A DNA stretch of 64,000 bases, taken from the NCBI GenBank assembly GCA_030062745.1, contig CP099848.1:8143501-8207500 (forward strand), written 5' to 3'. This document shows positions 1-64,000 of this stretch, one piece after another (the stretch's first letter is position 1; each line of letters begins with the position of its first letter). A program made the position numbers and the translations under genes. Under the pieces are notes generated by a model. It saw only the letters and a list, made by a program, of their open reading frames with translations. It ran no database searches and was not told where the DNA came from. Source of the DNA: Capitulum mitella. Lineage: Eukaryota; Arthropoda; Thecostraca; Pollicipedomorpha; Pollicipedidae.

Positions 1-429
1 TTGTTGCATGATGGGCATCGACAGGATTTTAAGCAGTCTAAGCGGTAGTCGATTTCATCTCTCTTTGGCTCCCGTGTTCAAGTCATAGGGTTCAATCCAT
101 TACATCTGAAAACGGCGGGATCGGATCGTTTTTGGACCATACGTCATATGCTTGGCTGCAAAATCAAACAAATTGCGTCTGGTTTGCGTTCTCTTGTTTT
201 TCTGCGGGCCGTCCAATAATTGGCCGCTTGATGGGTCACTGTAGCTTCTTCACCTGGCCTAGGTTGCGACCTGATATCACGTTACTAAAGACAAGTAAAT
301 GACGGTTTTGATCAGCACATGACTTTAAGCACTTCTGTTATCGCTTCCCTTCTGTGATATATGGAGAGCAGGTCAGTTGACTCCGAGGGGTCTTCCTTTT
401 GGTCTCTCGTTGGATTCATTGTTACAGCC
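1..429. other. No gene seen
   Basis: I see no convincing coding sequence or RNA gene here. The stretch directly follows, on the minus strand, the reverse transcriptase remnant of LINE A, so part of it may be the LINE tail, but I cannot place an end. Confidence 0.4.
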
Positions 430-1110
430 AAAGTAGGATCTAATACTGTGTGCCAGGAAACGATGAGGGCGGGACGTTTTTCAACCGCATACCGCATCAC
501 GCCGTAGACTCTGGTGTAATGCAGTCCCCTCTGAAGGTCACGCTGATCGGGGAAGCACATCGGAGGCTAGGCCGACTGCCAAACACCATCAATCGTGTTT
601 TCGATGCTTTGGCCCTCAGAGAGTTTGCTCGGAACCATTCGCCCAAAGAGGAAAGCGAGTGCTCCGGACGGACCACCGGGCCACCAGTATCGTCCTCCCT
701 GCCGGGAACCAGGGTCTGTGTGTCATCGGCGCATTAGACAAGAATTTCGGGATCAGCACAATTGAGATTATTAGATAACACGCTGTACAGCAGAGGCCCT
801 AGGCAGCTGCCTTGCAAAAGCTCCCAGTGCCGTTCGATGACGGTTTCGAAAAAGGCCTGCGCAGGCTCGGGTCAGACGGTTTGCGTGTGATTGGAGAGGT
901 ACGAGCGGAACCATGCAGCGGCAGCTCCATGGAGCTGTAGTTTTATGAGAAGCTTTGAATGGTCAGTCACATGAAAACATTTACTTGATCAGTGAAATAG
1001 AAGGGGCAGAGGAGTCGGTCACCCTTCTCTGATAGCACATTCAGTAGTTGAGAGAATGTGGTCCGTGATATTGATCAGCGCGGTTTCTGTCGAACGGTGT
1101 CTTCAGTGCG
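430..1110 (-). mobile_element. LINE A, reverse transcriptase part (CR1/L2-like)
   Basis: This is the reverse transcriptase domain of a dead non-LTR retrotransposon, read right to left. One minus-strand frame shows, in order, a DHILS block, an SK-F-VTDHSKLL block (palm motif A region), AWFRSYLSNHTQTV, then QGSCLGPLLYS (the GVPQGS-LGPLLF box), CADDT at about 719-733 (the YADD catalytic box with the Tyr changed), and WFRANSL followed by SKTRLMVFG. The block order and wording fit the CR1/L2 group. Stops interrupt the frame in at least three places: after the first block, before PEPAQ and just before CADDT. The N-terminal part of the same element lies at 2155-3140, cut off by a 1 kb insertion. Confidence 0.88.
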
Positions 1111-1114
1111 GACA

Positions 1115-2077
1115 CACTTTGGTTGACCATATATGATAAGAACTGTACGCATTCCTTCCTCCTACACAGTTTGTACTTCCCCCGTACTCTTATTTTTGGT
1201 CGTCAAAATAGAGCCCCTTGGCGTCGCGGAAACAACTTCCCGCCAAATATTACGCGTTGCGTTGCGGTCGTGCCCGTGGCCGGGTATCTGAATCACTTAC
1301 ATGAAAACTGCTTTGGGGAGCGGGTTTCATGATGTGGAAGGGACAGTACGTCATTTATTGTTGAACAATTCCATGTTGTACTGTGAGACCAATGATAATG
1401 TGGCAGATCATGCAACAGACACCAGAAACGACCGACGTATAGGCGTCGATACCTTGACCTACTCGTAAGTTGACCTTGTTGGACTTTGATATGATAGTTG
1501 CAGTCTGCATATGCGTGCCAGACACAGTTGCAACGTATTGCAGCCAAGACACATACTTATGTATTTAGAAGTAAGGAGGCTCCAGGCTTTATAGAAAGGC
1601 GATTTTTTTCCTTCATTTTCTGCTTTCCTTGAAATAGTCGCATGTGGCTTCAAGTGGCCTTTTCCGCCCACATGAGTAAATCAGGCCTGTTCACGGTTAA
1701 GTCCCGTTTGAGCCACGCAGAAGCCTTGGTTATCATTTTTTCTGCCAAAAATGCCACGAGAATAATTTAACGTAAAGTGATCACTGGAGACCTTAGTATT
1801 GGTCCTATTTAAAGAAAGCTAGGGGCTTCCTTCTATTTTCGCCAGGTGCTTTCTAACGTTGTTTTTACTTTTTCTGCGAGAATTATAGTTCTCGGGTCTT
1901 GGGGGTCCTCTTGAACCCCCTTCTCCGGCCCGACAAAGGCGGATCCGGAGGCCGGCCCGGCAAGGGCTGAACAATCTTATGCAGAAGCCATCTGCATAAG
2001 ATGCCGCAAGCAGGGATGGTGTGCATGCCGTAAATGACGTTGCGCAACGCTTCACAGGGTATGATGAACACAGTCAG
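1115..2077 (-). mobile_element. Repeat family 1, copy inserted in LINE A
   Basis: This unclassified repeat is collinear, on the minus strand, with 19600-20540 on the plus strand. Shared landmarks, in element orientation, are a G-rich block ending in an AGATCTCGAG-like stretch, a block around AAGCCTTTGGTGAAACTAG, ATGATAACCAAGGCTTCT, GCAACTATCA, CGTCGGTCGTTTCTGGTGTC and CACAAACTGTG. It sits between the two halves of LINE A, so it most likely inserted there. One frame keeps a weakly similar peptide in both copies (GIDAYTS-VSGVC-ICH), but stops flank it and I do not claim a protein. The G-rich block resembles the subterminal region of the TTAA elements described below, so it may be a diverged relative. 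Confidence 0.7.
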
Positions 2078-2157
2078 AGCACATGAGTCACACGAAGGAG
2101 TCTACAGGTAGACTCCTTCGTGTCTACAGGTAGACTCCTTCGTGTGAGTCATGTGCT
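2078..2157. repeat. Long palindrome with nested copies
   Basis: A 28-base arm (2078-2105) is matched exactly by its reverse complement at 2130-2157. Inside lies a second perfect palindrome, 2091-2122, with a 2-base centre. The unit around GTAGACTCCTTCGTG is present twice in the same orientation. The structure falls at the junction between LINE A and the inserted family 1 repeat. Confidence 0.9.
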
Positions 2158-3140
2158 TTGCAGCTGCGCTCTGTTCCTGAACCTCGTTGGCAATCCGCGG
2201 CCCGACGCTAACAAAATATTGATTAAGAGCATTGGCGCTGACAGAGGGATCACCGGATGACTGCTCTTGCTGCCAGTTGTATGATGGATGTGCTCGGCCC
2301 GTGCTCCGTGACGAGTCGGGTGACGTCATCGCACTTGGCCCGGCGTATTGCGGTGTTCACCGCGCGGTTCAGCCCGCGGCACTCGGCCAGGTCCCCGTCG
2401 AACTGTCTGCCTGTCTGACAGTCGCCGTCGGACTGTCAGACTGCCGGCACATCAGGTCGCGCGTTTCGTCTGACGCGCTGGGTGCGCCGGGACTCCATAT
2501 CGTTACGCGTGTGACTAGCAGAGAGCGACCAAGAACAAGAGGAAATGTGCTGAGAAAGCGCCTCCATTGTCCAGCCGCTCGCCGCTAACGGCACACTGGC
2601 TGCCGGTGACACCGATGTAGATGGACGAAAAGCTTCTTTCGATTAACGTTTTTAAACGCGCCATGTTATACAGTCGTGCAGCTAGCAACAGTAGCGTGGA
2701 CGGGGAATAACCAGCGATGCAAAGACAAAATGATGGGGGCCAAATCGCAAGATCTCAGTCCTGAACATTGGACGAACTCAAGTTATTAACTTCTTTGGCA
2801 TTTAATAAAGAACCAGACGGAAAGGCGGCTGTCGCATTCATTTGAGACAGCTCTTTGCGACATCTGTCTGATCTGTCAACACATCGCAGTCCAGATCACC
2901 ACTAATAATACCGTTGCGTCCCGGATACTTTACGAATATATACTTGAGTTGGGATTGCAGAGCGCTGAAATCAGCTTCAAGAGCTGACGGCGTCCGTCGG
3001 GGAGGGCGGTACACAACGCAGACCGGAAACTGGTGACCTCGCGTGCGTTAGGACAGGAAAATGTGCGCGTAATCGGACCAGTCCTGCTGTCAGTTCGTCC
3101 TGGAAATGTCCTGGAAATGTGTGTGGCGTTGTTACGGTTT
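2155..3140 (-). mobile_element. LINE A, endonuclease and linker part (CR1/L2-like)
   Basis: This is the upstream half of the same dead LINE, read on the minus strand. Near 3040-2860 the frame gives FPVCVVYRPPRRTPSALE and then GIISGDLDCDVL, the typical YRPP and GDFN-D boxes of the apurinic-like endonuclease of CR1/L2 elements. Further on, near 2740, LRFGPHHFVFASLV corresponds to the SDH box, with Pro in place of Asp. At 2330-2160 the linker motif ALNQYFVSVGP is clear; it normally precedes the reverse transcriptase. Frame changes and stops lie between these blocks, so the element is not functional. The left edge of this half abuts the palindrome and family 1 insertion. Confidence 0.85.
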
Positions 3141-3740
3141 TGGAAATCGAAGGCTGGGAATTTCGCCTCCCTCCAGTGCGCGCGATTCTCAGAGGTCTTC
3201 TGCTGTATATGCAAAAACATTCCGTAAAATAAATAACAGTATATGAACACGATGTAAAATAGATGAAATAAAAATAGATAATAATAATGAAAATAAATAA
3301 TAAAATAGAAAATGAAGAGGATGAAACATGAGAGGAAATAACATTCCCTATTATCTCACAGTTTAGACGTCCATTGGTCTGTCTGCTGAACAGTATTTTG
3401 TACTTATGCTGAACAGCCACCAGTCTGCGTGGTGGATATGACCCGGACCAGTTATTGAACACCCGCTGGTCTATGTGCTCAACGAACGCACGGCCCCGCT
3501 GGTCTACGTGCTCAACAAACGCTGGTTCGTTGAACAAAAACTGATCTGTGTGGCCATCAGCGCTGTGTTTATATGCTAAAGCTTGCAGTTGCGCACAGGG
3601 TGGCCGACCGTTGGTTTGTCGGACTGCGAACAGTCATTGTGTCGGACGGCCGACAGTCTTTGTGTCGGACGGCCGACAAGCGAGTGTCGCACGCCGCCGG
3701 GCCGTCCGTTCCTGTGCTGAGCGGCCGGCGCCGGTTTCAG
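3141..3740. repeat. AT-rich stretch and short direct repeats before exon A
   Basis: An AT-rich run lies at about 3225-3320. Two imperfect direct repeats of about 33 bp (GCTGGTCTAYGTGCTCAACR) lie at 3461-3530. Two copies of a 22-bp unit containing GTGTCGGACGGCCGACA lie at about 3637-3680; its core TCGGCCGA-like sequence is nearly self-complementary. No coding exon is seen before the splice acceptor at 3740. Confidence 0.6.
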
Positions 3741-3976
3741 AGCACGTGTTCGGCTGCGGTCACTGCAGCGCTCAGTTCGTGCGCAAGTACGACCGAGACC
3801 GGCACGAGCGGACGATTCACCAGGCGGACGGCGTCGCCTTCAGCTGCCGCTTCTGCCAGCGCACCATCCGCCGGCTGGACAATCTGCACAACCACGTGAA
3901 GCGGCTGCACGGCGAGGCTGCGCTGCTGCAGCTGCGGACCGCGCCGGCCGGCCAGCGGCCGTGGACGGCGCCCTGA
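3741..3976 (+). CDS. Alternative C-terminal zinc-finger exon A (BTB-ZF type)
   Basis: This is a candidate last exon encoding two C2H2 zinc fingers, which would give one DNA-binding specificity to a transcription factor isoform. The acceptor reads CCGGTTTCAG with the exon starting at 3741; two bases (AG) complete a split codon, then CAC GTG TTC. Finger 1 runs from CGHC to H-x4-H with helix RKYDRDR. Finger 2 runs from CRFC to HVKRLH with helix RLDNLHN. Both have spacing C-x2-C-x12-H-x4-H. A 21-residue tail rich in Ala, Pro and Arg follows, then TGA. No BTB domain or upstream coding exon is visible. Its RRLD second finger pairs it with exon B. The plus-strand frame stays open upstream to 3548, but I place the start at the splice site because all nine exons share this phase. 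Confidence 0.85.
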
Positions 3977-5422
3977 CCCGGCGAGCGGAGCGCTGCGTCC
4001 GCGCCGGGCCCCGCGTCGCGGCTGCCCGGCTCATCTGGCGGCCCCGCCACTGCCAGCCAACGGAGTGTCGGCCGACGGCTCTTTTTGGTGCGGTCGCGTA
4101 CTGGAACCGTGATGTGGCCCCTGTCTGGACGTGCGATTTGCCAGACGGATAGTGCTTTCGGAAAGGTGTCGTGGATGGAAAGACGTCAAAGGTGACTGAG
4201 TGATATGTGAGAAAGGGAAGCTTGATTTTGGATGGCTTCGTGGACTGGCTTTGTGGCCGAAATGCGCGGCCTTAGAGAGGCGTGTATCGTGGTTAGTGAT
4301 CCGCGCTCGTCAGAACAGAACGTGGATCCCTGGATTCACATTTGGTCGATTTGCACTGCCAGTACGCGAATATTTCTTTTTTCATTACGTGCAGTACACA
4401 AATGTGAAATGCAACTTGAAGTTCGCACGGCAAAATTGATGTACTCCTTTGTCCATACGCTTGTCGGGGTTATTTGAATTTGCGTGTTTTATTGTGGAAT
4501 TCTGTGGTCAGAATATGTTCAATAGATTATTTCCAGATGTTACAGTTTTTGAATGTGTATGTGTGGTGTGTGGGGGGGGAGGTGTGCTATCAAACGATTT
4601 TACGTAACTGCCGGGCGAATTTCTGTGGTTGGAGTCGTCAGCTTCGGTAGATTCCTGTTTGTTTAAGAGCTAATTTTCCTCTGAAGAGGGCTGGTATTGA
4701 TTGCCACGTCGGCGTTCACCATCGATATAGGTATGCACCAATAATCAGTGCAGTTCCGCTCGCCGTGACTGTCTTATATGGGGCAGAAATGAATCGTTTT
4801 CCGGGCTGGTGCGGGCGTCCGTCACAACACGGGGAGCGGATGCTTCAGTTGGCTCTGTCTGTCATGAACTGAGGTTTCGCAGACAGGGTTGCGCTTCATC
4901 TGCATCGAGCTATTGATTCGCTGGCAAAAACGGTCGTACCCCGCCCTGGATTTGATGAAGTCTGGCCTGCTAGTGTGGCTTGTCTTGCTCCATGATGTTG
5001 TTTCGCGTGTTCAGTTAATTTATGGCAGTCCGACCTGTGATGGACGATGCCCAGGACCATGGGCTTGTTGTCGCATGTTGTTGGGCTTGCTTGTCGCATG
5101 GCGGATGGACCTGGGAATGGGTCCAGGCCTGCCAAGCTCGCGAGAACACTTAGTCGTATCGAACTGGTTCCAACTCCTTGACTAACCTTGGTTCGATTAG
5201 TTTGTAAGGAACCCCGCATATTGAGGAGCAAGAGGTGTTCCTCTTATTCGGGCAGTCCATTTTGGACGAGACACGCAGCGCCCGGGGTCAGCGTGAGAGC
5301 TTCAGCAGCGGTCTGGAGCGTGACGGCACTCGCACCGGGGTTTGGCAATGGCCCGAGGGCAAATGACGTGTGCGCGTCGTGCCGTGGCGGCGTCACCAGC
5401 TGAAGCAGTCATCTGTTTTCAG
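3977..5422. other. Intron/3' UTR of exon A, no gene seen
   Basis: GC-rich sequence continues for about 150 bases after the exon A stop, then composition returns to intron-like. A G run lies at about 4567-4579. The open frames here show no family features. I see no canonical AATAAA near the exon A stop. Confidence 0.45.
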
Positions 5423-5610
5423 ATGTGTTCCTCTGCCGACACTGCGGCGCCTCGTTCGGCCGGCGGCAGAACAGAACGCGCCACGAGAGGGCCTTTCACG
5501 AGAGCCCCACCGACTTTGTGTGTCAGATATGCGGCAAGTCGGTGCGGCGACTTGACAAGCTGCGCGACCATATCCGTAAGGCGCACAGCGGCGGGCCCGT
5601 GGGGCCGTGA
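5423..5610 (+). CDS. Alternative C-terminal zinc-finger exon B
   Basis: Two C2H2 fingers are encoded in a compact last exon. The acceptor ATCTGTTTTCAG ends at 5422 and has the best pyrimidine tract of the set. Two bases (AT) complete the split codon, then GTG TTC CTC TGC. Finger 1 runs from CRHC to the HERAFH end, helix RRQNRTR. Finger 2 runs from CQIC to HIRKAH, helix RLDKLRD. The tail is only seven residues (SGGPVGP) before TGA. The exon lies 1.4 kb after exon A and shares with it the RRLD second finger, suggesting the two arose by local duplication. An annotator could wrongly start this at the GTG or join it to the long GC-rich frames on the other strand. Confidence 0.88.
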
Positions 5611-6807
5611 GCGGGTCGGCCACGCTCGTCTGCGGCTGCCCAGGGCCGGCACAGCTCGGTCTCGACCGGCCGGCCGGGCGAGTCGCGCAGGACCGCGATG
5701 GACTGGCCGGCGGCCGGCTGCGGCGGCCCAGCTGACGGCAGGCACGTCTGCGCTCGGTCCGTGGCGGGTGGTAGCCGTCTTCGTCTTTCGCGGCGGGAGG
5801 CGGCCGCGGTCAGTCGGACGGCCTTGTGGTGGCGGGTGATGGCCGTGACGGCAGCGGCGGCCGCTCGGGCTGGCCGAGGCCGAGCTGCCGTCCGGTGCGG
5901 CCGGCGCGGTACTGGTCCGCGTCGCTGGAGCAAGCGCGGCGGTCTGGCTGTCCGCCGGCCGGGCCGGGTTGTGATGTGAGCTGACGTCAGCGCCTGAGGA
6001 CGGCTGGCTGGCCTCCTGACGCCGGCTGTCGACGAGCCGGGCTAGCCTCTGCCGAGCCGCGGCGGGCAACAGCTTAAGACGTCTCGTGCGTGAACGCGTC
6101 CTGTTTCTCACGGTGGTTGTCGATAAATATTCGTCTGCGTTTTTCTATGTTCTCTGAACTGATTCGAAAGTTGCTTGGCAAATAGACTCCGATAGGCAAA
6201 GAGGCATATGCGTTAAAGCTGTTGACCGTTGCTTGGTGTGATCGTGCACATCAAGCCAGTGCTTGTTATTATCTATGAGACTGACAATTTAGGGTGCAAA
6301 TATATTCGATGACGTGGATTATTTATTTAGTGGTGAGCTAAAGGTTCTCTGGCTACCAGAAAAGCGCACTTTATTCCAAATATCCTGCGCAACAGTCGTG
6401 TGACATGCATACTTCATTGTCAGGTATATCCATTGGCTGGAGATATGAACAATAACTTAACCTTGAAAAGAGAGCTGAAACGGAAAAAACTATGCATGTC
6501 AGCTCTTGCGGCCGTGATGTTTTTGGTGTTGGCAATGCCAACATAACGAAAGATCGCATGTCTGGAGACCATTAGGATATAGCTGAAATAGTTGCAATGT
6601 CGTGACGTCAGGTCATTGCGTCTTATTACCCAGAGTCCGAGAGGGCGCTCCATCGCCGGAATGTATCGTCGTTCCTTACGCAACACTCATGCCACCAGTT
6701 GGACTGAACGACATAGCAATTGAGAAAGCGCACTTGAGCACCCGTCCTTCTGCGTCAGCATACGGATTTCGCTGGCCGGCTGGGTTTGCTGCCGTCCCTT
6801 ACCCCAT
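5611..6807. other. GC-rich 3' flank of exon B, then intron
   Basis: About 400 bases after the exon B stop are very GC-rich and CpG-rich and keep long open frames on both strands, none with a recognisable domain. This fits a GC-rich 3' UTR. From about 6110 the sequence is intron-like with nothing I can name. Confidence 0.45.
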
Positions 6808-7011
6808 GACCATCCCTGACCGGTGCTGTACCGTACCCTGTGACCATCCCTGACCGGCATTGTACCGTACCCCGTGACCACCCCTGACCGGCGCTGTAGC
6901 ATACCACGAGACCATATCCGACCGGCGCTGTACCGTACCCCGTGACCATCCCTGACCGGCGCTGTACCGTACCCCGTGACCACCCCTGACCGGCGCCGTA
7001 TCGTACCTCTG
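6808..7011. repeat. 34-bp minisatellite, about 6 copies
   Basis: Six head-to-tail copies of a 34-bp unit, starting GACCATCCCTGACCGGYGCT, differ at a few sites each. The array ends about 25 bases before the likely branch point of exon C, so it lies in the intron just upstream of that exon's splice site. Confidence 0.92.
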
Positions 7012-7055
7012 GCGGCCCGGCGCTCGGCCCTGCTGACCGGTGCCCTGTTTCGCAG

Positions 7056-7276
7056 GTGGCTCGCTCACGTGCCGGTTCTGCGGGGCTAGTTTCACTAAGA
7101 CCTCGCACAGGGCGCGTCACGAGCGATGCATCCACCTGCGCCAGGCGTCGTCCAGCTGCGCCGTCTGCCGGCGCGTCTTCTCGCGCCAGGATAACATGCG
7201 TGTCCACATGCGCAAAGTGCACGGCGTGGCGCCCGAGGAACTGACGGACAGGCGGGGAGACGGACTCCCGGACTGA
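7056..7276 (+). CDS. Alternative C-terminal zinc-finger exon C
   Basis: Two C2H2 fingers. The acceptor CCCTGTTTCGCAG ends at 7055, with a likely branch-point sequence TGCTGAC about 25 bases before it. Two bases (GT) complete a Gly codon. Finger 1 runs from CRFC to HERCIH, helix KTSHRAR. Finger 2 runs from CAVC to HMRKVH, helix RQDNMRV. The 17-residue tail is acidic to mixed and ends GDGLPD before TGA at 7274-7276. The last codons and the stop are made by the first, divergent unit of the 52-bp minisatellite that follows, so this isoform's C-terminus is repeat-derived. The exon starts the C-G subgroup, marked by HRARHER in finger 1 and SRQDN in finger 2. Confidence 0.9.
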
Positions 7277-8070
7277 GGCGCCGGCTAACGGACTGACGGG
7301 CCCGGAGACGGACTCCCAGACTGAGGCGCCGACTCACAGACTGATTTGCAAGCCGGACACGGACTCCCAGGCTGCGGCACCAGCGGACTTACAGGCCGGG
7401 ACACGGACTTATAGACTGAGGAACCCACTAACAGACTGACTGACAGGTCGGGAGACGGACTCCCAGACTGAGGCACCAACTAACGGATTGACTGACAGGC
7501 CAGGAGACGGACTCCCAGACTGAGGCACCGACTAACGGATTGACTGACAGGCCAGGAGACGGACTCCCAGACTGAGGCACCGACTAACGGATTGACTGAC
7601 AGGCCAGGAGACGGACTCCCAGACTGAGGCACCGACTAACGAACTGACTGACAGGCCAGGAGACGGACTCCCAGACTGAGGCACCGACTAACGGATTGAC
7701 TGACAGGCCAGGAGACGGACTCCCAGACTGAGGCACCGACTAACGGATTGACTGACAGGCCAGGAGACGGACTCCCAGACTGAGGCACCGACTAACGGAC
7801 TGACTGACAGGCCGGGAGACGGAGGCACCGGCTGACAGACAGTCGCTTGGTGAAGGAGTTACGAGCGGGCGGCCTTGCTGGCGAACTGAGTAGAATGATA
7901 GGCTGAATGGCGGAATGACGGACAGAATGACAGACCGCCGGAACGGGAGACGGACTAACGAGCAGATTGACAGACCGGCGGACTCATTGGCGGAATGACT
8001 GACGGATGGAGTGACAGACCGTGGGACCGAATGACGGACCAACGGACTGAATGACGGACCGGCAGAATTG
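7250..8070. repeat. 52-bp minisatellite running from the exon C coding end into its 3' flank
   Basis: Tandem units of 52 bp contain GACTCCCAGACTGAGGCACC. About six units between 7504 and 7815 are nearly identical. Units before about 7450 and after 7816 are diverged and truncated, and related short pieces (GACTGACGGA, GACAGACCGG) continue to about 8070. The array begins inside the exon C coding sequence. Confidence 0.9.
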
Positions 8071-8246
8071 GTAAAATACTGTATCTGCATCTGTACCGTA
8101 AAGTACAGATAAGCACTGCAGTAATAAGCAGTCTGGTTGATGAACAGGCGCGTACTGATTCGAACAGTCATAGATCCAGCGTCGCCGCCGGAAGGAAGTC
8201 GTTTATTTATAACTCGCATGACAGCATGCGCTGCAAAATACCAACA

Positions 8247-8252
8247 AATAAA
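8247..8252 (+). terminator. Possible poly(A) signal for exon C
   Basis: AATAAA is followed within 20-30 bases by a G/T-rich stretch (GTCGTCGTTGTCG). It is the first canonical signal I noticed after the exon C stop, about 970 bases away, beyond the minisatellite. The assignment to exon C is inferred from position only. Confidence 0.4.
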
Positions 8253-9430
8253 TTTAGGAAACGAGTCGTCGTTGTCGTTTTTTATTATTTGGTCTTGTTT
8301 CGACTCGTTGTTTGCACTGTATTCACTATCAAATATACTTCTTTTAACTTTCTGTATCTGTGCTTCTGTACTATTGGACGACTTGAAAGCCCGTTATATC
8401 CAATATTTCGATGTGGTAATGATGGCAAGACCAAGACTGATGGCTGGGCTGACCACATGACAACAGTCACGATGGTTCCTAGTGGTCTACCTTGGTGACG
8501 TTGCTGCAGTGGGCGGCTTTTCGTCCTTTAGCCGCGTCCTTCTAAGCCACTGCTTCGACTTCATACCGTGGCAATCCGTGGCTTCAAGCAGAGAAAGAAG
8601 CCCGTGGCTCACAGAAGACTGAGATTTGCTCAGAAGGCATTGTGATGGCATTGGGCCGGTGCGGCAACGCCAATGTCAGCGTGCACGTGGCCTCGACTAT
8701 TGTTTCGGCTGAGGCGGAGTCCTGACAGGCATGGGCGGGAGCCTCGATATCTGGCGACGTCCAGAGCGATTGGCGGACAGTGTTTTGCGTGTTCCAGCTC
8801 GATTGTGTTACGTGTGGCAACTTCGCAGGGAACAGTGTTCGTCATACCTCCGCTGGTCTAACTCCTCTTCCTTCGAACGCGAGATGTTTGCAAAACAGGA
8901 GGTGCTTGTTGGTACTCGGTGGCGTTTTACTTTGGACGTAGCGCACTCATGCTTGGCAGTTACACAAATGTAAAAGGACATTACGGTTTTCATCTTCGTC
9001 TGCAGTTTGCGGCGTAACACGAGCGGGAACAGGCATTTCAGGCACAAGAAAAAACGTGGCCATTCGTAGCGAAAAGGTTTGCTGTGTGGCGCAGCTAAAA
9101 TGAGTCATATAAAGCTACACATCAGCGGTAACCAAAACGTCCGATGCTCACGACGCTTTGCGTGCAGTCACCCTGTTTGTGTGAGCAGCAGACGACCACA
9201 CTTTGGTACAGTGATTTCCAACCTAGGGATAATAAATCGGGGACATTTGGCGTTTCCGGTGTAGTAGCGAACTGGTGCTGAACCTTTTCAAGGAGGAAGT
9301 TTCACACTGTAGCATGCCCTCTGAAGGTATTTATGCTCTGAATTCTAAGAAAAAGCGGCGTCACGCGTGCAAAATGGGGCAAGCTAATTCATGCTGTAAT
9401 TTGTCTCTGTAGGACAAATGAGAAAAAGGT

Positions 9431-9475
<45 letters not shown>

Positions 9476-12339
9476 AGCGCGATATAAACTTCGTCAGAAA
9501 AAGATTTTATTGTACTACATTTTGCATGTGGTTTTGCTTCCGAGGCAAAGGTCGGGAGTTATCTTTATTCCTGCAGACATTGAGTCTATTGCATCCTTCA
9601 GTATGCCACATTGTAATTTTGGAGATATGACGTTCGAAAGATGCGGGTGTTTCATTTCATTCCGGCCGCGAAATCGCTGTTTTTTGGCACATTTGATTTC
9701 ATGTGGCCTGTAAAACCTAGGACCACATAAGTCTATAGACAATGAGTCCGTAACGGGTGCTAACTCCTTGCAAAATTTCGTCGAATTGACTGAGCACTTA
9801 CGGCGTTCTGGGACACGCGTTTAGGTCGTTTATCTTAGTCTGCAATATACTTGATATCTCATACCTAAAATAATTAACGTTAAATATATAATGGACTAAA
9901 TGTAGATCATATGCGAGGTGAATAGTGCTCGCAAAAAGGTATTTAATTTCACTCCGGGTGGGGTAATGACCCTCCAGTCACGATCGAGAAGAGGTAAGAG
10001 TAACGAAAAGTTTGGTACCAACATACATTTACACGACCTTGGCAGCCAGGCTGTTGAGAGTGATGTGTTCATAGTCTGCGGACGCTGCCGACCAGCTCGC
10101 AACTCGAAAGATAATTCGCGGGACACAGTCTGCTGTCATTGTTGTGTTATCGAAACTACTGGTCCCACTTACTGGCGAAAAGAAGCTGGAATAAAACCGG
10201 TAAGTCTGTGCTGACAGCACGGTGCTGGAGTCATGGGGAATATCGGAACATTTTTGGCCGCTGTAGGTCAACGAAGGCGATTTGGCGAAAATGAATGATA
10301 CGTGACCATTCAGGCCAGTGTCCTCTTTGATCGCACGTGTACAGCTAAAATTCGACATTCGACTGGACACACTCCCTTTAACCATCTTGCGTGCACAGAA
10401 GCGAGAAATAAGCTGTTAGCTGCTCTGATTCATGAACAACGAGCTAATATGCGATGAAATTAGATCGGAGTGATGGCAAAGGACTATTGCTCATTTCGGC
10501 GCAGCCGTGCGGCGGTTTCTTATCTGAAACAGTCTGAAGATCACTGCTGGACAGAGTGGGAGTGTTGCTCACGGCATCCAGGGATGGAGTGTTTTTGCAA
10601 AATCCAACCGGAGTGCTTAATTCTAAAACACTAATAATGTATTTTAAATGATGTAGCATAACTCATGATGTTCCACCAATTTCAGGGTAGGAACGAAAGG
10701 ATAAGTCTCCTTATTCAGATGATTCATTGCGTAGACATTGTTACATATAACACGTAAGTGGACCGTTCCGATCTATCATTAGAGGAAAGTTGGCATGCTG
10801 AATCCGGAGGCGGAGAGGTAAACACATATTCGCAAACTTTCATTTTCCCATGTATAGGGGAAGTCTCGTTTATGTACGTAGTACGTCGGTACACGCGCCA
10901 TTCATATTCTAAGGCTCGTTACGTTAGGACGGTTTACAAAAGAAAAGGCATAATCAGCTGGCCTGAATAAATGCTCGAGGCATTTACTCATCAGCAGAGT
11001 ATTCTTCTGCAAAGATGTCTTCATGACGTCACAGGACTGTCCAAATCCCAGTTTTTCTTCGGTATGGGGCCTTTTATTAAAGTCATAGTTGATTTTGAAT
11101 TCCAAAATATATGGTTCCGTGTCTAACATGGAGAACCTGTCGACGGATTTCGATGATTCAAGCCTCATTTGATAACCTACATCCAGCGATATATTGTGGC
11201 GTCATACGGGATTGGGTATGCACCTACATGCTAGGCTTGATTTTTTTTTGCTGAGGCGGAGGAACAGTTGGTAGGAAGGGTGGCAGAATCCAATGTGAAG
11301 TGCTTGATTTCGCAATAATAATAAATTGCTTGATAAAAGCAATAATAATGCGGTCCTGACAATTGAGCAGTGCTCAGATATTGCAAAATGCGATTGTGAT
11401 CTGGTGCACCGTCATTTATTTTCTTACATTATTTCAAATGGGAGAACACAAAATGAGAACTATCGGTAAGGGCCAGCGCAAAAGGTTTTTTGATTTCATT
11501 ATTGTTTTCTAGTATTTGGTATGATCATATGGGACGTCTTATATACCGTTTGTGTAGAATTCCTTGTGTATGTTTGTATAATCATGGTTTCTTTGATCAT
11601 CTCCAGCATTCTCCCTAATGTGACGATACGTTTTTTCCGCATCTTTCCCACGTTTTCTACATCTTTTACATTGTTCCCCTGGTTTGCACATCCGGCTGAA
11701 AACCGGTGTTGAAACACTGCGCCTCTTTATGAAGGGTTATTGTTTTTGTTTGAAGTTTGAAGTCGGCGCGGTTTTCGAGTCGTGAGAAATGGAAGTAATC
11801 CTTAAATATGTTTGTTCACCTCCGTGAACAAGTTTCACGTGTTGCGAGCTTTTATTTGTAAAAAAAAGCCACGTAGATTTTGGATTTAACACACCGTTTT
11901 TGCCGAAAGAATTTTTGCTAGCGTACCACTAAAATTGATGCATTTAAAAATATTCTTGGGACGCAAAATGCCGTGACGTCACCGGCCAGGAGCCTGCGTC
12001 GCCTGCCCCGGCGAAGCCCGGTTTATCGGAGGGGCGAGCGACACTGACGTGGCTCGGAGCCTTTTTAAGATGTTAGGAGAACCGGCGTATGGACTAGGTT
12101 CATCATACGTACACCGAAATGGGTGCGGAGCGCCATTAGAAGGCAGTTGATGACGAAAGCCGTCGGCCACAATCGGTGTCTTCCCTTCCAGCAGGATTTT
12201 AGTTCATGTCTCTACTTTGGTTTGGTGTAGGCGCATTTTTTTTTTGTTTTTCCTGTACCTCCTCGAACCGTCTTTTACTGAATTCGGTGTTTTCATGTGT
12301 TCGTTCTATCCATGTATCTGACTGACATATCCAGGGACG
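8253..12339. other. Intron-like DNA, no gene seen
   Basis: Besides the (TA)n microsatellite near 9.45 kb I see no coding exon, RNA gene or recognisable element in this 4 kb between exons C and D. Confidence 0.4.
9434..9472. repeat. (TA)n microsatellite
   Basis: About 19 uninterrupted TA dinucleotides. Confidence 0.97.
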
Positions 12340-12530
12340 TAGCCAGGATTTCGCCAATGAGGGGCCGAGGACAAACCCCCCTTCAAAACTGATAACTACT
12401 GGTATTTCGGTTTCATAATTTTAGGCTTCCGGGAATTTTACATTTATTTTCAGTTTTGGTGCTTAAAAAAACGTGACCTTTCAGTCCGATGGATGTCCCC
12501 TTAGCCCGTCCTTGGCTACACCCGTTCCCG
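12340..12530. repeat. Short element with imperfect inverted ends
   Basis: The left end CAGGGACGTAGCCAGGATTT is roughly complementary to the right end around TTGGCTACACCCGTTCCC. Related end motifs occur at about 22045 (GGCGGAGCCAGGCCACGC) and 45105 (CCTGGCTACGCCCATC). This looks like a small non-autonomous DNA element, but I did not identify a target duplication. Confidence 0.4.
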
Positions 12531-14186
12531 AATAAAGTATTAACCCATGCTGTCGAAGATTGGTAAAATGCACTTTCCTATTTTACAAATTCCTAGGCGC
12601 ATCAGTGTTATTTATGGTGCTCACATATCTGCGTTGTACTGGTAGTCACACCGGCGCGCAGAGAGCGAAACGTGCTAAAACGAACGGTTCGCATCACATG
12701 CAGTTGCCACTAAATCTGAGGAGCGGAGGAACACCACGCTGATCTTGAGATGTCACCTCAAGGAGAACGGACGCCGCGCTGGACTTCCGCTTCCAGTTCG
12801 ACTTCGCCCAAGCACCAAGCCAGTCTTACTGTCACCGCAGAAGGGCGGGGGAGGAAGTGGCAGGCGGTACCACACACGTCCACCGACTGCTGTGCACGAT
12901 TCCACTTTGCACAGACACTGTTTCGATCTTGAGGGAAGTCACATCGCGGGAGGGAGAGGGGAGGGGACGGGGGCGGACCACATCCTTCCGTTGATCGATA
13001 CCCACAGTTAAGTTTACAGCGCCATACCGATCTTGAAAGTTGGAGAAAGTTTGATTTTGAACAATTGTTTTTTTTTCAAAATCCGGCACCTGTTAGCGTC
13101 TGGCTTAGCCAGAAAGTCTTCACGGCAAACGAACAGATCGACCTTCTTCGAACAACGTCAAGAAAATTGCTTGCTCGTTTTGTCATCGCGATCCTCATAT
13201 TTATTCTGCGATTGCATTTAATAATGTAACAAGCGAGGAATTCGGAATTGGTGCAGAGGCCATAGTTCAACACAGGGCACCGCTTCAGCCCATGCGATTC
13301 AAATATTGGAACAAAGAGAATTCCCTAACAGGCGCACTGATTTGCTTTTCTGCGCAGACACACATATACAGCGCTGTCTCATCACTGGTGCCCCGTACGT
13401 CGCATGCAGCGGTGGCTACCGTATACAGAACTGCCTGTATTACACTGTATTCGACATGTATTTTTACTGTCAGGTCAGACATTGACCTTTGATTTTCCAC
13501 TTCGCGCTGACTGCGGATACAACTTGACACTACACTGTTCGCGCGTGACGTCTTTCGAACAGTTTTCCCGCCAAAATCCACCGACGCCTTTCGTGTCGTG
13601 CATCGCCAGGAACTTTTGACGGCAAATCCACAGACGTTCCCCAAATGGTCCATATGCAAATTCGGCTCGTTCAGTGCGATGTGAAGCTAATGGGCTAGAG
13701 AGCAGGGTTGAATCCTGACCCAACAGTTCCTGCCCTTGTAAGGCTGCTGTTGTTCCGGCTGTTGTAAGTCTGTCGCCCTGTGTTCGGAATGCGCGCGTGG
13801 AGATAGGACGCGCTGAAGACCAGCTATCCACACATTATCGCGGGAAGGTCGTTGACTAACTAGAGTACGGCTTTGTTTGAGGGGACGCGACGTTGTCACC
13901 AGGTCCTCAGACAGGGACGTCTGATGTCTACTCTCTGATGTCTGTCTGGAGGTAAACCCAGCTCCGTTTTGCTGACCCGATCTATTTTGAAGTTACTAAT
14001 TTCCCCTCTCCTTTTGAATCGATCGCTGAAGGCGTGCCGTGAATCTTTGCTGGGCGTTCGGACGTCCTGATTCAAACCTGGCCAACGGGCCGGTGACCGC
14101 GGACGGTCACCGGCCGGCGACTTCTGACCTGTCGCGTGACCAGCGATCGTCGGTGCGTCGTGCTGACGGGTGCGCCCTGTTCGCAG
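12531..14186. other. Intron upstream of exon D, no gene seen
   Basis: There are several open frames in this stretch, but none shows a domain or a convincing splice structure. The last 27 bases hold the conserved block before exon D: TGCTGACGGG and then CCCTGTTCGCAG. Confidence 0.4.
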
Positions 14187-14374
14187 GTGGCGCCCGCTCG
14201 TGCCGGTACTGCGGAGCTTCGTTCGCGCAGGCCGTTCACAGAGCGCGCCACGAGCGCTGCGTCCACGAGCGTCAGAGGGCGTACCCGTGCCCGGTGTGCG
14301 GCCGACCGTTCTCGCGACAAGATAACCTGCGCGTGCACATTAAGCGCCGCCACAATGCGCTGGCACCGCTGTGA
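14187..14374 (+). CDS. Alternative C-terminal zinc-finger exon D
   Basis: Two C2H2 fingers. The acceptor CCCTGTTCGCAG ends at 14186 and GT completes a Gly codon. Finger 1 runs from CRYC to HERCVH, helix QAVHRAR. Finger 2 runs from CPVC to HIKRRH, helix RQDNLRV. The tail is six residues (NALAPL) and ends in TGA. The sequence from RARHERCVHERQRAYPCP onward is almost the same at base level as in exons E and F, so these are recent duplicates or have been homogenised. The intron block before the exon (TGCTGACGGGTGCGCCCTG) is shared too, so the duplication unit included the splice site. Confidence 0.93.
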
Positions 14375-14642
14375 GCCGGTGCGCTCTGTGCGCACCGCGA
14401 ACCGAGATACGTAAGCGTCAACAGCGATGGACTGGCCTGTTGGAGACCGCATCTCCGAAATGGAAGGCACCATGACTGCAAAACGTTGCGGCGCGTAGTG
14501 AGTGTATTTATAATTTGTGTGGCCGATCGGTCCCCGTTGGATCATAGAGAAGCATAGTAGTGTTGATTTGTACAAAGTACCATTCTTACTTCAAGTTTTC
14601 GCTGTTGGCTGTCTTGTTCGGCATCGTTTTCGAGTGGTGGAC

Positions 14643-14648
14643 AATAAA
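14643..14648 (+). terminator. Likely poly(A) signal for exon D
   Basis: AATAAA lies about 270 bases after the exon D stop and is followed by a G/T-rich stretch (GTGTTTG). This is a reasonable distance for a 3' UTR end. Confidence 0.6.
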
Positions 14649-14729
14649 TCGTGCTATATGAAGGTGTTTGAACGGATTAATCTACCTTATTGACGTCTTT
14701 AGGACAAGGGTAACCTTATTCCCATACCT

Positions 14730-16016
14730 TTAATGCTAGGACGCGTTCCGTATAGAGGGCTTAATCGCCCCCCCCCCCCGAGATCTCGAGAATTACCCGT
14801 CGGAGTTCATCGCAACAAACGACAGGTCGATTTGCCATGACGTAAACTAAATTAAAAATGGAATTCTTAAAGAAGTGAAAGGGGTGGATACAGGGACAAG
14901 AACATCAAAAAATGGGTCATTTTTGCCTGTTATAAATCGGATCTTTGCGCATGGATTTTGATGCAAGTGTCATAAATTGAGAGCTAATCGATAGAATTTT
15001 TTCCACTGGCTCATACATGTAGAGTTTTAAGAAAACTTATAGGATTTTACGGAATTTGGAGAATTTAGGATAATTTTTGTTACCGATTTAACATAAAAAT
15101 ATTTGCTAATAATATTTGTTTGGCTTTCGGTGGTCATGTTATACTTCCAAGTACAAAGTTCGTTGCATTGCATACATGGTATCCGCACAGTCGGCGTCAG
15201 AGTCATGAAAAGGTGAACTGTCATGGTCTAATTTTCATCAGGTCAGTTTACGACGTTTGACCTCAACTGACCTCAGATGGCCTCAAAGATACATCGAATG
15301 GCCTTTAGTTCATTCCATAGTTGTTTGAAAACAGTTCCAATACTTTAAATTGACTACATTTTTACGGGTCTTATTTACGGCCGTCGTGATGTAGGCCATG
15401 GGCGTGGACATTTTAGATTATAGCTCCGTGACCCGACCTGATATCCATCTGAAACTTGAATACAAGGTAGAGCGCACTGTGATGGGTCATATCTGTTCAT
15501 AATTCTTTTTTTTCGAAAATTAACTTTAATAATATCTTTATTAAATCCGATCTTGAATTTTGACCTTGACCTGATCTTACATCAACGTCAACAACAACAT
15601 CAACAGACATTTTTTTATCTTATATAGAGTTTCAGGTTACCTTAAAGAAATGGATTTTTGGCAGCCATTTTTCTTTTATCTTTAACAGTGCCAAAAACGC
15701 CTAAGACACCCAAAAAATCGATCTGGCTCTTGTCCTAGGCTATTTCAGATTATGAAAATTTGGCATAATATGTTGGAAGAATTGGTTGGAAAATTTGCCC
15801 AGTTTCGTAGAACTGCTTTAAAACCCTGGGAAATGTTGATAAAAAATTGGAGTGGGCTGCTGAAGCCCATTCCCGTATGGGCACAGAGATAACCAAATTA
15901 TCCTGCGAAATGTGTCATAAGTAATACTTCAGGAAGGAAACAGTCATATTTGACCTTTCCCAGTACCGGGGCAACTCCCCCCCCCCACCGAGGCGTTTCG
16001 TTAGTTGCCCTCTTAA
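14730..16016. mobile_element. TTAA-bounded element 1 (piggyBac-like, non-autonomous)
   Basis: This 1.29 kb element runs from TTAA at 14730 to TTAA at 16013. Its left subterminal block has a C run followed by GAGATCTCGAGAA, as in the inverted right end of element 2. Its body (15100-15860) is collinear with 22640-21945 in element 2 and with 53.6-54.2 kb. The outer ends are degraded: the left reads TTAATGCTAGG, the right in reverse complement TTAAGAGGGC. It has no coding capacity. It carries many AGGTCA/TGACCT hexamers. Confidence 0.65.
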
Positions 16017-17800
16017 CGACTGTTCCGACAGCTACTAAATTTTACATCGCCGAGTTTTGCGCCTTTTCACATACTCTCCGGAAGTGCCATTGCCATGATG
16101 GGTCACGGCCCTGTGACCCTGGGTGTCGTTTCTTGTAAATAATTTGAAAGAAGCGAGTCCAGGGTCCGACAACTTAACCTCTTTCGCAACAGATTTAGCC
16201 CACTTTATGTGGGCAGAAGGCAGTTTTTGTTTCAGAATCAGAACCACCCTCTTTGACTTTAAATCAGAGTCGAATCAACTCACAGTTTTGTGGACCACCT
16301 ACAAGTCTGGCTGTCAAATACGTAGGGTTCGCAACCCAAGGTGGTCGAATTCGATTCAACATAATCTCATCAATCTAAAGTCGTATCTGCTCAGCTAAAG
16401 AAGGATCAGAGTCTGTGACATCTGATCGCAGTGCAGTTTTTTTTTTTTATTTAAAGTAAGGTATTAAAAAATGTCATTTACAACGTTGATTAGAGATGAG
16501 TGCAAAACAAACCAGGAAACAAAAGTTGATATAATTCCGAATGGCTTCGAAGAGCTGAAACCTGAAAAAAATTGAACGCCCAGGCAAAAACTGTTAAAAT
16601 ATGCCCTGCCTGCAAAGTGGACTGAGTCGGTGTTCAAAACAATATTTCCTTCAAAATTCCCTCCACTTTGAGTAATTTGCAACATTCCATATATTCATCC
16701 TGATGGCTGGTATTTGGCAACTTGTGTTTTCCAGCATATTCCTAAGGTTATAAACTCACAGTTTCGTATGCATAGTAGTTGTATATTATTTCATAGTTGC
16801 ACCCTGTCGTTCCCTGTTCCTATGAGTGACATTTTCACTGGAAGGCTAGGAGCAATTTCCAGAGTATTTTGCTTGCAATGGGTCAATTTATATTTCGTGT
16901 GGTCAGTTCTTTCATTGAAATGTTTCTTTTATTTAAGTTTTTAATACAATATTAGATTATTTGGATGCAAAAAACAGAATGGGAATTATTTCAGTACACT
17001 GGAAATATTTAGTGTGGCGAAATAAACAATTGATTTAACCAACTATCATAGAAATTACCATTTTAAAGTGGATCGTACGTGGCAGTTGTCTAGAACTCAA
17101 TTAAAAATAGGCCTCCCTCCAGCGTGGTTCACATAGCGCCGCCTGGCCCGTACCTGAGGACGCCGCTTGCGAAGCAGGATGCACTTGTGGTTATTAATTT
17201 CCATTAGAAGCATGCATATCACCAATTCACTACGAAATTAACCAATTATTTTCTGCCAGTCAACTTGCCGGTTTTAACCGGCAAGTGGCAGAAAATGATT
17301 TTGGCCGTCTGAAAAGCCAACCTTGAGCTTTATGAAACAAAAAAATCTGCGTCTTCTTTTAACATTACGCATGAAAATCGGCCCTTACGTCCGTGAATAT
17401 GTTGTATGGTAAATGATTACATATTGTATTGTATTTCACCACGACTTCCGACAAATATAACCGATGCAAATATGATCGTGAGGCGCATCACATGCCACAC
17501 ATCACTGTGAGGCGTCATACGTCAGTTGTATTACGTAACGTCGAAGAAGTGGTCTTTTTCGTAGTTCCAGAGGTGAAGTAGACCATATATTGTACTTAAA
17601 ACTAACGGCGGATCGGTAGCTGTTGGGACGTGTGCGCCACTCCACGTGCTCTGGCGACTGCAGCGTGGCTCGTTGTACGCCTCAGTACGCATCGGTGACA
17701 ATGGGCGCGAGCGTTCTTACGCCACCGAGTTCCCCGTCATTCTTGCCACTGAGCACCGGTGTGCAGGCGGTCGTGCTGACAGGTGCACCCTGTTTCGCAG
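16017..17800. other. Intron upstream of exon E, no gene seen
   Basis: No coding exon other than the exon E acceptor region. A hairpin lies at 17248-17296. The last 27 bases are the conserved branch-point and acceptor block (GTGCTGACAGG, then CCCTGTTTCGCAG). Confidence 0.4.
17248..17296. repeat. Interrupted hairpin
   Basis: The arms ATTTTCTGCCA and ACTTGCCGGTT, separated by four bases, pair with AACCGGCAAGT followed directly by GGCAGAAAAT. This gives about 21 base pairs with one bulge and a 2-base loop, 500 bases before exon E. Confidence 0.8.
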
Positions 17801-18072
17801 GTGGCGTCCACGCGTGCCGGTACTGCGGACTTTCGTTCTCCCAGGCTTCCCACAGAGCGCGCCACGAGCGCTGCGTCCATGAGCGCCAGAGGGCGTACCC
17901 GTGCCCGACGTGCGGCCGGCCGTTCTGGCGCCAGGATAACCTGCGCGTGCACATGAACCGATGTCATGGCCTCGCGCTAAGCTGGACTGCCAGGGTCTCA
18001 CGGTCCGGGCCATTGACGGCGAAAATGCCAGTGGCTAGTGATAAAGGCCGATGTGGTGGCGGTTGCACGTGA
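17801..18072 (+). CDS. Alternative C-terminal zinc-finger exon E
   Basis: Two C2H2 fingers. The acceptor CCCTGTTTCGCAG ends at 17800 and GT completes a Gly codon. Finger 1 runs from CRYC to HERCVH, helix QASHRAR, the same as exon F. Finger 2 runs from CPTC to HMNRCH, helix RQDNLRV; the usual Ser before the helix is Trp (PFWRQDN), and the His-to-His spacer is MNRC rather than KRR-like. The tail is the longest of the set, 34 residues, rich in Ser, Lys and Gly, and ends GGGCT before TGA. A distinct tail on a near-identical finger pair suggests that isoform differences may lie outside the DNA contacts. Confidence 0.92.
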
Positions 18073-18572
18073 TTCCATGTTTATGATCCCGATTGTCGAC
18101 GTGGCTGTTCTCTATTTTTTTTAGGCAGATATTGCTTGTTGACGTTGGTGGCTTGCACCTATCGACCTCAGAAAATCTTAGTGGCTAAAAACGTCAAACA
18201 ACCAATTTCAGCGCGTGTAGCACGGATTTTGTCCCGCCCTTGTAAATAGGCAGGCCCTTGTCTTGAATACAGTTTTATTGTTTTCACCTTGTAGTCGTGT
18301 TTGGTTATTTGTTCTTACTCTAATCTTACTGTGTACATTTCAGTCTAAGTTAAATCAGAGTTAGGGAATAAGCTTGCATTTCATAGCTGTTACATGTAGA
18401 CATCAGGGTTGCATATTTACACGTGATGCTGCGATGCTTGAGCGATTTACGCACCTAAACACGATCCACTGGCGGTGGCGGTTCGCCTTTGGGATTCAAG
18501 CGCTAGAAAAAGGAGCATGTCCTCGTCACGCACTTCGATAAACACTGAAAACGACTTCAGAAGGTTCCCAGA
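18073..18572. other. 3' flank of exon E, no gene seen
   Basis: AT-rich after the stop. No canonical AATAAA is seen close by. The variant AATACA lies at about 18266, with a T-rich stretch after it. Confidence 0.35.
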
Positions 18573-19332
18573 CGAGTTCTTACTAGAGCTGAGGATTCGG
18601 ATTCGCAGGATCTGAATAGATCCGAATAGACTCGAATCTTGCGAATCCTCGAATCCTGGAAACGAGGATTCAAACCCTGAAAATCGTGATTGGAATCCTA
18701 AAGACCACTGTCGAACTCTGAAAGCCATCATTCAAATATCCAAAGAAATGTATTGAAATACGCTTTAGGCCGAAATTTTCCTGATGTAAACCAAAGGTTA
18801 CACGTATATGTCACTGCTGCTTCGGACTGAGTCGTGCGTCTTCCTCCTGCGTTTTGTTACATGACGTTGGTTACTGACGTTCTCAACTGCTGTGGTTGCT
18901 GGTTTTAGTCCGCGACCACCATGTTTCGCTGGCTTACTCTGGAAGCAAAGGTAAGACATCCTCTGTAGCGACTCAAGCAGTAATCTTTTGGTTGCCGCGG
19001 TACGACGCCCACCTTGTCATATACTTTCCCGTTACCTCATCAAAAACTAAAACTTCGATACCTGCCCAGACTGGTACCAAAGCCTTCGCCATTTTTGGGG
19101 CCGAATTAGAATTGCGTCACTGGTAAAAGCATTGAGAACAATCAGCCAGAACCCAACGAAATCAGGTTACAAGTGGGAACTACATCATGTTAAAAATTTC
19201 GTGATTTCAATGCAAAGATTTGAATCTATTCCAATTTATTCCAATCTCGAATCCAGATCCGAACCCAAATCCGGATCCACCCACCCTCGGATTTGAATCC
19301 CAAAATGTATGCGGATCCTCAGCTCGAGTTCT
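18573..19332. mobile_element. hAT-like non-autonomous element with 8-bp target duplication
   Basis: The 8-mer CGAGTTCT occurs at 18573-18580 and again at 19325-19332. Just inside, the left end AGAGCTGAGGATTCGG and the right end, reverse-complemented, AGCTGAGGATCCGC are near-identical inverted repeats. Both ends continue into low-complexity GAATCC-type sequence on the inside. An 8-bp target duplication with short inverted ends is typical of the hAT superfamily. At 744 bp and with no coding frame it is non-autonomous. The left end carries a few extra bases (TACT) before the paired part, so the exact tip is uncertain. Confidence 0.65.
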
Positions 19333-19459
19333 GCCCCAAGACAAAACGGTTAAAACTACACCCGATCGCTAGTAGCAACTCCAATCACAGTCGGGGCCAG
19401 AAGGGAGCGAACGGCCATTGTCTCGCGCCACAGTTGTAGAAACATTGAACGTACCGCTC

Positions 19460-19575
19460 CGATGTTACCAGACGACTGACTGACGCCCGACGAGACACAA
19501 GACTTGACCCAAGACTTTGGACAACTGAGCCCAAGAGGCTATGTGTTCTAACTCACAAACAAACAAACAATCCGC
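19460..19575. repeat. Repeat related to the 52.1-52.3 kb tandem units
   Basis: GACTGACTGACGCCCGACGA and the following stretch, ending in a CAAACAAACAAACAAT run, closely match two tandem units at 52080-52345. Those units lie next to the Gypsy fossil, so this piece may be a stray remnant of the same family. Confidence 0.5.
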
Positions 19576-19599
19576 TGTTGCCGGATTTAAAGGTGATGC

Positions 19600-20540
19600 C
19601 TGGCTGCTCAGCGCTCTTGGTAGGATTGGTCTTTCTCCGTTCCTATCCGTTTACGATCCCTTCACACGCTCCGCTCCCCGCATGAGCTGGCCTTGACCCC
19701 CCGCCGGCCCTGTCTCCGAATCCATCTTCGCCGGGGGTTCATGAGAACCGCCAAGATCTCGAGAGCTGTAAATAAGTCCAACCAAAGAAGGAAATCTACC
19801 GTTTGCAAGCCTTTGGTGAAACTAGAAGAAAACAATGTTTTTTCAATAAGGTCAGTTTTAAAGTCACCATTGGTCATTTAAGGTCAAATTACCCTGGTGG
19901 CATTTTGGCAACAAACATTGATAACCAAAGCTTCTATGTGGTTCGAAAGGGGTTAGCGGTAAAAACATTCTGGATTACCTACATGGGGCGGAAAAAAGGT
20001 ATTTGAAATGAAAACTGCCCATTTAAAACAAAGCTGGCAATGAAGGGGAAGAAATCGTCTTGTTGCAGGGACAGGAGACGTGTTTTTTTCCAATTGTGTA
20101 CTAATGTGTTTGGGTTTGAATACGTCACAAATGTGTGACGTGCGTATACAGTCTGCAACTATCAGAGTAAGGTTTAACAAAGTCAGCATAGATCAAGGTA
20201 TTGATGCATATACGTCGTTGGTTTCTGGTGTCTGTCGCATCATCTGCCGCATTACCATTGATCAGACACCACAATACGGCATAACATCATGTAGCATCGC
20301 TTATGTAATATCTCTTCTACATCATGAAACTAGGACCACAAACCATTTTTCACGTAAGTGAAACGCCGGGCGGCAGGCACAGTTGTAATGTAAAAGGCGA
20401 ATATTTGTTGGGGAATTTTTCTTGTGATGATAAAGGTTTATTATTTTGGCCCCCAAAAATTTGGCGGCAGGGACAGCACAAACTGTGCAGGAAAAAGGCG
20501 TGGGTGTAGTTCTTATCAATTGTGGCCGTACAAAACGCGC
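19600..20540 (+). mobile_element. Repeat family 1, second copy
   Basis: Collinear with the reverse complement of 1115-2077 over most of its length. It is followed directly by repeat family 2. The left limit is unclear; strong similarity starts near 19690, at the G-rich block with AAGATCTCGAGAGC. Confidence 0.7.
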
Positions 20541-21879
20541 TTGCATCGGAAACAGGTGGCGACCTTAGCGAAGGATGTATTCCATATATATAAAATAGCT
20601 TTAAGCGTTAACAGATACGTTTTACGTAGCTCAGCTTCGCAGGTTTCGTGATATACTGTGAGCAGTATAATGCAAAACTTATATCAACGTATACATCAGT
20701 TTTTTAAATAGTAGGCATTGAGAGGTGTTTACCGCTAAACTCCTCCTCACATCACATCGAGGAGTCCGATAATGCAGAGCTCTAGTTGTGTTCTGTGCCT
20801 GGTAAGGAAAGTTGTCTCGATGCTTCTGACGTCGTGGATTCGGAGGTCGGAAGTCTAATGGAATTGAGAGAAGTGTGGAGTATGGTACAGTGGCGGCGAA
20901 ACGATTACTGCTGGGGAAAATGCAGAGCTTTAGTTATGTTTGTAGCCTCTTGCCTTTGCCCCTAGCCCCATAGGCGACATCTCTTTCTGTTCTGTCACTC
21001 GCAGCCTCGTTCGTCATCGAAAGTGAAGTCGGTAGTTAAGACCATTGTTGCGGAAGAAGTATTCCTTTCCAGATTGGTCATGCTGGCTTCAGTAAAATGT
21101 AAGGACCTTTTTCTCAGCTCAAGCATTTGAGATATACTTGTAAGCAATGGCCCATAGCAGGGCATCCACACATTAGCGTGGACGACCACAGCATGCTCCA
21201 CATTTGGTTTAAATGTTTAATGAACCGATCGTGGTTTCCCAGTTAGGAAGGTGCTGTTCGAAATGTCTCACGTTCCTTACCCAGAGAAAAGGGTGTGTGT
21301 CGTGGGGAATAACAAGCGTGCGCAGATGTAGCGGGGCTTTACATCCCACCCCTCAGAAGATTTGCCCGTGTTGCGTGACGTGCTACCATGTAACACGACT
21401 TTTGGCCTCTGTGTGCTTCTGGCCTGTTGAATCCAGCCCGCAGAAAAATCAGTGGTAAATCTCTACGAGCCAGTGAGATTGGGTGGCCTGCCCCAAAGAC
21501 ATGGATGCGCTCTCGAGGAAGAGAATGGCGCCCAAAGGAATGCGAAAAAACGATGATGTTCCTGTAGACTTTTTTATATAACTTCATCGCAGTTTTCACC
21601 TGTAATATAGTTGAACACAGGCCGTAAGCTTTTTTTTCGAATCCATTTGAGTTTCCTGTTGAGACTCAAGTACTTAAAGCGATAGGGTAATTGTAATAGG
21701 TCAAGGACATCCTCAGACATAGCAAATGGGGGATGAACCGTAAATCAGGCTATCAGCCCCGCTCTTCCATCAGGTACCTTCTCCCGTTGTTTTAACTCTC
21801 GCCGGACGTGAAGATCTTCACCCAAACGACTGTCGAGTGGGATGTTCACCATCCCGGTCCGTTTCTCCCCTAAACGAGA

Positions 21880-23109
21880 TTAACCTTCCGAAGATAGAAT
21901 TCGTATTCCCGGCAGGGGGCAGAATCCAGCCCCTCGGGTTTTTGTATGCCAGTTCCAGGGTTTTTTAACGCAGCTTTACGAAACTTGGTCACTTTTCCTA
22001 GCTATTCTTCCTACGTTCTGTGGCAAAATTTCGAAATTCTGCTTTGCTCAAGGGCGGAGCCAGGCCACGCTTTTGGGAGGCACCTCAGGCCATTTTTGGC
22101 CCTGTTGAGGGTAAAAGAAAAATGGCTTCCAAAAATAGTGTATTTAAGATAGAACTTAAAACTTTATATGATTCTGTAGCTAAATAGTTGGTCAACATGC
22201 AAATACAAATTTGTTTATCTGAGGTCAATTTACAAGGTCAGGTCAAGGTCAAAAACCAAAGTTTGGTTTTATAGTAATAATTTCGGCGCAATTTTTTTGA
22301 AATGCCAAGCCCGGAATGTATATGTCGTAAAAAGGTGCGTTTTAATTGTGTACTAAGTTTCATCTCAATATTAGGTCAGGTCACTGAGTTTTGACCTAAA
22401 ATGTCAGTGCGCGTGCCCTGTATCGCAATAGCCGTAAAAAAGAATTTTTGAAATAGAGTGGATCCAGATGACTGAAAACGTTTACAGATAATATTAAATG
22501 CACATGAGATCATTCCAAGTGATTCCAAGGTCACTGGGAGTCATTTAAGGTCAAAGGTCACAAGTTGATCTGAAGAGCATGTGACCATGACATTTCCCTC
22601 CCTTTTCATGTTCCTGCCACCGCCTTTGCTAACATTATACAAACATTGTAATACTATTTGTGCTTGTTTAGCATAGCATGACTAGCAGAAGCCAAAAAAG
22701 TGCTTTTACCTTTTTTCTGCATTTATTGTTTGGAAAACTAGTCCTCCTATTTTTGGAACCCTGAGAACGCACATGAATTTTTTCAAAATTTCAAATGTGC
22801 GTATCAATGGTAAAAGTCCTATCCATAATCTCTCGATTCGCGCAGTTTCATTGAAATCGTTCTATAATCAACAGAGTTATAAGAAGTCCAAAAGCACACC
22901 CCATTTCGACATTTTTGCCCCCTGTATCCACCCCTTTCCAAATTTTGAACGTTGTTTTTAAAGAAATGTAGTTCACGTCTTGGCAAATCGATTGCCCTTT
23001 TGTTGCGATAAAATCAAATGTGTAGTTCTCGAGATCTCAGGGGGGCCGAGTCCGCCCCCCCCCCGCCGGGAATCGGTCATACCGTCTAGCCCTCCGGGAA
23101 TAGGGTTAA
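21880..23109. mobile_element. TTAA-bounded element 2 (piggyBac-like, non-autonomous)
   Basis: This 1230-bp insertion in family 2 is bounded by TTAA at 21880-21883 and 23106-23109. The left end reads TTAACCTTCC and, further in, TATTCCCGGCAGGGGG. The right end, reverse-complemented, reads TTAACCCTATTCCCGGAGGG. In family 2 copy 2 the flanks are contiguous (CCCCTAATCAAGACGG then AGCAGAC), which marks the empty site. Duplicated TTAA and a TTAACCCT-type terminus are hallmarks of the piggyBac superfamily. The body is non-coding and matches elements 1 and 6. It holds a perfect AGGTCA-A-AGGTCA repeat at 22548-22560. Confidence 0.82.
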
Positions 23110-23574
23110 GCAGAGAAACAAAGACGAGGGTGCGGCCCATGTTATTGTCTATTTCATTATTACCTACATATTTTCTTTGAACGTTTTGGGTCAAACTGTG
23201 ACGTCTCAGGTTACTGTGAAATAGAATGCTTCCTAACACTTGTCCCACTCGTCATACTTTTTCCGCATTTCGGCTGCGAAACCATGCTTTGAAGCGTTCT
23301 AACATTCCCATCACTGAAATGAAAAACAAAACACACTTTTGAGACTATTCAGAGCCAGTTCGAGATAATTTGATGTCATTGACCTCACTTGAACTCCAGG
23401 AGGTCACTGATTTTTCAAAACACGAAATATATTTCCAATCATGTGTACGTTGAATCATACCCGAAACAATGACTCGATATCTCGTCATATTGTTAGGAAA
23501 AACATAAAATGCATCTTCGATCTAGAAAACGACTTGCAAGCCCTTTAAAATGACGTCAGAGCTCCGAAGCTTGA

Positions 23575-23632
23575 TACGTTGTTACGTTGTTACGATACGT
23601 TGTTACGTTGTTACGCTTGATACGTTGTTACG
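23575..23632. repeat. Short tandem repeat of ACGTTGTT units
   Basis: GATACGTTGTTACGTTGTTAC is repeated imperfectly. This is an expansion within family 2, absent from copy 2. Confidence 0.8.
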
Positions 23633-23769
23633 AAATTTGTTGCAAAAGATGTGTAAAAGAGGTAAGTCCGACACCGCAGATTTCAGTTTCCTGCCTCTAA
23701 GCTGTTTATTGGCAATCTACGAAAAAACCTCATGGGGCACGACAACCCATCCGTCCCGTCCGGCGACGG

Positions 23770-25733
23770 TTAACCCGGCCTCGAAGGGGAGTGGTTGACA
23801 GCCCCGCCCCCGAAGTGTTTTTAAATATTGAAAGGGAACAAAAAAACGCATCGCCACGAAATTTTACGCACATTTTGCTTGATCCTTTTTACATCTTGTT
23901 TCAAAGGTTTGGCGTCACGTCTAGTAAGGTCTCTGACCTAGGACCGGTCAAGTGGATCTATGTCCAAAAGAGTTCAGCCTTCCGAAACTAAAAAAAAGAC
24001 AAGATATCGGAAGAAACCTTTCTGAGATTCGAGACCTTGATGTGTGCAAGAAATATGCTATCTCATATTTTTTCGGAAACTTCCGGGATCATTGACCTTA
24101 GGTCAAGCTCATTTTCAGTGCATGTCGTCATTTTGTCGGATGGACGATTTTTTCCGACATTTTGGATATTTCGATTGTTATTATTCGAATTGGTGCATTC
24201 GAGGTGGTAGAAATTTCTTATTGTCGTCATTAGGCAAAATATCACTGGCCTCCAGTCGTTGACCTAAGGCCAAGTTACAACAACTGGTATGAGCGAAAAT
24301 AGCCCCTCCCTCAAAAGCGGCGACGATGACTCGGAATGGCTAGAAAATGGTGGAACTAGCTCTCAAAGCTGCCGATGATACCAATAAGCTTAAAACTTAC
24401 AAGAAATTGTATACAGTGCAAATGCGGATATGGCTCGCGCGATTAGAGCACAAATGATTGTGTATATCGGTAGCTATTATTTTTTATTGTTATTTCGATT
24501 GTAGACATTTTATTCTGATTTACGTATATAATTCACCGCATATGCCACTAGGGGCGTCTTCAGGCATTGGTTTTGTGGTGCTTATCATTTGGCCAAACAC
24601 ACATCTGGATCTGTGTGATCGATTTTGTTAGTTTCACATATATTGAGATTAAATGCCATATATTTCCGTAAAAACGGAGATCAGTGTCGGCCCCAGGGCA
24701 ATGCAAAAGGGTGTGTTTTTTCTTATTCCTGAGAAAGTATGATTCATTCTGCCATGTACAGTTACCCTACTTTTTCTGGTAACTGGATTCGCCCCTGGGC
24801 ATTTGCCATATGTTTGTAATATAGCATGTGACACATGTGGAAACGTCCTCAGAACACAGGTAAGCTCTCCAGACTCAAGATATGTTGTAGAATGAATTAA
24901 CATCCCCCAAAAGTGTACCCCTTTTATGTGCCATGGATACGCCCATGAATTTCGGAAATCGACCTTTTTCTTAATACGTTTGACAGATCAGTCAGCTCTA
25001 AGTAGAATGTCATGATTTAAAACAAAATCGGTTATAAAATGTGGTCAGGAAGCTCTTATGAATAAAACCCTATTCACATCTTGATTTTGACAGCCCTACC
25101 CCCGTTTCAGAATTTTCATCATTCCTTTGTCTAGAAATGTAGATTTCGCTACAGGATATCAAACGCCGTTTCCTGCCTTTGAACTGAACCAATAGTTTTC
25201 GAGATCGCAGTGGGGGCAGAATCTGTCCCCTCCCCAGCACGGAACCGCGCTTAGCGGGCACGACCACGGAATAGGGAACTCGACGTTCCCGCGCAGAAAT
25301 TCGACACATCAGAGAAATTAGACATGTAGTGGTATCTACGGACATTTCTTTGTTCGATATTTTTTGTTCGGTACCTTTACTTAGTCGTTATCAATCACAG
25401 CCCTTTAGGTCCAGGACGTGTCTGGGGTCCTTATAGTCAGCAATGTTTTTTGTTTGTTGTTTACTGGTGTTTTCGGACGCGCCGAAAAGATCATTTTGCG
25501 CCCATAGCAAGATAGTCAACAACGAGAAGACATTTTTAGGGCGTAAATAGCTTAAGTATTCCCCAAAAGTAAAAATGAACGAAGTTTCGTGCTGTACTTG
25601 TCACAAACTTTCCAAACGTACGGCCTATTTTTGTCGTGAAATAAATCGTTCACGAGTTAAGGGGGGAAGATGCGTCAACAACAATCCCCAGCTGGGCGTG
25701 CATGGCGCCGAATGCCAGTCGGACGCGGGTTAA
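23770..25733. mobile_element. TTAA-bounded element 3 (piggyBac-like, possibly composite)
   Basis: This 1.96 kb insertion in family 2 lies between TTAA at 23770-23773 and TTAA at 25730-25733. Both ends, read inward, begin TTAACCCG. In copy 2 of family 2 the flanks GGATAACATTACCAGGC are uninterrupted. An internal block at about 25195-25255 (TCGAGATCGCAG, then a G run and GAATC) looks like the end of another such element, so this one may contain a second insertion. No coding frame is recognised. Confidence 0.7.
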
Positions 25734-26090
25734 CATTACCAGGCTGTCGTCGCCGACTGGAGGTGCGTTTGGTCGCCACGGTCCAGATCTGCGAGGGGTG
25801 GTCATGTTTAGCGCCGGCCTTCAAAGTTGATTTTCATCGGGATAGGGGAATTCCAAACTCAAGTCGGGCATTGTCATCATTTACAACTCTTGGGTGAGAA
25901 GGGTATCTGTGTGGTATCACACAACACGTGCCAAGCCACGTCGCATGGAATCGGGTTTTCGGCGTTGGGGGAGTTATACAATGAAACAGGGCAAAGACGG
26001 AACAGAGAAATATTTTCAAGTGATACTTCATTCTCAACATTCCTCGACTGAGACAGAAACCTACACTGGGACAGAAACGTAAACCTACGG

Positions 26091-28307
26091 CCTATGCGAT
26101 ATGTTGTGATCTTTCTGTGCCCGACATTTTAGTCAGTGTGACTGTTTTGTTTGAAAGCTATTTATAGCTGTTTGTAATCAAACCGTAAGCAGTGTTTAAA
26201 TACTCTATCAAATACCTTGGCGCAAGCGTGTTTAAATGGAAAATAAAAAGGCGGATTCCTCCTTGCAATATTTTCCGCCAGTTTTAACAAAGGAAACGGG
26301 CATATATTACGGAAATGATAGTCGCAGTAGGTAGCAGACAAGCAAAAGGCATACGCCAAAGTTCAGAATGACCTGGAACATGCAGAATAGAAAGTGACAG
26401 ATTTTGTCGTCAGACAGTTCACAATGATCACTGATGTCGTTTTCTTTACGCCTGATAGTGCCAAGACCCCACCTGTAATTATGTGGGCCCTACCAATGTT
26501 TTTTTGATTAAATCGTCATGGCATGCAAAAAGGGAGATGGCGCAAAAACCATGTATAAGGCGGGATGGTACATAGTTGGTAAATGGTAGATAGATGACAC
26601 ATGCGTGCAAAGTTTTTATTAGTTAAACGGCAACAAAAAAACTGTCGTTGGTCAAGACAAAGTGGGCTAAATCCGTTGAGGTGAAGCAGTCGGGCCCCCG
26701 GCTCGAACTTCCCAATCATTTGCACAAGACGACACCACTTCTTCCCCGCGTACGCTTCACGATTGCCGGAGTTTAAGTTATCTTCCTCTGGTGAACACAC
26801 AACTCTAATAAGACTACCGGAACGAACTCATAGAAAGCCGACACGAAACCATATTTCAGCTGGTTTTTGACAAGTTATGCGTTCCACCGCTAGGACGAAG
26901 CTGCAGTAACCAGCTAAGAACTTTTGACCGCATGTCGCATGTCAGGACAGGTTTCGTTGAAAGACTTCTGCAGTGAGGTTTCCAGTTACATCCGGGGCCA
27001 AAATGTCATATGCATACGATGGACACCACGAACACCATGCGCACTAGACAGGCGACACGACCCAGTCAAGATGGTTCAACATTGGATAGCGCCAAGCGCT
27101 TACCGTGCCGTCGCAGGCATTCACAGTTTGTCATCCGATGCAGTAATGTTCAGAGAAAACATGTCTGTATTCCTGCATAAATTGAAATATTGCTCGCTCA
27201 TAAAGATCCGTACCATCTTCGTGTTACGTAAAATGAACTCGCATGTATTAGTATCATGCTTGATGTTCTACAGCTGTTGCGATTTGTACAAGCCTTTGTC
27301 AACAAATATTGCACTTGTCCCAGCAACGCTGCGCAGCAACTTTCTTGTCGACTGCATAGTGGTCTTTTTTGAAGGTCCATGAACATTTAAGTTCAGCTGA
27401 CACAACTCAGCTGACGCACATGTCAACGATATATGTATTATATATATGTCAGTATATATGATACATACGTCTTTATACATGTATATATGTCACATATATG
27501 ATATCTATTTGTCAACGATATATGTAAGTAGCAGACGGCGCAGGCCTGAGCGTAGTCCAGATCCTTTCTGCCTGTCGTCTGGACTGGGGCTTGTTTCGGG
27601 ACCTAAGATCGCATCTCAGGGAGGGGAGGAGGCCAAAGAGACTGATGAGTGTTGACCTCCATGCTGCACAGCTTAACAGTGAATGCAGTCATAATGCTGA
27701 ATATCCAAAAATATTAGAAGAATGTTTGGAAACGTCTTGGAATGGCCTACGTTTTTTTGTACATTCCTACGTTCGGCTTTATGTCTTGCCCTTGTTTTTG
27801 TCCTAAATCAGCATTGTGACAAATCCCTGTCTAACGTACCGTCTGACGTGACATCTTGTGTAACGAACAACATAACGAATGCCGAGATATCACTAAAGTA
27901 CTACTGATGCATCAGTATATCAAGACATCAGCACACGGATTGTATTTCCCAGGAAATTTTGCCCTCAACTAGTGCAGAACCAGCGCGTCATCACTCGTTG
28001 GAGGTCGGCGGGCGATGACCCTTGCGCCCGCTGAAGCTCAAAAGATCTAGTGATCTAGACTGAGCAAACCTCCGCCGGTTAGCTCAGAGTGTTTTTTTTT
28101 TTTTTTTTTGAGGGGACTCCACTTGAATGCAAAACTATGGTGTCCTGAATCTCCGGACTACTGCTCATGTCATTTATTAAAAAGCCCACGATGGAGGCTG
28201 ATTGCCAAGTGGTTTCCATTACATTCACAGCAAAAGCTATGGAAGGTGATTATTTTTGTCTTTTATTAAATAAACCGCGATGCTGACGGGTACACCCTGT
28301 TTCGCAG
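26091..28307. other. Intron upstream of exon F, no gene seen
   Basis: The longest plus-strand frame, 26924-27382 (152 codons), has no recognisable domain. An AT-rich block with TATATG repeats lies at 27425-27530. A run of 18 T lies at about 28092-28109, directly after a tRNA-like 5' half (GCCGGTTAGCTCAGAGTG) with no B box. The last 27 bases are the conserved branch-point and acceptor block before exon F. Confidence 0.4.
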
Positions 28308-28495
28308 GTGACGTCCCCACGTGCCGGTACTGCGGAGTTTCGTTCTCCCAGGCCTCCCACAGAGCGCGCCACGAGCGCTCCGTCCACGAGCGCCAGAGGG
28401 CGTACCCTTGCCCAGTGTGCGGCCGACCGTTTTCGCGCCAGGACAGTCTGCGGGTGCACGTTAAGCGGCGTCACGGCCAGGCTCTGCTCCTCTGA
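28308..28495 (+). CDS. Alternative C-terminal zinc-finger exon F
   Basis: Two C2H2 fingers. The acceptor CCCTGTTTCGCAG ends at 28307, preceded by ATGCTGACGGG, and GT completes a split codon. Finger 1 runs from CRYC to HERSVH, helix QASHRAR. Finger 2 runs from CPVC to HVKRRH, helix RQDSLRV, where the usual Asn at helix position 3 is Ser. The tail is GQALLL before TGA. At base level it is nearly the same as exons D and E across the finger 1-linker-finger 2 junction. A 30-bp minisatellite starts right after the stop. The upstream frame contains an ATG at 28280 inside the intron block, a likely source of false gene starts. Confidence 0.92.
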
Positions 28496-28499
28496 CGAG

Positions 28500-28785
28500 C
28501 TGCTCAGATCTCCGAGCGCTGCAGATGGAGAGACGGAATCTTCGAGCGTTGCAGATGGATGAATGGGACGTCTGAGCGCTACAGTTGGAGAGACGGGACC
28601 TCTGAGCGCTGCAGTTGGAGAGTGGGGCCTCTAAGCGCTGCAGTTGGAGAGTCGGGACCTCTGAGCGCTGCAGTTGGAGAGACGGGACATCTGAACGCTG
28701 CAGTTGAAGAGACGGGACGTCTGAGCGCTGCAGTTGGAGAGACGGGAGGTCCGACCCCTGGAGACGGAGACATCTGAGCGCCAAG
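28500..28785. repeat. 30-bp minisatellite directly after exon F
   Basis: About nine units of 30 bp contain GAGCGCTGCAGTTGGAGAGA. The array starts within ten bases of the exon F stop codon and so would be the start of that isoform's 3' UTR. Confidence 0.92.
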
Positions 28786-29631
28786 GAGTGAGGATGTGAG
28801 CCGCACTGTCAGCCGTGCGACGGATGCTGTACCGGGCCGTTGCTCTGTGACGTCGACACTGCGAACAAACTGCCTGTCAGGCTTCATGTGCCGCATGTAA
28901 TCTGGTATGAAGTTCATCACGCTGAGGCTCTTTCGCGAGATTAAAAGCGTTGTTAGATGCGTGATGTTTCGCTGTGCGCTGTATCCTCCATTCGCCAGCT
29001 TTGAGCCTGTAAAAGACCCGTGAGCTAACTGCGGGATAAGGATCAAGATGCTGAAATTGTCAGGTGCGACTCATTCAAAGCTGTTTCGTTCGGCGACGCG
29101 CCGACCATGTTTCAACAAATATAAATCAGACAAAGTCGACGTGGTATTTCTGGGTCGTTTTGAAACGCAGTGGCGGGAACGTGAAAAGATGCGCCTTGCG
29201 GCCCGTGCTGATTGGACAACGGTGGTAGTTTCTTCCTTGTTATAGTTCGTATTTCTGATGTAAGCACGCGTCGCAGTTTCTGGTTACGAAGGAGCCAGCG
29301 TCTCTCTAGTACCTAGTGACCACTACCCGCTGAGGCGGCTGTCACAGACGTTCATGCAAAGTCGCTGGTCCAGTAGAAAGGGCAAAACAAGATAAATCGT
29401 ACTGGTCAGTGCTGCTATGTAGTGCATGCAAGGTATCAGACTTCATATCCACTTGTTTATGTGTCATGTCACCGTGACGCCGAGACGTTCGAAAACCCAA
29501 ACAGCAGACTGACCAGACATTCTGTTGTTTGGTACTGAAGAACGAAATGTGCGGATTTTCGGTGCAGTGGGAAGGACGGCACCAAATGCGGTGGCAAAAT
29601 CATTGTTGGCACCAGCAGATTAACATAACCC
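28786..29631. other. 3' flank of exon F, no gene seen
   Basis: No recognisable coding sequence. The open frames are short and lack domains. Confidence 0.35.
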
Positions 29632-30230
29632 TTAACCCTCGCCAGACGAGAGGGGTTGATGCTACCCCCAGCAGTGTTTACGGGATCACGGCAATACGGC
29701 GAACGACAGCGCCCGAAATTTGGCATAGCTGACGATACATTCATTGCGCATGTTTAAAAAAGTGGCCCGGGTCACCTCGTGTCACCGAGCTATGGCATCA
29801 TTAATGTAGGCTGGCAGAACAGTTTTACACGAAAAGTCGATTTTCTTGTTTTAGAGGAATAGGTATACGTAAACAGCAGATTAAGAGTATGAAATTGGTT
29901 CAGAATGGTAGACCACATGCGAACAGACCACTTTAGAAAGGTCAGTTACCTTTTCTAGATCAGATGAGGTCAGTCATCTAGATGGCCTTTTTATCTTATA
30001 ACGTTTCTGGACCAATTGTTGGACACCGAATATGGCAAAGGAGACGAATGTAGGTCTATTTGGACCCAAATGTGTCGCTTTAACTCTGGAAAACTGACTT
30101 ATAGTTCCCAAACATAAAGTTTGACGTCATCTAGAAGGTTACTGGTAGAGGGGGTACCTACGCCGCGTCCCCGCTTTCCCCGCCCTTGCCATCGGTGCAA
30201 GTGAAAACCCTGTCGTCCGGTGAAGGTTAA
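29632..30230. mobile_element. TTAA-bounded element 4 (piggyBac-like, 599 bp)
   Basis: The left end TTAACCCTCGCCAGACGAGA and the right end, reverse-complemented, TTAACCTTCACCGGACGACA form a clear inverted repeat next to TTAA. Both are followed inward by a block with a GGG(G)TT stretch and then CCCCC. Non-coding. The interior has AGGTCA hexamers near 29940-29975. Confidence 0.75.
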
Positions 30231-33200
30231 ACGAGACACTGCTCATTGTGAATAAACGTCATAGACACAACATCGTCAAGACGTTTGAGATGATGCGGTC
30301 AAGCCGGAGCCCTATGGCGTCTTCTGAGTGCCATTACATGCAGAATATAGTTTCATGTTGGTGACGGCGCGGAAAACTGTTAATTGTTGTACCGTTTTTA
30401 ACGTCAGATTCCAGAGATGCCGACTTTTCAGAAATAGGCTTGATTAGTTTGAAAAATGTCCCTGATGGTACATTCAACGCCCAGTCTTTGAAAACTCCTC
30501 GAACCATAAAAATATCACTAATTGAAAACTAGATTGCGTAGTCACCTGCCGACGACAAATATATGGGCATTCTGCTGACGTCCATTGGCCGGCTCCCGCT
30601 GGTGACGTCACCCAAACTTTATAAACTGTAACGCTGAATAAAACCCGGGAGAGATTGCGGGAAATGTCTTAAAACTCATGAAACCTTGCCTTTTGAAACA
30701 AAATGTTTATGTGAAAAGGGTTTCTGGGGCCTGAAGCTACAGTGTGATTATTTCAGCGCAAAACAGGCGTTAGAGGACATCCCTTGTGACCCTCGCCTCT
30801 TTTGGTACACGATATTTGGCCACCTTCGATGGTGTACGGTGTTGGTACGACCGCTCCCCACACTCAAGCCTTTTCCGAACTTGGCGTGATAGACCGAGAA
30901 AACAAAAACGGGAAGGCAGGTCGATCTTTTAGCTCCACGATAGCATCCAGTTTGACTGTTTAAGGTCACCCAGTGGCCTTACAGATGACCGGTACAGAGA
31001 CGAAGGAGGTCATGTGAGCGGATTCTGACTTTCTTTGAGTCCTTTTAATCCAATTTAGCGGAACGCAGAAGGCATTTTTCAAGGGCCCAAAATGACTTCT
31101 GATCATAAATAAGGAATCGCATTATCGTTTCTATGCAAACCAGCGTTTCCCATTACACCATGACTCCTTTGATGTCGTAAAAGGCAAAAAAGGTTCAGTG
31201 ACCTCTGTTCAATATTTTGACCTAAGATGACTCGGACCCGGGTACCTAAGAACTACCATAAGGAAGTCGCTGTCGGCATGGGTGACGTCCACGCATAACG
31301 TTTACTTTGACTGAGTACTGTAAAACACTTCCTATTATCCGATGAAGACCGCCGCCGTAACGCGGTTTCCTCATGGCTTTCCTTCGAAAGAGATGGTACG
31401 TCAGTGCCTTGTCGAGTCATGGACTTGAAATTTTGGGAAGATGTGCGGAAAAATTCAAAACTCAGCTAAGCAGATTTCCAGAACAATCAGAGCAGCTGGT
31501 CTAGGTCAGCTTGCGAAAAACACCAGAGGTGTCGCGCCACCACCAACCCGTGTACTGGCGAAGAATCATTTTCTTCTTGAGACTACGGACCACAGGCGTG
31601 GAGACGGTGTGTGGGGGGGGGGAGGGTCCGATGTGGGAGTCCCATAGTTATGGCAGGAATGTCCGCAGTTTATACGCATGATTTCTACAGTTTTGGTGAA
31701 AAAAACGTCGAGTTCGTCCAGGGCAGTGCCGAAATGACGAAACAAGGATGCGTAGGTGAAACTTTTCGAAAAGAAAGTTTGGTGGGGCCAAAGCCGGATT
31801 TTCATCGAAGGCAAAATGTCGTCCCACACATCCCTGGTCTCAGATGGACCCGAAACACTGGTTCATGGTTTGTTCTATCTTAATGTGTTATGACACACCT
31901 ACATCTGTTGATGAAGAAGAGGGCCTGTGATGCAGACTAGTCTGTAGAGGCCAACGTTTTTAGCAAAACCAACATGTTTTTATGTAGACACAACTGGCAT
32001 TCATGTGAAACAAACATTTGGGCCAGGAGACCTAGACAAGTCCTCAAATTAGCTTCGTGTTTGTCAGATTGTTGGGGGTAATGCATAAAAAGCTACTTAT
32101 AATTGTTAAGAGGCATTAAGTCTAGCCAAAGCAGGTGGGGCCAGAATCCGTGTAAAAGGAGCCAAAACGAAAATTTGCGGGGCCATGGCCCCACCAAAAG
32201 TGTAAGGAACTCCGTGCTCCAGGGCCGATGCTTAATGATTTTGCTGTTCTCTTCGAATTTCCTTGATCATTGCACTGGCGCAGCAGAATTGTGAATCCTG
32301 TACAGATTATAGTGTCATGAGAAGTCAGTGTAGAGTACCAATGACCCATGAGTAACCATAACAGTGTTTCGTATACCTGATTTATGTAAGTCCATTTTTC
32401 CAGATGTAATTGCCATTTACACCACCAGACTAGTAGTGATGTGCGAACAGTCGTGTTTTGGGAACATTGAATGGAATTTAGTCCTGATGATATAGTTTAT
32501 GCTTTGTGCTACGCTTGCTTAGAACGAATGCATATATTTAGCGTTTTATTGGCACATGACCTAGTTTCACACGTGTCAGTATTTTCCCCGAACGTGCCGT
32601 GGATTTTTACGCATACCTTGATATAAGATACAATGAAAATGTCCAAGAAGCAGCGTACCGCCAGGCAACCGATTACCGTTTCAATCCATCAAACAGATCC
32701 ATTGGTTGCAGAGCTGTTGAGTTGTGGTCTGATGCTCTCCCCCGCGCCAGTACGTGCAGGGTGGCAGCATATCCCAGAAACTGCCGGTTTAATTTTCGCA
32801 CTACGAGGGGGCCTGTTGGGCCCCGTGCCTCTTTTCTGGCCACCTCAGGAAGGGGGAACGAGCAGCTGGATGAGCTTTGGGTAATTACGTTATATTTATT
32901 GTTTATATTTTGAGACACATTACAGTGCTTAGTTATATCTGCTCACGGAGACAGAAGTCATTTTCAAAATCCTGTTCTGTGATTTTAGGCTTTTCTCACA
33001 GACTAGCGTGTTACTTATTCAATAAGAGGCCGACGCTTGCAACCAGATTGACCAGAGATGTTCTTGAAGGCCCCATGACCTCTGGTGATATTTCAGAGGT
33101 TAAGTAAAGTCAGCTACCCGGTTTAAGTTTTTGGTGTTTCCGATCATTTGAAATATGGTACTGGTGGTACAAACGACAGTAACCCCCTCTTTGATCGTGG

Positions 33201-34008
33201 AGGTCACGAAAATGTCGCAGGTCGGGTCACATCAGTTTGGGACGGAACATTGCGCTTTTATGGCAATTTGCTACCGACCTACCAACCACTCGGCCTGCGC
33301 ATTGAACCTAACGTAAAGTCATTATAGGTTTCGAAAGGAGGGTTCGTAGGTAGAAACATGATTAGAACCGTTGATTGGCATTCACCTGAAGTGCACTTCA
33401 TCAAATGTAGTTCAGTCGTCAGAGACACAAAAAATGACCATTTCGGCTGTGCTCTTCTAGTTTGACCAGGAGCACGGTATCAGCCGTAAGAGCTGCATAT
33501 AAATATCTTTTTTGTGTGAGTACAAACGACGAGCAGTCACATTGCGTGTGTCCGTCTGCGCGCTCTATCTGACTTAGTTGTTTAGCATAGCTAAGCTAAG
33601 CTTAGCTCAACGACCAGGAAGGGGTGGATCGCTTCCCACGCCATCCGTAGGCCACGCTAATAAAAAGATGTATGTGGCGAAGGTTTAAAAGCAAACATTA
33701 AGCCCCAGCTTTTTGGACCAACAAATCTGTACATCCCAGAACTGGATATCGGGTGCCTAAGCCCAATGACCTTGTATTCGAAATGCCCCAAACTCCATTT
33801 TGTCTGGATATCCTTCCTTTGCCAGCACTTTGTTTCCTGACAGATTTGTAACTGTTTTATTGCATATTCAGTCAAATGTTTTAATGGATTGCTTTTGGAG
33901 CCCTCGGATTCTGTCTTCTCCTCTAACATGGCGGATAGATAGAATGACCAAGTCATGCTCGCTGGCCTTGCTGCGGAGCGTTCCTGACGGGTGCGCCCTG
34001 TTTCGCAG
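30231..34008. other. Intron upstream of exon G, no gene seen
   Basis: No convincing exon. Frames at 32599-32913 (plus) are open for about 100 codons without a family match. A G run lies at 31610-31624. Further AGGTCA-type hexamers are scattered at about 30965, 31205 and 33060-33235. The last 27 bases are the conserved block before exon G (CCTGACGGG, then CCCTGTTTCGCAG). Confidence 0.4.
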
Positions 34009-34208
34009 GTGGTGCCCTCTCGTGCCGGTACTGCGGAGTTTCGTTCACTCAGGCCTCTCATAGGGTGCGCCACGAGCGCTGCGTCCACGAACGCCAAAAG
34101 GCGTTCACCTGCGCGGTCTGCGGCCGCCAGTTCTCACGCCAAGACAACATGCGCGACCACATGAAGAGGCGACACAGCTTCAAGCCGCCGGGCGTCGGCG
34201 ACGCCTGA
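34009..34208 (+). CDS. Alternative C-terminal zinc-finger exon G
   Basis: Two C2H2 fingers; a simple ATG-based scan misses this exon. The acceptor CCCTGTTTCGCAG ends at 34008 and GT completes a split codon, then GGT GCC CTC TCG TGC. Finger 1 runs from CRYC to HERCVH, helix QASHRVR. Finger 2 runs from CAVC to HMKRRH, helix RQDNMRD. The ten-residue tail (SFKPPGVGDA) ends at TGA, 34206-34208. It belongs to the C-G subgroup but is more diverged than D, E and F: its linker reads ERQKAFT instead of ERQRAYP, and helix position 6 of finger 2 is Asp as in exons H and I. Confidence 0.93.
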
Positions 34209-35361
34209 CACCCTTCACCGGACCGCCTGCGACGCACGGTATAACCAACAGCCGGGGCGGCACACGTTGCAAGGGTCACCCGGGAACGCTGTTTACATCC
34301 TGACTGGCACCCGGCTACTTTCCGTCCACCGAGACGTGGTGATCACGGTCGTCTTCTGTCCGTTCAATCCGTTTGTTTGGACTGTGTCCTGGTGGCACAT
34401 TGCTCATCTGAACGGCGCTAATACGCGGTCCATCGGACAACCAGTGCATGGGCTCCTCTGGTGTTTAGTTGCCGCTCCGCTCAGGCAGAAGAAAGAGGCA
34501 ATGCTGTCTGTAACATACCGGAACTTCCCTGTTGTCACAGCTGACGTTTTCCCTGCAAAAAGACAATAATGCGAAACAAAGCAAAAGGGAATTATGCTTG
34601 TTTATTTTTATGACTCGTTGGCCGCGGGAATTTCGTGTTTTATAAAATGCCAATCAAGGCAGTCTTGTACTGTTTCCTTTGCGATTAATTCCTCCCAAGA
34701 AAATCGCGATTGCCGATACGGAATTCCCAGCCATCGGTCCAGTACACTGCACACTTAGCGTGGGGCAGGGGTGGAACGTTTTGTTTGTTACTGGGGGAGG
34801 ACATAGTCTAGATCACTGAACCCTCGACGACGGAAAAGTCCCGGATTTAGGTCACTTTATTTTAAGGTCAGGCCATTTTTCGCATTTCAACAAAAAAAAA
34901 CTGGATCCAAAACTGGCGACGGAGGGGGAAGGCAGCACGGATCCATGATCCTTTTATCTGTGACCATCGTTGGGAAATGTGCAATAGGGATGCGGCAAAA
35001 TCAAACAGAAACGAGGTAGAAACCACGTTTCTCTCCACCTCCACAGAAGTTCCACCCCTCCTGCCTGTATCTCACTAATTTCCACCCCTCAGCTATCGCC
35101 AATACTTTTTCGCACTCATCGAGCTTCACGCCATAATCGCGGCACTCCGCGTTTCGCCCATCACGGTCGCTACTGCCGGCAATCGCAGACGGCACCGATA
35201 CCGGCAAAGCCGTATCTATAAGTTTAGCCGTATCTATAGGTAAGTCTCAGATGCAGACACGCTTTTGATCAAAACTCGCCACTTTGGTTTTATGCGCAAA
35301 ACAGTGGGTGAGGGACATCCACTAATACCAGTCAAGTGCAGAGGGCACAGAGAGAATAGTT
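34209..35361. other. 3' flank of exon G, no gene seen
   Basis: No recognisable gene. No canonical AATAAA close to the stop. Confidence 0.35.
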
Positions 35362-35453
35362 AATATTTTTTATGAAACCCTTGTTCCGTTGCCTGGACAA
35401 ATTCCGCAATATTTTTTATGAAACCCTTCTTCCGTTGCCTGGACAAATTCCAA
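35362..35453. repeat. 46-bp tandem duplication
   Basis: Two adjacent copies of a 46-bp unit (beginning AATATTTTTTATGAAACCCT) differ at only one or two bases, so the duplication is recent. Confidence 0.93.
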
Positions 35454-35802
35454 ACCGTCCCTTTCCTTTAAATGCAAGTAACGATGCCGTTCTGAACGAT
35501 CCTGTAGCCCCCTTTCTTTCTCCTAAGTTAAGAGTTGACCTAGGCCTCAGGTGTATGAGAACATGTTTCTTGAATGAAAAATGAAACTTCGTTTCGACTG
35601 CGGGCCGACGTCATAGCACCGAAGGCACAGCGTCAGCATGGCGTTTCGCATATTGTTTTGCTTTGGCATCCAGGTAAAGACGTATCGTCACACACTTGGT
35701 ATTTTAAGAGCTGGCGGAAGGCCGAGTGGTTTTTATTTTAATACGCAGAAATTCAAATGGGCGGCAAGGTCCGGCCCAGCCTGGCTTGGCGATACCGCTT
35801 TC

Positions 35803-37078
35803 TTAACCCGGCATTGACTGGGGTATTTTGCCACCTTCCATTGACTGCGGGTGGGGCGTTTAACGCCCCTTATATATCTCAAAAACCAATGGCCCGATTT
35901 GGATGATTTAAACGGCAATCGACAGCACGGGTCCGTGCGATCTTGTGACACATTATTTTTTTTAACTCAGGGTCACTGATAACGTCACAGATCAGGTCAA
36001 ACACCCTTAAATGATCCTTTTGTCCAGATTTGCCTGATCACAATGGAAAACAGACTGAGACTGACGTTTCGATGGTAATTTATCTCAAGAGGCTTGGTGT
36101 AATATGCTGAGTACTACCTGACTCAAGGTCATCAAAGGTCAAGGCCACAGGCTAGGTCAAATGTCACGTCTGTGCTAACGGGCCATGTTATACATGTTTC
36201 CAGCTTAATTTGACACGGGGATTCCAAAAAAGGCTCTTTAAAAGAGCTTTGGAACACAGGTAAAGGGTTTAAAGGGCTCTGATTGCCGTGCATTTGTAAT
36301 ATTGCAACATTTTGCACTTTGAAATTCGGAGTAACGCAAACACATTAGTGACCTCGATCTGGAGCCTCCGGACGACCCAACAAGTCAGTTTGGCTCTCGC
36401 TGCACACTTTCACGTCACGTCATGGAATGCTACACAAAATTGCAAAGACCAGTACTTCTACATCGGTCACCAGGAGCGTCAGACACCGCAAACTTACTCA
36501 CTAAGCTGACATTGGTACAGAACTACCAAGAATCAAACCGTAAACAAGTGCTGCATTGTTGCAAGAGCCTGCCGCATGAGTTCTCCATGCAATATCGTTA
36601 TAACCTTTGAATTACACATCTTATCATCCCGGACTGGAAAAACCTCTTTTGTATCGAACATCATCGAAATGCCTTCCTATTTTCCCTCCTTCTCATGTAC
36701 ATATCATCTAAAATTCAAAATTCCTACATAAATATTTGACCTAAGATGACCTAGTGTGGGGTCACGGGTGATGTTCATTGACCTCTCGTCGTTATGACAT
36801 ACAAAGCAAGCCACCGTCGCCATGCCGAACAATTTTAATTATAACCATGAAACGAGGTAAAATTGTGCGTCAAATCACAAAACATGGTTGTCTTTATGAT
36901 GTCATATTGACATGACCCAGGGTGACCTTGATCACCAAATTTTGTCGGTATGTGCGAATTAATGTAAAAAAAACTACTGAGAGTTTCAACGCGCAGCGGT
37001 CACTCATTTCGGAGATATTTAGAAAATGCGCCAGCGGGAGGGGGCGTTAAACGCCCCCACCATTCAGTGGCAGGTTAA
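35803..37078. mobile_element. TTAA-bounded element 5 (piggyBac-like, strong inverted ends)
   Basis: This 1276-bp element is bounded by TTAA at 35803-35806 and 37075-37078. The left end reads TTAACCCGGCATTGACTGGG. The right end, reverse-complemented, reads TTAACCTGCCACTGAATGG. About 50 bases inside the left tip lies the perfect palindrome GGGGCGTTTAACGCCCC (35853-35869), repeated in inverted form near the right tip (37041-37057). The body matches 54280-55040. A direct pair AGGTCA-TCAA-AGGTCA lies at 36126-36141. Non-coding. Confidence 0.85.
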
Positions 37079-39474
37079 GGATTTTTTGCAACCGCTGGCC
37101 ACCAAATCATGAAATTTTCACGGACAGCCTCAGTTCCGTAAACTCTATGTATTTCTGCTGCAGTCCGTCAGCTTGCTAATTCGCTGTTCTTTGCAACTAT
37201 TCTGAGAGTAGCGTTTCCGCAATGAGACATTTTTGCACGGGCGTTTTTATTACTGGTTTCAGGTCGTCAATAGTCACTGAATGCGGTCCTTGCAGGGTAA
37301 ACAGCCACTACCACTCATACAATCGCTGAAAATTGGAAACTCAAATTTCTTTAAGGCCCGACAAATTTTTACGCAATTTAAACAAGTTCAACCGAGGGAA
37401 GCGGAACTGTTTGTGTTGCTTGGTGTTGATCTTGCGGAAGCGCCGCAGATTTCTTTAAAGGTGACTATTGTGGTCTTATTCGATTTAAACTGTGCTTAAA
37501 AGAGAAGCTAATCATCATACAGTCTTCAGGCTTCCATTTAGGCACTTATTCTCCCAGTTCTGCATTTCACGTTAGCCATGAACATTGAAGGAGTAAAATT
37601 TGTTATTAATGGGGGGGGGGGCCAAATCAAACATCGGGGGGTCACATGCTCCTCCAAAAGTACTTGAAGTTTTGCGCCTCGGGCATGGGGATAGAGCACA
37701 ACAGAAAACTCCGTTACGTGCGTGGTTGCTGTTCGCATGTGTTGGCGCATGCTAGTGCTCTTTCCGCAAAACCCTAGTTTCGATCCGTGCGTTGTTGATT
37801 TGTTTAAACTCACATTTTTTGGCCTTTTCCATGCACGTTGGCTTCTTACTTGTTCTTGTACAGCGGGCAACCGAAATCATCGTTTGTTTAGTCAGTGCAT
37901 TGTATCCACGTAAAGAAGTCGTCTTAGCATTTGTTAATGATGTTCATTTTCTTCCCCTTTCCACTGGAGGAACCACAGCAGAATGCATGAAGATTTTCGA
38001 ATTTAGATCATCTGTGAAAACATGATCTTTCACAGAGGGGAAACAAAACTTAAACTTCCCATATAAAAGAACATGCTTTATGTTTTTCACATAAATCTTA
38101 CATATGCCCCTTTCCAGTTTATGCGGACTACCACATAAATTTGAGATTCTACTCTACCACTGCCTCTTTTTGTTAAATTGTACTCCGCAAATCGTCATGG
38201 TGGACTTCATGGTGACTTTCTTACCCAGATCCGAGTAATCTGCCGTAAAACATCACCACGAACAGGTGAGGTGAAGCTTTTATCAAAAATGGAGCGTTAT
38301 GATCACGCATAGTTATGACTAGACCCAGAAATATTTCAAATGAGCGATGCTTTTACCGTTCTGTTTGCCGAAATGTCCAGGAAAGGTTTGCCTTTTGTTT
38401 GGGAAACAAAGGTTTTAACGTCTACTTGCCTAGATATGACTGATGGGCGGAGGTACTTAACAGTTACATTAGGAACTATTATACTGAGGTGAAACTTAAC
38501 TATGATGGCGTCATTCGCAGAGATGGTTTGGTTTAGTGGTGTGTCCTGCTGGTCGCCGAGAGGTCCCCAGAGCTAGGACATTCCAGGTTAGTTCGGCCAG
38601 TCAGTAGGACAATGTAACACCCTTATCTCCCAAAGTTTGGTATGACTTGGTCTTAGGAGTCATCTTGGACGCCAAAAACTACCGTTAAATTTCAGGCTTG
38701 TCAGAGTTACGGTTTGAGAGTTATTACTTCTGGTATCTTAGTTCATTGCATTGTAAATGCTGTCGCTGGCGGCATATAAACCGCAAACATCAGTCCAGTC
38801 ATGATTTAGAAATAGGTCGTTGGGTTCAAAAATGACCCATGAGTTTGTTTCCTGTATTATTTTTGTCCCGAATATCAATCTGAAACCTGCGATCTCGTGA
38901 CCTTACGCCACGTGCCCCAGTACAACCTTAAGCCAATTAGAAGAGGCATTTTTTCAAGGAGATATTATTTAACAATGGAAATTTGCCTTCATAACTTTAA
39001 AGTTTAAAAATGTTTTTTTTATCTAAAAGAGTAAATAAGGCATGCTTACGACCACGTTCCTAGGGTTTTGCCTCAGAGCTCCACGGCAACTTCGTTGCAA
39101 TTTAAGCAAAAAAGTAGATACAGGCGCGAAAGATGGGAGAATGCGCTCCAGATAATGATGATTACATCTAAAGAAAAGTTGTGCGGAGAAACACGGAGCG
39201 GGGGAATTTTAGTGTGGCGGAGTAAACTTTGTTATACTTTTGATCGACTGATCGATCCGTCGCAAAAGCCCCACGAGTGACCCGTCCTAATCTCGTCACT
39301 GATCTTGATAGTGCCCTCGCCCGAACAGTGACACCTCACAGCAGAAAGAGGCCTCTCATAATCTTGATTTTGGAATCCGGCCGGCCGCCAGACAGCACCG
39401 CCTTGTGTTGTGTAGCATCCACTGAACAGAGGCGGCGGAGACGTCTGTGTTCAGGACGCCGTCCAGCTGATCCT
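37079..39474. other. Intron upstream of exon H, no gene seen
   Basis: No recognisable exon. A run of 12 G lies at about 37611-37622, inside a small repeat-like block. Confidence 0.35.
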
Positions 39475-39550
39475 GCTGACGGTGACGTCCGTTCTGATAA
39501 CGCTGGCGGTGACGTCCGTTCTGCAAACGCTGGCAGTGACGTCCGCTGGT
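39475..39550. repeat. 27-bp tandem repeat with TGACGTC cores
   Basis: The unit CGCTGGCGGTGACGTCCGTT plus seven bases is present 2.8 times. Each unit carries GTGACGTCC, which contains seven of the eight bases of a cAMP response element. It lies about 200 bases before exon H. Confidence 0.85.
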
Positions 39551-39751
39551 AGCCTCCTGTGACCTTCGATTCTACAGAACAAGAGTGAATGGCTCATTCC
39601 TGAGCGTTATCATTCTCCGAGTCCAGACGTCATTGTGCCCTCGGTGTCCCCTTCAGGTACCGCAGGACCGAGACGGGGAGACGCCGCCCGAGCCCGAGTT
39701 GCCGTGACCGTCATCACGATGTCCGCTGAGTCGTGCCGCCTGTGCCCGCAG

Positions 39752-39984
39752 ACGTCCGGCCGGGCCAGCACCGCTGCCAGTACTGCGGCGCCGGCTTCAG
39801 CATGAACTGGCTGCGGCGGCGCCACGAGCGCTCCGTGCACGAGAACCTGAACCAGCACGTGTGCCACGTGTGCAACAAGTCCTACTCGCGCAAGGACTCG
39901 CTGCGGGACCACATCCGGCGCTATCACGGCTCGGAGATGCTGGCGCCGGGCGGTCCGCAGCCGCGGCCGTATGGCGCCGTCTGA
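39752..39984 (+). CDS. Alternative C-terminal zinc-finger exon H
   Basis: Two C2H2 fingers. The acceptor GCCTGTGCCCGCAG ends at 39751 and AC completes a split codon, then GTC CGG CCG. Finger 1 runs from CQYC to HERSVH, helix MNWLRRR. Finger 2 runs from CHVC to HIRRYH, helix RKDSLRD. The 18-residue tail is Pro/Gly-rich and ends PYGAV before TGA. With exon I it forms a subgroup with NWLRRRHERS in finger 1, differing from the HRARHER subgroup. The acceptor block differs from that of C-G, with no TGCTGACGGG motif directly before it, consistent with an older split. Confidence 0.92.
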
Positions 39985-40696
39985 CCGTCTCAGACCAAAT
40001 GAGACTGGCGACTGCGGAGCTGGGTGAAAATCCCAGGCTCTGCGAGGCTCGGGAGACAGGCGGCAGAACTCTCGGGATCCGTGAAGAGGAACTCTAGCCG
40101 CAGGGTCGGACTGCAGGCAGCTTGGCGTTACTCTTAACCTCTTTTTTGCGAACATTTTGGAATCTGCTCTATGAATAATGCATCTGAAGATTTTGGGAAC
40201 AAAAGCTGCATTACTTTTAAGTTTTGGAATATGTTCGTCCTTTAAACAAATTATTTGTGATGCTCGCCAGTTTTCGTGAACCTCTGACGATAACGGGAAG
40301 GGGGGCCAATTGACTCTTCTTCACCCTCTCTGGCTACGCTGTTGGCTGTAGGGGACGTTGTGGGCGATTGTCCAGCAGGCCAGGCCTGGTAGTGGTTGCC
40401 GATCAGCCAGGACTGGGAGATGCCAGGGGTCGCCACTGGGCACAGTGATGAGCGTCTGTGTCGCAGAAACAGTGACTAGCTTATGCAGTTTATGTAATTA
40501 CCATTTTTAAAACCTTTTACTTGCGACTTGTGCTACCCCGAAGTAGACATGCTTCGAGGAACGTTCTTTTACTAGTGTGACTTCAGGTGCGTTCCGGTTG
40601 TTTGAGCTCTGCAAGGCTGCATCACCAACGAAAAGCCAAACGTCAAGAGTTGGAATGAAGCGAACTTCCTGTTTGTAGTCGAGCCTAACTTGTGGA

Positions 40697-40702
40697 AATA
40701 AA
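40697..40702 (+). terminator. Possible poly(A) signal for exon H
   Basis: AATAAA with a GT-rich stretch 25-50 bases later (TGTGTGC, TTGGTGTT), about 710 bases after the exon H stop. Confidence 0.45.
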
Positions 40703-43333
40703 CGAGTTCTGACCTAACGAAATTCCTGTGTGCTACTTGTAGATTGGTGTTATTCTGTAATACACGAAAAGTCGGAATGATTCACATTATTAACCCTCGC
40801 CCGTATAGGGCCTTCTGCATAGCTGGGTGGTGTAGGGGGGTGGTTGGTACGACCCCCTCCGGCCACTTCCACAATGTGCGTTCTAGAGTGTCGCGGAAAA
40901 AACCCAGCGTGCTGCGCCTGACGAGATCTCGCGACCGGTATGTCTTTGTAAGTTGGCCTTCCAGACCCTCAACGGGTCAACGGATGACCTTCCAGATCGG
41001 GTCAAAGGTCAGAAATTGGCTGAAAGTGGTACTTTTTCGAGTTTAAGCGTAAATGAACGCCAAAGAATGAATGATGACGGAACGAGACGGATATAGTGTT
41101 CATCGATCAATTATGAGTCTATCTGTGCCCCACATGATTGTATTTTTCCCACGGACTGCGATCCAAGTCATGTTACATCAATCCCTGTCAAGCTGAGTCG
41201 TCGGCTTAAATGCGCTCTCGGAGCTGCAGAAGTACTTTTGCAGAAAGGAAAACATGTTGAAGTGAAATGTAACATCTCAGCGAACAAGCATTTTTATCAT
41301 GTGACGATTGTCTAAATAGTTTTGCACACAAATCGCCACATGTCAATGTACCTTTCTGTTTAGAAGTGTGCTCACAAAATTGCAGAAAGTATCAAAAGTT
41401 AATTTCACGCACCAGATGTTTCCAGTACATTAAAAATAGAATTCGCTGTGTTTTTTGCCTTTAGTCACTTCAATATTCCGGTGTAAACTTAAATAGGTAA
41501 AACACTGTAAAAAATAGCTTACCGTATTAGACATGAATTGGTGTGTTGCAGGCGAAATACTCTGCGAACTGCTCCCAACCTGTGAGTAAAAATGTGATAT
41601 ATGGGGCAAGGAAGAGGAGGGTACAGCTATGCAGTAATATACAGCTAGTACACATAAAATGCGTGGGTTTATGGCCTTAGAACAGTTGGAGCGTGGAAGT
41701 TGCGGTCAGAGTGGATGTGAGAATGTTGCAAAGTTCTCAAAACGGCTAGGATTTGGAAGTTAATATTGTTATGAGTAGTCACGGAATCAGTACCTATCAG
41801 GTATTGTTTGTCCTTTAATCTCGCATATGGTTCTACACCACACCCACCTTGCAGGTGCCCATTTGGCATGGTTGATATACCATTTAGCCTGAGCAGTCTG
41901 GAGTTTCTCCCCATACGTGTTGGAATTTACGCAGTTTTGTGTGTTTTATTTACATACATTCTGAAGGCTGGTTTCATACGTGAAGCTGCCATTCATACAT
42001 TACTGCCATTTTACTATGGAAGCTTAGCTAGTGTTCTCTACGTATCTATGACATGGTGATTGTGTTGTGAAATGGTCTCCGCTACTTGCCTGAATGATGA
42101 GGGATGTGGCTAGCCACATCACTATGTCGTGCAAGATTGCATTTATTAATATGGTTTGAAACAATGTGTATTTTGTGCCGATTTATGTCCAGTCCATTGC
42201 TAATGCATTTCCTGAATGATGACTAATTGTCACGTTAATAGAATGCAAATTATTTTTTGTTATAGTTCTTATACACGTTTTCAAAGAAAACACATTCAGG
42301 CAGGTTATTGTCCATGTGACCTTAAGCCACCACTTTTCCATTGTGCTTGGACTATCAGTTGCCCTAAAAAGCATGTAAGGGTGCTTTTCAAAACACAATT
42401 TCCAAAGACATACTTTCTGCCATTTCTGTGACATGTTCTGCCGCCCCTCTTTTTCAGACAGCCAGTATTAAACGGTCAACACCGGTGGCAGAAATTAATT
42501 TCGGCCAGCTACTACCAACTCTGCTGATTGTTATTTGCTTAACCCTGATGCATGATTGCTGTCGGAATGTTATGAAGATAAACTGTGGGCACCCACACGC
42601 TGAAAAATGATTTGATGCATACTACAAAAATTTTGATTTGATTAGAACTTGTAAAAAAAACTACGAAACTCTGTGACCACTAGGATCATAACACCGAAAC
42701 TCTCCTCTACATGGACTGCAAACATGTGTTCAAGTTAATCTCAGCTACGCTCTTCAATACTCGAGTCAAAAAGGACTTGAATATCATGAAAACAATTAAT
42801 ATTCACGAAAGGATTTTTAAAAAAAATTACGTCTTATAGTAACACTGTTGTTCCCAGAAACATGTATTGTTACCATGCTGGAACGATATTTAAGCCCCAT
42901 TTAAAATTATTCATGCTATGAAAAATCGTTAAGTTCGTAAATGCACATGGTTCTCTGTGGATTTACGAAATTACGATTCTTCTATGTGGATTATCAGCTC
43001 ACCATTGTATAGTTGTCCTGGGATCCAATAAAGTCCCCTTGGTTTAAGAAATACACGCACAAACGTGAAAACTCCTTGTCTAGCCGTATTAGAAACGCCG
43101 GTTTTACTTACCAGCGGCGTCACAACTGTACTGTTACCGCATGTCCAGCGTGTCTCCTTTGTCTATGGTTTTTGGAGCGAACTGCTAATCCAGTAAACTT
43201 CATCCATGCTACCAGCGTGGAGTTCAAACACCACTTCTAAATATCCAATGCGAAGTAGGACCACAGAGCCAACGTGGCTTCCTCAGTGAAGGATGAAGAA
43301 AGAATTCCTGCATTCGCGGACCTGGTTGATAGG

Positions 43334-43367
43334 CACCCAGTAACTGGGTGTCTCCAGTTACTGGGTG
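43334..43367. repeat. Small hairpin
   Basis: CACCCAGTAACTGG and CCAGTTACTGGGTG are perfect inverted repeats around a 6-base loop. Confidence 0.9.
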
Positions 43368-46284
43368 GGTATTCAACAATCAAAACACCTGACCTCCAGC
43401 AGCCGGCCGCGCGGCGCTGTCCACGGACACAGTGAACATGGTTGTATATGTAACACTGGTTTACAGTCTTCAGCTGAACGCGGCCGTGCACGCGGCAAAT
43501 GGCATCGATGGCGTCGTTTTCGCGAAAGATGCGCGCACATTAAATCGTCCGTGGGCTGCTAACATTAGCGCGCTCCCCTAGCCACTTCCTTCGGTAGAAC
43601 CCTTCGCGTAGCGCAAGAAGGATGTCGTGGTGCAAGTCTCGCCAATGTTCGTGTGCATGCTTTCTGTCCTTCCTGGAGATCTAAAGTAGCAGTAATGGTA
43701 CTTTGTCCAGAGTCGGCCTCAGTTTCAAGGCATCGCAAACACCACACACGGTGCTCGTATCCGTCGGTGGTTGCGATAGCTGTCGGCCTGATGGCAGAGT
43801 GCCAGTATTTCGGACAGAAAAACGCACTTGAAGGTAGACAAAGCACCTTGATAAAAAAAATTGCTGCTTGATTAATAAGCCAACCAGCAATTGACGCGAA
43901 AAGAACGACACGAGGGATACTTATCGCTCTATGTCAGGCTTAAGTAAGCACCCATTAGCACCCCTGGTGCTAAATATTTTTTACATTGAGGTGTCTATCC
44001 GGGGTGAGTTGAATCTCTGATGAGCTGAGTCAGGCTCAGATCCGTCAGCAGTGTTGCGTTATTTCACTTCGTCCGGTCTAGTTGGCCTCAGCAGACCACT
44101 GCTGAGGTCGCCCAGCGGATGCACATGGCTGCCGGTACCGACGGCTTCCAGCAGCTGCTGTCACAGCGTCTCCAGACCATCCGCCGTACGCCTGTCCGGG
44201 GGTCTGTACGCCGCTCCAGCCACCGCCGATCGCCACCGCGAAACACAGCGTCAGCCACGCGGTCTCCAGGCATGTATCAGCCAGCAGTGGCAGCTTCAGC
44301 CAGGACGCAGTGATGTGACTGCGAATCAGCATATCCAGCCCACCACCTCATGTGGTTCGCCGGCCCCTTGCCACCGTCCGGTCCTGTCTGGTAACCCGAT
44401 ATCCACTGAAGAGCAGCATGCTGCTGTTCACTAGCTCAGTGAGCCAGGTCTCGGACGTGCAAAGGAAATCCAGGTCGTTTTGTTGCAAAATCAGTCTAGA
44501 TAGGAAAAGTCGCTAAATTTCAGCACGATAGCGCAAACGGTCTAGCTTTAGTGCCAGAAAAACCTCCGGGGAAGGGTGAATCGGCGGATAGGGGGAGGCG
44601 AATCGGCCTCTGAATGAAAATAAGGTTAATGCCTACGTCTCTTATGTTTGTAACTATGCTTTTCTGGCGGCAATGCCTCTCTTCCTCGGACTCATTTGGA
44701 TCAGGTCATTTCTGGAAGAAAGGGGCAACGACCTGATTGCCTCATGGGCAAAAAACGGCAAAGAGCAATTGGTAGAAATGTTTTGGCCTGCTCCACTTAA
44801 ATATTTAATATAGTCGGCAATCGCCGTAATTTTAGGATCCCGGCAATCCTATAAAAACGACGAGTTGTGGCAAATCCAAGGCGTTTGCCAAAACGCGTTC
44901 TGGCTGTTTAGGAACAGGACTGAAGACCTAAGAAATGTTGACGAGGAAGAGTACTTCTTACCTTTGAGAAGGAGAAGATTGTTCTGTTATGTTACTCTTC
45001 CCCTAGATACAATGCGTAGCTCATACATGTAAAAAGGACTTTCAATAAGATGCCTTCAGTTGTTTCTTTTTGACCTACACCGGTCTGACGTATATCTAGC
45101 TGAATCCTGGCTACGCCCATCGGCCAGTAAATGCGAAACAGGTGCTACTCATTGGACAATTCAAAACCCGTACGCATGAGTGCTTGAAGCGTTATTTACC
45201 ACTACGAACGAAACATTGCTCGTAGGCCTTAGGGTAAGCTAAAAGTTTATTACCTAACAGGAGAAAAAAAGTGTTTACATGTGGTAACTGAACTTTCACA
45301 TCAACCGGTCTTCGATTATTTTCTTCCAACCCCTCCAGACGATGGGGGTGGCTGCCATCTCCCCACCCCACGAAGTTTTTCTGAGAATGCCGACGAACCA
45401 GCCGCGTTAAGAACCTAAAATCTGCAATAGCCAACTTTACATCCTTTCCGCATGTTTCATTCAAAACTGATTACCAGGTTATGCCAGGTCATGGAATTAT
45501 GACGCCATTCTAAAAGCCTTGCAAGCCGGCTTTTTAGATCTCAGCCATCTTTTAGCTTCTTTCTCAGGGATTTGAGGAGACGGGTCTGTTTTTGATGCGG
45601 GGCTGTTTCAGCGCAGCCTGACGCCACGTCTGGCTTTGGAACGTTGAAATGATCTTTCCAAGGCTAAGTGAGGTCGCTGACCTCGTTTGGTCCCAAAATG
45701 CATTTGAACCGGTTCAGGGTAATGTTTGGCGTTGATTTCAGTGATAGCAACCATGATTAGCAGCCTCGATGATCAGAACACTGTGGTCATTTGTTAGGAG
45801 CCAGAAGACGGTGGTGGCCGCTTTTTGCTTGACCAAAGATCGATCTTTTTCTCTTTTTTTCGGTATTTGTCAGTCTGACCATATCCAGAACGTGGTCAGA
45901 TTGTTTGAAATGACTGACGGCCGATTTCGGCCTCAGATCTTACACGTGCACAAACAGAATGGCAGCCGCTGCTAAAAAAAACCGTAGTTTCTTTGTCCCG
46001 GAGACACGAAAGAAGAAAACCCAATCCTGTAATCCGTATTATGTCTCTCATGCAGCTAGAAAAGTTCTCTGAGGTTGCTCAGCAGTAACTTCTTTCGTTT
46101 TTTTTGTCATTCCCGTCGTGCGTTTTAACGCAGTCGTTGCACATGGATACAAGCCCAGGCACCTACGGCATATTTGATCAGACACAAACGGCATTCTTGG
46201 TCAGACGAATGCCTTCATGTTGTGTTTCTCTACCATAATCATTATGTTAATTCTGATAACAGCAGGAGCTGCCGACGGCATTGC

Positions 46285-46830
46285 TGGCCTTTTTAATGCG
46301 CAATGATGGTGCTGTAAGTAACCCCGCCTTTTTTCTGTGCAGCGGCAGTGTTTTCTGTCTGTATAGTATGCCTTTTTAATGTGCAGAGACAGTGCTCTCT
46401 GTATAGCGTGCCACTGCACACTTTTTATTAACGTGCAATGACAGTGTTTCCTGTCTGCCTAGTCCCCTCTTTTTTAATTTGCAATGGCAGTCTCTCTGTC
46501 TGTCTGTCCGTCTGTCTGTCCGTAAAATCCGCCTTTTTAATGCGCAGTGACAGTGTTCTCTGTCCGTAAAGTCCGTCTTTTTTAACGCGCAGTGGCAGTG
46601 CTCTCTGTCTTCATACTCTGCCTTTTTTAATGCGCAGTGACAATGCTCTCTCCCTCTCTCTCTCTCTCTCTGTATAGTCCTTTTGAGTACGCAGTGGCAG
46701 TGTCCTTTGTCTGCATACCCCGCCTTTTTTAATTCACGGTGACAGTGTTTGCAAACTCTGTCTTTTTAAATGCGCGGCAGCAGTGTTCTCTGTCCGTAGG
46801 ACTGGCCTTTTTAAATGCGCAGTGACACTG
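46285..46830. repeat. Degenerate tandem repeat before exon I
   Basis: About ten imperfect units of roughly 40-60 bp contain TTTTTAATGCGCAGTGACAG followed by TGTTCTCTGTCTG. A (TC)n run lies near 46645-46670. The array ends only about 20 bases before the splice acceptor of exon I, and its CT-rich end may supply that acceptor's pyrimidine tract. Confidence 0.88.
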
Positions 46831-46848
46831 CTCTCTGCCCGTCCACAG

Positions 46849-47042
46849 TCCTGCAGCCAGCCAGCAAGTTTCGCTGCCAGTACTGCTGGATCGGCCTCTC
46901 CTCGAACTGGCTGCGGAGACGGCACGAGCGTTCCATACACGAGCTGCGAGACAACCTCCGCTGCCCCAGCTGTCAAAAGGCCTTCTCAAGGACAGACAAC
47001 TTGCGCGACCACATGCGCCGCGTTCACCGCGCAGCGACGTGA
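46849..47042 (+). CDS. Alternative C-terminal zinc-finger exon I
   Basis: Two C2H2 fingers; the last exon of the array in this window. The acceptor CTCTGCCCGTCCACAG ends at 46848 and TC completes a split codon, then CTG CAG CCA. Finger 1 runs from CQYC to HERSIH, helix SNWLRRR; the residues after the second Cys read WIGLSS, so the usual Phe is Leu. Finger 2 runs from CPSC to HMRRVH, helix RTDNLRD. The four-residue tail RAAT ends at TGA. A second AG eight bases downstream (CTGCAG) would give another phase and is less likely. It is the sister of exon H. Confidence 0.9.
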
Positions 47043-48169
47043 GACAAGCCTGGCTGAGCAGATGACGTTTGGTGATGGATACGGGGGTCGACAGCTGCCC
47101 AGCTGTCACCGCTGAAGTGTATATGAGGTATAATTACCTAAGGCGAACTCACTGCGCTGACATGAGCTAACGCACAGTCGTGCCGGAGAGTCCTCTGGCA
47201 TGCAACGTGTCTGTTTTAAGTTGAATGTTGTTAGTAGACTCGTATGGTTGGCGGACTTGCTAGCGGTGTTGTAAACAGACTTATTTTCTGTTCTGCTTCG
47301 GGTAGAATCGATTCCGAATCCGGCTCGTTGTCTGCTAAATCGGGTCTAATTCTGACTCCACACGGTTTTCCAAAACGGAATCGCTTTTAACTCCGACTGA
47401 AAATGGAACGAGTCGATCTCGGAATCGATTCTACTAAGATCCATTGGATCGGATTAAGCCTCTGGAATCAACTCAAATTAAAATTTGGTGGAAAACCGTA
47501 TGATCAGCTCCGACTCTGATTCGGTACCTTTCAGTGGAATTGATTCCGATTCTGACTTTGGTCGGAATGGAATCGATTTGGAAATCGTTTTTAATTCCGA
47601 TGGGATCCAGCACAAATCTGGCTGTTTGATGCTTAATTTGCGCATGATCTTGTTCATTTCTCGTAACCCTTGACGTCGACGCGAACATCGACCACGTGTT
47701 ACCGATTCCCGCAATTGTGCTTGGCCGAGGAGTTTACGTCTTGTAGAAAATACTAATTTAAAATCCAGAACTGGAAAAGATGCCTTGGTGTAAATACAAG
47801 ACATTTCAAAAAAAAATATTGGAGGGTTTGCACAGAATTTCATGCCGCTTCTTTCCAGCCCGTGCTATAGGCCGGTTTTTTAAATTTCTTTAGATTGGGA
47901 TCTAGCCCACTCGCCACCCTACATACGAGCAGAGATAGGCACTATTTAAAAAATATTATTTATGGATAGTTTACCGAGCCTGAAATTTGTTTTCTGCTTA
48001 AGTACGTTCGTGCCAAAGTATTTGGTGGCGTATTTAAATGCATTTTACGGTGTAATTACAAGTAGTTTAAATCGTTTTCATACACAATAATCACACACTG
48101 ACGAAAATGTCAGTCACAATAGTCATTCCAACATCTCGCGTGTCCCGAGCCACGTTTCTGACTCAGTCG
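47043..48169. repeat. 3' flank of exon I with a GATTCC-rich repeat
   Basis: At about 47300-47610 there is a low-complexity repeat of GAATCGATTCCGA-type units on both strands, like the interior of the hAT-like element at 18.6 kb. I could not define ends. No gene is seen. Confidence 0.5.
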
Positions 48170-50400
48170 AGGCCTGTGTGGAATGAAGTATCACTTGACA
48201 AAATATTTTTCCGCCCGTCGTTTCCCCGTTTCAGGGTTAAGTCTCCGAACACCTAAAGCCTGATTCCCTGTGGTGTGGCTTGCCATGTCTTAGTGTGATT
48301 CCGCGCAGACGCCTTTCCAAGCCATGAGCTGTAGATGATGACGACGCCCCGATTTTGGTTTCGAATTCCCCCTTTCCACTGAAAATCAACCTTGAAGGCT
48401 GACTCTAAACATGACCACCTCTGGTAGATGTTGACAACCGCACCCTCAGTCGACGATGGCTGCCTGGTAATGTTATCCATCACAGGACGGCAAGGATAGA
48501 CTTCCACGGCCCATGAGGTCTTTTTTTCGTAGATTGTCGGTTAACAGCTTACGACTGGAAACTGGCATTTGCGGCACCGAACGTACCGCTTTTGGACACC
48601 TTTTGCAATAACTTTTTTATAAGTCGTGTCAGGTCTTCGAGTTCCAAGGTCATTCTAAAGGATTTGCAAGTCCTTTTCTAGATCAATGTTACGTTTTGTT
48701 TTTTCCTTAATAGTATGATGAGATATAGAGTCCGCGTTTAACGCATGATTCGACGTGCATACGATTGGAAACATACAACGTATTTTGAAATTCTGACCTC
48801 ATGGAGTTTGACCTCATGGAGTTTAAGTGTGGTCACTGGGATTAAGGTACCTCGAACTGGCTCCGACTAGTTTCAAAAGTACGCTTTATTTTTCATTCCA
48901 GTGATGGAAATGATTTAGCGCTTCAAAAAATGATTCTCGGCCAGAGTGTGAAAAAATACGGCAACAACGAGTGTGGCAAGTATCATAAAACACTGTCTTT
49001 TCTGAGTAGCTTGAGAGGTCACAGTTTGATCCGAAATGTTAAAAGGAAATATGCATGCAATACGAATCAAACGGGCTACACATTCGTCCTGGCTTGTCTG
49101 CTCCGTCTTGATTAGGGGAGAAATCGGCCGGGTGGTAACCACCCCTCTCGACAAGCGTTTAGGTGAAGATCTTCAAGTCCGGCGAGAGTTTAGGCAGTAG
49201 GAGAAGGACCTGACGGGGGGGGGGGGGCTGACAACCTGATTTGCGGGCTGTCCCCCGTTTACTATGTTAGAAGATGTCCCTGATCTTTCCTTATCGCTTT
49301 AAGGACTTGAGCTTCAACAGGAAACATTGGGGATTCGAAAGAGATGGTAGAAATCCCTGCGCTACTATATTACAGACGACTTTTAACGACTTTATATAAA
49401 TAAGATTTGTACAAAACAGTTTAGTTTTCTTACTTTCCTTTGGGGTCCCTTGAAAGCCCATGCACGTGTTTCGGGTGGCCTCCCAGCCGCATTGGCCTGT
49501 GTAAATCTGCCGATGGTTTTTCCGCGGGATGGATTTAAGGAGTCAGAAACACACAGAGGCAAAAAGTGATGTTAGTTGCTGGCACATGTCACGCAACGCC
49601 GACAATTCTTCTGAGGGGTGGGATTCAAAACCCCGCCGTGATCTCTGCGCTCGCTTGTTATCCCCACGACACACACAGTTCTCTGAGTAACGAGCTTCAG
49701 GCGTTTTGAACGGTAACTTCCCGATGGGGAAACCACGACTAATTCATCAGTCATCCAAACTTAAGGTTGTGCGACATGCTGTGGTGTTGTGTGTTAATGT
49801 GTGGATATTTTTTTATGAGGTAGCGCTTAAAGCTCAGATGGTTGGGCGGGCAATCTGGTCTTACGTTCTCACTGAATCCAGCATGACCCATCTGGGAAGA
49901 AGTACTTCCTCAACAATCGGCAAAACTAGCGACTTCGTTTTCAATGAAGAACGAGGAGGCGAGTGACAGAACAGACTGGGATGTCGCCTGTGGAGATCCC
50001 TGTGGGTATGGCAAGAAACCACCTCCACCACTGATCATTCTGCCGACACAGTACGATACTCCACGCTTCTCTCAATTCCATTCGACTTCCGACCTCCGAA
50101 TCCACGTCATCAAAAGCATCGAGACAACTTTACTTACCAAATGGAGAACATAACTAGAACGCTGCATTATCCGCCTACTGACAGCGAAATGAGAACAATG
50201 GGAGTTTTGCGGTATACACCTTCCGACGCGTATTTTGTAAATACACAGATTTGTAAGCTGATATCGGTTTTGCATTATGCTGCTCAAACTGTATCACGAG
50301 ACCTGCGAAGCTGACCTGCGTCAACAGCATTTGTAAATACCAAGAACCATTTAAATACAACTAGATGTTTAAACTCCTTTGACACAAGTTAATTTGTTTT
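48170..50400 (-). mobile_element. Repeat family 2, copy 2 (uninterrupted)
   Basis: Aligned on the minus strand with the three blocks of copy 1 (20580-26090), but without the two TTAA insertions, so it shows the pre-insertion arrangement. A run of 14 G lies at 49215-49228. Peptide similarity between the copies (for example TESSMTHLGRSTSS at 49.87 kb and TEASMTNLERNTSS at 21.08 kb) hints at old coding sequence, but I do not recognise the protein and stops abound. Confidence 0.8.
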
Positions 50401-50812
50401 GGCAGTTAAATAGCCAGCGAGTCTGCACGTTTCATTTGTTGTTGAATTAGTTATGAAAACTTTTTGCCTAACATTACCTATCAGGTTCTGCAGGTATGTT
50501 GGTATCCATTTTCTGTTAGCCTGTGTTTATGTCACGAACAGGTGAATCCATTCGGAGCGTACGAACTAGAAATTTTCCTTGTGTCGTATCTCTCGGCAGG
50601 TTTCGTTGATTGCAAGCTGTCCATTTTAGTGGTTCATTCTCCTGTGATGATGAGGCAGTGAGACGAACGAGAACGTGTGAAAATTGTACCTCCTGCAGTT
50701 GGTAACAGACAAGAGTAATGCCACTTGCAAAAATAAATATGAGCATGATAAAAGAAAACGGTATGTCCATGTCCTGTGATGAGGCCGGTATTGACTAGTT
50801 TGCCAAACGGTA
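50401..50812. other. No gene seen
   Basis: Two minus-strand frames have hydrophobic starts but no splice or domain support. Confidence 0.3.
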
Positions 50813-50874
50813 TTGCCAGGTTATGAGTGTGTGCATTGATGGTATCATCAATGCACACATTCATAACCTGGCAA
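50813..50874. repeat. Near-perfect 29-bp hairpin
   Basis: Arm 50813-50841 pairs with 50846-50874 over 29 positions, with one G-T wobble and a 4-base loop (GTAT). The arm starts TTGCCAGGTTATGA and ends GCATTGATG. Confidence 0.95.
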
Positions 50875-50989
50875 AACATCAACAGCATTCGTCATAGCCG
50901 CGTCCCTTGCAATTGCCCTGTTGCACGAAGATCTCGAACACGCTTCTGAAGAACTCGCTGGGCTTTGAAAGCGAACGACCATGCGGTCA

Positions 50990-51130
50990 TTTGCGTGATG
51001 GTGCTGGCTCTGTGCGTAGTGGTGAGGGCTCTGCACGTCATGGTGGGGGCTCTGTACGCTATGGTGTGGACTGTGTACGCCGGACTCTGTACGCCGTGGT
51101 GCGCGCTCTGTACGCCATGGTGCGGGCCGG
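50990..51130. repeat. Short GC-rich tandem repeat
   Basis: About five imperfect units of roughly 24-30 bp, with GCTCTGTACGCCATGGTGCG as the typical form. GC-rich sequence without domains continues to about 51400. Confidence 0.75.
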
Positions 51131-52079
51131 GCGGTAGAGGCGGGCCGTCGGGCCGGTGGTGGTGGAGACAGCGCGCTGCCTGTCGGCGTTGATGGTTGTG
51201 ACAGCGGACCGCGACCTGCAGGAGTCGCCGCCTCGGCCGCCGACAGCCGGCCGGCGTCTGTCAGCAGCCGGCGCAGCGCCGACTTGTCGAAACCGACGAG
51301 CGGGCGCCCCCACGGCAGGAGGGTTCTCCCAGGAGCGTGCCTGAGGAGAGTGCCGCGGGTCGTCCCATAGGCCGAAGGAACAGGTCTCTAGGTGTGGTTG
51401 GTGGCAGGCGGCCACAAATATTTCTGGCCAATGAAGACCAGCCGTTTGAAACTCGTGATGACAGCAAATGGCAAGAGATAACCGAAAATAATTTTATGAA
51501 ATTCATTTAAGGTTCCAAACATTGCCTTTTGTAACATACAGTTACATTGAATTTACAGATTATTTTCATAATTGCCGATCCTGCGAACAGCATAATGGGA
51601 ACAGATATCTTCGTCACCCCGTGACCGCAGGGACTTGCCTCTACTCTGGCATTGATTAGAAACTAACGGGTCTGGGAACCGTTAAGCATAAATTCGTTGC
51701 GTCTCCTTACTGCAACCACAGTAACAATGTCAGCTAAACGAAGTAACCATGGTTTTCTTCAGCGACATCATCCACCCCTAAGCCATAGTCAAGACATCCC
51801 GTGATAGCCAAACATGGCGTCCAGACGTGAATGCGGCATCCTGGAGTGCCCACGCTGGGCCAAGGCAACCCTTTCGAAACCACTCGCTTCACGACCACTT
51901 CGTGTTGGGTTTTGCTCATGGGAGGATGCTGCCACGCCGGCCGGTATCCGGCCAGCGACGTTGGGACCGGCGCGGCCTGCCGCTGCATTGCCGCAGGACG
52001 GACAGGCAGCCCCTGGTGGTCGGCTGTGCCGCAATGCATCGCGAGAGTGCGTACCGCGTCCAGCCCCAGCTGAAATGCA

Positions 52080-52345
52080 GCCAGACGACCGACTCAGACG
52101 ACTGACTGACGCCTGACTAGACGCGCAACTTGACGCAAGACTAGTCGGCTTCCGACTACGACGCTAATGGTCAGTCCTGACTTATGCGTCGAAAAAAGAA
52201 GCCAGAAAACAAACAAACAAACAGACGACCGACTGACGTCTGACGAGACACAAGACTTGACTCAAGACTAGTCGGCATCCGACTGCGACGCTTATGGTCA
52301 ATCCTGACCGATGCGTCGAAAAAGAAGCCAAAAAAAAACGAACAA
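52080..52345. repeat. Tandem pair of about 125-140 bp
   Basis: Two similar units carry CAAGACTAGTCGGC, then GTCAGTCCTGAC or GTCAATCCTGAC, then ATGCGTCGAAAAA. A related piece is at 19.47 kb. They precede the Gypsy fossil and may belong to its leader or long terminal repeat. Confidence 0.65.
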
Positions 52346-53300
52346 ATCGGAATACAGCCGGACTCCGCAGAGGTATTTACACCGGCGACGACTGTAATTT
52401 GGACGGGCTCTGCGCCGGTCTTGGCAGCATGGGTTTTCAGATGGAGCCATTTGATCAGCGAACATCAGTGAACGTGGTCTCATGGCCGGAGTGGAAAGAT
52501 CGACTACTCTTCTTCCCTCAAGAGTACGGACATCACCGATGAAGGCAAAAGGAAGGCCCTCTTTCCAAATTATATGGTATGTGGTATGTATGTATGTGGT
52601 AAGAGCACCCATGGGCTTGAACGGAGCTTCGTGGCCGCATCAAAACCGGCTGAGAAGTCATTTGAAGAGCTTCTCGGCGTTCTAGAATCGCACAAAAACC
52701 CTGTACCACCCATGATCGTGAGTCATTTCAGGTTCAGTTCTTGTCGTCGACGTCCCGGACAGACCACAGCAGCTCTCGCTGCAGATCTTCACCGAGCAGC
52801 AAGCACTGTAACTTCGGTTCAGCTCTGGAAGACAGGTTAATGAAGCAGCTTGTCTTTGGAGTGAGTGACGAACGCATGCAGCGCCGTCTTCTGGTTCAGC
52901 CAGTGTTGGACTTTGCTTCAGCTCAGAGGATCTGTCTAGTTTGCGAGATATCTATACTTCTGAGCCATGGCTGAGGCGAGGAACAACCTCGCGTAGTTGC
53001 AGAGTGCTGTGCACAGCGCCTGTGTGACGTTGGGGAATGAATATTATTGGCGCCACTCATGACGCTACCATCTATCGATTTCGTAACTACAAATGCCATG
53101 AATATGGCAAGCTCAAGCACATTCCAGAAGGCCTGCCAGAGGTGAGCCTCAGCCAAGGCGTAACACTTCAGGAAGCCCTTTGCAGGCAAGAAAGGCTCAC
53201 GCAGCAAAAATCATTGCGGAGACTGAGAAGGAGGACTGGACCTCTTGGGTAGACGAGACTGCGGACATTGTTTATCAGTACGCACACAGCAAGGAAATCA
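52346..53300 (+). mobile_element. Ty3/Gypsy retrotransposon fossil, gag region
   Basis: This is a remnant of an LTR retrotransposon on the plus strand. The sequence resembles the capsid part of Ty3/Gypsy gag, followed by a degraded zinc-knuckle region near 53.08 kb. I see no integrase or reverse transcriptase after it, and no pair of long terminal repeats, although 51.8-52.3 kb may include part of the left one. It is broken, with several breaks, and looks old. No function is expected. Confidence 0.75.
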
Positions 53301-53472
53301 AACAGGTGACCTCGCCTCCAAGCTGTTTTTCTGTCAATGCCCAATGTGCTCTGAACTGACAGCGAAAATTGATCCTGAATGTAAGTTTATTCTAGTCGGG
53401 ACAAAAACCTTAAAAACTGCCGAAAAGTGTTCCGATAAAGCGGAACCAGCTGGAACCCTGGAGCCGGTTTGA

Positions 53473-55040
53473 AACAGCTGGCACTGAGTTGCGTATTTCG
53501 CCACTTTCCATTGACTCTGTTATTTATGGACCGATGTTGATGAAATTGGCATGAATCGGGAGACTATGGATGGGAGTTTTACTATTGTTTCATACATTTA
53601 ATTTTTTTTTGAAAGCTCATGGGCATTTACAGGGTTTTAAAAATATGATGATAAACTTTTCAAAAACTGAACTTACAAAAAGTTAAAAGCTTTTTTTTTG
53701 GCTTCCACTAGTCATTTTATGCTGAAGAAGTGCAAATCGTATTGCATTGTTTGTAGAATGTTAGCATAGGCAGCTCCCAGGGACATGAAAATGGGGGAAC
53801 TGTCATGGCCACATGTTATTCAGGTCAATCTTGTGACCTTTGACCTTAAATGACCCCCAGTGACCTTGGAGTCACTTGGAATGGTCTTGTGTGCATTTTG
53901 TATTGTATAAAAACCTTTCCAATCATTCCAATTCACTTTGTTTCTAAAATTCCATTCCATGACTGTTGCGATATAGGGTACGCGCACTGACATTTTAGGT
54001 CTTAGTTCCGTGACCCGACCTGATATCAAGCCGAAACTTGATACACAAGTATATGGCCTTCTACGTCATATATATTCCGGGTTTGGCATTTGGAAAAATA
54101 GCGCCAAAATTATTACTTCGAAACCAAATCTTGACTTTTGACTTTGACTTGCCTTTTTTCAAGTGACCTCAGATGAACAAAATGGTATTTGTATGAGGCT
54201 GCGTCAAACACCCTGGCATTGACAAGCAAAACACCCGAGGGGGAAGGATTCAGCCCACCTTCTGCCGGGAACACGGTTAACGCGCCCCTCCCCCTTCACG
54301 GTATATCCCGAGAAGCAATCGTCCGATTCGGCCGATTCAAACGCCAATCGACAACGCTCGAGCTTTGCACTCCTGTGACAAATACAGTTTGTTATTTTTG
54401 GGTCACTGGTGACGTCACAGGCCAGGTCAAACACGAAAAAGTGACTGTTTCTCCAGAGTTGCCAAATCACAATGAAAAGCAGACCGACGCTGAAGTTTGC
54501 TTAGAAGCATATTCCTAGCAGCATAGTCTCAAATTATATGTGCCATCTGACGCAAGGTCACAAAAGGTCAGGGCCATAGGTTTCGTCGAATTATACCATA
54601 TCCATTATAACATGTCATGTAATACATGTTTTCTGGTCTACTTGACACTTTTCTTGACACTCTTGACACACACAGGTGCTGAAAAAAAGATACCTTTAAA
54701 GAGCCCTAGGCACGAAAATCCTTGAAATAGCCCCACCTGTCGTGCATATGCAGCATTGCAACATTTTGCAGTTTCGCAATCGGAATACCACGAGCTTTTT
54801 AGAGCACCACCTCCATCTGATATCTCTGAATGACCGTACAAGTCAGTTTGTTCCATGTTGCACATTTCCAAGGAATGTTGCACAACATTGGAAAGGCCAG
54901 AATCTCCACACCGGTCACCCACAGCGGCAGACAGACACCACCACCAGTTTATTCGCTAAGCTGAAATCTGCGTAAAACCACTAAATGCCAAACTGCGAAA
55001 AAAAACACATTGCAATATTATAAGGACCTGCTGTGTAAGC
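53473..55040. mobile_element. Second copy of TTAA element 5 type, with nested element 6
   Basis: The left end (about 53473, CACTGAGTTGCGTATTTCGCC) matches the left end of element 5, and 54280-55040 matches its body (35860-36560). Between them, about 53510-54280, sits a copy of the element 1/2 type; its right end, reverse-complemented, is TTAACCGTGTTCCCGGCAGA, with TTAA at 54277-54280. The junction falls in the palindrome GCGTTTAACGC of the host element. The left junction has lost its TTAA. Pairs of AGGTCA hexamers lie at 53834-53846 (one base apart, inverted strand) and 54555-54570 (four bases apart). Confidence 0.7.
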
Positions 55041-55049
55041 CCATGGGCT

Positions 55050-57260
55050 ACAAACCCCCTTGAAGCGCACATCACATGTCAATGGCGGCGATGTGCGACG
55101 AAATATAGCGTATTCACTTGTGGAACGCGAGACCTTTCGTGCGGCACTCGGCATGTGCCGATCCGTTAAGACGTTTGGGCCCTGGACCAGAACACATGTC
55201 TTCGGACAAACAGACAGGGAAACAGACACAGTTTACTCAAATAGTATGAACATTTGAGTGTTTGTGTATGTAGTCTTGAACAGTGCTGGTCAATGACTAT
55301 GACTGGTGTCGGGCAGAGCACGCTTCCTTGTGGCAGACCCTGGTCTTGGGTGGCGCTGAGGGATGTTACGGTGCCGCATTTGATTTCGATTTTCCGGTCG
55401 CGCAAAAAGTTCACCGAGAAGTGTGCTAGGGGTCCACGTAGATCCAGTTTGTGCAATGTGTTTGGAATTGCGGACTTGTGTATTCTGTCCTATGCGACTG
55501 CGATGGCTGGGTATGCTGCCTCTGTGGTGCGCCTGAGGCAGAAGCCTCGCTTGATGACGTGCACTATGGTTGTGAGATTGCCATTAGTGGATTTTTGCTT
55601 CCTGAAACCACAGTGGAAGTCGTCGAGCAGATTTTTTTTCCCAGGCAGTGGCGCAGTCTAGTGTTGATCATTTGTTCGACGGGCTTATAAACGCAACTGG
55701 TAAGCGAGATAGGTCATCACTCTTTGGTACTCTGCGTGGTCTTTGTCCGGCTTCGGGCTTGGGCTGACGATGATGCTTTCCCGCCATGCGCCTGGAAAAG
55801 TGTCACCACTGGATAGGTTGTTAATGGCCATCAAGGGGTACGTTAATGACACGTTGCAAGGTGTTTGAAGAACTGATAGTGTATGTCGTCCCGCCCAACC
55901 GACGTGTTAACGCACTCGCTAATGGGAAGGCTATGTTCGTGCAGTATGAAGGGCTGGTGGTGTAGTTCTGAGTTGAGACATGAAGTGTGCTGCAGCCAGT
56001 GGCTTTTGTTATCTGGTCTATGTTACGTCGATACGTGTGGTTGGCAGTTACTCTGACGTGGTGGGCTTTGAATTGACCCAAGACTTGTTCGGGCTCTACG
56101 ATGTTTTGGCAGTTCACTGTCAGTAATGAAAAGAGTCCCGAAGATGGTCGTTTCCCATGGAAACGCTCCAATAGTGCCCATGTTGCATATCGTTGCAACA
56201 CATGTCCGTGTGTTGACGTGAATCTGTTGCATATGGAGGCGAAGTCTCGCCACGCTGTTGCACTGTTCGAATGATGCACCGGCAGTGCATTTTTGCTTGT
56301 TTGTACTGGAGGGGACTCGCTTCGCACATGTTGCTTTTGTCTGGTTTGTGCGCTCAGCGTCACTGAGCGGCTGCTTGCTGGCAGGCCGAGGTCCCCCAAG
56401 GGACTGCTGTCTCTTCCGTGTTTTTTTTTATTTTTAGGAATGGAGGACTCTTTATTTGATATGACTTCTTTATTGGCTTTACGACTCTTTACTTGATATG
56501 ACTCTTTATTTATCGTGACTTTTTAGGAATGGAGGAATGAGCTTATGATTCCTCCACTGCCTGCAGTGTGCACTTTTCCAAACTGACCGAGTCGAAGTCC
56601 GCCTAAAGCCTGAAACTTTTGCCATTCTGTCGTTTTCAGATTCCAAGGAAGGTCTGTGCAACTTTATGTGGTGGATAACGTCTGAACTGAGTTTTAGGTG
56701 TATGAGGTAAAGGCCACTCAGCCTTGGATCTTCTCGTACTGCCCATTCGAAGCTGTGACTGATGCAAGGTGGTCAGCGTGTGGAGTCTATGACTGTGTAT
56801 CAGCCGCCAAGTACCGGGTTATATCTAGTCGCTGCCCCGGTTTTAAGCACCACTAGGCTGTGTTCGGCGATGAATACACAAATGTTGTGGCCTCAGGTGG
56901 TGTTAGTTTCGCTTCCCCAGGAGTCATGATGGCCGTTAAGGTCACCCATGATGAACACTGGTTGTGGGCCCTGGGCAAGCAGTCTGAAAGATCTTGTGCT
57001 GTGACGCGTTCCGTGGGGGAGGTATAGGGAGATCGCTGCGGTTTGTACACGAACTTTTTTGAACTTAACGACAATGCAGTTCTGTTCAATTTGTATCTGG
57101 TTTGAGGAATGTTATTGGCAATAAGAACAACAGTACGTTATATGTGTGTCCATCAGGACTCTGAATCTCGCAGATGGGTCTCTTGTGGGGCGGCCAAGAA
57201 TGACTTGAATGAATTCCAATATAAACTCCGCAGACTTTGACGGAATGTTGCCCACATTCC
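55050..57260 (-). mobile_element. LINE B (jockey-like), endonuclease and reverse transcriptase
   Basis: A dead non-LTR retrotransposon read right to left. It opens with FLQWNVGNIPSKSAEF (about 57255), the start of jockey-type endonucleases, followed by AISLYLPHGT and FIMGDLNGHHDSWGSE (the GD-N-H-WGS box, about 56940). The linker and reverse transcriptase follow: FPGAWRESIIVSPSPKPDKD (about 55770), HCGFRKQKST, and GLPQGSVL (about 55330) after a dR-IEIKCG block. The YADD box is not recognisable. The endonuclease frame has three stops by my reading, and the frame shifts several times through the linker. The 3' end abuts the TTAA element copy near 55040 and may have been cut by it. Confidence 0.88.
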
Positions 57261-57790
57261 ACTGCAAAAAATACCGATATCGGTGATACTCGTATCTGTC
57301 TGAGATGTGCTGGCCTGATGCGGCGCATCTGATGACTCGGCGAGGCGTCAGTGTCCGAGTCGGTCGGTGCTGGGGGTATCCGCGTTGGTGCAGCGGCCAG
57401 CGCTGTGACTCGTCGGCCAGGTGGTGCCGCTCCTGACCTTGCCCGGGGCACGGCCGGAGGTGGTGCGTTTATCGGGCATGATGTATAGACCGATGACATA
57501 ACGTCTGTCTGTGCTGACGCAGACAGACTGCCGAGGGAGGGGAATGTGTGTTGGTGGCGGGGGGGGGGATGAAGGTGGTGGAAGGCGACGTCGGGGTGAG
57601 CTGAAGGGGAAAGGCGTGGGGGCACGCCATCTCATGCTGCTGCCAAAAGGTGGCGGTGGGATGTAGGATATGCTTCTTTGGAAGGGTTTTTTGTTTCTGT
57701 ATGTTTCTTTGGCAGGCTTTTGGGTGAGGAGGGTGGGGTAGGAAGCTAGGTCATGGGCCCCGGGGGCTGGAGAGTAAGCCACTTTGCAGC
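57261..57790 (-). mobile_element. LINE B, upstream proline-rich region
   Basis: The minus-strand frame before the endonuclease is open for about 140 codons and very rich in Pro, Ser and Thr, like the end of a LINE ORF1 or an inter-ORF region. I see no CCHC knuckles. It could equally be untranslated leader. Frames to 58551 are open too but unrecognised. Confidence 0.4.
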
Positions 57791-58416
57791 GACATGGGGT
57801 GGAGACGGTGGGGGAAGAGCCCGAGTTTGCGGGGTCCGGACTGATTGTTGGGTGGGGGTCACGTCACGAGTCGACGCCCTCCGTCTCACACCGTGGTCGA
57901 GCGGGGAAGCCATCTTCCCTGCCGGCGGGTGGGGACGTTGGGTGACAGGGGAGTGCGTGGACTGTGGTGGGTGTTTGCTGATTACAACTGCGTACCTGCG
58001 ATCTTGGTTTTGTGTCAGCAGTAAGCACGTTGTGGCGTGCTTCTGAATGTGGTACGCTTAGTGTGCTGGCTTGTTTGCATACCGACTTCAGACCGCCTGG
58101 TGAAGCGTGCTGACTTCCGCCACTCGATCCGGCGGTGAGAGCGAATCTCTCGAGCCCTGTTGTACGACGTGGTCAGCTTCGTCTCGACGCGGAGAGCGAG
58201 GCGTTCGGCTCGCCTTCTTCGCGGGTCTTGATGGCTTCGTAGATCTTCGGACCTTCGGATTTCCGTCGTTCTCGAGACGCTGATCGTCGTTCTTGATGTC
58301 GCGCTGAGATACCGTGAGAACGGCCCAGTGTGTGTTATCGGGTGTTCCCGGGTCGCAGCCAACTCGAGGTTCTTAAAACAACGACGGCGCTGAGAGGTAT
58401 ATTTACGACAAACCAC

Positions 58417-58452
58417 CGGGCAGTCGAGGTTTTTGAAAACCTCAACTGCCCG
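58417..58452. repeat. 17-bp hairpin
   Basis: CGGGCAGTCGAGGTTTT pairs with AAAACCTCAACTGCCCG around two bases, with one mismatch. It lies in sequence that may be the 5' part of LINE B. Confidence 0.85.
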
Positions 58453-58551
58453 TTTTTGAAAACCGACTGAAAAACGTCGGTGGTTCCTGTGTCTAGTTTT
58501 TACGAAGAATGCGGTCGGAAATAGTTGAGTAATAATATATCGAGTTGTCAA

Positions 58552-61500
58552 CTAGAGGATTAGCAAACGTTAGCCCCTCGCTAGTAGAAAATAACGCCTT
58601 TTGGTATGAATCTATCGCATTGCCATTCAGTAACCCAAAAGTGTCAGCGCACGGCATGGTATTGCCAGCTGTGACTTTTCAGCGCAACCATTCCATGCGT
58701 TGCTGAAAAAAAAACTGGTAGTTGCATTGTTCTGGATTTAGTGATACGTGCTAACCAACGAGGAAAATCAAAAGGAAGTGACTGTCCATCTGTCGATATG
58801 AATGCAGCATTCTCTTTAGCATTACAGTCCATTTTTCATCCGTTATGAATTCAGTTTTCGACATATTTATTGAGGGCATATCAAAGATAAGAGTAAAACT
58901 CACCATTACTCTTTTCTTCACTGAACACTTCATGAAAGTAATTTCCACCCGGCGCCCCATAAACGTTTACTGAATTTCAGGACATACAACGCTGATCTAC
59001 ATTTATTGATGGAAAATATATAATTCGGTGTCCTATATGTTCTGTATTGAACTAAAAGTCCCGATACAGCCCGCCTTCGTACAGCAAACATCTTGGGCGT
59101 GTTACGGTATTTCGCCCAACTCAATCCTATGCGTTGATATCGTCCATCGTGTTTGCGGTCTCTGCACTTACGTCCTCTTTTGGGTCAAGATCATTTAAGG
59201 TCAGTATTATTGAATGAGTTTTTTCGGCTTTCAATTGTCCTCTGAGAGGGCATGGTGTAACTGGAATCACAGACTTGCGTGACAGCAGTAGTCTCAGCCC
59301 CTCATCACCATCAGAAGTTGTCCCTGTGAGGGGACGGAATCCATCCCCCCAAGGTTTTATGCTTGCTTATCCTGAACCGCTTGTGCCATAGCTATAAGGC
59401 TCGGCGACTTCTTAACGTTCTTGCCTACACCTCTGCCATTGTTTTGAACTTTCCAGTACAATCAGAGGCGGTTCTAGAGAGGATTTAGGGAGGCATTGGC
59501 AAGATAAGGTCAATTCCGTGCCGGACTCACATATGTCCCATGTTATATGCATTATAATATGCATTGCTAATTTTGGGTGGTGGGCGATTCACAGCATCCT
59601 TGGTAACGCTTACAGATGATCTGAGCGTGCCAGACAGATACAGGGCTGTTTTTAGCCATTTGCCAATATCTTCATTCGCTTGTTTCCTTGTATTCAACCG
59701 GTGTATTATACAACACAATACTATTCGGCAGTAAGCTGTTGCCAGAACCCTTGACAACGTCCGCAAATGATGAACGTTTTTCACGGCGGATGCAGGGCTG
59801 GTTTCTGTGGTGAGGGGACATATTTAGAACCTTTTCTGCATTTTACTTTCTGTGTTGGACTTGTTTATTGAACTTTGCGTCGGCACTCCACCATTCGGCG
59901 GAACGTGGACAGCAGCATCCTCGGAACTACCCCCATATGATTTAAGTGCGCCGTTGGCAGATACGGGATTACTTTTCGGGAGACAGATTCAACAATTTCT
60001 TGGCCTACACATACTGTTAACCTAGCATACCTTAGCCTAATTTCACTATTCACGCGTTTGTTTTGTTCTATTCATATTATGCTTCCACCGCCCCATCACA
60101 TTTCCTGCATCCGCCTTTGATTTTCAATTTAATTGTCGGAAAATAAGCTTATGACTACAGGGCTTCAGGGAATATAATCCTACTTTTTCTTTTGTCACCT
60201 GGAAGTTACGGTAAAATATCACCTGCTCGCAAGAAGCTTAATCCGCCCAGGCTAAAAATATGATACTTGAAGACTGATGTCTGTATCCATTTTACAAGCT
60301 TGCCGTCATAAGCGGATCCATTTCACCATCCGTATATTTAAGCTTTAAGTTACTCACCTTACTGCCCTGCCTTCCCCACCCGCTTTCCGCCATTACCTGT
60401 AACCGCATCTGATTTTTTATTTCGGTGGCAGAAAATATATTTACGACTGGGAGCATCTTTCAAGGACCATAAAAATGACTCTTAGCCAATTGGAATAGCT
60501 CCGTAACTAATATTGCTCAACGGTCAGTTACCCCTTTTGTACAAGGAACTGATTCCGCCTAAGTCCGTACCTTGAATGACTGGTATTATGTTTAAGAACT
60601 TAGTAGCATTGCCATGAATTATTATTCCAAGGCCAAGCATTACAAACGTATCTGTTTAAGCTCCAGATAAGTGGCGAGCATTTCGCCACCGTTTCTTAAT
60701 AACCACCAATTTACCCTTTTTCAGGTTCCTGGCTCCGCATCGGATAAAATTTTGCAATTCTGAAGACGTCAAAACGTAGCTTGGACTCCAAGGGATTCCC
60801 GTGGGACGACAAGGCAAATCAGGCAGCAGTTTCTGAGATCTCAAGGGGGGAATCCACCCCTTTACAGATGTAGGTCCAGATGAACCTCACAAGAACGAGG
60901 TTAAAAGATACTTGTACGTCCTTATTCCAGGGCATGTCCTGTCCTATAAGATCCAACAGATCCAAGCAATCTGTTGTAGCGCTTGTTGCGTGCTTAAACA
61001 TAGCAGATGATACATTAAACATTCAAACGTTCAACATTAAAATGAAGTAAAAGACGTGAAAAGGAACTTTGTGCAGATGGAGACTCCCAAGAAATGAGTA
61101 TACGTACAAATATAGAAATTAAACAAAACTTACTCTGGTAAGATGGCCATAAGCGATAGTCAACACTTCCGTTAGCACCAGTGCCGCCCAAGAACCCGCA
61201 TTTGCTTTGCCTAAATAACGTGTTGTTCAAATTCACTATGATCGTCAACGTCTGGTGCACCGAAAATTAACGCACATTTTTCAAGGACGTAGGAATACAT
61301 AAAAATGGACGCGAGGCGCAGGTGAAAACCTATTTGCTTCAGGCGGCAAACCTCTGCCAACATCATCCTTGTTCACAGTTAGACGTGCCTACGCGTTAAC
61401 ATGAAAACAAGCGCGCACATACTTAGAAACAAACAAAAAGTGTACACTTGAGAAGTTTATATCAAATCTCAACGCAGTTGCCACCATGTAACAGTCACAT

Positions 61501-63136
61501 AATGAGGCCCATTCACCTTTCTTAGGCTTGCACTGTGGTTGTTTATATGGTCCTGTTTTTTTATATGGTCCACTTCACTCAGTTGTGTATTGATTACATT
61601 TCTTTAGCGGAGATACAACTAAAAAAGGCGTATGTATGTTATGAAAAAGGTACTGGCTGACTGACAGACGAAAACCAGTGGACTTGTGCCGAAATATATT
61701 CTGACTTATAACAAACGAACAGAGAAAAACACTTCTGCGTGCATACAATAAGGAGGAAACTGTGATTTTTCGGTTTTTTAACAACGACAAAGCAACGACA
61801 TGACATGGTGACATGACATATTACAGAGTCCACAGTTTTATACCATCCACATCAAGTTTACTAGAGGAAGTAAACTGCGAGAGGTAAAATCATGGGGCCA
61901 GACACCAGAAGTATGAGCCCAAGTAGCCCTTTTTGGCATGACTTCTGGATTTTCTGCCGAAGAATAAAAAACGCAACGACGCGAACAGGGCTAGAGAGAT
62001 GCTCCTAGTTTTATTCAACGTATAATACCAAGACAATACTTCGTCATGCTATGCACCCCGTAAACAGAAATTCCTTTAATGGCCCACTATAATCGTCGAT
62101 AATCTTGTGGTTTCATGGTTTTAACCAGCTGTAAACCACGACACAATGCTAGTTTATACCTGAGCCAAAATAAAGGGCACTGGTCACATACTAAATGACG
62201 TAATTTTGGAACCGGTCGAGATGGCGTGAGTGACGTTAAAATTTTCAGCGACGACCGACCCATGGTCACAGATCCTAGTACGTGTATGGGTAAAGCTCCT
62301 AGTTCGCTACCTGCTTGCTAATGGTAGTTTCATTTCAACTAATAGAAAAAATCTAGCAAAACGGCTTGGCCGCAACGTTTTTTACATGCTAATAACCTCC
62401 CAGCTACTTGGAAATGAATCGGACAGTTTTCACAGACGATCGTTTAAGTCTTTAAGTTTGCACTTTCATCTGGATTGGCAGACCCGAAAACTCCAGGTAA
62501 CTTCTAGTTCTTCATTTTTCCAGATCAGTGATAGCTGCTAGTTTTTCAAATCCAGAAACTTCGTGTCTCCCACCTTCATGTCTTCATGGACGGCGAGGTC
62601 TTTAGGAAAACGTGGCCACACCCACCAGGATTAACTGCGAAAAGTAAGAACACAGTTTGTTGTCGTCCAAACTGCACGCTCGAACACACGGGAGGTTAGA
62701 ACTGAATATGAACAAAAAGCCACAAAACATACGATCAGTCGACTGGAAAAGTGATCAGATCAAGTAACAATACGGTGGAGCTCAATACATGCGAAACGAT
62801 AACAAAAGCTGTAGTTGCACTGTTAACCAAAATCAATATTGGTGAACAATGCAATGGCTGATCTCCCAAATTTCATGGCAGAAAAGCACCATATCGTTGC
62901 CAGTAACAGCAAAGGAGATGCAGGGATCATTTGCACCAGAACACCGATCGCAAAAGTATGAGCAAAAACAGCTGCTGCAATTCTTCAGACGCCAATGAAT
63001 ACCAAAGCCATTCTAATCCAAGTTAATCTACGTAGCTAGCTCTAAGCTAACTACGAAACAGCATGAGTTAAAAATGTGTTGGGCTGCCACGCGGTCATCC
63101 GGCATAACGGCATAAATCCGATAAAACGCACATTAT
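58552..63136. other. Intergenic DNA, no firm gene
   Basis: From about 59.3 to 60.9 kb there may be another TTAA-type element: the right end, reverse-complemented, reads TTAACCTCGTTCTTG (TTAA at 60901-60904) with GGGGTGGATTCCCCCC and GAGATCTC inside, and a matching inverted block (GGGACGGAATCCATCCCCCC) is at 59334-59353, but the left TTAA is not found. A short possible exon lies at 61134-61210 (minus), see findings. Nothing else is recognised. Confidence 0.4.
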
Positions 63137-63142
63137 TTTATT
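63137..63142 (-). terminator. Poly(A) signal of the DEG/ENaC gene
   Basis: Minus-strand AATAAA, about 110 bases after the stop codon of the channel exon. Position and strand fit a short 3' UTR. Confidence 0.65.
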
Positions 63143-63249
63143 GGCAATGCACAGGACCCTGTTTGTTCCATAAACGTCGTGCAATCATTGGCGCGTTAAC
63201 TTACCTGGAGTCACCGAATTTCGGCGGTGCTTTTGCTCTGATTTTCTGG

Positions 63250-63393
63250 TTAACCACGGTATTTCCCGCAAAGAAGCAGGCACGTGTTGAGGACCATGAA
63301 AAACACGTACTCCAGTAGCTCGACGAGAAGAATAAGTGCAATGCCCAGGTACAGAGACAGGGCACCACCCAAACTGCTCATGAATGTAGTATA
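63250..63393 (-). CDS. Last exon of a DEG/ENaC-family sodium channel
   Basis: This encodes the C-terminal 47 residues of what looks like a degenerin/epithelial sodium channel subunit, a plasma-membrane cation channel with two membrane segments. The exon starts at 63393 after the acceptor GTGTTTGTTCCAG, phase 0, with TAT ACT ACA. The peptide has the block before and within the second membrane segment: MSSLGGALSLYLGIALILL, then VELLEYVFF. The family pattern is L-x-x-x-GG-x-x-x-L-x-x-G-x-S followed by a conserved Glu, all present except that the G-x-S selectivity filter reads G-I-A. The cytoplasmic tail is short (about 18 residues) and ends KYRG before TAA. Upstream exons must lie beyond the right edge; I found none in the remaining 600 bases. 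Confidence 0.72.
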   Translation of the reverse strand, partial: YTTFMSSLGGALSLYLGIALILLVELLEYVFFMVLNTCLLLCGKYRG

Positions 63394-64000
63394 CTGGAAC
63401 AAACACGCGGTCTTTGTTAGAAATGTTTTGCTTGCCGTGCCCGGCACCAAAAAACGTTTAGGAATGATATGACTGGAAGGTCTGTGTCAATGAGATATTT
63501 CAGCATTGGGTCACAAATGTGCGTTTCACACAATCGCAAGAAAACTGCCCAGCAAGAAAACTGGTCATGGCTTGGAAGAGGGCTCATCAGAGATGGCCCA
63601 AAACGGCCAAATTTAGCCCGGTAGTCGCTGTGATATGTCGCCACCTTGCACTGGCCCTGGGGGTAAGCGCCAGACGTCCCTACACCTTACCTCCTATTGA
63701 CAGCCCCAATAATTTTCGGAACTCTCCAGCCAGGGACACAACTATTCCAAAATAGCATTTACTCTTCTTGGCATGAAAATAGCTCAAACTGTATTCGTGA
63801 CAATGAACTGCATTTCTGACTCGCCGCGCAGGAGACCCTTCCTACTGCTGAGCCGTCAGTTCAGTGCGTTAGCTCCGTGAAGCAGCATGACGGTGCCGAC
63901 GAGTAGTTGGCTGGAAGTCGTGGTCAGGTCATGTCACGTGGTAGGTTGGTTGGTAACCCGAGTCCCTCCCTGAGACTAGACATGAAAGCTTGACCCAGAC
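63394..64000. other. Probably intron of the DEG/ENaC gene
   Basis: No cysteine-rich extracellular exon of the channel family is visible on the minus strand. Some open frames have splice-like borders (for example a CCCCCAG at about 63660) but no family features. Confidence 0.35.

Follow-up and report, generated by a model that had tools for sequence, protein, structure and literature searches.

Genes of the BTB-ZF class in which a constant part is combined with alternative finger exons are already well described. For lola, 20 isoforms are reported, 17 of them with different C2H2 ends, so that many alternative C-terminal finger exons stand behind one constant BTB part (PMC11426971); in another account these ends mix C2H2 and C2HC types and carry one or more fingers, and three isoforms are fingerless (PMC1947980). 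The Broad-Complex is described as attaching to its BTB domain any one of six types of finger, Z1-Z6 (PMC4175664), and fruitless as having five alternative 3′ finger exons, of which isoforms A, B, and C gave distinct SELEX motifs (PMC3852243), each isoform having two fingers of its own (PMC7027472). In shrimp, fruitless-like isoforms are reported to arise via mutually exclusive exons (PMC8858584). The gene mod(mdg4) likewise joins constant BTB exons to many variable ends, with at least 31 isoforms reported, its ends being of the FLYWCH type and some of its variable exons lying on the opposite strand in Drosophila (PMC4667647). BTB domains of the Ttk type have been reported from arthropods only (PMC11426971).

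The locus considered here lies in a stretch of 64,000 nucleotides from Capitulum mitella, the whole of which is referred to as the window. A six-frame search of the whole window recovered nine C2H2 finger pairs, all on the + strand, between positions 3741 and 47042. The first-pass annotation had described nine same-strand finger-pair exons, each with a private tail and a stop, and this description is confirmed, the outer bounds of 3741 and 47042 matching exactly. With the bounds taken from acceptor to stop, the candidate exons are as follows:

3741..3976, + strand: terminal exon A, a finger pair, tail GEAALLQLRTAPAGQRPWTAP, and stop TGA; the most divergent of the nine
5423..5610, + strand: terminal exon B, a finger pair, tail SGGPVGP, and stop
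7056..7276, + strand: terminal exon C, a finger pair, tail GVAPEELTDRRGDGLPD, and stop
14187..14374, + strand: terminal exon D, a finger pair, tail NALAPL, and stop
17801..18072, + strand: terminal exon E, a finger pair, a private tail of 34 residues, and stop
28308..28495, + strand: terminal exon F, a finger pair, tail GQALLL, and stop
34009..34208, + strand: terminal exon G, a finger pair, tail SFKPPGVGDA, and stop
39752..39984, + strand: terminal exon H, a finger pair, tail GSEMLAPGGPQPRPYGAV, and stop
46849..47042, + strand: terminal exon I, a finger pair, tail RAAT, and stop

The private tails that follow the fingers comprise 4-34 residues, and TGA is the stop in all nine. Over the whole window, the strict pair pattern C-x2-C-x12-H-x4-H, taken twice, occurs nine times on the + strand and not once on the − strand, and 18 of the 19 single fingers found belong to these pairs; 40 simulated windows (order-2 Markov) gave no finger pair and only four single fingers in total. 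Eight of the nine exons pass the curated Pfam cut-off for zf-C2H2, exon A falling below it (22.3 vs. 25.2). In a Pfam scan of every + strand frame across the window (E 0.05, relaxed to 0.1 for positions 1-3740), the matches were confined to these fingers, in eight of the nine exons, with A missed at this setting; a weak zf-Di19 match overlies the fingers of exon H. A profile built from the nine, which is circular as proof of them and informative only for a further copy, found no tenth copy in the window, the next match having an E-value of 0.16 and the weakest of the nine 7.8e-27. Rfam at the gathering score and a tRNA search found nothing, and a search for viral-contig relatives of exon D alone gave 34 pattern matches, none of which was confirmed.

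Set beside the described systems, the array illustrates a known design well and introduces no new one. It has nine uniform C2H2 pairs, unlike the mixed ends of lola, to which it is likened by described architecture; it has nine ends where fruitless has five; and, in a comparison with the Broad-Complex by architecture and not by finger sequence, it again has nine ends, of which C-G resemble one expanded type. Identity with mod(mdg4) was rejected, as the exons carry C2H2 fingers and Pfam found no FLYWCH in the nine exons or in the + strand frames.

We consider it very probable that the array belongs to one gene with nine alternative 3′-terminal exons, as in arthropod BTB-ZF genes. Transcription of such a gene would run on the + strand from a start upstream of the window, and its constant 5′ part, expected to carry the BTB domain, would sit beyond the left edge of the window, exon A being only 3.7 kb from that end. 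A phase-1 donor of this constant part would be joined to one of the nine acceptors, and each acceptor exon would supply a C2H2 finger pair together with its own short tail and stop; since every mRNA would combine the constant part with a single finger exon, the products would be self-associating transcription factors that differ in which of the nine DNA-binding ends they carry. In this model we infer a common 5′ exon, a BTB domain, a single finger exon in each mRNA, and joining in cis. What is present is the anatomy of several terminal finger exons, as candidates, with their own stops, in one phase and on one strand; nothing in the window was recognised as a constant exon. Nor was a BTB domain found by Pfam on the whole + strand or on the − strand at 1-3740 and 47043-64000, and tblastn with a BTB query of the Ttk type gave a best E-value of 0.91 over both strands of the whole window. 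The earlier remark that no BTB domain is seen is therefore upheld by both searches within the window, and the architecture like that of lola and broad that had been proposed fits in its terminal exons, while its BTB domain and constant exon were not found there. As the window holds no BTB domain that these searches detect, it is from the finger exons that we infer membership of the BTB-ZF class (of the lola, broad, fruitless, and tramtrack kind).

A phase-1 CAG is located 11-26 nt before the first Cys codon in each of the nine exons. In exons C, D, E, F, and G it is the sole AG within 30 nt of that codon; exons A, B, H, and I have further AGs in the same interval, some of them in other phases. 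When the best-scoring AG across the open frame was chosen blind to phase, by a generic acceptor matrix, the same acceptor was obtained in seven of the nine, and for exons A and I a different AG in another phase. The acceptor of exon A has the weakest score of the nine and stands at the 65th percentile among the AGs of the window, four other AGs in its frame scoring higher, and in exon I a rival AG at 46823 scores 3.2 against 3.1 for the chosen acceptor. The claim that all nine have an acceptor and enter in the same phase stands in that every exon has its phase-1 CAG, that of A being weak and that of I having an equal rival; because C-G are close paralogues, the agreement of nine exons in phase comes nearer to five independent observations.

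Eight of the nine acceptors have the tetranucleotide CTGA in front of them, the A falling at −20 to −23 (at −21 in exon A). Of the 3595 AGs in the window as a whole, 331 have one, a wider range of −16 to −30 being allowed for them; a binomial figure for this contrast overstates it, as it takes the nine exons to be independent. Exon I is without CTGA and by eye has GTGA with its A at −24. In C-G the branch-like motif reads CTGAC, the textbook form of the branch site, and a short module from the branch-like motif to the acceptor recurs among these exons:

33985..34008, + strand: 24-nt branch-like-to-acceptor module of exon G

Copies with two mismatches each end at 17800 (E) and 28307 (F); the copy of exon D, at 14164-14186, is one nucleotide short and fits once the missing nucleotide is allowed, and exon C carries a looser copy. 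In exons E, F, and G the 24 nt preceding the exon are 92% identical and the region 31-80 nt upstream only 16-24% identical, and the module identity of 0.92 in these pairs compares with a pS of 0.31-0.54. Tested against fourfold sites, however, the pair of D and G was the only significant one of six (p 0.003; the others 0.07-0.29), so that constraint on the module tighter than that on synonymous sites is suggestive at most.

The relationships among the exons follow their map order in part. Exons D-G are 71-87% identical among themselves, C is 60-65% identical to them, giving a range of 60-87% for C-G, and H and I share 60%; within C-G and within H-I, close paralogues are thus neighbours. Similarity following map order throughout was rejected, as it fails for A, which is 37-42% identical to every other exon, and for B, which is closest to H (50%). 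Two pairs came out in a tree, A plus B (97/90) and H plus I (93/94); five of its seven inner branches stayed open, and a long-branch warning was attached. Pooled over D-G, pS was 0.41 and pN 0.10, with the order reversed in none of 2000 codon bootstraps, so that at least the fingers of D-G are kept as protein; purifying selection acts within them. For H-I, pS was 0.47 and pN 0.29 (pN/pS 0.61), and 65 of 2000 bootstraps were reversed, which indicates weaker selection.

These differences bear on whether all nine exons are in use. Some of them, A being the likeliest, may be decaying or unused, which would bring the working number below nine; we regard this as rather unlikely, though as something to be reckoned with. 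Exon A combines a Pfam score below the cut-off, the weakest acceptor, and the low identity to the rest noted above, and a precedent is found in a beetle Broad-Complex, for which no isoform with an intact Z5 is reported (PMC4175664). Against its decay, all zinc ligands of exon A are kept, its frame is open, and its CTGA stands at the distance common to others.

In BLAST comparisons, the similarity among D-G sets in 25-36 nt ahead of the acceptor and gives out at about the point where the fingers end, limits such as would be left by old tandem duplications after drift of the introns and 3′ ends. The same limits weigh on the alternative that the array comprises nine small tandem-duplicated zinc-finger genes, each having its own promoter and one or more short 5′ exons hidden in the spaces, which we hold to be quite improbable. 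From one stop to the following acceptor there are 1.4-10.2 kb, which would accommodate such genes, and exons E, F, and I do have an in-frame ATG before the fingers; but the other six have none between the upstream stop and the fingers, and the + strand spaces contain no other Pfam domain, a scan that short 5′ exons outside any domain would escape. Moreover, the D-G similarity ends within 36 nt upstream of the acceptor and so reveals no private 5′ exon or promoter that was duplicated along with the fingers. TATA-like and Inr-like motifs are not consistently enriched in the 1 kb upstream of the exons, and promoter-like motifs in this interval were set aside as uninformative.

It is hardly credible that fingers A to I are joined serially into one multi-finger protein. 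The shared entry phase would be open to all nine exons in such a series, yet each frame meets a stop 4-34 residues past its fingers, and between fingers and stop there is no good donor in any of the nine, no GT scoring above 1.0 by a generic donor matrix; nowhere in the nine exons does a GT score above 4. For A, E, and G, neither of the poly(A) hexamers AATAAA and ATTAAA occurs within 3 kb past the stop; each of the other six exons has at least one, but with a density close to the background of 0.66 per kb. This counts against the one-gene reading, and the hexamers were otherwise set aside as uninformative.

The manner of joining may be questioned separately. Trans joining, in which finger exons from separate pre-mRNAs would be spliced to a constant pre-mRNA, is documented for lola and mod(mdg4) (PMC4667647, PMC11426971), and for this array it appears unlikely. 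All nine exons are on one strand, so that cis splicing would be enough, the regions upstream of the exons show no consistent promoter-like signal, and Daphnia is reported to have a mod(mdg4)-like gene that is cis-spliced (PMC4667647). One gene with nine alternative ends remains the best-supported reading on phase, motifs, donors, ATGs, and selection, in agreement with the first-pass annotation, which had proposed one gene with at least nine isoforms; nine DNA specificities do not follow from it. If it is true, an annotation should list one gene with nine ends and not nine genes, and short terminal exons of this kind can escape gene finders.

The number of specificities can be approached through the residues at those helix positions which, in the customary numbering of C2H2 fingers, have a base-reading role. 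At positions −1, 3, and 6 of finger 1, exon A has R/D/R, B R/N/R, C K/H/R, H M/L/R, and I S/L/R, and D, E, F, and G all have Q/H/R; at position 2, exon D has V and exons E-G have S. In finger 2, R at −1 and D at 2 are common to all nine; position 3 is N in six exons, S in F and H, and K in B, and at position 6 exons C-F carry V, exons B, G, H, and I carry D, and exon A carries N. The prediction from these residues is that the half-site of finger 2 would be similar across the array and that of finger 1 would be of about six kinds. Exons D and E, which share their finger-2 residues too, should bind alike, and F and G nearly so; with finger-1 residues common to D-G at −1, 3, and 6, nine ends need not equal nine specificities.

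A tentative and on balance improbable extension would be that the amplification of D-G diversified use and changed specificity little, given that the finger-1 residues at −1, 3, and 6 and the 24-nt module are near-constant. New exons would then chiefly change where and when the protein is made, through splicing, tail, and 3′ UTR, with specificity nearly constant. Variation of finger 2 in F (S at position 3) and in G (D at position 6) weakens this reading of D-G. Within the one-gene model, the array offers a natural series for two questions: what number of finger ends is needed behind a single constant part, and whether duplicating an exon alters DNA specificity or only splicing and expression.

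Among solved structures, Tramtrack (2drp) was the only family member compared. Few alternative ends are known for tramtrack. Its fingers show the same double C-x2-C-x12-H-x4-H spacing and an R-x-D-N helix in finger 2, and the spacing, as well as R at −1 with D at 2 in finger 2, is found in nine of nine exons here. BLAST identity of 2drp to the exons is 24-37% over the finger pair, and the tramtrack linker is one residue longer than in eight of the nine, exon A having a linker of the same length. Sequence searches of the PDB were rejected as a means of identifying the family, since designed and many-finger proteins outscore Tramtrack: 2drp ranked 54th among the best 60 matches listed for exon D and was absent among the 51 matches listed at E 1e-10 for the profile. 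For a model of exon F (mean pLDDT 78.9, pTM 0.44), Foldseek gave no match at E 0.001, and its top match was Tramtrack 2drp, a weak one (E 0.0033, TM 0.39), followed by ADR1 (0.0068).

All nine candidate alternative terminal exons (A-I, plus strand), each carrying a pair of C2H2 fingers, end in the same stop codon, TGA (9/9), and their GC content is 62-70%, compared with 45-60% in the 500 nt upstream. Pattern search also returned an unpaired finger match, which is likely a chance occurrence. Tandem arrays are located at exons C and F, and the longest row of the exon C array starts inside that exon's tail and extends downstream.

32507-32572, plus strand, lone C-x2-C-x12-H-x4-H match
7240-7823, array of a 52-nt unit and its multiples, its longest row starting inside the exon C tail
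28514-28751, array of a 30-nt unit, a short way downstream of exon F

Five blocks of 145-1298 nt, sharing 71-77% identity in opposite orientation, relate 20608-26247 to 47986-54195, which suggests that both stretches hold interspersed repeats copied long ago. Related pieces of lower identity (64-67%) pair as follows:

1134-1920 and 19733-20518
14773-15829 and 21955-23045
14954-15466 and 53533-54049
35873-36485 and 54302-54933

Two matches to retroelement-type domains lie on the minus strand, with bounds calculated by hand:

56767-57033, minus strand, Exo_endo_phos_2 (endonuclease-reverse transcriptase), E 2.7e-9, passing its cut-off
584-985, minus strand, weak RVT_1 (reverse-transcriptase) match, E 0.0019, under its cut-off

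Judged by sequence, the former is a fragment of a non-LTR retroelement, and the latter is perhaps a second remnant.
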